Below are positions 1 to 33,225 of a stretch of 33,225 bases of DNA, in pieces. The position numbers and the translations under genes were made by a program. Position 1 is the stretch's first letter; the number at the start of each line of letters is the position of its first letter. This DNA comes from Acidobacteria bacterium UBA7540. Lineage in GTDB: Bacteria; Acidobacteriota; Terriglobia; UBA7540. The notes under the pieces were generated by a model. The model had not been told where the DNA came from, made no database searches, and saw only the letters and a list, made by a program, of their open reading frames with translations. Location of the stretch: positions 1 to 33,225 of the forward strand of contig DLMI01000199.1 of assembly GCA_002478145.1 (NCBI GenBank), in the 5' to 3' direction.

Positions 1-1
1 C

Positions 2-166
2 TGGGTCTTAGTTACATCCCTGAACATCATCTGCGCCAACTTTTGGGGTGGTGTTTCGGAGGAGTGGGCTAATTCTGGGACAAAGCCTTTCTTAGCAATG
101 TTGAGCTCAATCGTAGTCCTCTGCATCGGCATGGTCGTTGTGGCGTGGGGGAACACTCTTGGCTAG
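2..166 (+). CDS. C-terminal end of a RhaT-like sugar permease (partial)
   Basis: An open frame enters from the left edge and stops at TAG 164-166, giving 54 residues. It shows a hydrophobic segment (TSLNIICANFWGG), a short polar loop (EEWANSGTKP) and a final membrane helix ending VAWGNTLG. This layout resembles the end of the L-rhamnose/H+ symporter RhaT family (drug/metabolite transporter fold), where a polar loop with EW and a Lys-Pro precedes the last helix and the chain ends in a GN-containing tail. A sugar importer here fits the isomerase and kinase genes just downstream. Only the tail is visible, so the exact family and substrate are inferred. Confidence 0.55.
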   Translation, partial: WVLVTSLNIICANFWGGVSEEWANSGTKPFLAMLSSIVVLCIGMVVVAWGNTLG

Positions 167-183
167 TTCAATCCGGTTCTGTG

Positions 184-442
184 AAAAGTTCTATGAAAGA
201 ACGATGTGAATTGGGGCACTCTGCCGGGACGGTTAGGAACACGCCGGGAGGTAGCGGCGACGAAAGAAGGCCCTGCATTTCGAATTGATTAGAACGTTCT
301 GGGGGCTTCGCCCCCAAGGTCCCAGGGTTTATCGCTTTGGTGCCGGGATTGGTCTCGGAGGGGGGAGAAAGGCGAAATGCCGGCTCTCTCTGGCGAATCA
401 ACGACTTATGCGTGTAAGAGGCAGAGATTTTTGACAGTACGC
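184..442 (+). repeat. Leader repeat, copy 1 (about 260 bp, with GC hairpin)
   Basis: This gene-free stretch aligns collinearly with 17341-17603. Matching landmarks are AAGTTCTATGAAA (AAGAGTTTTATGAAA in copy 2), the perfect inverted repeat GGGGGCTTCGCCCCC at 301-315, TTTATCGCTTTGGTGCC at 328-344, a GGTCTC then G-rich run, a CGAAATGC word, and the box TTTTTGACAGTACGC at 428-442. Spacing between landmarks is almost the same in both copies. The hairpin could act as a terminator-like or REP-like element. Nothing coding is supported here. Confidence 0.75.
428..442 (+). promoter_or_regulatory. Shared leader box TTTTTGACAGTACGC (copy 1)
   Basis: This exact 15-mer occurs three times in the window, each time 22-24 bases before a start codon (here 22 bases before ATG 465). 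It contains TTGACA like a sigma-70 -35 box, but a -10 at normal spacing would fall on the ribosome binding site and none is visible. An operator or a conserved mRNA leader element is more likely than a plain -35 hexamer. Confidence 0.6.
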
Positions 443-464
443 AGTAACTTAAAAGGGGGTAGGC

Positions 465-1874
465 ATGATTAGGAAACCGCGACTTGGAATCCTGGGTTTT
501 TCAGACGGTGAGCCGGAAGTCCACGAGCAGCTCAAAGGGTTTGTCCAGACTACCCTGGACGGCATCGCTGATGCATTAGAGAAGAGTGGCGAGGTTGAAG
601 TTGTTAAAGGCGATCGACTCGTGAACTCAGTTGAGTTGGCCAAAGAAGAAGCTTTGAAGATGGTCGCCAAGAATTTGGACGGCACCATTTTCTCTTATGG
701 AGTTTTCAGTTTTCCAAATTTCTCCGCCATCGCCGCCAAGAACGGGAAAGGCCCATTCCTCTTGGCCGCCAACCTTCTTCCTGACTGGCCCGGGATGGTG
801 GCGATGCTGGCCTCTGGCGGCGCCTTGCATCATCTGGGAATAGAACACTTTCGCGTTGCTGGCGATATCAATAGGAAAGAGGTCTTGGAAAAGTACTTAA
901 CGTTTGCCCGATGCGCCAGGGTGGTGAGCAGCCTGAACGGGCAGAAGTACGGGATGATCGGGGGCCGGAGCCTTGGCATGTACAGTGCCGTCGTGAGTAT
1001 GCAGGACTGGCAGGAGAAATTCGGCGTCGATGTTGATCACCTTGACGAATCGGAAATTGTCAGGATCGCTGAAACCATTCCAGAGGAACAGGTAGAGAGG
1101 GCCTTCAAGTGGTTGAATGAAAACATAGGTCAGATCAAATACGACGATCACCACCTTACACCCGAGAAACTGAAGACCCAGATCCGCCATTACGAAGCCA
1201 CTAGGCAGATCATTGAAAAGAACAAGTTCGATTTTGTGGGGGTCAAGTGCCACTACGAAATGAGCCGCCACTATTGCACCCAATGTCTCGGTGCAGCATT
1301 CTTTAACGATCCGTACGACTGGAACGGCCCTAAGGAAACCACGGTTTTTTCTTGCGAAGCGGATGGCGACGCCGGGCTAACCATGCAAATCCTGAAACTG
1401 CTTACCGGCGACCCGGTCATTTTCATGGACGTCCGACATTACGATCCTGACTACGACGTGATGGTTTTCTGCAACTGCGGGTCACAATCAACCTGGTACG
1501 CTGGAAGGTCGAATGATCCCAAGGAGAATCTGAAGAACGTCACCATGTATCCTTGTCTTGAGATCTATTCCGGCGGCGGAGCTCACGTCAACTGCATGAC
1601 CAAAGCGGGAATAGCTACGATTGCTAGACTTAATCGCACCGAGCGCCGGTATCGCATGACAATCATCCCGGCCGAGTTTGTGGAGCTCCCTCGCGAAAAG
1701 ATGAAGGAGACGACAGAGGAATGGCCGCACGTGTTTGCCAAACTGCCGTTTGACCATAGCATCTTTCTTGACAAGTTCGACGCTAACCATTGCCACGCTG
1801 TCTATGGTGATCACGTCGAAGAACTGAAGATGGTCTGCAAAATGCTTGAGGTTGACGTGGAATTGTTAGCGTGA
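465..1874 (+). CDS. L-fucose/L-arabinose isomerase-family protein
   Basis: A 469-residue cytoplasmic protein of the FucI/AraA fold, which interconverts aldoses and ketoses using Mn2+. Visible signatures are SCEADGD (E298) and IFMDVRHYD (D322), which match the metal-binding Glu and Asp of FucI, followed by YSGGGAHVN near residue 374 with a candidate third ligand His. It is shorter than E. coli FucI (about 590) and closer to the compact uncharacterised isomerase-like group. The start at ATG 465 is supported by AAAAGGGGG just upstream. It follows a sugar permease and precedes an RpiB-type isomerase, a ketose 3-epimerase and DhaK/DhaL, so it probably makes the ketose that enters that pathway. The substrate cannot be read from sequence. 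Confidence 0.85.
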   Translation: MIRKPRLGILGFSDGEPEVHEQLKGFVQTTLDGIADALEKSGEVEVVKGDRLVNSVELAKEEALKMVAKNLDGTIFSYGVFSFPNFSAIAAKNGKGPFLLAANLLPDWPGMVAMLASGGALHHLGIEHFRVAGDINRKEVLEKYLTFARCARVVSSLNGQKYGMIGGRSLGMYSAVVSMQDWQEKFGVDVDHLDESEIVRIAETIPEEQVERAFKWLNENIGQIKYDDHHLTPEKLKTQIRHYEATRQIIEKNKFDFVGVKCHYEMSRHYCTQCLGAAFFNDPYDWNGPKETTVFSCEADGDAGLTMQILKLLTGDPVIFMDVRHYDPDYDVMVFCNCGSQSTWYAGRSNDPKENLKNVTMYPCLEIYSGGGAHVNCMTKAGIATIARLNRTERRYRMTIIPAEFVELPREKMKETTEEWPHVFAKLPFDHSIFLDKFDANHCHAVYGDHVEELKMVCKMLEVDVELLA

Positions 1875-1988
1875 GCACGGCATGTTGAGTCCTGCTGTCG
1901 AAGTTGGATCCTGCCGGGACGGGTCAATGCGCGCCCGGAATTCCTGAAATATGCTCCCCGCCGACTCCAGAAAAGAGGATGACGCCAC

Positions 1989-2435
1989 ATGAAAATAGCC
2001 ATCGGCTGTGACCACTTGGGGTTACCTCTACAGGAGGAGATCATCGCCCTATTGCGGGAGCGAAACATTGATTTCCAGGACTACGGTGTCGGTTCGAAGG
2101 ACAAGATAGACTATCCTGACGTCGCGGAAAAAGTCGCTTGCGCGGTTCAGCAGGGTGAGTTTGATCGGGGGATCCTCGTCTGTGGGACCGGCATTGGAAT
2201 GGCGATTGCTGCAAACAAAGTCCCCGGAATCCGCGCTGCTGTAGTTCACGACCCGTACTCGGCAGAGCGCTCTCGCAAGAGTAACAACGCACAGGTTATG
2301 GCGATGGGATCGCTCATCGTTGGCCCCAAGGTCGCACAGATGTTGGTCTCGATTTGGCTGAACTCCGAATTCCAAGGGGGCGAGTCGGCGCGTAAAGTGG
2401 AGAAAATCAGTCAGATTGAAAAGAGGTATCGATAA
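1989..2435 (+). CDS. RpiB/LacAB-family sugar-phosphate isomerase
   Basis: A 148-residue protein of normal RpiB length. It has the N-terminal GCDHLG motif (residues 6-11) and the active-site loop CGTGIGMAIAANK with catalytic Cys65. Where E. coli RpiB has HND for ring opening, this protein has SNNAQ, so the usual His is Asn. RpiB itself interconverts ribose-5-P and ribulose-5-P; relatives act on allose-6-P, galactose-6-P and erythrulose-4-P. Its place beside DhaK/DhaL and a ketose epimerase argues for a catabolic sugar-phosphate isomerase rather than housekeeping RpiB. AAGAGGA upstream of ATG 1989 supports the start. Confidence 0.88.
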   Translation: MKIAIGCDHLGLPLQEEIIALLRERNIDFQDYGVGSKDKIDYPDVAEKVACAVQQGEFDRGILVCGTGIGMAIAANKVPGIRAAVVHDPYSAERSRKSNNAQVMAMGSLIVGPKVAQMLVSIWLNSEFQGGESARKVEKISQIEKRYR

Positions 2436-2650
2436 GGAGATGCATCATTTAACGCTGGTTAGCCCAGCTATCGTATCCAGCTGAGCATGGCGCTTGACCC
2501 AAAATGGCTAGGTGCTCAGTAACTCTGACGCGATCAGGTGACGATGAAGGAGGGTGGCTGGATCGAGGGGCTACTTGCCAGTCCTTATGGGAGGCTGTTT
2601 AATGACTGTTTGTACATCCTGTTGAGAATCCAAAAGTGGAGAGGATTGTC

Positions 2651-3517
2651 GTGTTTAAGTTTGGAGTTGATTCGTTTATTTGGTCCGAGAACTTTGCCGT
2701 AAAGGATCTCTGGATCATACCGAAGGCCAAGGAGTTGGGTTTTGAGACGCTTGACATCGCCATTGCTTATCCGGAAATATTCCCGACCCCCGAGGTCAAG
2801 GCGAAGGTTTCCGATGTGGGGATCGAGGTAGTCACCACCACTACCCTCAACAAAGACACAAATCTCATCTCCCCAGAGCCAAACGTCAGGGCGGCAGGAG
2901 TCGAATCGTTAAAGAAGCTCGTGAACCTCAACATCGAATTAGGATCAAAGATCCTTGGGGGAGTCAACTATGCGGGTTGGGGTTGCCTTACCGGGAAGCC
3001 CAGGACGGATCGGGAATGGGAATGGTCAGTGCAGGCAATGCGCGAAGTGGCCCAATATGCCCAGAGCAAATCCGACTTGATCATAGCCCTGGAACCTGTC
3101 AACCGATTCGAGACGCACTTTCTCAACATCGCCGAGGATGCGGTGAGATACTGCAAGGAGGTGGGCACCGGGAACATTAAGGTGCACCTGGACAGCTTCC
3201 ACATGATACGAGAGGAGACCAGCTTTACGGGAGCGGTGAATACGTGTGGGAGAGAATACCTCGGCTACGTCCACCTGTGCGAGAACAACCGGGGCATACC
3301 GGGCACAGGGCTTGTTCCGTGGAAAGAATTCTTCACCGCATTGAAGAGCATTGGGTACTCTGGTCCGCTGGTTATCGAATCATTCGACCCAGGCTTTGAA
3401 GAATTGAACCGGTTATGTGCAATCTGGAGAAAGTTCGCTGAATCCGGGGAGGCCTTGGCGATCGAGGGCTTAAGAAACTTGAAGGCTATCGCCTCGGAGG
3501 TTGAAAAAAGCGTGTAA
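2651..3517 (+). CDS. D-tagatose/D-psicose 3-epimerase-family protein
   Basis: A 288-residue sugar phosphate isomerase/epimerase TIM barrel. It opens FKFGVDSFIWSE and carries the four metal ligands of the ketose 3-epimerase family: ALEPVNRFET (E148), HLDSFHM (D181), VHLCENNRGIPGTG (H208) and VIESFDP (E243). The ENNRGIPGTG loop is typical of enzymes acting on free ketoses. GTG 2651 is preferred over GTG 2636 because GGAGAGG (2638-2644) sits six bases before it and the protein then begins as its relatives do. It probably epimerises the ketose made by the upstream isomerase before kinase action. Exact substrate unknown. Confidence 0.85.
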   Translation: MFKFGVDSFIWSENFAVKDLWIIPKAKELGFETLDIAIAYPEIFPTPEVKAKVSDVGIEVVTTTTLNKDTNLISPEPNVRAAGVESLKKLVNLNIELGSKILGGVNYAGWGCLTGKPRTDREWEWSVQAMREVAQYAQSKSDLIIALEPVNRFETHFLNIAEDAVRYCKEVGTGNIKVHLDSFHMIREETSFTGAVNTCGREYLGYVHLCENNRGIPGTGLVPWKEFFTALKSIGYSGPLVIESFDPGFEELNRLCAIWRKFAESGEALAIEGLRNLKAIASEVEKSV

Positions 3518-3593
3518 GCAATTGGAATGAGAACGGAGGAAGCGCCATAGACCTTGAACCTTGAGTCCGCCAGAACGGAAGGGGGAATGCACG

Positions 3594-4598
3594 ATGCAAA
3601 AGATCATCAATGATCCTCGATGTGTGGTTGATGAAATGGTCGAAGGCTACCTCGCGGCATATTCAGAGACGGTAGAGGCCACAGGTAACCCTAGGGTCTT
3701 GAAGTCCAAACTCGCACCAATCCCCAACAAGGTCGGGATCGTGACCGGTGGGGGTTCCGGGCACAAACCGGCTTTCCTCGGCTACCTCGGACGCAATATG
3801 GTGGACGCGGTTGCCGTGGGGGAAATCTTCTCCTCCCCGCCGGCGCAGATGTTCTACGACGCCTTTCGGGTAGCCAACTCGGGGAAGGGGGTCGCATGTT
3901 TATTCGGTAACTATGCCGGCGACATCATGAATGTGAAGATGGCCATCAAAATGGCTGCCGATGACGGAATCGAAGGCAAGACGGTTGTGGCGAACGATGA
4001 CGTACCCTCCGCGCCACGCGACCAAAGGGAGAAGAGGCGGGGTGTTGCCGGTGAAGTCTTGATGTGGAAAATAGGCGGGGCAAAAGCCGCGATGGGTGTA
4101 AGTCTCAGCGAAGTCATCCGCGTTGCCCAAAAGGCAATCGATAATACCCGGAGCATGGGAATCGGCTTGAGCCCCTGTACGATTCCTGAGGTGGGGCACC
4201 CCAACTTCACGATAGAGCCGGGGAAAATGGAGGTGGGCATAGGGCATCATGGTGAACCCGGCTTGGAAGTCGCCGCGCTGGTCTCGTCAGGAGAAATGGC
4301 GCAACGCATGCTCGATATCATCCTCCCGGACCTCCCATTTAAAGCGGGAGAGGAAGTCGTGGTCTTGATATCAGGCCTGGGCTCCACTCCTTTGATGGAA
4401 CAATTCATTCTCTACAACGATATCCGCAAAATCCTTGCGAAAAAAGAACTGAGGCCCTATCGGTCATATCTCGGGAATTATTTCACAAGCTTGGAGATGG
4501 CAGGTGTTACCTTGACGGTTTTGAAACTGGATGAAGAATTGAAAGAGTGTATCGATTACGAGTGTGATTGCATGGGGTTGAGGCAGTTCGGGAGGTAA
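3594..4598 (+). CDS. dhaK: Dihydroxyacetone kinase DhaK-type subunit
   Basis: A 334-residue protein with all substrate-binding features of DhaK: GGGSGHKP (His57), GNYAGDIMN (Asp110) and GHHGEPG (His219), each offset by one from E. coli DhaK H56, D109 and H218. His219 would bind the ketose carbonyl covalently. The start at ATG 3594 is chosen because GGAAGGGGG lies just before it and the sequence matches DhaK from there; an upstream TTG would add an unlikely tail. DhaL follows after 3 bases. No PTS phosphoryl donor (DhaM) is seen, so an ATP-dependent two-protein kinase is likely. Homologues include erythrulose kinases, so the substrate may be a tetrulose or pentulose rather than dihydroxyacetone. 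Confidence 0.88.
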   Translation: MQKIINDPRCVVDEMVEGYLAAYSETVEATGNPRVLKSKLAPIPNKVGIVTGGGSGHKPAFLGYLGRNMVDAVAVGEIFSSPPAQMFYDAFRVANSGKGVACLFGNYAGDIMNVKMAIKMAADDGIEGKTVVANDDVPSAPRDQREKRRGVAGEVLMWKIGGAKAAMGVSLSEVIRVAQKAIDNTRSMGIGLSPCTIPEVGHPNFTIEPGKMEVGIGHHGEPGLEVAALVSSGEMAQRMLDIILPDLPFKAGEEVVVLISGLGSTPLMEQFILYNDIRKILAKKELRPYRSYLGNYFTSLEMAGVTLTVLKLDEELKECIDYECDCMGLRQFGR

Positions 4599-4601
4599 AT
4601 C

Positions 4602-5267
4602 ATGGGGGGGTTCTGCCTTCAACAAGGGAGCATAATTTGCTCGAATATCATCAAGACGATTCAGGACAACAAGCAATACTTAAGTGACCTGGATGGGATG
4701 GTGGGGGATGGGGACCATGGTATCAATATGAACAAGGGGGCAACGCTCTGCGCGGCGGCCTTGGAAGAAAGACCAGGGAATCTGGCCCATTGTCTGGCAG
4801 CGCTCTCGAAGACGTTAATGGGAAATGTCGGCGGGGCCATGGGTCCCCTGTATGGCATGTTTTTTCAAGGTATGGCGAAAGCCTGTGAAGGCAAGGACAC
4901 TATTGATTCAGTGGTGTTTGAAGAAATGCTCAAGTCCGGCGAGGCGGGAATCAGGAGCGTCAGTGAGGCGAAGGTGGGAGACAAAACGATGATGGATACG
5001 CTCATCCCCGCCATTACCGCTTATTCGGCGGCGGTTGGTTCGGGCAAGAGTTTTATCGAGAGTTTGGAGGCTATGAGAAAAGCCGCAATCGCGGGCAGAG
5101 ATTCCACGAAGGATTTGGTGGCGAAAGTTGGCCGGTCAAGCCGCCTAGGAGAACGATCCAGAGGTGTCCTGGATGCAGGCGCCGTTTCGCTCTTTCTGAT
5201 TCTGGATTCTATGGCCGAATCGATTGAGTCCTTGATACGTCGAAATAGTTCAGTTCCCGGCGAATGA
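4602..5267 (+). CDS. dhaL: Dihydroxyacetone kinase DhaL-type nucleotide-binding subunit
   Basis: A 221-residue DhaL-like protein. The Mg-ADP/ATP site is intact: DGMVGDGDHG with D31, D36, D38 and H39 (E. coli D30, D35, D37, H38), then GNVGGAMGPLYG, VGDKTMMD and GRSSRLGERSRGVLDAG near the C-terminus. GGAGG (4590-4594), overlapping the end of dhaK, serves as its ribosome binding site, so the two are translated as a pair. It should supply ATP phosphorylation for the DhaK-bound ketose. Slightly longer than the 210-residue E. coli protein. Confidence 0.88.
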   Translation: MGGFCLQQGSIICSNIIKTIQDNKQYLSDLDGMVGDGDHGINMNKGATLCAAALEERPGNLAHCLAALSKTLMGNVGGAMGPLYGMFFQGMAKACEGKDTIDSVVFEEMLKSGEAGIRSVSEAKVGDKTMMDTLIPAITAYSAAVGSGKSFIESLEAMRKAAIAGRDSTKDLVAKVGRSSRLGERSRGVLDAGAVSLFLILDSMAESIESLIRRNSSVPGE

Positions 5268-5549
5268 CCTGTCCTCATTCGAGTTGAGGCTCCCAAGTTC
5301 TACGATCGGGGTTTGCACGGGAGAAGCTAGGGGACCCAGTCAGTCTGGATCAGGTGTTCAAGTGCGTAGGATAGGCTCTCTTCGCTACCGCGGGTGGTGC
5401 CGTCGGCCCCCTCATGCGGGTTCCGGGGCAAGGCGGTCACGATTCCGGGATGAATCCGGGCACCGATTCCGGTTTCAAGCCGGTCACTTTGGGCCGCTTG
5501 TCGGAACCTTGACCGGGATCATTTCGGAACGATTTCCGCAGGGCGAAGG
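5268..5549. other. Non-coding stretch with GC-rich near-repeats
   Basis: No gene is supported here. Between about 5430 and 5500 there are imperfect direct repeats around the words GTCACGATTCCGGG, GCACCGATTCCGGT and GGTCAC. The stretch separates intact dhaL from a DhaK fragment and may be recombination or insertion-element debris, but no transposase remnant was recognised. Confidence 0.4.
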
Positions 5550-5771
5550 ACGCTGGACGAGGTCGTCGCGGCAGCGCGCAAGGCGAATGACAATACGAGG
5601 ACGATGGGCGTGGCCCTGACTTCATGCACGATTCTAGCCTCCGGTAAGCCGGTTTTTCAGCTCGGGGAGGACGAAATGGAATTGGGCTTGGGTATTCATG
5701 GTGAACCCGGCGAATTGCGAAGCAAGCTCGAGCCGGGCGACAGAGGCGTTGGCGGTTCCCCGGGTAGGTAG
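5550..5771 (+). pseudogene. Fragment of a second DhaK gene (C-terminal middle part)
   Basis: Read from 5550 the frame gives TLDEVVAAARKANDNTRTMG, then VALTSCTILASGKPVF, then GEDEMELGLGIHGEPGE, and stops at TAG 5769-5771. These match the DhaK region around the covalent substrate His (compare GHHGEPG in the intact gene at 3594-4598), and the DEME and GIHGEPG words are closer to classical DhaK than the intact copy is. Both ends are lost and there is no start codon. It is a remnant of a different DhaK paralogue, not a copy of its neighbour. Confidence 0.8.
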
Positions 5772-5807
5772 CTGGCACGCTTAAGCAAGAAGGCAAGGTA
5801 CAGACTC

Positions 5808-7112
5808 ATGAAGCACGACCCAAGTGATCAGCCACCCCTACTGGTGGCAGAAGAAATCAAACTCTTGCCAAAAGATAAAGAGATCCTTCGACGCTTGGCC
5901 GGAGAATTGGCTGGGATCGCCGCGCTGCCGGTTCACAAGGAGAAGGCGCGACTCTGGCGGAAGCTGAACGACCGCGAGTCCGAGCGTCCGATGGTCTGGA
6001 TCAACGAAATCTGCTGGCATGAGATGGACGTGGACGACGAGTTGAGGCTCCGGACCGAGCACCCCTGGGCGCAGGAGCAGGAAGGGGAATTGCGGCGCAC
6101 CCTCTATCAGTGGCGGCACCTTCCGGGCGACATGATCGTGAGCGACTTCCTCGCCTGCCCGCTGGCGATTCACTCCACCGGCTTCGGAATCGTCGAAGAT
6201 GTCGATATCGCCACCACCGATCCGGCTGCCGATGTGGTGTCGCGCCATTTCCATACTCAGATCCGGGATTTCCCGGATCTCGAAAAGATCAGGATGCCGG
6301 TTGTCACTCACAACGAGCTGGCGACGGAGCTTTACTACCAGGCCATGTGCGACGTCTATGGTGGCATAATGCCGGTGAAGAAGATGGGGCAGACGTATAT
6401 TTCGTACACACCGTGGGATTACCTGATCCGATGGTGGGGCGTGCAGGAGGCGATGCTCGACCTGGTGGAACGGCCCGACCTGGTGCATGCCGCTGTGGAG
6501 CGCATGGTGGATGCGTGGATCACCGAACTGGATCAGTTGGTGGAGATGAATTTGCTCTCGCTGGATTGGAATAACAAGCGGACCTTGTCGGGCGGCTACG
6601 GGCGCACCAAGTCACTGCCTGGACCGGACTTCGATCGAAGCCACGTGCGGCCACGCAACATGTGGAGTCGCTCGAACTCGCAGATCTTTTCCAGCGTCTC
6701 ACCCGAGATGCATTGGGAGTTCGCCGTCAAGCACGATCTGCGCTGGCTGGAGCGTTGGGGAATGGTGTACTACGGCTGCTGCGAGCCGCTGGACCGTAAG
6801 ATCGAAGTGCTGCGTCGGATTCCGAATCTGCGCAAGATTTCAGCGAGTTACTGGAACGATGCCGAGCGCTTGGTGGACGAGGTCGGGAGCGACTATGTGC
6901 TTAGCCACAAACCGACTCCGGCGATCTTTGCGCGCGATCACTGGGACCCGGACGAGGCGCGGCGAGAACTCCGAACCTTTCTCACCAAGACGGGCGGCCG
7001 ATGCCACGTGGAGCTGATCATGAAGGATATCTCGACGGTGCGCCACCAGCCGAAAAAGCTATGGGAGTGGGCGAAGATGGCGATCGAAGTGGCAGAAGAG
7101 TTCGCCCGCTGA
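5808..7112 (+). CDS. Uroporphyrinogen decarboxylase-like protein (uncharacterised subfamily)
   Basis: A 434-residue cytoplasmic protein resembling the large UroD-like proteins found in carbohydrate clusters of Acidobacteria, Planctomycetes and Lentisphaerae. Recognisable parts are a long N-terminal extension (residues 1-60), TYISYTPWDYLIRWWGVQEAM, a long acidic helix (VERPDLVHAAVERMVDAWI), and YYGCCEPLDRKIEVLRRIPN, which sits where corrinoid methyltransferases have their HxC zinc motif. True heme-pathway UroD is about 350 residues and lacks this extension, so a heme role is unlikely. The biochemical function of this subfamily is not known to me. It starts at ATG 5808, preceded by a modest AAGAAGGCAAGG site, and runs toward UxaA-type and RraA genes. 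Confidence 0.7.
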   Translation: MKHDPSDQPPLLVAEEIKLLPKDKEILRRLAGELAGIAALPVHKEKARLWRKLNDRESERPMVWINEICWHEMDVDDELRLRTEHPWAQEQEGELRRTLYQWRHLPGDMIVSDFLACPLAIHSTGFGIVEDVDIATTDPAADVVSRHFHTQIRDFPDLEKIRMPVVTHNELATELYYQAMCDVYGGIMPVKKMGQTYISYTPWDYLIRWWGVQEAMLDLVERPDLVHAAVERMVDAWITELDQLVEMNLLSLDWNNKRTLSGGYGRTKSLPGPDFDRSHVRPRNMWSRSNSQIFSSVSPEMHWEFAVKHDLRWLERWGMVYYGCCEPLDRKIEVLRRIPNLRKISASYWNDAERLVDEVGSDYVLSHKPTPAIFARDHWDPDEARRELRTFLTKTGGRCHVELIMKDISTVRHQPKKLWEWAKMAIEVAEEFAR

Positions 7113-7173
7113 GTGGGCTCACATACAAGGCGAATCGAGGAAGCAGGCGCTGGATGGTAGCCGGAGAATTCTC

Positions 7174-7443
7174 ATGTCTTCTTCGTCACAGAAATCGAAA
7201 GCATTGCCAATCGATCCTCGTGACAACGTTGCGGTGGCTCTCGACGAGATCGCCGCAGGAACGCAAGTGCTCATTCAGGGGGCTGCGCTCGAGGCCCTCG
7301 AGCGGGTTCCCTTTGCTCATAAGATGGCCATCCAGCCCATTTTGCCTGGGGAGGCGATCCTCAAATACGGTGTGCCCATTGCCTTCGCCAGGGCCAGTAT
7401 TGAGCCCGGCGACTGGGTCCACGAACACAATGCTCAGTCGTAG
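7174..7443 (+). CDS. UxaA-family small subunit (SAF domain), altronate/galactarate dehydratase type
   Basis: An 89-residue single SAF domain: DPRDNVAVALDEIAAGTQV at the N-terminus and IPF-like closing section ending EPGDWVHEHNAQS, the expected pattern of the small half of altronate (UxaA) and galactarate (GarD) dehydratases. In many bacteria this domain is its own gene, followed at once by the large catalytic half. Here the large half starts 26 bases later (7470) but is cut off after 46 residues, so the small protein is probably left without a partner in this locus. GGAGA upstream of ATG 7174 supports the start. Confidence 0.75.
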   Translation: MSSSSQKSKALPIDPRDNVAVALDEIAAGTQVLIQGAALEALERVPFAHKMAIQPILPGEAILKYGVPIAFARASIEPGDWVHEHNAQS

Positions 7444-7469
7444 TTCGCTGCAAGAAGAAGGGTGGACTG

Positions 7470-7610
7470 GTGATCCTAGGCTACGCGAGGGCGGACGGTC
7501 GATTGGGAATGCGGAAGCATCTTCTCTGCGTCCATAGGGTCGAGTCTTCCTCGTTCGTTACTCAGCAGATCGCGGCCACGGATTGGGAAAGTGTCTTACC
7601 CAAGGCGTAG
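7470..7610 (+). pseudogene. Truncated UxaA-family large subunit (N-terminal fragment)
   Basis: From GTG 7470 the frame gives LGYARADGRLGMRKHLLCV, then HRVESSSFVTQQIAA, and stops at 7608-7610. The first part matches the opening of the UxaA/GarD catalytic half (GY-RADGR-G-RN-L consensus), directly after the small SAF subunit as in intact loci. After about residue 36 the match ends and the DNA turns into an unrelated glycosidase tail in another frame. The several hundred residues of catalytic domain that should follow are absent. A clean recombination junction near 7565-7600 is inferred. Confidence 0.7.
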
Positions 7611-8086
7611 TGCCGGCGGGCGGTTGGGGTTTTTCGGAACCCAAGGAGCTGAATCCGGTCACCATCGATTTCTATAAGAAGGTGGTGCGTGCCGCCGCGC
7701 AGAGCTGGAAGTACCTGATGTTTGGAGAGATGCTCCGGCCTCCAAAGATCGATGTGCCCGTGATTACCGCCTCCTACTTCCCATGGACCATTGGCCACCT
7801 GGATCCCGCTAATCGGCATGTGGTTAAGGACTACGCGGTACAACACTCGGCCTGGCGGTCGCGGGAGGGGAAGATTGGGTATTTCTTCGCGAACGTTTCT
7901 CAGGAGGCGGTGGAATTTGAGGTGGAGCTCTCATCTTATTCCCAAGAGGAGCATGCCTATGATGTGGAAAGCGTGACGGATGGTAAGCGGGCGATGCTAG
8001 GAGAGCGTATCAAGCTTCCCTCGAAACAGCGCTTTCGCTTGGAACCTCTCTCCGTGACACTGGTTGAAATCAGCCGCGCGACCTAA
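7583..8086 (+). pseudogene. C-terminal fragment of a large glycosidase-like protein (DUF6259-type), copy 1
   Basis: An open frame of up to 167 residues with coding character: WGFSEPKELNPVTIDFYKKV, WKYLMFGEMLRPPKI, SAWRSREGKIGYFFANVSQE and a beta-rich end RFRLEPLSVTLVEIS. This resembles the C-terminal end of large DUF6259-type or GH-like proteins, where a barrel is followed by a beta-sandwich. There is no credible start or ribosome binding site, and the left end abuts the truncated UxaA gene. The last 290 bases are repeated at 13316-13604. It is a tail left after recombination. The family name is a moderate-confidence recollection. Confidence 0.65.
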
Positions 8087-8197
8087 GTTTGCTCTGTTAC
8101 GTCGGCAGCAATATTGACTCTGGTTCCGTTACTCTCATTCGGCAAGGTGAAGGGCAAGGGCGCTGGAACTTTTACTAATGGAACGGAGACAATCTAC

Positions 8198-8398
8198 CAT
8201 TCGGACCTAAGGGCGTTGTATTGGATCAACGTCTTTATGATTGATGGGACGGAACAAACGGCGAAGCTAATTGAGAATATCGATGAGGACTATACCGAGC
8301 CCGTAGATTTCGGGAAGATATTCCAGCAGTTGCCGCCACTCACCACCGTGTTCTGACAGGCAGCGGAAGAGGCGGCTCTGCCATAACAAAAAGAGCGG
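8198..8398 (+). pseudogene. Tail fragment of the exported GH-like family
   Basis: The frame reads LYWINVFMIDGTEQTAKLIE, then DYTEPVDFGKIF, almost identical to the last 60 residues of the intact exported protein ending at 20165 (LYWINVFMIDGTEQTAKLVE). Nucleotide similarity continues beyond the stop codon through GGCAGCGGAAGAGG and the AACAAAAAGAG trailer. Everything upstream of about 8198 is missing. It marks a former third or fourth copy of that gene. Confidence 0.8.
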
Positions 8399-8490
8399 TA
8401 ACCAGGAAGCTCCAAACATTGAAGCTCGTCCGAAATCGGCAATGGGCCATGAGACGGACGTATTGCGACATGAATGAAAGGAGAAAAGTT

Positions 8491-9177
8491 ATGCCATCTG
8501 ATACTCATCCCGAGACCCACTGGATGGACTATCTCAAGACTGTTGACACGCCTACTCTTTCCAACGCGATTGAAACGCTGCGCTTGCGGCCGCAGAGCGC
8601 GGGGTTCGCGCCGTTGCAGACTTCCTGCCTTTTCCCGGAGTTCGGCCGCATGGTGGGCTACGCGGTGACGGCGCAGGTCGAGACGATGACCGCAGTCGCC
8701 GCGGACCGGAAGATTTTCCTGTCCCTTTACGAGGCGGTGATGGAATGCCCAAAGCCTGCAGTAGTGGCGTTTCAGGAAGTCGGCCCACAGCCGGACTATG
8801 CTGCTCACTGTGGCGAGGTCATGGCAACGATTTTCCAGCGTCTGGGCGCCGTGGGGCTGGTAAGCGATTGTGCCGTGCGCGATATCCCCGAAGTCAGGGC
8901 CCTGCGGTTTCAGTGCTTTGCCCGCGGGACGGTCGCCAGTCACGCATACTTCCGCATTGTGCGCGTGGGAGTGCCGATTCAGGTGAACGGCCTTGTGATT
9001 CACCCTCACGATTTGCTGCACGGGGATGAAAATGGCTTGATCGTAATTCCGAAAGAGGGACTCGAGAAACTGCCGGCTGCGGTTGAGTCCGTCCGCACCG
9101 GAGAGCGCGCGCTGATGGAGTTTGTACGGGGTTCTGGTTTTGCCTTCGAGGGACTACGCGAAAGAATCCTCGAGTGA
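8491..9177 (+). CDS. RraA-family protein (HMG/CHA-aldolase-like)
   Basis: A 228-residue RraA/dimethylmenaquinone methyltransferase-fold protein. Signatures are VGLVSDCAVRDIPEVRAL (R130 and D131, substrate and metal binding in the aldolase branch) and HPHDLLHGDENGLIVIP. Members include 4-hydroxy-4-methyl-2-oxoglutarate aldolases and enzymes of sugar-acid pathways; E. coli RraA is an RNase E inhibitor of only about 160 residues, so an enzyme role is preferred. ATG 8491 is chosen because AAAGGAG sits 7 bases before it; the longer in-frame extension lacks support. Location beside UxaA-type genes fits sugar-acid catabolism. Confidence 0.8.
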   Translation: MPSDTHPETHWMDYLKTVDTPTLSNAIETLRLRPQSAGFAPLQTSCLFPEFGRMVGYAVTAQVETMTAVAADRKIFLSLYEAVMECPKPAVVAFQEVGPQPDYAAHCGEVMATIFQRLGAVGLVSDCAVRDIPEVRALRFQCFARGTVASHAYFRIVRVGVPIQVNGLVIHPHDLLHGDENGLIVIPKEGLEKLPAAVESVRTGERALMEFVRGSGFAFEGLRERILE

Positions 9178-9478
9178 CCTGCCTCCCGCTGCCTTCCATG
9201 GGTAGGCCCAGCGGGCAGCCCGGTTCGATGCTATTCGCGGCGTAGCGCCATTTCAGAAGGCCTTTCGCCCGCCCTGAAATGTGCGCTAAGGCGAATGTCC
9301 ACCGGTCGCACTCGTATAATGCTGACGGTTCATTCGTCCCACAAGAACTACCTATGCAAAACAACATCCGGCGCCTCGCAGAGTTCTGTCCAGCTCACAA
9401 TGTACCTGGCGTAAGGAATACCGTTGGGTCTTGTCGGCCGCGGCCAGTGTGTATCCGACGCCCGAAGGGGGAATGGAA
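9178..9478. other. Intergenic region before the nucleotide-sugar cluster
   Basis: About 300 bases without a gene. A perfect TATAAT lies at 9315-9320, but the -35 position (9292-9297, CGAATG) does not match TTGACA. The transition from RraA to the epimerase operon suggests a promoter here. Nothing else is recognised. Confidence 0.45.
9315..9320 (+). promoter_or_regulatory. Possible -10 box (TATAAT) for the GDP-sugar cluster
   Basis: A consensus TATAAT about 160 bases before the epimerase start. No good -35 hexamer accompanies it, so an activator-dependent promoter or chance match is possible. Confidence 0.3.
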
Positions 9479-10549
9479 ATGAATACGACACAGACTGCGA
9501 AGAAAGATGATCTGATCGTTATCGGCGGAGCGGGCGGCTTTATCGCAGGGTCCCTGACCCGCTACTTTCACGACCGCGGGTTTACCAGAATCCGCGCCAT
9601 TGATAAAAAACCCTTACCGGACTGGTACCAGAGAGTGCCTGGTGTTGAAAGCCTCTGCATGGACTTGAGTGAGAGGGAGAATTGTGTAAGGGCGTGCGAG
9701 GACGCAGTCGAGGTTTACAATCTGGCTGCTGACATGGGGGGCATGGGCTTCATCGAGAAGTTCAGAATCGAATGCCTGCGCAGCATCCTGATCAACACCA
9801 ACCTGATCGAAGCGGCCTATCGGGCGGGCGTGCAAAGGTATTTCTTCTCCTCGTCCGCCTGTGCCTACAACACCGAGTTGCAGAAAGATCCGCACTGCCG
9901 GGCACTGAAAGAGTCGGACGCGTACCCCGCCATGGCGGAGAGGGGCTACGGCTGGGAGAAACTCATGTCCGAGATGTTCTGCCAGGAATACTGGGCGGAG
10001 CGCGGCTTGAAGACCTTCATAGCCCGCTTCCACAATGTCTACGGTCCCAACGGCACATGGGACGGTGGGCGAGAAAAGGCGCCGGCGGCCATTTGCCGGA
10101 AGGTCATCGAAGCCAAGGATACGGGCAACAAGGAAATTGTGGTCTGGGGCGATGGCAAGCAGACCCGCAGCTTCATGTACATCGATGACTGCACCCAGGG
10201 CATTGACATGATCGCACACTGCGAGGATCTGATCGCAACACCCATCAACCTCGGTTCCAGTGAGCTCATTTCGGTCAACGAGCTCGTGGACATTGCGGAA
10301 GAAATTGGCGGGGTAAAGCTCCAGCGCAAGTATGATTTGACTGCGCCCAGGGGAGTTGCCGGCCGGAACAGTGACAACACCATGATTAAGCGGATTCTGA
10401 ACTGGGAGCCCCGTACTCCCTTCCGCGAGGGACTGGCGAGGACCTATGCCTGGATCGAACAGCAGTATCAGGATCGGAAGGCCGGCAAAGTCACAGTGCG
10501 AGAAAACTACCAACCAGCGGGGGCCCATGCACACACAACAGGTCACTGA
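9479..10549 (+). CDS. GDP-mannose 3,5-epimerase (plant-like)
   Basis: A 356-residue short-chain dehydrogenase/epimerase. It matches plant GDP-mannose 3,5-epimerase closely: GGAGGFIAG near residue 16, NLAADMGGMGFIEKF at 81, SSSACAY with Cys128, YGWEK with Tyr157/Lys161, GTWDGGREKAPAA with Lys200, WGDGKQTRSFMYIDDC, and GVAGRNSDNTMIK. In Arabidopsis the corresponding Cys145, Tyr174, Lys178 and Lys217 carry out oxidation and double epimerisation of GDP-D-mannose to GDP-L-galactose or GDP-L-gulose. All are present, so activity is likely. ATG 9479 is chosen for AAGGGGG at 9464-9471. It overlaps the next gene by 23 bases and shares a cluster with a GDP-mannose pyrophosphorylase. Confidence 0.88.
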   Translation: MNTTQTAKKDDLIVIGGAGGFIAGSLTRYFHDRGFTRIRAIDKKPLPDWYQRVPGVESLCMDLSERENCVRACEDAVEVYNLAADMGGMGFIEKFRIECLRSILINTNLIEAAYRAGVQRYFFSSSACAYNTELQKDPHCRALKESDAYPAMAERGYGWEKLMSEMFCQEYWAERGLKTFIARFHNVYGPNGTWDGGREKAPAAICRKVIEAKDTGNKEIVVWGDGKQTRSFMYIDDCTQGIDMIAHCEDLIATPINLGSSELISVNELVDIAEEIGGVKLQRKYDLTAPRGVAGRNSDNTMIKRILNWEPRTPFREGLARTYAWIEQQYQDRKAGKVTVRENYQPAGAHAHTTGH

Positions 10550-11339
10550 AATCACTTCGATTATCAGCGGAATTCCCTATCGGATGGCATTTGCCGGCGG
10601 GTGGATCGATCAACCGTTCATTTCGAAACTCAATCCCACTCCACCGGGCTCCATGGTCGTGGTCGGTCTGGAGCCCACCTTCCGATATATGGATCGCTGC
10701 GGCATGGCCACCAGTACGCGCGAGGTGACGCGCAAGCTGTGGAACGGCAAACTGCCGAATGGAGATCCGAGGCAATTGGCCCGCGAACTGTATGAGGCAG
10801 AAAACCAGGGCAAGCCGGAGCCCTCCGGTTCGCAGGACATGGCGGGCCTGATATATCCGGGAGTGAACAGGCTGGACTATGACTACAGCTACGAGGGCGG
10901 CTACTTTCCCGTCCACGTCGAGTCCAACAATGACCCGGACGTCGCCCATTGGTTGGAGGACGTGATTCACATGGTGCCGGTGGCGCAGCGTCCCGACGGC
11001 TACAATCCCCTGGGGCAAAAGAACCTCGACCCGAAGTGGATCCAGAGGCTGGGCGAGACAGGTAAGCAGTGCTTTGATGCCATTGTGACGAAAAACTGCG
11101 AGGCGCTGGGCGCCTCAATGAATGAGTGCATGAAGTGCTGGGAGACGATTCTGCCCCACACCCTGCGGCATCCGATACTGATCGTGGACCTCCCCGGCAT
11201 CCTTCACTATTATCAGCGCCGGTACGCGGGCGCCATGTATTCCGGTTGTGGAGGGGGATACCTTTACGCCACCGCGGATGAGCCTGTCCCGGGTTCGATG
11301 AGCGTGAAGGTGCGCGTCGCGCAACGGGTTGCCAGATGA
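10527..11339 (+). CDS. Divergent GHMP-superfamily kinase
   Basis: A 270-residue protein with remnants of all three GHMP motifs: IPYRMAFAGGWIDQP (15-30, motif 1, compare FAGG-TD-P of heptose and fucose kinases), RCGMATSTR (57-65, in the place of the G-x-GLGSSSA ATP loop), GSQDMAGLIYPGVN (about 101-114), and YSGCGGGYLYATAD near the C-terminus (motif 3). The distance between motifs is short and motif 2 lacks the usual glycine and serine pattern. It is most like sugar 1-kinases (fucose, galactose or heptose-7-P type). It begins inside the epimerase gene and ends over the ATG of the nucleotidyltransferase, which implies translational coupling and a joint kinase-plus-nucleotidyltransferase role. 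Confidence 0.65.
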   Translation: MHTQQVTEITSIISGIPYRMAFAGGWIDQPFISKLNPTPPGSMVVVGLEPTFRYMDRCGMATSTREVTRKLWNGKLPNGDPRQLARELYEAENQGKPEPSGSQDMAGLIYPGVNRLDYDYSYEGGYFPVHVESNNDPDVAHWLEDVIHMVPVAQRPDGYNPLGQKNLDPKWIQRLGETGKQCFDAIVTKNCEALGASMNECMKCWETILPHTLRHPILIVDLPGILHYYQRRYAGAMYSGCGGGYLYATADEPVPGSMSVKVRVAQRVAR

Positions 11340-12162
11340 TGAATGTTGTCGTATCCGGTGCATTTGATGACCTGAGGTCACGCGAGTTCCGCTTCCTCCG
11401 TGAAGCGTCGAAGCTGGGGGAAGTACACGTGGTCCTTTGGCCTGATCGAGAAATTCAGGCCGTCACCGGGAAGCCTCCCAAGCTCTCGCAGGGGGAGCGT
11501 TTGTACCTACTGCAGTCGGTCCGATACGTCCAAAAGGTCACGGTCCCCTGCAACCTGGATATCCCGGATGCCATCCCTGAGTTTGAGAGTCTGAGCCCCC
11601 GACCCCAGTTGTGGGTGGTCGATGAAGCAGCGGCAACCATGCAGAAGAAACTGTTCTGTGAAATGCACGGTCTGGAGTACCGCGTCTTAGCCCGAGACCA
11701 ACTTCGAGGCTTCCCTTCAGAGAGCCCAGGATTCAACTCTGTTCTTCCCGCCCGAGGAAAAGTGGTCGTCACGGGGTGCTTCGACTGGTTTCACTCGGGG
11801 CATGTCAGGTCCTTCGAAGAGGTGTCTGCTCTGGGCGACTTATAAGTGGTTGTGGGCCACGATGCTAATATCCGTCTGCTCAAAGGAAAGGGCCATCCGA
11901 TGTTCCCGCAAGAGAAGCGTCGCTACATGGTCCGGTCGGTGCGGTTTGTCACAGAAGCTCTCGTCTCGACGGGCCAGGGCTGGCTGGATGCTGAACCTGA
12001 AATCGCCATCTTAAGCCCGACATTTACGTCGTGAATGAAGACGGAGACAAACCGGAGAAGAAGCAGTTCTGCGAGGCGCGTGGCATCCGCTACGTGGTCC
12101 TGAAGCGTGCGCCGAAGGAGGGCCTCCCTGCGAGGTCCAGCACCGGCCTGCGCGGCTTCTAA
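11336..12162 (+). pseudogene. Tandem cytidylyltransferase-like protein, broken by a stop and a frameshift
   Basis: The first half (residues 1-130) is a nucleotidyltransferase-fold domain opening VVVSGAFDDLRSREF, without the HxGH motif. The second half opens VVVTGCFDWFHSGHVRSF with an intact HSGH (about residues 153-156). The frame stops at TAA 11843-11845 in GDL-stop-VVVGHDANIR, exactly where a Tyr codon fits. It continues in the same frame to about 12012, where one missing base shifts it; the next frame gives KPDIYVVNEDGDKPEKKQF and ends GLRGF at TAA 12160-12162. Two separate lesions suggest real decay, though consensus errors in the sequence are possible. Intact, it would transfer a nucleotide to the sugar phosphate made by the neighbouring kinase. 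Confidence 0.75.
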
Positions 12163-12210
12163 GAACGGAAGGTTGAATTACTGCCGGATCTCTCGGAAGG
12201 AGACGATGAT

Positions 12211-13305
12211 TTGAGATACGCGGTTATCCTCGCCGGTGGCTCAGGCACCCGGCTATGGCCCATGAGCCGTGAAGAACTCCCCAAGCAGCTCATAACGTTT
12301 ATCCAAGGGAAAAGCCCACTCACGCTGGCCTTTAAGCGTCTTGAAGGTTTGGTCGAACCGCACAGGCGCCTCATCTGTGCTGGCAAGCGGCATCATGATC
12401 TCATCCTCCATCAGCTCAAAGGCCTTGCCGGAAGCCAGTTTTTGGGCGAGCCCCAGGGCCGAGACACTTTGAACGCCATCGGTTTCGCTTGCGCCGTCAT
12501 CGCGAAAATGGACCCTGAGGCGGCGGTCGCCGTGGTCACCGCTGATCAGCTTATCGAGCCCCAAGAGAGCTTTCGGCGAGTCGTTCGCGAGGGACTGAGT
12601 ATTGTGGAGGCGCACCCGAAAACGCTGGTCACCTTTGGCATCAAGCCCACGCGACCGGCTACTAGCTTTGGATACCTGGAACTCGGGGATAGATTCCAAG
12701 GTGATGCGCGGTTGGTCAAGTGCTTCAAGGAAAAGCCTGATCTGACCACTGCAGAACAATACCTGCGCGAGGGCCCCGAGAGGCATCTGTGGAACAGTGG
12801 CATGTTTGTTTGGAAGGTAATGACGTTCTTGGAGGTTCTGCGACAGTATGAGCCTGAGGTCTTTGCTGGCCTCGCAGAAATCGCTCAGTCGTGGAGGACT
12901 CCTGCTTTTGAGAGGACCCTTGAAGTGGTTTACCCAAGGCTCAGAAAGGTCAGCGTGGATTTGGCAGTGATGGAACGGGCATCCGTCGACCCAGCGGTCG
13001 CAGTGGCCGCTCTAATGATGGACGTCCAGTGGTTAGACATCGGCTTCTGGCCAGCTTGCGCGGACATCTTCCCGAAAGACGCCAAAGGCAATGTCGTGGG
13101 GGCAGAGAAGACCTTGCTTTTTGACTCGACAGGCACCCTCGTGGCATCCAGCGATCCCGATCACCTCATTACAACCATTGGCTGCCAGGATTTAATAGTG
13201 ATTCACACCCCTTCGGCCACGCTTGTTTGCCCCAAGGATCGAGCCGAGGAGATCAAGAAGCTTCATGGCCTCGTCAGGGAAAGGTTTGACGGAAAGTACA
13301 GCTAG
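12211..13305 (+). CDS. manC: Mannose-1-phosphate guanylyltransferase
   Basis: A 364-residue nucleotidyltransferase with the family motif AGGSGTRLWPMSREELPKQ at residues 8-26, FKEKPD for the sugar-phosphate site, and LWNSGMFVWK. It makes GDP-D-mannose from mannose-1-P and GTP. It lacks the C-terminal cupin-type phosphomannose isomerase domain of the bifunctional 480-residue enzymes, so it is the short form. The start is TTG 12211: GGAAGGAGA lies 7 bases before it and the nearby ATG 12206 runs straight into a stop. GDP-mannose is the substrate of the epimerase encoded at 9479-10549, which ties the cluster together. Confidence 0.88.
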   Translation: MRYAVILAGGSGTRLWPMSREELPKQLITFIQGKSPLTLAFKRLEGLVEPHRRLICAGKRHHDLILHQLKGLAGSQFLGEPQGRDTLNAIGFACAVIAKMDPEAAVAVVTADQLIEPQESFRRVVREGLSIVEAHPKTLVTFGIKPTRPATSFGYLELGDRFQGDARLVKCFKEKPDLTTAEQYLREGPERHLWNSGMFVWKVMTFLEVLRQYEPEVFAGLAEIAQSWRTPAFERTLEVVYPRLRKVSVDLAVMERASVDPAVAVAALMMDVQWLDIGFWPACADIFPKDAKGNVVGAEKTLLFDSTGTLVASSDPDHLITTIGCQDLIVIHTPSATLVCPKDRAEEIKKLHGLVRERFDGKYS

Positions 13306-13315
13306 CTCCCCAGGT

Positions 13316-13604
13316 GGTGGACCCCGCTAATCGGCATGTCGTTAAAGACTACGCAGTGCAGCACTCGGCGTGGCGGTCGCGGGAGGGGAAGATCGGGTAT
13401 TTCTTCGCGAACATCTCTCAGGAGGCGGTAGAATTTGAGGTGGAGTTATCTTCTTACTCCCAAGAGGACCGTGCCTATGATGTGGAAAGCGTGACGGATG
13501 GTAAGCGGGCGATGCTAGGAGAGCGTATCAAGCTTCCCTCGAAACAGCGCTTTCGCTTGGAACCTCTCTCCGTGACACTGGTTGAAGTCAGCCGCGCGTC
13601 CTAG
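13316..13604 (+). pseudogene. C-terminal fragment of the glycosidase-like protein, copy 2
   Basis: It encodes DPANRHVVKDYAVQHSAWRS through RFRLEPLSVTLVEVS, matching 7801-8086. It begins only 10 bases after the manC stop codon and has no start of its own. The last part (13472-13586) is identical to 7954-8068 over 115 bases, while the preceding stretch shows scattered differences. It is a second truncated tail of the same family. Confidence 0.8.
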
Positions 13605-13833
13605 AGGATTACTTCAGTTACGTCGGGTCGAATGTGTATTGGATGAAACTTCATTGCGCAACAACGTTAAAACCCGGTCGCTCTCACCAGTCAGGCCTGC
13701 CTGCCACGGCAGAAACTGTTATGATGTCACAACAAGAATTGTTTTGGTGCCGCTGACATAGCGAGTGAGATGAAATGAAAGTATAGTTCGCAGGGGAAAC
13801 CGCTCAGTCTCAAGCAGCGCGAGGAGGAAGTAT

Positions 13834-14865
13834 ATGAATAGTCGCGAACGTGTCTTTGCAATGCTGGAAGGCCTTCCAGTGGATTCTCTTCCTGCCATGC
13901 CCATCACCATGATGTTTGCTGCCGACCAGATCGGGGTGAAATACCTCGACTACGCCACGAACTATCGCCTCCTGGCCGAAGGTCAGATCTGTGTTGCGGA
14001 GCGATTTGATATTGACCACGTCAGTGTGATCTCAGACCCCGGTTGTGAGGCGTCGGCTGCGGGCGCCACCCTCAAACTCTTTCCCGACCAGCCGCCCGCT
14101 ATCGATGAAGAAAACGCCCTGCTGAAAGAAAAGTCCACGCTTACCAGTCTCAAGGTTCCCGACCCCGCTAGTGCTAGAAGGATGTGCAACCGGGCACAGG
14201 GCGTAAGGCTGATGAAGGAGCGCGTCGGGAATGACAAGGTAGTGGAGGGCTGGATCGAGGGACCCTGCGCCGAGGCGGCGGACTTGCGAGGCATCAACAA
14301 TTTGATGCTGGATTTCTACGATGATCCGGCTTTTATCCGAGACATGTTTCAATTTGTCATCGAGATGGAGTTGCGCTTCGCGAGATTTCAAGTCGAGATG
14401 GGAGCGGACCTAATCGGTGTGGGAGACGCAGCAGCCTCGCTGGTGGGGCCGAAGCTTTACGACGAGTTTGTTTGGCCATATGAAAAGAAGCTGGTTGACG
14501 CGTTGCATGCGGAGGGGATAAAAACGCGTTTGCACATCTGCGGGAATACGCGGCGCATTCTGGAGGGGATGGGCAGACTGCACTGTTCCATCGTTGAACT
14601 GGATTGGCTTTCGCCGATGTCCGAGGGACGTGAAAAAATGGGACCGGAACAGGTCCTCATCGGTAACATCGACCCCGTGAGAGCCCTGAGGGACGGGACG
14701 CCCGAGTCGGTTTACCAAGCAGTAGGCGAATGTCATCGTCAGGCGGGCGAGCGTTTCATTGTGGGGGCGGGTTGCGAGGTTACGCGGGATACACCACCGG
14801 CCAACCTCCGGGCCATGGTGCGCTACGCGCGTGGGCACTCCGTAGCGTGCGCAAGCGACTCTTAA
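13834..14865 (+). CDS. UroD-superfamily corrinoid methyltransferase (MtaA/CmuA type)
   Basis: A 343-residue protein of the uroporphyrinogen decarboxylase superfamily. It has RLHICGNTRRIL with His234 and Cys236, and GAGCEV with Cys314, the HxC...C zinc site of MtaA, MtbA and CmuA methylcobamide:thiol methyltransferases. Also seen: VEGWIEGPCAEAADLRG and GNIDPVRAL, usual for this branch. It should move a methyl group from a corrinoid protein to a thiol or tetrahydrofolate, perhaps during demethylation of methoxylated compounds. No corrinoid protein is encoded nearby, so partners must lie elsewhere. GAGGAGGAAG supports ATG 13834. The zinc ligands argue against heme synthesis. Confidence 0.78.
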   Translation: MNSRERVFAMLEGLPVDSLPAMPITMMFAADQIGVKYLDYATNYRLLAEGQICVAERFDIDHVSVISDPGCEASAAGATLKLFPDQPPAIDEENALLKEKSTLTSLKVPDPASARRMCNRAQGVRLMKERVGNDKVVEGWIEGPCAEAADLRGINNLMLDFYDDPAFIRDMFQFVIEMELRFARFQVEMGADLIGVGDAAASLVGPKLYDEFVWPYEKKLVDALHAEGIKTRLHICGNTRRILEGMGRLHCSIVELDWLSPMSEGREKMGPEQVLIGNIDPVRALRDGTPESVYQAVGECHRQAGERFIVGAGCEVTRDTPPANLRAMVRYARGHSVACASDS

Positions 14866-15106
14866 CGATATTGGACGGTGATAGAAATTCCTTAATTACG
14901 AATCTATTCCGTCGCCGTTATTCTTTGGCCCACCTGCATCGAGCTGAGCGCGCGTGTCGGGACGCCACTGCGAGATTTGACGCTCGAACAGGGGGTTGAA
15001 TTTACCAATGTCGGTACCGAAAGGGAATGGAAAGAGAATTATGACTCAACAGCAGAGCGCTTATTACGGGAAGATCACGCCACGCTAAGCAGAACAGGAG
15101 GAGGGA

Positions 15107-15955
15107 ATGGGACCGCTCACTTCAGAACAAGTCAATCAATACCGGAAGGAGGGATACTGTGTTTCTAACAGTTTCCTCGAAAGCGACGTGCTCGCCGCTT
15201 TACTGGCGGACCTCGAAGCAATATGTGAAGACGTTACTGTAGAGACTCACGATAGCAAACGTCTAGAGATGGAATCGGGTCAGTCGCCAGATGGTAAACA
15301 GGTTCGCCGAGTCTACGAGCCGTGCACATACTATCCTAAGTTCCGCACTCTATCTGAATCGACGAAGTTGCTGGACGCCGTCGAACAGCTCATTGGCTCC
15401 CACCTGACTTATCACTACAGCAAGATCAACATGAAGTCTCCAAAAATTGGAGCGGTAGTGGAGTGGCATCAGGACTTAGCTTATTACCCGCTGACCAATC
15501 GTGATTCCGTCACCGTCCTCTTTTATCTCGACAACGCAAATTCTAGGAACGGTTGCCTGCGGGTGGTCCCAGGCTGCCACGCCGGCCCACTGATGGATCA
15601 CACTCGGGGCGGATTCTTCCAGGGGCGAGTTACTGAAGCGGTTGATGAATCGAAGGCCGTTGCAATAGAAGGCGAGGCTGGAGCCGTCATTTTCATGCAT
15701 TGCATGACTCCGCACGCTTCGGCGCCGAACACTTCATCCATCCCCCGTCGGACCCTTATTCTCAGCTATCGCGCTGCGGACGCGTTCCCGATCTACATAG
15801 GAGAGATGTCTGCGGGTATGGAAGCCTACGTGCGCCATGTGCGGGGTGAGCAACTTCACACGGCGCGCTTTTCAATGAGTTCCTTTCCGATCCCCATATA
15901 CGCCCAGAAGACGCGCTCGCTTTACGAACTGCAAGAGTTTTCGCGGCAAGGATAG
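15107..15955 (+). CDS. Phytanoyl-CoA dioxygenase (PhyH) family protein
   Basis: A 282-residue Fe(II)/2-oxoglutarate dioxygenase. It has VEWHQDLAYYP (His121, Asp123 of the facial triad), the cupin strand GCLRVVPGCHAGP, the distal His in TPHASAPNTS (His203) and RRTLILSYR for binding 2-oxoglutarate. The N-terminal EQVNQYRKEGYCVSNSFL is the usual PhyH opening. Members hydroxylate varied small molecules and natural products; substrate cannot be told here. AGGAGGAGGG directly before ATG 15107 gives a strong start. It appears to be transcribed alone or after the methyltransferase gene (241 bases upstream). Confidence 0.85.
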   Translation: MGPLTSEQVNQYRKEGYCVSNSFLESDVLAALLADLEAICEDVTVETHDSKRLEMESGQSPDGKQVRRVYEPCTYYPKFRTLSESTKLLDAVEQLIGSHLTYHYSKINMKSPKIGAVVEWHQDLAYYPLTNRDSVTVLFYLDNANSRNGCLRVVPGCHAGPLMDHTRGGFFQGRVTEAVDESKAVAIEGEAGAVIFMHCMTPHASAPNTSSIPRRTLILSYRAADAFPIYIGEMSAGMEAYVRHVRGEQLHTARFSMSSFPIPIYAQKTRSLYELQEFSRQG

Positions 15956-16234
15956 TCCTGCGCATTTGCAGGGAGCCGATGTATTGCAAAGATTGAAGAA
16001 AGAGCGAAATGGTCAGCTGAGCGCAGGGGAAAAGTTGTCGGGGCAGCGGGGACAAACACCCGACCGATTGAACTGGCTTTCCCGCTTGAACGCGTCAGTG
16101 GGAGCAGTTACAGGGTGACGTTCAGTTTCTGTAGCGCTGCTCCGTGAGGCGCGAGCATCGCCGGTGACGGATCGGCGCCACGGCCAGAGTGAGTGTGCCT
16201 AATCAACCCTGGCGCACTGCACATCCAGAGAGGA

Positions 16235-16255
16235 GAAACCGGAAGGCCCGGTTTC
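16235..16255. repeat. Perfect 8-bp inverted repeat upstream of the aldo/keto reductase
   Basis: GAAACCGG and CCGGTTTC are separated by five bases. No T tract follows, so it is more like an operator or RNA hairpin than an intrinsic terminator. It occupies a place comparable to the GGGGGCTTCGCCCCC hairpin upstream of the other two leader boxes, but is closer to the box. Confidence 0.45.
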
Positions 16256-16295
16256 CCACAGCAATTTAACAGATTATTGGCTTAAAGAACGAAAG

Positions 16296-16310
16296 TTTTT
16301 GACAGTACGC
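16296..16310 (+). promoter_or_regulatory. Shared leader box TTTTTGACAGTACGC (copy 2)
   Basis: Exact copy of the 15-mer found at 428-442 and 17589-17603, here 24 bases before ATG 16335. Apart from the A/G-rich bases just before the box, the flanking DNA does not show the 260-bp repeat, so the box itself is the conserved unit. Confidence 0.6.
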
Positions 16311-16334
16311 TTCCAACCTGCAGGGGGGATTGCT

Positions 16335-17306
16335 ATGAACTACAGAAAGTTCGGGCGAGCCGGGTGGATGGTCAGCGAACTCGGCTATGGCATGTGGGGA
16401 ATGGGGGCCTGGTCAGGCTCCAACGATGATGAATCCAAGCAAGCTCTGCAACGCTCCGTTGAGCTGGGCTGTAACTTCTTCGATACGGCTTGGGCCTATG
16501 GGGAGGGTCGCAGCGAGGCGTTGTTGGGATGGCTGGTCCGCAACAACCCGGGCAAGAAGCTCTATACCGCCACAAAAGTTCCCCCCAAGAATTTCAAGTG
16601 GCCCAGCCGGCATGAATACACTTTGGACGATTGCTTTCCGCCCCAGCACATCGAGGAATACATCCAGCGAAGCCTCAAGAACGCCGGCCTGGAAAGCTTC
16701 GACCTTGTGCAGTTTCACGTGTGGCAGGATTCCTGGGTGGATGACGACCGTTGGGCGAGAAAGGTGGATGATCTGCCGCGCCAAGGGCTGATTCACGCCA
16801 TAGGCATCAGCATCAACCGCTGGGAACCCTGGAACGGCGTGCGGGCGGTTCAATCCGGCCTGATTGATTCCGTGCAAGTGATCTACAACATTTTCGACCA
16901 GAACCCCGAGGACCAGCTTTTCCCAACCTGTGCCGCGAACGACGTTGCGGTGATTACCCGTGTCCCATTTGATGAAGGAACGCTGACGGGGACCCTCACG
17001 CCGGACAGCAAATGGCCGGAAGGCGATTGGCGCAACAGCTACTTCGTGGCGGAGAACCTCAAGGCCAGCGTGGCGCGCGCCGAGGCGCTCAGGCCTCTTA
17101 TGCCCGGCGGCCTGACGATGGCCGAGATGGCTTTGCGCTTTATCCTTAACAATCCCACGATCAGCACCATCATTCCCGGAATGCGCAAGGTCAAGCATGT
17201 GGAGGCAAATGTCGCCGCCTGCAACGCCGGGCCACTTCCGGGTGAACTTTTCGCGAAGTTGCGGCCTCACCGCTGGGACCGGAAACCCACCCGATGGTCG
17301 CAGTAA
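16335..17306 (+). CDS. Aldo/keto reductase
   Basis: A 323-residue NAD(P)H-dependent aldo/keto reductase. The catalytic tetrad is visible: FFDTAWAYGEG (Asp50, Tyr55), TATKVPP (Lys81) and VQFHVW (His128). The C-terminal GGLTMAEMALRFILNNPTIS and IIPGMRKVKHVEAN bind the cofactor. It resembles the broad group that includes sugar and inositol dehydrogenases. GGGGGG upstream of ATG 16335 supports the start, giving the same leader-box spacing as two other genes. It may oxidise or reduce the sugar handled by the other box-bearing genes; plant L-galactose dehydrogenase is also an AKR, but that link is speculation. Confidence 0.85.
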   Translation: MNYRKFGRAGWMVSELGYGMWGMGAWSGSNDDESKQALQRSVELGCNFFDTAWAYGEGRSEALLGWLVRNNPGKKLYTATKVPPKNFKWPSRHEYTLDDCFPPQHIEEYIQRSLKNAGLESFDLVQFHVWQDSWVDDDRWARKVDDLPRQGLIHAIGISINRWEPWNGVRAVQSGLIDSVQVIYNIFDQNPEDQLFPTCAANDVAVITRVPFDEGTLTGTLTPDSKWPEGDWRNSYFVAENLKASVARAEALRPLMPGGLTMAEMALRFILNNPTISTIIPGMRKVKHVEANVAACNAGPLPGELFAKLRPHRWDRKPTRWSQ

Positions 17307-17340
17307 ACCTGCGTTGAACGGTGACCACCGAGGGGACTGT

Positions 17341-17603
17341 CAAGAGTTTTATGAAACCCCTGGGTGAGTCGGGACAGTTGTTGGAGCGCTTTCTGATCGA
17401 CCGACCCGCGCATACGAAGGAAGAAATTGCCTGTGTTCGGAGGGGATTAGGAGCAATCGGGGGCTTCGCCCCCGAGCCCCGGGATTTAATTTATCGCTTT
17501 GGTGCCAGGATTTGGTCTCAGAGGGGGGGAACGCGAAATGCATGTTTTTCCCGCCGCCTCAATGAGTTGGCAGCTCAGAAGGCAAGAATTTTTGACAGTA
17601 CGC
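17341..17603 (+). repeat. Leader repeat, copy 2 (about 260 bp, with GC hairpin)
   Basis: Collinear with 184-442. Shared landmarks are AAGAGTTTTATGAAA, the hairpin GGGGGCTTCGCCCCC (17459-17473), TTTATCGCTTTGGTGCC (17490-17506), a GGTCTC and G-run, CGAAATGC, and the box at 17589-17603. The segment before the hairpin is diverged but nearly equal in length (118 and 117 bases). It fills the gap between the aldo/keto reductase and the exported GH-like gene; no coding is supported in it. Confidence 0.75.
17589..17603 (+). promoter_or_regulatory. Shared leader box TTTTTGACAGTACGC (copy 3)
   Basis: Third exact copy, 24 bases before ATG 17628 of the exported GH-like protein. The A/G-rich bases before the box (GAAGGCAAGAA) resemble those of the first copy (GAGGCAGAGA). 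Confidence 0.6.
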
Positions 17604-17627
17604 CCTAGGGCGGAAAGAGGTGCAGCC

Positions 17628-20165
17628 ATGGAAGGACAATGCAGACCGAAGGGAAAGGATCGCTCTAAAAGCACAATGACTGGGGAAAGCAGGGTGAGGA
17701 TTTTGGCTCTTGTAGCGTTTTTCGTCTTAACGTTTGGCCTCTCTAGAACCGCTGATGCATCGATGGGTTCTCTCGTTTCGCAAGGCCAAGCGCGGGCCGC
17801 AATCGTGGCCGGGCAGGGTGAGTTTTACGGATTTGTGGGGCAGGAACTACAGCGCTATTTGGAGGCATTCAGCGGCGTGAAGCTGGAAATTGTCACCCCG
17901 GAGGAAGCGCGCAAGAGGCCGAAGGATTGGGGGTGGATTCTGGTGGGTGGGCCTCAAGCCAACGAACTGGTGCGCGAGGCGGCGTCGAAGAAGCTGGTGA
18001 ACTTCGAGGGGTTGAAGGCGGACGGGTTCATTCTGCGCACGCTACGGCTGGAGGGTCATCGGGTGTTGGTGGCGGGAGGGAATGATGAAGCGGCCACCAT
18101 GTACGCGGTGTATGACTTGCTGGAACGTTACGGAGCAGCGTTTCTGCTCACGGGGGAGATCCTGCCGGAGAAGAAAGCGGACCTCGAGTTGCGGGATTTC
18201 GACGTGCGCAGCGATCCGGCCTTCCGCCGCCGAGGTCTCCTCCTCTCGTTCAACTACCCCCACGACGCGTTCATGTCGATGGAGGACTGGCGGAAGTTCC
18301 TCGACCAGATGGCGAAAATGAAGATGAACTATCTGCACCTCTTCTTGAACCCCTACGAGCCCTGGATAAAATACGAATACCACGGAGAGCCGATTCGGAT
18401 GGGGGACGTGTCGAGGAAAGATAGCGGCTATCTACTCTGGGCGCACGGCTTCGGCTCCTCCAGTGCGAGCGATCTGAAGGTAGGCCAGGAACAGTTCAAG
18501 AAAGCGGGTGTCTATCCCCGGGCTGCGGCGCCGGAGTACCAGCATGTTGAGAATAACGAACAGGGCTTCGCGGCAGCAGAGAAGTTCATGCACGAATTGA
18601 TCGCTTATGCAGGCAGCCGGAGAATCAAGGTGTGGATGGAAGTCGATGTAGGGATAGTGGCGCCGAATCTGGCCCGCTACACCACGCGAACGCTGCATTT
18701 GCCCTTTTTCATTGAATTTGGAACTTTCATTTGCCCGGAGAATCCAGTGTCGCTGGAACTGAACGAGAATCGGCTGAGCAAGCTGGCGCAGACTTACCCG
18801 GAGGCGGAGGGGTATTTCTTGCACCTGCCGGAGGCTTATCCGGTCTGCAATCAGACTGAGCAAGATCGAGAATTCAATTTGAGCCTGCGGTCTCAGTATC
18901 CGGGCGAGGCTGATGCGCGGGCTCCGTGGACAGGGGATATCGCTATAGACAACGACACCGTAATTGATTCCAATAGTGGAACTGTCTACTTGATTCAAAA
19001 GCTCATGGAAGAGCGCGATCGGCTGGCGCCAAAGGCAAAGCTGGGTATAGGCGGGTTCGGGCACCTCTATCTGCTCCCTTATTTGCATAAGATGTTTCCC
19101 ACCAGCGTGCCCTTTACCGACATGGAATCACGCGCCATCTGGACACCGATGGGTGTTCCGATGGAGATGTACGGGGGGATGGGGGATCGAGAACGCCTGC
19201 TTCAGAATCGCATCGACGACGACAGCTCCATGCTGGGGATGCAGTTTAACGTGAACCTCTATTACAAGGATCAAGTGCTGGAGGGGGGCTTGAAATATGG
19301 CTTGGCGGGATTCGCCTCGCAGGTGAACCGACCGCGAGGGACGGAGACGAATACCAAGTTCATGGCGGAAGGAGAGTGGAGCCCGCACCTGACGCCGCAG
19401 GAGTTCTACCGCGATTATGCCCGGCGGATCTTCGGCGAGCGGGCCTTGCCGAGCATGTTGAAAGCCTTCGACACGCTGGAGAAAAACGAGGAATACTTAG
19501 GTTGGACTGGTCGGGGGAACTTCCCTTGTTGTGGGCGTGACGAGTTGAACGTTGCTTACGAGTATTCAAAGCAGCCGAATCCCTTCGATGGTCCGAGATC
19601 GAAGGAATGGCGACCTTTCATCAGCCGGCTTCACGACCTGATCCCCGCTTATATGGGAAGCGTCAAGATGCTTCAGGAGGCGCTTGACAGCCTCGAGAGC
19701 GCTCGCTCCAAGGCCGAGCCGCGCTCGCAGGCGTATTTAGCTTTCCTGATTAACCGCACCGAGGCCTACATCCTGCACATGCAAACGGTAATCACCTGGG
19801 ACCAGGCATTTGTTGACCTGGACAGCGCGTTTGCGGCCTACAGGTCTGGAGCGGAGCGGAATGAGTTTGTGAGCCGACTGGACAAGAGCCTGAAGGAGTT
19901 CGAGGAGGCCCGGTCTAAGGCAGTTACGACGGGGGAGAAATGGTCGGAGATGGTGGATCACCCATCGGATCTGGGAGTGTTGTACTGGATCAACGTCTTT
20001 ATGATTGATGGGACAGAACAAACAGCGAAGTTAGTTGAGAGTATCGATAATTTTCACCACGGGCGGGACTATACCGAGCTCCCAGATTTTGGGAAGATAT
20101 TCGTGCCCTGGCCGCCACTCGCCACCGTGCCCTGGCAGGCAGCGGAAGAGGTGGCTCCGCAATAA
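17628..20165 (+). CDS. Exported glycoside hydrolase-like protein (GH67/GH20-type N-domain)
   Basis: An 845-residue protein with a signal-type hydrophobic stretch ILALVAFFVLTFGLS at residues 25-39 ending near TADA. An alpha/beta N-domain follows (about 55-175) with GQGEFYGFVGQELQRYLEAF, ILVGGPQANELV and VAGGNDEAATMYAVYDLLER, the pattern of the domain that precedes the barrel in GH20, GH67 and GH115 enzymes. A barrel-like region starts near RRRGLLLSFNYPHDAFMS (residue 200), and the tail is helical. It is probably a secreted or periplasmic uronidase, hexosaminidase or relative (DUF4838-like), but no family assignment is certain. GAAAGAGG supports ATG 17628; ATG 17676 would give a shorter n-region. 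Two damaged paralogues follow and another tail lies at 8198. Confidence 0.7.
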   Translation: MEGQCRPKGKDRSKSTMTGESRVRILALVAFFVLTFGLSRTADASMGSLVSQGQARAAIVAGQGEFYGFVGQELQRYLEAFSGVKLEIVTPEEARKRPKDWGWILVGGPQANELVREAASKKLVNFEGLKADGFILRTLRLEGHRVLVAGGNDEAATMYAVYDLLERYGAAFLLTGEILPEKKADLELRDFDVRSDPAFRRRGLLLSFNYPHDAFMSMEDWRKFLDQMAKMKMNYLHLFLNPYEPWIKYEYHGEPIRMGDVSRKDSGYLLWAHGFGSSSASDLKVGQEQFKKAGVYPRAAAPEYQHVENNEQGFAAAEKFMHELIAYAGSRRIKVWMEVDVGIVAPNLARYTTRTLHLPFFIEFGTFICPENPVSLELNENRLSKLAQTYPEAEGYFLHLPEAYPVCNQTEQDREFNLSLRSQYPGEADARAPWTGDIAIDNDTVIDSNSGTVYLIQKLMEERDRLAPKAKLGIGGFGHLYLLPYLHKMFPTSVPFTDMESRAIWTPMGVPMEMYGGMGDRERLLQNRIDDDSSMLGMQFNVNLYYKDQVLEGGLKYGLAGFASQVNRPRGTETNTKFMAEGEWSPHLTPQEFYRDYARRIFGERALPSMLKAFDTLEKNEEYLGWTGRGNFPCCGRDELNVAYEYSKQPNPFDGPRSKEWRPFISRLHDLIPAYMGSVKMLQEALDSLESARSKAEPRSQAYLAFLINRTEAYILHMQTVITWDQAFVDLDSAFAAYRSGAERNEFVSRLDKSLKEFEEARSKAVTTGEKWSEMVDHPSDLGVLYWINVFMIDGTEQTAKLVESIDNFHHGRDYTELPDFGKIFVPWPPLATVPWQAAEEVAPQ

Positions 20166-20251
20166 CGAAAAAGAGAAGTAAGGGTCGAGGCAAAGGCGTT
20201 TCACGCTGCGCTTCCGAATCCGCGTGTTGCGCGGACAGGAGAGGTGCAGCC

Positions 20252-20476
20252 ATGGAAACACAATGCAGACGCAACGTAAACCATCGCTCCGAAAGCGCTG
20301 TGATGGGGGAGGGCATGGTGAGGATTTTGGCTCTGCTAGCGTTGTGTGTCTTACCCCCTGCTTCTCCCGCAATCGCCGCTGGCGCACCGATGGGGTTTCT
20401 GCTTTGGCACGGCCAAGTGCGGGCGGCGATTGTGGTCGGGCAGGGTGAGTTCTACCCATCTGTGGCAGGAGGGTGA
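20252..20476 (+). pseudogene. N-terminal fragment of a paralogue of the exported GH-like protein
   Basis: From ATG 20252, preceded by the same GAGAGGTGCAGCC leader as the intact gene, the frame gives METQCRRNVNHRSESAVMGE, a hydrophobic signal (ILALLALCVLPPASPAIAAG) and QVRAAIVVGQGEFYPSVAGG, then stops. It matches the first 65 residues of the intact protein (QARAAIVAGQGEFYGFVG). At about 20455 the similarity ends; another frame reads EGESRLSDLNQEGKIEVPVR before a TAA, perhaps the tail of an unrelated gene joined by recombination. Confidence 0.75.
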
Positions 20477-20573
20477 ATCGCGGCTCTCAGACCTCAATCA
20501 GGAGGGCAAAATCGAAGTCCCAGTTCGGAATTCGGGATAAATGGAAGAAGATTGGATTTAGAGAGGGGACAAT

Positions 20574-22763
20574 ATGGCCTGTTCAACCTTCCCGAAAGTT
20601 GCCACGAAAGCGCTCTGCGCGGTGGCCTTACTTTTCTGCTCGCTCATGGGTTGTGGAACTGTGAGGGGTGCAAAATTCTCTGGAGCCTTGCGCCATCGTG
20701 GCAGGCGGCAAAGATGATGCCTCCGCGATGTATGGTGTCTACGACTTGATCGAGCATCTGGGAGTCACCTTTCTGTTGACGGGAGATATTATTCCGGCAC
20801 CGCGCGTTCCGACCTGTCACTTCCTGCGCTCGAGGTGCGCAAGGAGCCCGCCTTCGCTCGGCGAGGATTCTTGCTGTCCGACGGTTTCCATAACCAGACT
20901 TTGTTTTCCTTTCAGGATTACGCCAAGTTGATCGATCAGATGGCCAAAGTGAAATGCAACTATATCCAGTTTTGGTGGTGCTCCTTTACGCCCTGGATCA
21001 AGTATTCCTACAGAGGCGAGCCGATGTGGATGGGTGATTCCTCGACGAAGGAGAGCGGTTATTTTAGCTGGACCACCGACGGGTATGGCTCGCGGACCAC
21101 GGATGATGTCACGATCGGCAAAGAGCGCTTCCCAGGCCGAAGAATCGTAGGGCCTGAAATGCAGCAAGTGGAAACGCCCGATCAGGCTTTCGAAGTGGCG
21201 CAAGACCTGTTGCGCAGGATCATTCGCTATGCCAAGAGCCGAGGCATCGAATTCTGGCCGGCGGTCGAATTGGCGTCTCTCCCCACCAACCTCGCGCGTT
21301 ACTGCGAGCGTGTGGGGGATCTGCCGTTTACTCCTGGCGCCGGGACCTTTGTTCATCCCCTCGATCCTGTCAATCGCGAGATACAAGTGAACCGCTTCAA
21401 GGCGCTCATTGAAACCTACCCGGAGGCCGAGGGTTATTTCTTCGTTTTCGCAGAGGACTATCCGGAGCTCAATAACGACAAACATCACGCCTTCTTTGTC
21501 GGGCAGCGGCCGGCCTTCCATGAGTTGCGCCGCCTGCGGTGGCCGTGGGTCATTGATATTGCGGAAAGTTCCGATCGTGTGGTCGACTCGAACATCGGGT
21601 ATACGGATCTTTTCAAGTTTCTGATGACGAAACGAGATGAAATGGCTCCCAAAGTCAAGATGGGGGTATTGGGTGTCGGCCGGGGCTACGCCTTGCCGGT
21701 GCTTGATAAGATGTTGCCCAAGAATGTTCCCTTTACAGATATGGAATCGAGCGGAGTTTGGACTCCCGCCGGTATCCCCATGGAGGATTTCGGGGGAATG
21801 GGGGACCGGGAAAGGACACTCCAAATACGTGTGGACGACGACGTCAACATGATGGGCATGCAGTTCAACATCAAGCAGTTCAGCGCAAAGGACCGGATAT
21901 TCGTCGATGGGGTGAAATACGGCCTGTCGGGTTTTGCCGGCCAGCTCAACCGCGCCCGGGGAACAGAGAGCAATAGCCGCTTCTTAACGGAAGCCGCCTG
22001 GGCGCCCGAGATGACTGCCGAGGAGTTCTACAAGAACTATTCCACGCGCCTGTTTGGTGAGCGCGCGGGAGCGGATATGTATAACGCCTACATGACGCTG
22101 GAGGAGAATGAGGCATGGCTCGGTTATTACAATTATGGCTACAGCACCATGAACTGCTGCGGCGCGCTGGATGAGGTCCGTCGTGCTTACGAATACTCCA
22201 GACAGGGTAATCCCTATGACGGCCCGACGGGTTCGGCCTGGCAGGCTTTCATCTCCAAATCGCCCGATGTTATCTACCGCTTTGAGAGCTCGATCCGGCT
22301 GCTGAATAAAGCTCTCGGAAGCATGCGCGCTGCCATGCCCAACGTTGCGCCACAAGGGAAATACGAATTGGGCTACATGATCAACCGGACAGAGTCCTAC
22401 CGGGACTATATTCAATCTTTGATTACGATTCGCCGGGCCTACCTCGATTTCGACCAGGCATTCGAGAACCGAGCGCAGGTGCCGTATGAGCAGTTCGTGG
22501 CCAATCTGGAGAAGAGTCTGGGGGGATTTGACCTGGCCAACGAGCAAGTGCAGGCCGCAACTAGACACTATGCGGACATCATAGACTATCCTTCGGACCT
22601 TGGGGTTCTGTATGACTTGAACGCCCGCGCGGCTCTGGGTTTCGATCTCGTGCGTCACTGGATGCGCAACGTGGTGAAATTTCACCAAGGGAAGTCGTAC
22701 CTGGACCACGTTCCTTTCGAGAGGCTCTTCTCGCCGGACCTTCACATTGCCACACCCAAGTGA
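20574..22763 (+). pseudogene. Frameshifted, internally deleted paralogue of the exported GH-like protein
   Basis: It begins at ATG 20574 after GAGAGGGG with a lipoprotein-like signal (ALCAVALLFCSLMGCG). After about 20680 the next recognisable piece, CAIVAGGKDDASAMYGVYDL, lies in a different frame and matches residues 150 onward of the intact paralogue, so roughly 100 residues of the N-domain are missing. A further one-base shift near 20800-20812 returns to the first frame, from which 640 residues run unbroken (VRKEPAFARRGFLLSDGF through the stop at 22761-22763). The long intact part may reflect recent damage. Protein similarity to the upstream copy is moderate, so the duplication is old. Confidence 0.75.
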
Positions 22764-22878
22764 GTTCGACGACAGCTTCGTATTTTTACCTGGCCATTCA
22801 CCCGCCATCGAGCGTAAGGAACGTACCGTAAACATCATTAGAAGCAAGTGAGGCAAGAAATACAATCGCCCCTGTCCC

Positions 22879-24693
22879 TCACTTCCGCTCTCCGGAGGGT
22901 GCTGTGTAACCCAGCTCTCGGGCCTTCTCCAATTCTGTCTGACCCACTTTCTGGTCTCCCAGTTGAAGAAGCAGAATGCCGAGGTCGTAATGGGCCTCGG
23001 CCAAGTCGGGCTGAAGCGCGATCAGTTTCTGCAACTGCTCGATGGCGCCCGCGATGTCATCCTGCTGGCCTAGCGGAACGGCTACATGGTTGCGCGCCGG
23101 GGCATTCTGAGGCTGCAGCTCAAGGGCCTTGTGAAACTCTGCCATCGCTGCATCTGTCTTGCCGATCTTGGCTAAGGCAATTCCCAGGCAGTTGTGGGCC
23201 TCGCGTGCACTGGGGTTCACTTGGGTGGCTTTGGTGAATTCCTGAACAGCCTCCTGCATATTTCCCACAGACATCGCCTTCAGTCCGCGGTTGATTTCCA
23301 AAGCGCCTTCTGCACCATGGGCATCCTTCTCCTCTAGAAACCGGCGGATTCTGGCCACTTCGGCGAACTCTTGTGCGGCAGCTTCCCGATCTCCAACACT
23401 GGTTAGCAGAAGGGCAAGGTTGTAGTGAGCGCTGCGATCTTCGGGATCCAGTCGCAATGCGATCCGCATCTCCTCAATTGCCTTTCCCGTCTCGCCTATC
23501 CGCGACAGTGCGGAGCCCAACCGATAATGAAAAATTGCGTTTCCCGGCGCAAGCGCCACGGCCTTCTGGAAATCGAGCACAGCCAAAGCGGGATGCGATC
23601 CCGCCATATCCAAGAACCCCAGATTGAACCAGGGGTCGGCATAGTCTGGCTTCAGTTGTGCAGCCATCCGAAAATTGGTCGAGGCCTCGTCCAGAGAACC
23701 GAGGTTCGCCAAGGCGACCCCAAGGTTGTTGTAAGCCTCGACGAAACCGCGGTCGAGCTGAATCACCGTCCGAAACTCCGCCAAGGCCTCCTTTTGGTTG
23801 TTCAGACGTAGATCGCACCGCCCCAAGTTATAGTGCGCTTCGGCCGAATTAGGCGCGACCGCCAGCACCACTTTGAATTGCTCGGCCGCTTCCGTCACGC
23901 TATTCAACTGAAAAAGCGCTTTACCCAACTGAAGCCCGGCCTCGATGTAGTTTGGCCGCAGCCGCAGCGCCTGCCGAAACTCCACGGCGGCTGCCATCGA
24001 GTCTCCCTTATTCAGATATGCCAACCCGAGGTTATAGTGAGCCCCGGGATACTCGGGGCGTAGGGCCAGCGACTGCCGGAAATGAACGATGGCATCATCT
24101 ATCTTGCCGAGCGCGATCAGGGCGACACCGAGATTACTCTCAGCCTCCGGAAAGCCGGGTTTCAGCTTCAGCGCCTTTGAGAATTCCTGCGCCGCCTCCT
24201 CCGCTCGCCTATTGGCCGAAAGGGCGAGCCCCAGCCGATAATGAATCTGAGCCGAAGATGGCGCGATTTGTGCAGCAGAACGCAGTGCTCCAAGCGCTTC
24301 TTGAGGCTTTCCGGTTTGCAACAGGATCAGTCCTAGGTTGGATCGCGCTTCCGCATTTTGCGGGTCAAGACGTACGGCTTCCTGAAATTCGCCCTCCGCT
24401 CGAATCGAATCACCCTTTTGAAGGTAAGCATCGCCCAGGCTGTTATGAACATCTGCCAGCGAGGGATCGATTGAGAGAGCCGCCTGGAATTCCGCAATGG
24501 CTTGATCGAACTGCTGGGAGGCCAAAAGCCTTCGCCCCTTTTCCACGAGCTCAGCTACACGCGGGTCGAAAAACCCCTGACCTTTAGGCGGCGGGGCGGC
24601 CGCGCCACTGACATCAGCCAAGCTGAGGAACAGAACAGCAACCACAGGAGCGACCGCACTGATCTTCCGCCCAACTGAGAAGCTAACTTCCAT
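22879..24693 (-). CDS. Exported TPR-repeat protein
   Basis: A 604-residue protein read on the minus strand. A signal peptide (VAPVVAVLFLSLADVSGAAA) is followed by a tetratricopeptide array covering almost the whole length, with 34-residue units such as AEARSNLGLILLQTGKPQEA and AEAHYNLGRCDLRLNNQKEA; I count roughly 14 to 16. TPR solenoids bind proteins, so a scaffold role at the periplasm or cell surface is likely. ATG 24693 is preferred over TTG 24699, though neither has a strong ribosome binding site. It lies 106 bases after the CRTAC1-like gene on the same strand, a pairing common in Acidobacteria. Confidence 0.85.
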   Translation of the reverse strand: MEVSFSVGRKISAVAPVVAVLFLSLADVSGAAAPPPKGQGFFDPRVAELVEKGRRLLASQQFDQAIAEFQAALSIDPSLADVHNSLGDAYLQKGDSIRAEGEFQEAVRLDPQNAEARSNLGLILLQTGKPQEALGALRSAAQIAPSSAQIHYRLGLALSANRRAEEAAQEFSKALKLKPGFPEAESNLGVALIALGKIDDAIVHFRQSLALRPEYPGAHYNLGLAYLNKGDSMAAAVEFRQALRLRPNYIEAGLQLGKALFQLNSVTEAAEQFKVVLAVAPNSAEAHYNLGRCDLRLNNQKEALAEFRTVIQLDRGFVEAYNNLGVALANLGSLDEASTNFRMAAQLKPDYADPWFNLGFLDMAGSHPALAVLDFQKAVALAPGNAIFHYRLGSALSRIGETGKAIEEMRIALRLDPEDRSAHYNLALLLTSVGDREAAAQEFAEVARIRRFLEEKDAHGAEGALEINRGLKAMSVGNMQEAVQEFTKATQVNPSAREAHNCLGIALAKIGKTDAAMAEFHKALELQPQNAPARNHVAVPLGQQDDIAGAIEQLQKLIALQPDLAEAHYDLGILLLQLGDQKVGQTELEKARELGYTAPSGERK

Positions 24694-24799
24694 AAGCAAT
24701 CATTCTCGAAGTCTTCGCGTCGAATGCCGTCCGCTTTGGGTGTCGCACGGCACGGAGAAATAAGGTTCGTGGAATTGGGTTCCAATACGGTCGACTTCA

Positions 24800-26569
24800 T
24801 TAGGGTCTAAGCTGGCTGGTTGCTGCCTTTAATCCCACGCCATGCACGGGCGAGCTATGCAAGTTGTCTTCTCCTTCCCTGATCGTCACGATCTGCCGAG
24901 ACTTGACGTCGCTGAACCTTTGCACTAGTCCCGAAGGCCAGTGGACTTCCAGCTTGTCGATCATTGTGCTGGTTCCTAACCCGAACAGGGCACGCGGATC
25001 GCTGCTCGAGCAGAAACTGCCACTCTGATGGACCTCTTGCATCTGTTCAAGTCCTCCTGCGCGCACTATCACCCTGGCGCCGAGACCATCACGATTGCTG
25101 CGTGTTCCTATTAAGCGCACCAGAATCCATTGAGCGTCTGGCAGCGAATCACACCGGAGCAACCAAGGTCCGGCATCCAAATTTTCCACCACCACATCGA
25201 TATCTCCGTCGTTGTACAATTCCCCGAAGGCTGCTCCTCTCCCCAGTTCCGTGCGCAAAAGGTCGCTTCCAAGCGAGGCCGTCACGTCTTTAAACGTTCC
25301 GTTCCGCTGGTTTTGAAGTACCTGGGGGTGTTGCTTGTACCCGGCGTCCATGTGCCACTGGTCGACTTCCGGGTACACATGACCGTTGACGATGAAGAGG
25401 TCGGGCCAGCCGTCTAGGTCGTAATCGATGAATTTGGTGGCCCAGCTTACCATCGGCGATTTCACCGATACGATTTGAGCCTCCTCAGTCACATCCCTGA
25501 AAATCCCATGGCCCATGTTCTGGTAGAGAGTGTCATAGTCATCCGCGAAATGCCCGACAATAAGGTCGAGCCAACCATCGTGATTGTAATCGCCAGAATC
25601 GGCACCCATGCCTGCCTGTTCCATTCCGTCGCCGCTGTAAGCACAGCCCGCCGTGGCCCCGATCTCCTCAAAGGTGCCGTTCCCGCGGTTGTGAAAAAAC
25701 AAGTTCGGAGTGCTGTCACATGCCACGAACAGGTCCGGCCATCCATCGTTTTCGGCATCCATCCAAAGCGGCGTGAAGCCGTAACAGCCGGGCACCTGGG
25801 TGCCCAGGGCCTTTCGAGTCACATCCGTGAAGGTTCCGTCTCCGTTGTTGTGGTAAAGGATGCCGGCCAATGGTTTGAGCCCACGCGGCCCGCACATAAC
25901 CGGAGCGCCCCGGTACTGGCAGAAGGAGGTACTGCCCTTTTCAGGAACTTCGTCCCGCCGAAAATCAATGTACCGTGCCACATAAAGGTCCAAGTAGCCA
26001 TCACGATCGTAGTCTCCCCAGGCAGCTCCGGTGCTCCAACCTCCTGCCGCGACTCCCGCCTTCGCGGTGACGTCCGTGAAGGTCCCATCGCAGTTGTTGT
26101 GGTACAGTTTGTTCTGGCCGTAGTAGGTCACGTAGAGGTCGACACAGCCGTCGTTATCATAGTCAGCGGCGGCGACCCCCATACCCCAGCCCCAGGAACC
26201 CAATCCTGCGGCCTCGGTCACATCTGTGAAGGTGCCATCTCGGTTGTTTCGAAAGAGCTTGTTTCTATGGGGACGAGGCGCCCGAGGATTTTCCAACTCC
26301 TCGAAGGTAGCACCACTGACTAAGAAGATGTCCGGCCAACCGTCACCGTTATAATCAAAAATAGCTGCTCCCCCTCCCTTTGCTTCCAGAATATAGTCTT
26401 TTTGCGGCCCACCTGAGACGTCATGGAAACTGTCAATACCCGCCATCCGACTCACTTCCACGAACTGCACCTTCGACTTCGAAACGTTTTCTGAGCGCAA
26501 GGGAGGGCCAGTTCTCAGAGCGAACCAGCCTGAAACACCTAAGACTAGGGCTGCAATAACCCATTTCAT
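24800..26569 (-). CDS. CRTAC1-like FG-GAP/VCBS protein with ASPIC/UnbV C-domain
   Basis: A 589-residue protein on the minus strand. It has an N-terminal membrane anchor or signal (VIAALVLGVSGWFAL), then FG-GAP/VCBS repeats with calcium-binding DxDxDG loops: FDYNGDGWPDIFLVSG, ADYDNDGCVDLYVTYYG, GDYDRDGYLDLYVARY, GDYNHDGWLDLIVGHF, IDYDLDGWPDLFIVNG. The repeats form an integrin-like beta propeller. The C-terminal 90 residues (GTRSNRDGLGARVIVRAGG to VHWPSGLVQRFSDV) are the ASPIC/UnbV domain. Such proteins are exported and often adjoin TPR proteins, as here. Function is unknown; extracellular carbohydrate or protein binding is inferred. Confidence 0.9.
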   Translation of the reverse strand: MKWVIAALVLGVSGWFALRTGPPLRSENVSKSKVQFVEVSRMAGIDSFHDVSGGPQKDYILEAKGGGAAIFDYNGDGWPDIFLVSGATFEELENPRAPRPHRNKLFRNNRDGTFTDVTEAAGLGSWGWGMGVAAADYDNDGCVDLYVTYYGQNKLYHNNCDGTFTDVTAKAGVAAGGWSTGAAWGDYDRDGYLDLYVARYIDFRRDEVPEKGSTSFCQYRGAPVMCGPRGLKPLAGILYHNNGDGTFTDVTRKALGTQVPGCYGFTPLWMDAENDGWPDLFVACDSTPNLFFHNRGNGTFEEIGATAGCAYSGDGMEQAGMGADSGDYNHDGWLDLIVGHFADDYDTLYQNMGHGIFRDVTEEAQIVSVKSPMVSWATKFIDYDLDGWPDLFIVNGHVYPEVDQWHMDAGYKQHPQVLQNQRNGTFKDVTASLGSDLLRTELGRGAAFGELYNDGDIDVVVENLDAGPWLLRCDSLPDAQWILVRLIGTRSNRDGLGARVIVRAGGLEQMQEVHQSGSFCSSSDPRALFGLGTSTMIDKLEVHWPSGLVQRFSDVKSRQIVTIREGEDNLHSSPVHGVGLKAATSQLRP

Positions 26570-26802
26570 AGGATGTGTCTCTTGAGGTTGACTAAAAAAC
26601 TCCTCGTCTGGGTGTCTCTCAAGGGAAGAGATGTCGAAATAGTGTCACCCCAGGAGGCAATCAGAACCCCTTCGACTTCGAGATTACGCCGACCCGACCA
26701 GACCACATCATATATGAGCGTGCGTCGCGCTTCAAGAATTTTGTGGTCCGTTTTGTAGCGCGAAATGGAAAGATCACAGCAGACGGCGGAGCCGCAGGTC
26801 AT
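26566..26802 (-). CDS. Possible small ORF overlapping the CRTAC1-like start
   Basis: A 78-residue frame on the minus strand whose stop overlaps the ATG of the CRTAC1-like gene by four bases (ATGA), the classic arrangement for coupled translation. The sequence (LEARRTLIYDVVWSGRRNLE) matches nothing I recognise. There is no clear ribosome binding site before ATG 26802. It could be a real leader gene, a tail fragment of an older gene, or chance. Confidence 0.25.
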   Translation of the reverse strand: MTCGSAVCCDLSISRYKTDHKILEARRTLIYDVVWSGRRNLEVEGVLIASWGDTISTSLPLRDTQTRSFLVNLKRHIL

Positions 26803-27196
26803 CGCGACCGGATTGAGCCCGATTGGACAAGCCTGCGACCGAATCGTCCGCTCCCAAAGCGAGATAAGTTAGTGCCGACTTCTTGACCTTCTCTCCGGAC
26901 TTAATTAGACCTTTATTCGAACAATAAAGAATGGGTGGCTTGACAATTTTCACCCTCGGGGGTTATCATTAACTCAGTTTTGGCGTCGAGACAGAGCTAA
27001 CTGCTAGACATCTGGGCAGCCAAGCGGGAAAAAGTTCGGCGCTTACTTCGCAGTTTTTGCTGGAGCCCCAAACGAGGAGGGGCGGTTTTTGCCTGGAATC
27101 CGGCGTGGCGATTTAAACAGAAGAAGAACGTTCAATCGTACTTTTGACCGCGCTTGCATTGCATTCTGCGACCGAGCGGTTCGGAGATGTGACTAT
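26570..27196. other. Divergent intergenic region
   Basis: It separates the minus-strand CRTAC1/TPR pair from the plus-strand aldolase genes. It contains a good sigma-70-type promoter for the plus strand (26940-26969) and possibly the small minus-strand ORF at 26566-26802. The 225 bases between promoter and ATG 27197 form a long untranslated leader with no recognised riboswitch. Confidence 0.5.
26940..26969 (+). promoter_or_regulatory. Sigma-70-type promoter
   Basis: TTGACA at 26940-26945 and TATCAT at 26964-26969, spacer 18 bases. This is the best promoter match seen in the window and faces the aldolase-to-mannosidase gene series. Confidence 0.6.
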
Positions 27197-28036
27197 ATGG
27201 GAACACTTATTCAAGACGCGAGGAATGATTCTTTTCCGCGGAGTACTATCCTGGGATTATGGCAGCAATTTCCGATTCCGATGGTTTCATATTATCTGGC
27301 GCAGATGCGGTGGGATTGTGTGATCCTGGATATGCAGCATGGGTGTTTGAATCTCGAGACTGCGTACGATTGCATTCATGTTATTCGTGCCGCTGGTGTC
27401 CAGCCATGGGTTCGCGTTTCGATTAGTAGCCCTAACGAAGTTCAGAAAATGCTGGACTTGGGTGCTCTGGGGATTATTGTTCCCATGGTGAACTCGGTGA
27501 AGGAAGCTCAAGAACTGGCGTCGGCGGCTAAATACCCTCCGTTAGGAAGCCGCTCCCTAGGCGGAGACTTCCGATATACGTATGGTGACCGCTACCCAGA
27601 GGAAGCCAACGCCGCGACTAAATTGCTGGTTCAAGTGGAACACATCCGCTCCATCGAGGTTGTGGAAGAATTAGTGGCCGTCGAAGGCGTAGATGGGTGC
27701 TTTATCGGTCCCACCGATCTGGCGTTGTCCATGGGCTTGCCTCGAAGCGGTTTCGAAAGTGATCTCAAGCACCGTTTGGCCATTCAACGTACGCTAGATG
27801 CGTGCGCTTGCTTCAACAAATTGAGCTGTTGCAACTGTTATTCCGTCGATGAAGCCAAAGAAAAGGCAAATCAGGGATTTCAATGCCTAACTCTGCAATC
27901 CGACGCCGATCATTTTGTGGCTGCCGTTAAGAAACTTTTGGCGGAGCTTCGCGCAGCGACGCGAAGCCAACCTGTCGCCGCTTTCACTCGTCCGACCGAA
28001 ATGATATCTGAACTCCCTTCTGAAAAGAGGTCCTAA
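27197..28036 (+). CDS. HpcH/HpaI-family aldolase
   Basis: A 279-residue class II pyruvate-dependent aldolase. It shows WDCVILDMQHGCLNLE with catalytic His48, PWVRVS with the active-site Arg, GALGIIVPMVNSVKEAQ, QVEHIRSIEVVEEL with a metal-binding Glu and GVDGCFIGPTDLALSMG with the metal-binding Asp. Such enzymes cleave 2-keto-3-deoxy sugar acids or 4-hydroxy-2-oxo acids to pyruvate and an aldehyde. ATG 27197 is preferred, since the 36 residues before it look non-coding and GGAG lies 10 bases upstream. Its stop overlaps the start of the next gene (TAATG), implying a coupled operon. Confidence 0.85.
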   Translation: MGTLIQDARNDSFPRSTILGLWQQFPIPMVSYYLAQMRWDCVILDMQHGCLNLETAYDCIHVIRAAGVQPWVRVSISSPNEVQKMLDLGALGIIVPMVNSVKEAQELASAAKYPPLGSRSLGGDFRYTYGDRYPEEANAATKLLVQVEHIRSIEVVEELVAVEGVDGCFIGPTDLALSMGLPRSGFESDLKHRLAIQRTLDACACFNKLSCCNCYSVDEAKEKANQGFQCLTLQSDADHFVAAVKKLLAELRAATRSQPVAAFTRPTEMISELPSEKRS

Positions 28037-28813
28037 TGAATTATCGGCTGCGTACATTCAAGGTTGCTGAGTGTTTGGCCCCAGGGCCTCTTAACTATAT
28101 ACATGAGCCACTGGGACCTTTTGGATGAGGGTCCACATTTCACCTGGCTCGTGCAAGGGGGAGGGCGAACCATTTTGATCAACACAGGGCTACCGCAAAA
28201 GCCCGAGGACCTCAAGAATCTCAATGCCGCGTGTTTGGCTTTTCATCCCAAGAATGAATTCCTTCCGGATCGGATTTGGCCGCCGCAAAAAGTTTTGTCA
28301 GAAGTAGGTGTCAAACCAGAGGACGTGGATGCGGTTCTGATCATTTCGATGGGCGCCTACGCGACTGGCAGTCTTGAGTTGTTTCGGAACGCACAGATTT
28401 ACCTCTCCCGCACTGGTTGGATTGATTTCTTGGCTCCCAAACGACCCTTGCTTGTGGCCCGCGGTGGTGTTTTTACCGACTCCACGCTGACCTATGTGAT
28501 CACTGAAGCTTGGGAACGACTTCACCTGGTAGGGGACGAAGAGGAGCTTTTTGAGGGAATCAAGATGTTCTGGGTAGGATGTCACCATCGAGGCTCCATG
28601 GCAGTTTCCATTCAAACGGCAAAGGGGAAGGTCGTCATTGCGGATCCTATCTTTCGATACGACAACTTCGAGAAGAGCATTCCGATCGGGGTGTTGGAGA
28701 ACCTCTTTGAGTTCTATGATGCTCTCGATCGCATTCGCAAAGAGGCAGACATAGTGATTCCAACACACGATAATGAGCTTCTCGTTCGTTTCCCGAACGG
28801 TATCATTGCGTAG
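28036..28813 (+). CDS. Metallo-beta-lactamase-fold protein lacking HxHxDH, with a likely N-terminal frameshift
   Basis: The C-terminal 235 residues follow the AHL-lactonase-like branch: GGGRTILINTGLP, DVDAVLI, LELFRNAQIYLSRTGWIDF, CHHRGSMAVSI and IVIPTHDNELL. In place of THLHxDHxG it reads ISMGAYATGS, so the first metal site is gone while later His and Asp remain. A natural start exists at ATG 28036, overlapping the aldolase stop and preceded by AAGAGG, giving MNYRLRTFKVAECLAPGP, but that frame leaves the family sequence near 28095 and one base must be skipped to reach YMSHWD. The in-frame start in the main frame (ATG 28103) has no ribosome binding site. Either a recent frameshift or a sequence error is likely. 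Confidence 0.6.
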
Positions 28814-28824
28814 GGAGGCACAAC

Positions 28825-29985
28825 ATGTCAGTTATAAAGCGAAGAGTTAAAATAGGCGTGGTTGGGACGGGTTGGTGGGCGACTTATGCGCACATTCCCG
28901 CCCTGTTGGCGAGATCGGAAGTTGAACTCGTGGCCCTCTGCGATCGATCATTAGAAAAGGTTCGCAGAGCTGCTGAAGTTTATAGGGTACCCAGATTTTA
29001 TACGGACTGGCGAAAAATGTTCGAGAGTGAGGCCATGGATGGGGTAGTGGTCGCCACATCGCATGCTGCCCATTACGAGGTCGCCAAAGCCGCTTTAGAG
29101 AATAAGTGGCACGTCTTATTGGAAAAGCCCATGGTGCTTAAGACAAGCGAAGCAAGCGAACTGGTTGAGTTGGCGAATCGTAACGGGCTGCAGATCGTGA
29201 TGAGTACGCCCTGGAATTACACTTCTCACGTCCGTCGGGGACGCGAGGTGATTCTATCTGGGGAGTTGGGAGAAGTTCAGTTGGTATCGAGTCTGTTTGC
29301 TTCAAGCGCATACGAGACGTATCGAGGCAATTTGGATGCTTACTCAGGAGTGATGGAAGCCCCTCTATTCCGACCAGGAGCAGACGAGAACTCCGATCCA
29401 GATCGAGGAGGAGGGCAAGGCTACTGCCAAGTGAGCCATTCGGCTACACTCGCCTTCTGGGTCACTGGTTTGAGTGCTCAGGAGGTGAGCGCCCACATGA
29501 ATTATTTCGATGTTAAAGTCGACGTGGCGGATTCTGTCAACTTGCGGTTGGACAACGGTGCAGTGGGAGTGTTAGCCAGCACCGGAAATCTTCACCCTGG
29601 CGATCCGGACCAACACACTTTGTCGGTGTATTGCAGCCGCGGTTATCTGATCCTGGATATGGGCGCCGGAACCCTGATGATACGGAAACACGATGGTACA
29701 GTCGAATGTCCACCGCCTCTAAAGGCGGAAGAGCGCTATCCGCGTTTTGCTCCAGCAGACCATTTTGTGGGATTGATTCTCGGCATTAGTGAGAATCTCT
29801 CTCCAGGCGAGCTGGGACAAGAGACTGTGAACTTCTTGGATGCAGTTTACAAGTCAGCGGCCAATGGCGGAGCCTCGGTCAGCGTGGAACCGACAAGTCA
29901 CGCTAGCGGGCGGCCTGGACCGACAAATAACAATCATATCGATGAGTCGGTTACCGGAGGGGCTTGGCGAAGGAAAGCAGCGTAA
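28825..29985 (+). CDS. Gfo/Idh/MocA-family oxidoreductase
   Basis: A 386-residue NAD(P)-dependent dehydrogenase. The Rossmann domain opens VKIGVVGTGWWATYAHIPAL and contains VVVATSHAAHYEVAKAAL and LLEKPMVL, whose EKP motif holds the catalytic Lys. The C-terminal domain has GGGQGYCQVSHSATLAFWV, with residues at the usual catalytic position. Family members oxidise inositols, aldoses and glycosidic sugars. GGGAGG precedes ATG 28825, eleven bases after the MBL gene, so it belongs to the aldolase operon. It probably acts on a sugar or sugar acid released near the alpha-mannosidase. Confidence 0.87.
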   Translation: MSVIKRRVKIGVVGTGWWATYAHIPALLARSEVELVALCDRSLEKVRRAAEVYRVPRFYTDWRKMFESEAMDGVVVATSHAAHYEVAKAALENKWHVLLEKPMVLKTSEASELVELANRNGLQIVMSTPWNYTSHVRRGREVILSGELGEVQLVSSLFASSAYETYRGNLDAYSGVMEAPLFRPGADENSDPDRGGGQGYCQVSHSATLAFWVTGLSAQEVSAHMNYFDVKVDVADSVNLRLDNGAVGVLASTGNLHPGDPDQHTLSVYCSRGYLILDMGAGTLMIRKHDGTVECPPPLKAEERYPRFAPADHFVGLILGISENLSPGELGQETVNFLDAVYKSAANGGASVSVEPTSHASGRPGPTNNNHIDESVTGGAWRRKAA

Positions 29986-30482
29986 CGACTGAAAAGCAAG
30001 TCAACACTTATCACGAATACGATTACCTCCGCATCCCAAGAATTTTTGCGCTTGAAGAAACAGGCGAACTGACCGCTGAACCAGACCGGCAACTGAAGTT
30101 TGTGCTAACAGAGCGGCAGGATGGACTGGACTATGGTGCAAAGTCTATGTGGATGCTGAAAGTGAGAAAAAGTCCGCGGCATCCGAATAACGGTGTGCTC
30201 GACCCTGAAGTGGACGAATATAGTAGAAATTTGGTTCGCCGTCACAGAAGCAACCATTTAAAATGGCTGCCCCCAAGTCATTCCACCTCCCCAATACGCC
30301 TCGCGCGTTTACCAATGTGTCTGGGATCTGGTTTGCTCGTGATGAAGCGCGAGCCTGATAATTCTCTGAATAATGTTAGCAAAGATCAGGTCGGAATCAG
30401 CCTTGACCTGCGCTACCGGCCGACAGGTCAAGCCTTTCGCAAACTTAAGCTCCCCGGGTTTGTTGCCAGAAATGCGGCGTAG
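29964..30482 (+). pseudogene. Unrecognised ORF ending in a PhyH-like tail
   Basis: An open frame of 172 residues overlapping the end of the oxidoreductase by 22 bases. Residues 1-95 (HEYDYLRIPRIFALEETGEL, YGAKSMWMLKVRKSPRHPNN) look protein-like but match no family I recognise. Residues 131-172 (NNVSKDQVGISLDLRYRPTG, KLPGFVARNAA) match the C-terminal end of another phytanoyl-CoA dioxygenase type, in which NxS---RISLD-RYQP-GQ and PGFVARS are typical. Between them, around 30263-30355, a different frame gives a short run KSFHLPNTPRAFTNVSG. This mix suggests joined remnants rather than one gene. Confidence 0.45.
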
Positions 30483-30643
30483 CCAAAAAGGGTGTTGCGA
30501 AACCCTCCGGCGTGGACACGAACTTGATAGCAAACTCATGATAGATTGGTCCAGTCGACAGAGGACAAGCGTTATGTCCGGAAGGCAAACATGTGGAATC
30601 CTAAATACCCGAGATACGTTGAAACTCAGTGCCTACGAGGATC
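30483..30643. other. Gap before the alpha-mannosidase
   Basis: About 160 bases with no recognised gene; short open frames only. Likely continuation of the decayed stretch. An ACGAGG word just before ATG 30644 can serve as the ribosome binding site of the mannosidase. Confidence 0.35.
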
Positions 30644-33225
30644 ATGCACCATATTTACTTGACTGAGCGAAAAATCGGCCGCTATCTGGAATTGCTCAAC
30701 CTGATAGTCTACCGAGTGCGGCAGCCGCTGCCGCCCTTTCGGTTTCAGGCAGGAAACGACTCCTTTGTCGCTACAGACGTAGACGATCGTCGCTGGCCCG
30801 TGATCACGCCCGATAGTCCATGGGGGGAGTTTCGGCAGGATTTCACGCTGAGAACGTACTTTACCGTGCCTAAAGATTGGACGGCGCCTGTCGTTCTCTT
30901 ATTACCCATTGGAAACGATCGTCGTGGCGTGAAAGCGTTCAAATCTGATCAGAATTGTGTCTTTGGGATGGCGGAGGATGATCTCTTGGCTCTGCCTCCA
31001 CTGGTTCCCAATCATGTGGAGGTGATGGCATATGTCGACGGCCACGCTTACCAGGCCATGGATGCTTATCATCGAGAGATTTTCTTACCAGAATGTCGGT
31101 GCGATGGGCACCAACACAGTCTGGCGTTGCAAGGTCACCTCGAGCAAGGACCTGCATTGATGGGGCAGCCAGAAATTGTGCAGAAATCCCAACCCACGCA
31201 CGATTTTGTGACATCTGCCCGTGTGGCGTTGGATGTGGCCCGGGAACTGGAAAAAAGTGATCCTATTCGGGTTCGCCTACTTAATATCTTGGATGAGGCG
31301 TTCCATTTGTTGGACCTGCGCGAGCCATTCGGTGAAGACTTTCACAAGAGCGTAAAGGATGCTCAACAGTTTCTGAATCAGGGGTTAGCTGCGGCGGGCC
31401 CACCACTCGACGTGGACGTCATCGCAATGGGGCAGGCGCATATCGACATTGCTTGGCTTTGGCGAGCCATCAAGACCGGCGAAAAAGCTGGTCGAACTTT
31501 CATCAATGTTTTGAGGTTGATGGAACAGTTCCCCGAATTCCATTTCTCGCAGTCCCAGCCAGCACTTTATGAGTATATGCAGCAGGATCAACCGGAGATT
31601 TTCGACGCTATCAAGCGGAGAGTTGCCGAAGGACGTTCGGAACCCATCAGTGGCATGTGGATCGAGCCTGATTGTAATCTAAGCGGTGCGGAAGCTCTTG
31701 CCCGGCAGTTTCTTCTGGGCCGTGCCTACTTCCGGCAACAGTTCGGACCCGGCGCCGATTCTCTTGTACTTTACCTGCTCGACGCCTTCGGCTTGCCCGC
31801 GTCATTGCCTCAGTTAACCCTTCAGGCCGGACTGAAGTTTTTTACCACCTCGAAGATCGGATGCAGTCAGTACAACCGGCTTCCTTACGACACATTCTGG
31901 TGGCAAGGACTGGATGGCACTCAAATCTTAACGCATCTCAACACTATTCCCGGGGCGGACGGGAGAGCGTGCAACACCATCAGTGACCAGAGCGCTCGAG
32001 CCATTTTGGGGGCTTGGAGAAACTATCAAGAAAAGGAACTGCATTCAGAACTGCTCGTTTACTATGGATGGGGTGATGGAGGCGGCGGACCGACTCGTGA
32101 ACTATTGGAGAACAGCCGCCGATTGGCGCAACATCCGGGAGTTCCAAGGGTGAGGTTAGGAAAGGCCAGCGAATTTTTTGAGCGTCTTGAAACCCATGCT
32201 GAGCGCTTCCCTGTCTGGAATGGTGAACTCTACCTGGAGTATCACCGTGGTGTTTACACCAGCCAGGCTCAACTCAAGCGTGCCAATCGCAAGTGCGAGT
32301 TTCTATTGCATGATGCGGAGTTCCTCGCGGCATGGGCCTCCTTAGCAATCGGATGCCCCTATCCACAAGCTGAATTGACGTGTGCTTGGAAACTGCTCTG
32401 TTTGAATCAGTTTCACGACATCATTGCCGGTGCCTGTATTGCTCAGGTCAACGCAGACAGTCTGCTCGATTATGATGTTATTCGCAGCGTCGGAGAACGA
32501 GTGCGAGATACCGCACTGGAGGCACTGTCTCGTCGAGTTCCCAAAGCAGCCTCTTTTGTGGCTGTCAACCCCACCTCGTTTGGAGGACAGCATATTGGCA
32601 TGTTGCAGGAGCGACTTGGCGAGGGCCAAACGCTCACCCATTTGAGCTCTGGTGAGCCTCTGGTCGTTCAAACAGTCGAGAATGGAACGATCGTCGCAGT
32701 GCCTTGCATGGAACCTTATGGGCTGGTGGCGTTGGCCCTAAATAAAGGGGCGGCGCAGCTCTCGTCGGACGGATTGAACGTGTCGCTGCTAAGCCAGGAC
32801 GTTGCTGTCTTGGAGAACGACTTGCTTCGTATTGAATTCGACGACTTTGGAGCCATGACTCGCCTGTTCGACAAGGGCGTCAGTCGTGAGGTGATACCAG
32901 CGGGGCAACGGGGTAACCTCCTCCAAGCCTTTCAAGATCGGCCTTTGAACCGCGATGCCTGGAACATTGAAATCTACTACGAGGAAAAGCAGTGGGATCT
33001 TGCTCAAGCCGCCAGCCTGACGCCCATCGAGCATGGTCCGTTGCGGGCCGGGCTGGAAATCCACCGTCGTCTGCTTAATAGCGAGATGGTACAGCGTGTC
33101 TACCTCTACCGCGGATCTAGGCGTATCGATTTTGAGACGAAACTATATTGGCAGGATCGACATGTGTTACTCAAAGTCGCATTCCCAGTGGACGTCCTAT
33201 CGCCCGTCGCGACGTATGACATTCA
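30644..33225 (+). CDS. Alpha-mannosidase, GH38 family (3' end beyond window)
   Basis: About 860 residues are encoded before the window ends, without a stop. The N-terminal beta-domain is followed by the catalytic domain: GQAHIDIAWLWR (His266 and Asp268, zinc ligands), YLLDAFGLPASLPQ (Asp380, the nucleophile position and zinc ligand), YGWGDGGGGPTRELL (near 475) and NQFHDIIAGACI (His591, Asp592). After this come the beta-sandwich parts (FVAVNPTSFGGQ, NDLLRIEFDDFGAMTRLFDK). GH38 enzymes hydrolyse alpha-mannosides with retention. No signal peptide is seen, so a cytoplasmic enzyme acting on imported oligosaccharides is likely. Bacterial members are usually 850 to 1050 residues, so the missing part is short to moderate. 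Confidence 0.9.
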   Translation, partial: MHHIYLTERKIGRYLELLNLIVYRVRQPLPPFRFQAGNDSFVATDVDDRRWPVITPDSPWGEFRQDFTLRTYFTVPKDWTAPVVLLLPIGNDRRGVKAFKSDQNCVFGMAEDDLLALPPLVPNHVEVMAYVDGHAYQAMDAYHREIFLPECRCDGHQHSLALQGHLEQGPALMGQPEIVQKSQPTHDFVTSARVALDVARELEKSDPIRVRLLNILDEAFHLLDLREPFGEDFHKSVKDAQQFLNQGLAAAGPPLDVDVIAMGQAHIDIAWLWRAIKTGEKAGRTFINVLRLMEQFPEFHFSQSQPALYEYMQQDQPEIFDAIKRRVAEGRSEPISGMWIEPDCNLSGAEALARQFLLGRAYFRQQFGPGADSLVLYLLDAFGLPASLPQLTLQAGLKFFTTSKIGCSQYNRLPYDTFWWQGLDGTQILTHLNTIPGADGRACNTISDQSARAILGAWRNYQEKELHSELLVYYGWGDGGGGPTRELLENSRRLAQHPGVPRVRLGKASEFFERLETHAERFPVWNGELYLEYHRGVYTSQAQLKRANRKCEFLLHDAEFLAAWASLAIGCPYPQAELTCAWKLLCLNQFHDIIAGACIAQVNADSLLDYDVIRSVGERVRDTALEALSRRVPKAASFVAVNPTSFGGQHIGMLQERLGEGQTLTHLSSGEPLVVQTVENGTIVAVPCMEPYGLVALALNKGAAQLSSDGLNVSLLSQDVAVLENDLLRIEFDDFGAMTRLFDKGVSREVIPAGQRGNLLQAFQDRPLNRDAWNIEIYYEEKQWDLAQAASLTPIEHGPLRAGLEIHRRLLNSEMVQRVYLYRGSRRIDFETKLYWQDRHVLLKVAFPVDVLSPVATYDI

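Follow-up and report, generated by a model that had tools for sequence, protein, structure and literature searches.

Sugar regulons in bacteria are known with operators of the LacI, GntR and DeoR types, and most of the exact boxes that are shared in front of sugar genes are operators. Another kind of described system is the structured mRNA leader as catalogued in Rfam, and a third is "promoter propagation", in which, through mobile or re-used promoters, genes of one genome that are not homologous come to have homologous upstream regions. Here we describe a 15-nt sequence, TTTTTGACAGTACGC, which together with a hairpin precedes three unrelated genes and most likely is a shared control site. In the literature on the box sequence and on the leaders and regulons of Acidobacteria we found nothing on this motif; the Acido-1 and Acido-Lenti-1 motifs are classed as not cis-regulatory in the passage of PMC2864571 that concerns them.

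The locus is like the operators of the LacI, GntR and DeoR types in that a short exact box recurs in front of several carbohydrate genes, its distance to the start codon being fixed. It is unlike them in that the box has no clear dyad by eye (nor does it contain an inverted repeat of 8 nt or more), stands against the SD and has a variable hairpin upstream, and such an operator is here a candidate only. With the Rfam leaders the locus shares a hairpin and a strictly conserved stretch beside the ribosome-binding site, before several transcription units. Unlike them, it belongs to no catalogued family: in the window, by which we mean the whole stretch of 33,225 nt that was analysed, there were 0 matches at gathering score, and the matches from relaxed scans of the three leaders (4, 3 and 1 in number, the best with E 0.89) fell far short of the gathering scores and were at chance level. 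A known Rfam leader or riboswitch was rejected for this reason. As in promoter propagation, homologous upstream regions stand before non-homologous genes, but here only about half of the flanking positions are still identical, next to an intact box, and this combination requires selection on the box.

The box and the leader element

The window contains three exact copies of the box, all on the + strand (Table 1). The sequence-only reading had placed exact copies at these positions, with these distances to the start codons, before genes that it took to be unrelated, and our searches agree with it on each point, the Pfam families of the three genes being different. There is no further site in the window with up to three mismatches; 100 dinucleotide shuffles had on average 0.60 sites at this tolerance, and one of the shuffles had three such inexact sites. 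For the exact 15-mer the Markov expectation is 2.4-3.4 x 10^-5 over both strands of the whole window, where the box is the sole 15-mer with three or more occurrences. The SD lies between the box and the ATG at 3/3 sites and is directly preceded by the box. The annotated ATGs are supported by the lengths of homologues, which are 469 aa for A, 323 aa for most of the listed relatives of B and 845 aa for an identical record of C.

Table 1. Features at sites A, B and C, with positions counted in the window.
Feature	Site	Position	Strand	Remark
GC hairpin GGGGGCTTCGCCCCC	A	301..315	+	upstream of A
Upstream block	A	328..350	+	common to A and C only; 22/23 identical
Leader element	A	352..442	+	91 nt; gapless alignment with B and C
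Hairpin	A	360..391	+	-14.6 kcal/mol; loop centre 52 nt before box
Box TTTTTGACAGTACGC	A	428..442	+	ends 22 nt before isomerase ATG (465)
SD-like GGGGGT	A	455..460	+	read from sequence
Gene A, L-fucose isomerase family protein	A	465..1874	+	Pfam; first gene of run
Leader element	B	16220..16310	+	91 nt; found by blind model search only at E 1.3
Hairpin	B	16232..16257	+	-15.5 kcal/mol; loop centre 51 nt before box
Box TTTTTGACAGTACGC	B	16296..16310	+	ends 24 nt before aldo/keto reductase ATG (16335)
SD-like GGGGGG	B	16323..16328	+	read from sequence
Gene B, aldo/keto reductase	B	16335..17306	+	Pfam
GC hairpin GGGGGCTTCGCCCCC	C	17459..17473	+	upstream of C
Upstream block	C	17490..17512	+	23 bases; 22/23 identical to copy A
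Leader element	C	17513..17603	+	91 nt; gapless alignment with A and B
Hairpin	C	17524..17552	+	-11.6 kcal/mol; loop centre 50-51 nt before box
Box TTTTTGACAGTACGC	C	17589..17603	+	ends 24 nt before ATG (17628) of GH67N-containing protein
SD-like GAGGTG	C	17617..17622	+	read from sequence
Gene C, GH67 N-terminal domain protein	C	17628..20165	+	Pfam; weak GH20 similarity

The operator, mRNA leader or RNA-binding site that the sequence-only reading had proposed is still the best kind of explanation, but the box does not stand isolated, as it had been described, and instead closes a longer element, of which a hairpin is part. In the MAFFT alignment sites A, B and C need no gap over 91 bases, the last 15 of which are the box, and the layout is a hairpin whose sequence varies, about 37 nt of linker and the invariant 15-nt box, followed by the SD and the ATG. 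In the box 15/15 columns are invariant, against 23/76 outside it (Fisher p 2.8e-7, with the columns treated as independent), and selection on the box is well supported. Over the 76 non-box columns A and C have 43 identities, A and B 37, and B and C 35. These gapless columns had been missed in the sequence-only reading, and so had the similarity between A and C, which reaches about 140-150 nt upstream. It includes a 23-base block that begins 99-100 nt before the box, the first 17 bases of which have no match at site B with up to three mismatches. A and C are clearly related, so the copies are not independent, and the element is known from three copies on one contig.

The place of B in the element was judged from several comparisons. 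Its upstream 76 nt have 72 identities to A and C jointly, and the best of 31,946 other segments of the window has 69; against the single sites, 2/31,946 window segments reach the value of B against A, and 2/31,946 against C. The gapped test of B gave 0/10,517 at 70 nt, 2/10,517 at 85 nt and 204/10,517 at 40 nt, the last of which is weak. It is the hairpin part that carries the signal (1/31,982), the linker alone being weak (125/31,986). A covariance model of A and C with the box left out, scanned blind, has a hit at B that begins exactly where it is expected to begin in the same register, and this hit, at E 1.3, is third among the non-training hits and not above chance.

Folding and promoters

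The stems of the three hairpins differ in sequence, and their loop centres all fall 50-52 nt before the box, in a window where hairpin loop centres make up 1.0% of the positions. Compared with shuffles the local hairpins have z values of -2.2 (A), -3.5 (B) and -2.2 (C); the whole-leader folds of A (0.0) and C (0.4) are no better than shuffles, and that of B (-1.9) is somewhat better. The RNAalifold consensus consists of the hairpin and a second helix, formed by the purine run with the U-run of the box, with 16 pairs in total. With three sequences only, one of these pairs is changed on both sides and four are broken in one sequence, the four all being found among the ten pairs of the hairpin. 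The second helix counts for little, since a U can pair with A as well as with G. A switch in which the 3' arm of the hairpin masks the SD was rejected, as the arms were no better than shuffled ones (64, 76 and 69 of 500).

No sigma-70-like pair of -35 and -10 elements 16-18 nt apart was found at the boxes, and the one site nearby lies inside gene B. With a sigma-70 matrix the best scores were 2.9 for A, 6.7 for B (overlapping the ATG) and 4.6 for C, and the background median was 5.8. The sequence-only reading had remarked that the TTGACA embedded in the box is without a -10 partner; the promoter searches confirm this, and together with the matrix scores it led us to reject the TTGACA as a sigma-70 -35 element. 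Since no sigma-70 promoter stands out in the leaders, the three units would be transcribed from promoters at a greater distance upstream or from promoters of another type. Elsewhere in the window, at 26940-26969, there is a clear sigma-70-like TTGACA-N18-TATCAT before an HpcH/HpaI-type aldolase frame at 27089, and its score of 14.5 equals the top score among the background segments.

Gene context and occurrence elsewhere

The run that is headed by the isomerase (465-5267) has rpiB-, epimerase-, dhaK- and dhaL-like genes. Of the 36 loci that were fetched from other phyla, some of them cut by contig ends, 21 have homologues of dhaK and dhaL in the vicinity of the isomerase, and this recurrence suggests a shared sugar pathway and gene transfer. 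An apparent fragment of DhaK was seen by eye in the translation of 5560-5740. Genes B and C are each preceded by an intergenic stretch of more than 300 nt. Gene A has a relative named Terriglobia at 91% identity, and its isomerase cluster represents 94 contigs, the longest of about 505 kb; the nearest organism-named relative of gene B is a Terriglobia protein at 82%, and gene C has Terriglobia relatives at 74% and a nearer relative at 83%. From these relatives the window most probably belongs to Terriglobia.

The GH67N-like gene is tandemly duplicated (17616-22763, period about 2.62 kb). The tandem paralogue of C has an ATG near 20253 and has kept the SD without having the box, and the homology between the two begins at 17616 (matching 20240), that is, after the box. 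The second copy has no single long frame through its first part, the longest listed frame starting from 20835. The window as a whole is rich in duplicated gene fragments, such as a pair of 286 bp with 93% identity (7800-8085 and 13318-13603) and 3'-end fragments of the GH67N-like gene with 84-85% identity (8196-8392 and 19960-20171).

A homologue of gene B with 89% identity, P0241, has a predicted protein that runs 95 residues further upstream. The two agree around the SD (GGIS vs GGIA before Met) and differ before it, and P0241 is without FLTVR, which is what a box translated in that frame would give, so the box is apparently absent. This is one case, with the leader read from a predicted protein, and the method is limited to proteins with an in-frame extension. 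Residues 1-95 are repeated peptides (QSTIGNR...), so that a tandem repeat seems to occupy the upstream DNA where the leader would be expected. Read in this way, the case suggests that the leader may come and go between relatives. The sequence-only reading had the box define a regulon, with one sugar as its conjectured target, and the apparent lack of the box in this homologue tells against a regulon that is old and fixed.

The exact box was found in 0/36 of the isomerase loci, none of which is titled Acidobacteriota, and the box with up to two mismatches in 0/9 Terriglobales plasmids. The exact 15-mer occurs in 18 stretches of the IMG/VR viral collection, by eye without resemblance to the leaders, and an ATG follows it at 10-35 nt in 4/18. 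In L039 the ATG stands 23 nt behind the 15-mer but within a reading frame of 472 aa, and 17/76 upstream positions are identical whether it is compared with A, with B or with C. The open frames of L043 and L051 do not exceed 22-23 codons, and in L044 the ATG is at 17 nt and the frame has 136 codons. In the same collection TTTATCGCTTTGGTGCC occurs in four stretches, three of them near-identical, and by eye it is in none of them followed by the box. A looser pattern of box, SD and ATG matched at least 120 stretches, and among the matches listed there was none in which a box with at most one mismatch came together with an SD-like word ahead of the ATG. When leaders A and C were compared with plasmids, leader B with plasmids and leader A with phages in distant searches, the matches were all short and none was better than E 0.5. 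Model R1 had matches in at least 4 of the 13 searched (the nine Terriglobales plasmids and four genomes) at E 0.26-0.73, which we take as chance; in two of the genomes 150 of 219 and 150 of 273 first-look candidates were scored. No relatives of proteins B and C were found in viral contigs.

Control at the mRNA, at the DNA or neither

A regulatory role for the box is likely. Our preferred reading, which is tentative and may well prove wrong, is that the element is a cis-regulatory mRNA leader of about 90 nt that has been kept before three transcription units of a carbohydrate-gene region. We count in favour of such a leader that the invariance is concentrated in the box and that the three copies agree in strand, adjoin the SD and end 22-24 nt before an ATG, and also that hairpins of differing sequence are found in a similar place and that the boxes have no sigma-70-like site. 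The upstream region of B, which resembles A and C jointly better than other window segments do, and the paralogue of C, which lies inside the run and has an SD without a box, count on the same side. What counts against an mRNA leader is the small set of copies, three on one contig with A and C related, and also the E value of 1.3 for B, the weak 40-nt and linker tests, the broken pairs, the folds of leaders A and C, the null result for masking of the SD, and the homologue of gene B that apparently is without the box. If control is at the mRNA, the 91-nt element would be located within the 5' untranslated region, and the box beside the ribosome-binding site could be the recognition site for a trans-acting factor, an RNA-binding protein or a small RNA, that would set the translation or the stability of the three messages together, while the hairpin may position or insulate the box.

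It is a possibility to be taken seriously that the control instead is at the DNA level, and that the box, placed at the transcription start or a little downstream of it, switches the three units as a transcription-factor operator or as one portion of an alternative-sigma promoter. Most exact boxes shared before sugar genes are operators, the region is a carbohydrate-gene cluster, and the lack of a standout sigma-70 promoter would fit a promoter that is activator-dependent or uses another sigma factor. The box is however without clear dyad symmetry by eye, it is with the SD in between too close to the ATG to be the promoter itself, and a hairpin that is conserved in place with a changing sequence would be left unexplained. 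Action at the mRNA is for us slightly more likely than action as a DNA operator, and for this slight tilt we rely on the position of the box beside the SD, on the presence of the hairpin and on the missing symmetry. A different thought, which we find unlikely, is that a dispersed module, be it a captured or copied promoter or leader or a decayed mobile repeat, by chance has ended up before three genes and that the box is its best preserved end. The long upstream similarity of A and C before unrelated genes and the many duplicated gene fragments of the window would agree with this, and so would the stop of the similarity right after the box; as an SD without a box is seen before the paralogue of C and apparently also before a homologue of B, the leader does behave as a separable module. 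But neutral decay would not leave 15/15 columns beside 23/76, and a purely neutral repeat was rejected on this uneven conservation. The strand and the distance to the ATG are moreover the same at 3/3 sites, and the marks of a MITE or mobile repeat were not seen: terminal inverted repeats and target duplications were found neither by eye nor in the inverted-repeat listing, the decay is very uneven and the window holds no further copy. That the 15-mer is a coincidence is very improbable, even if the same 15-mer turns up 18 times in a viral collection, considering that three copies are set against the very small expectation per window and that the flanks and the place of the hairpin match as well.

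Returning to the mRNA leader, we put forward as a hypothesis a small carbohydrate regulon with a leader that is selectively kept. A bolder and rather unlikely version is that Terriglobia have a class of small structured mRNA leaders that is new, this being its first case, with a hairpin that varies, a linker rich in purines and, immediately ahead of the SD, an invariant UUUUUGACAGUACGC; the leader would be read by a dedicated RNA-binding protein, a small RNA or a ligand and would couple the translation of the isomerase operon, the aldo/keto reductase and the glycoside-hydrolase-like protein. To our knowledge few regulatory sites have been mapped in Terriglobia, and if the reading is true, the exact 15-mer with a hairpin at a set distance would allow a carbohydrate regulon in this group, and perhaps an RNA regulator, to be traced by sequence.
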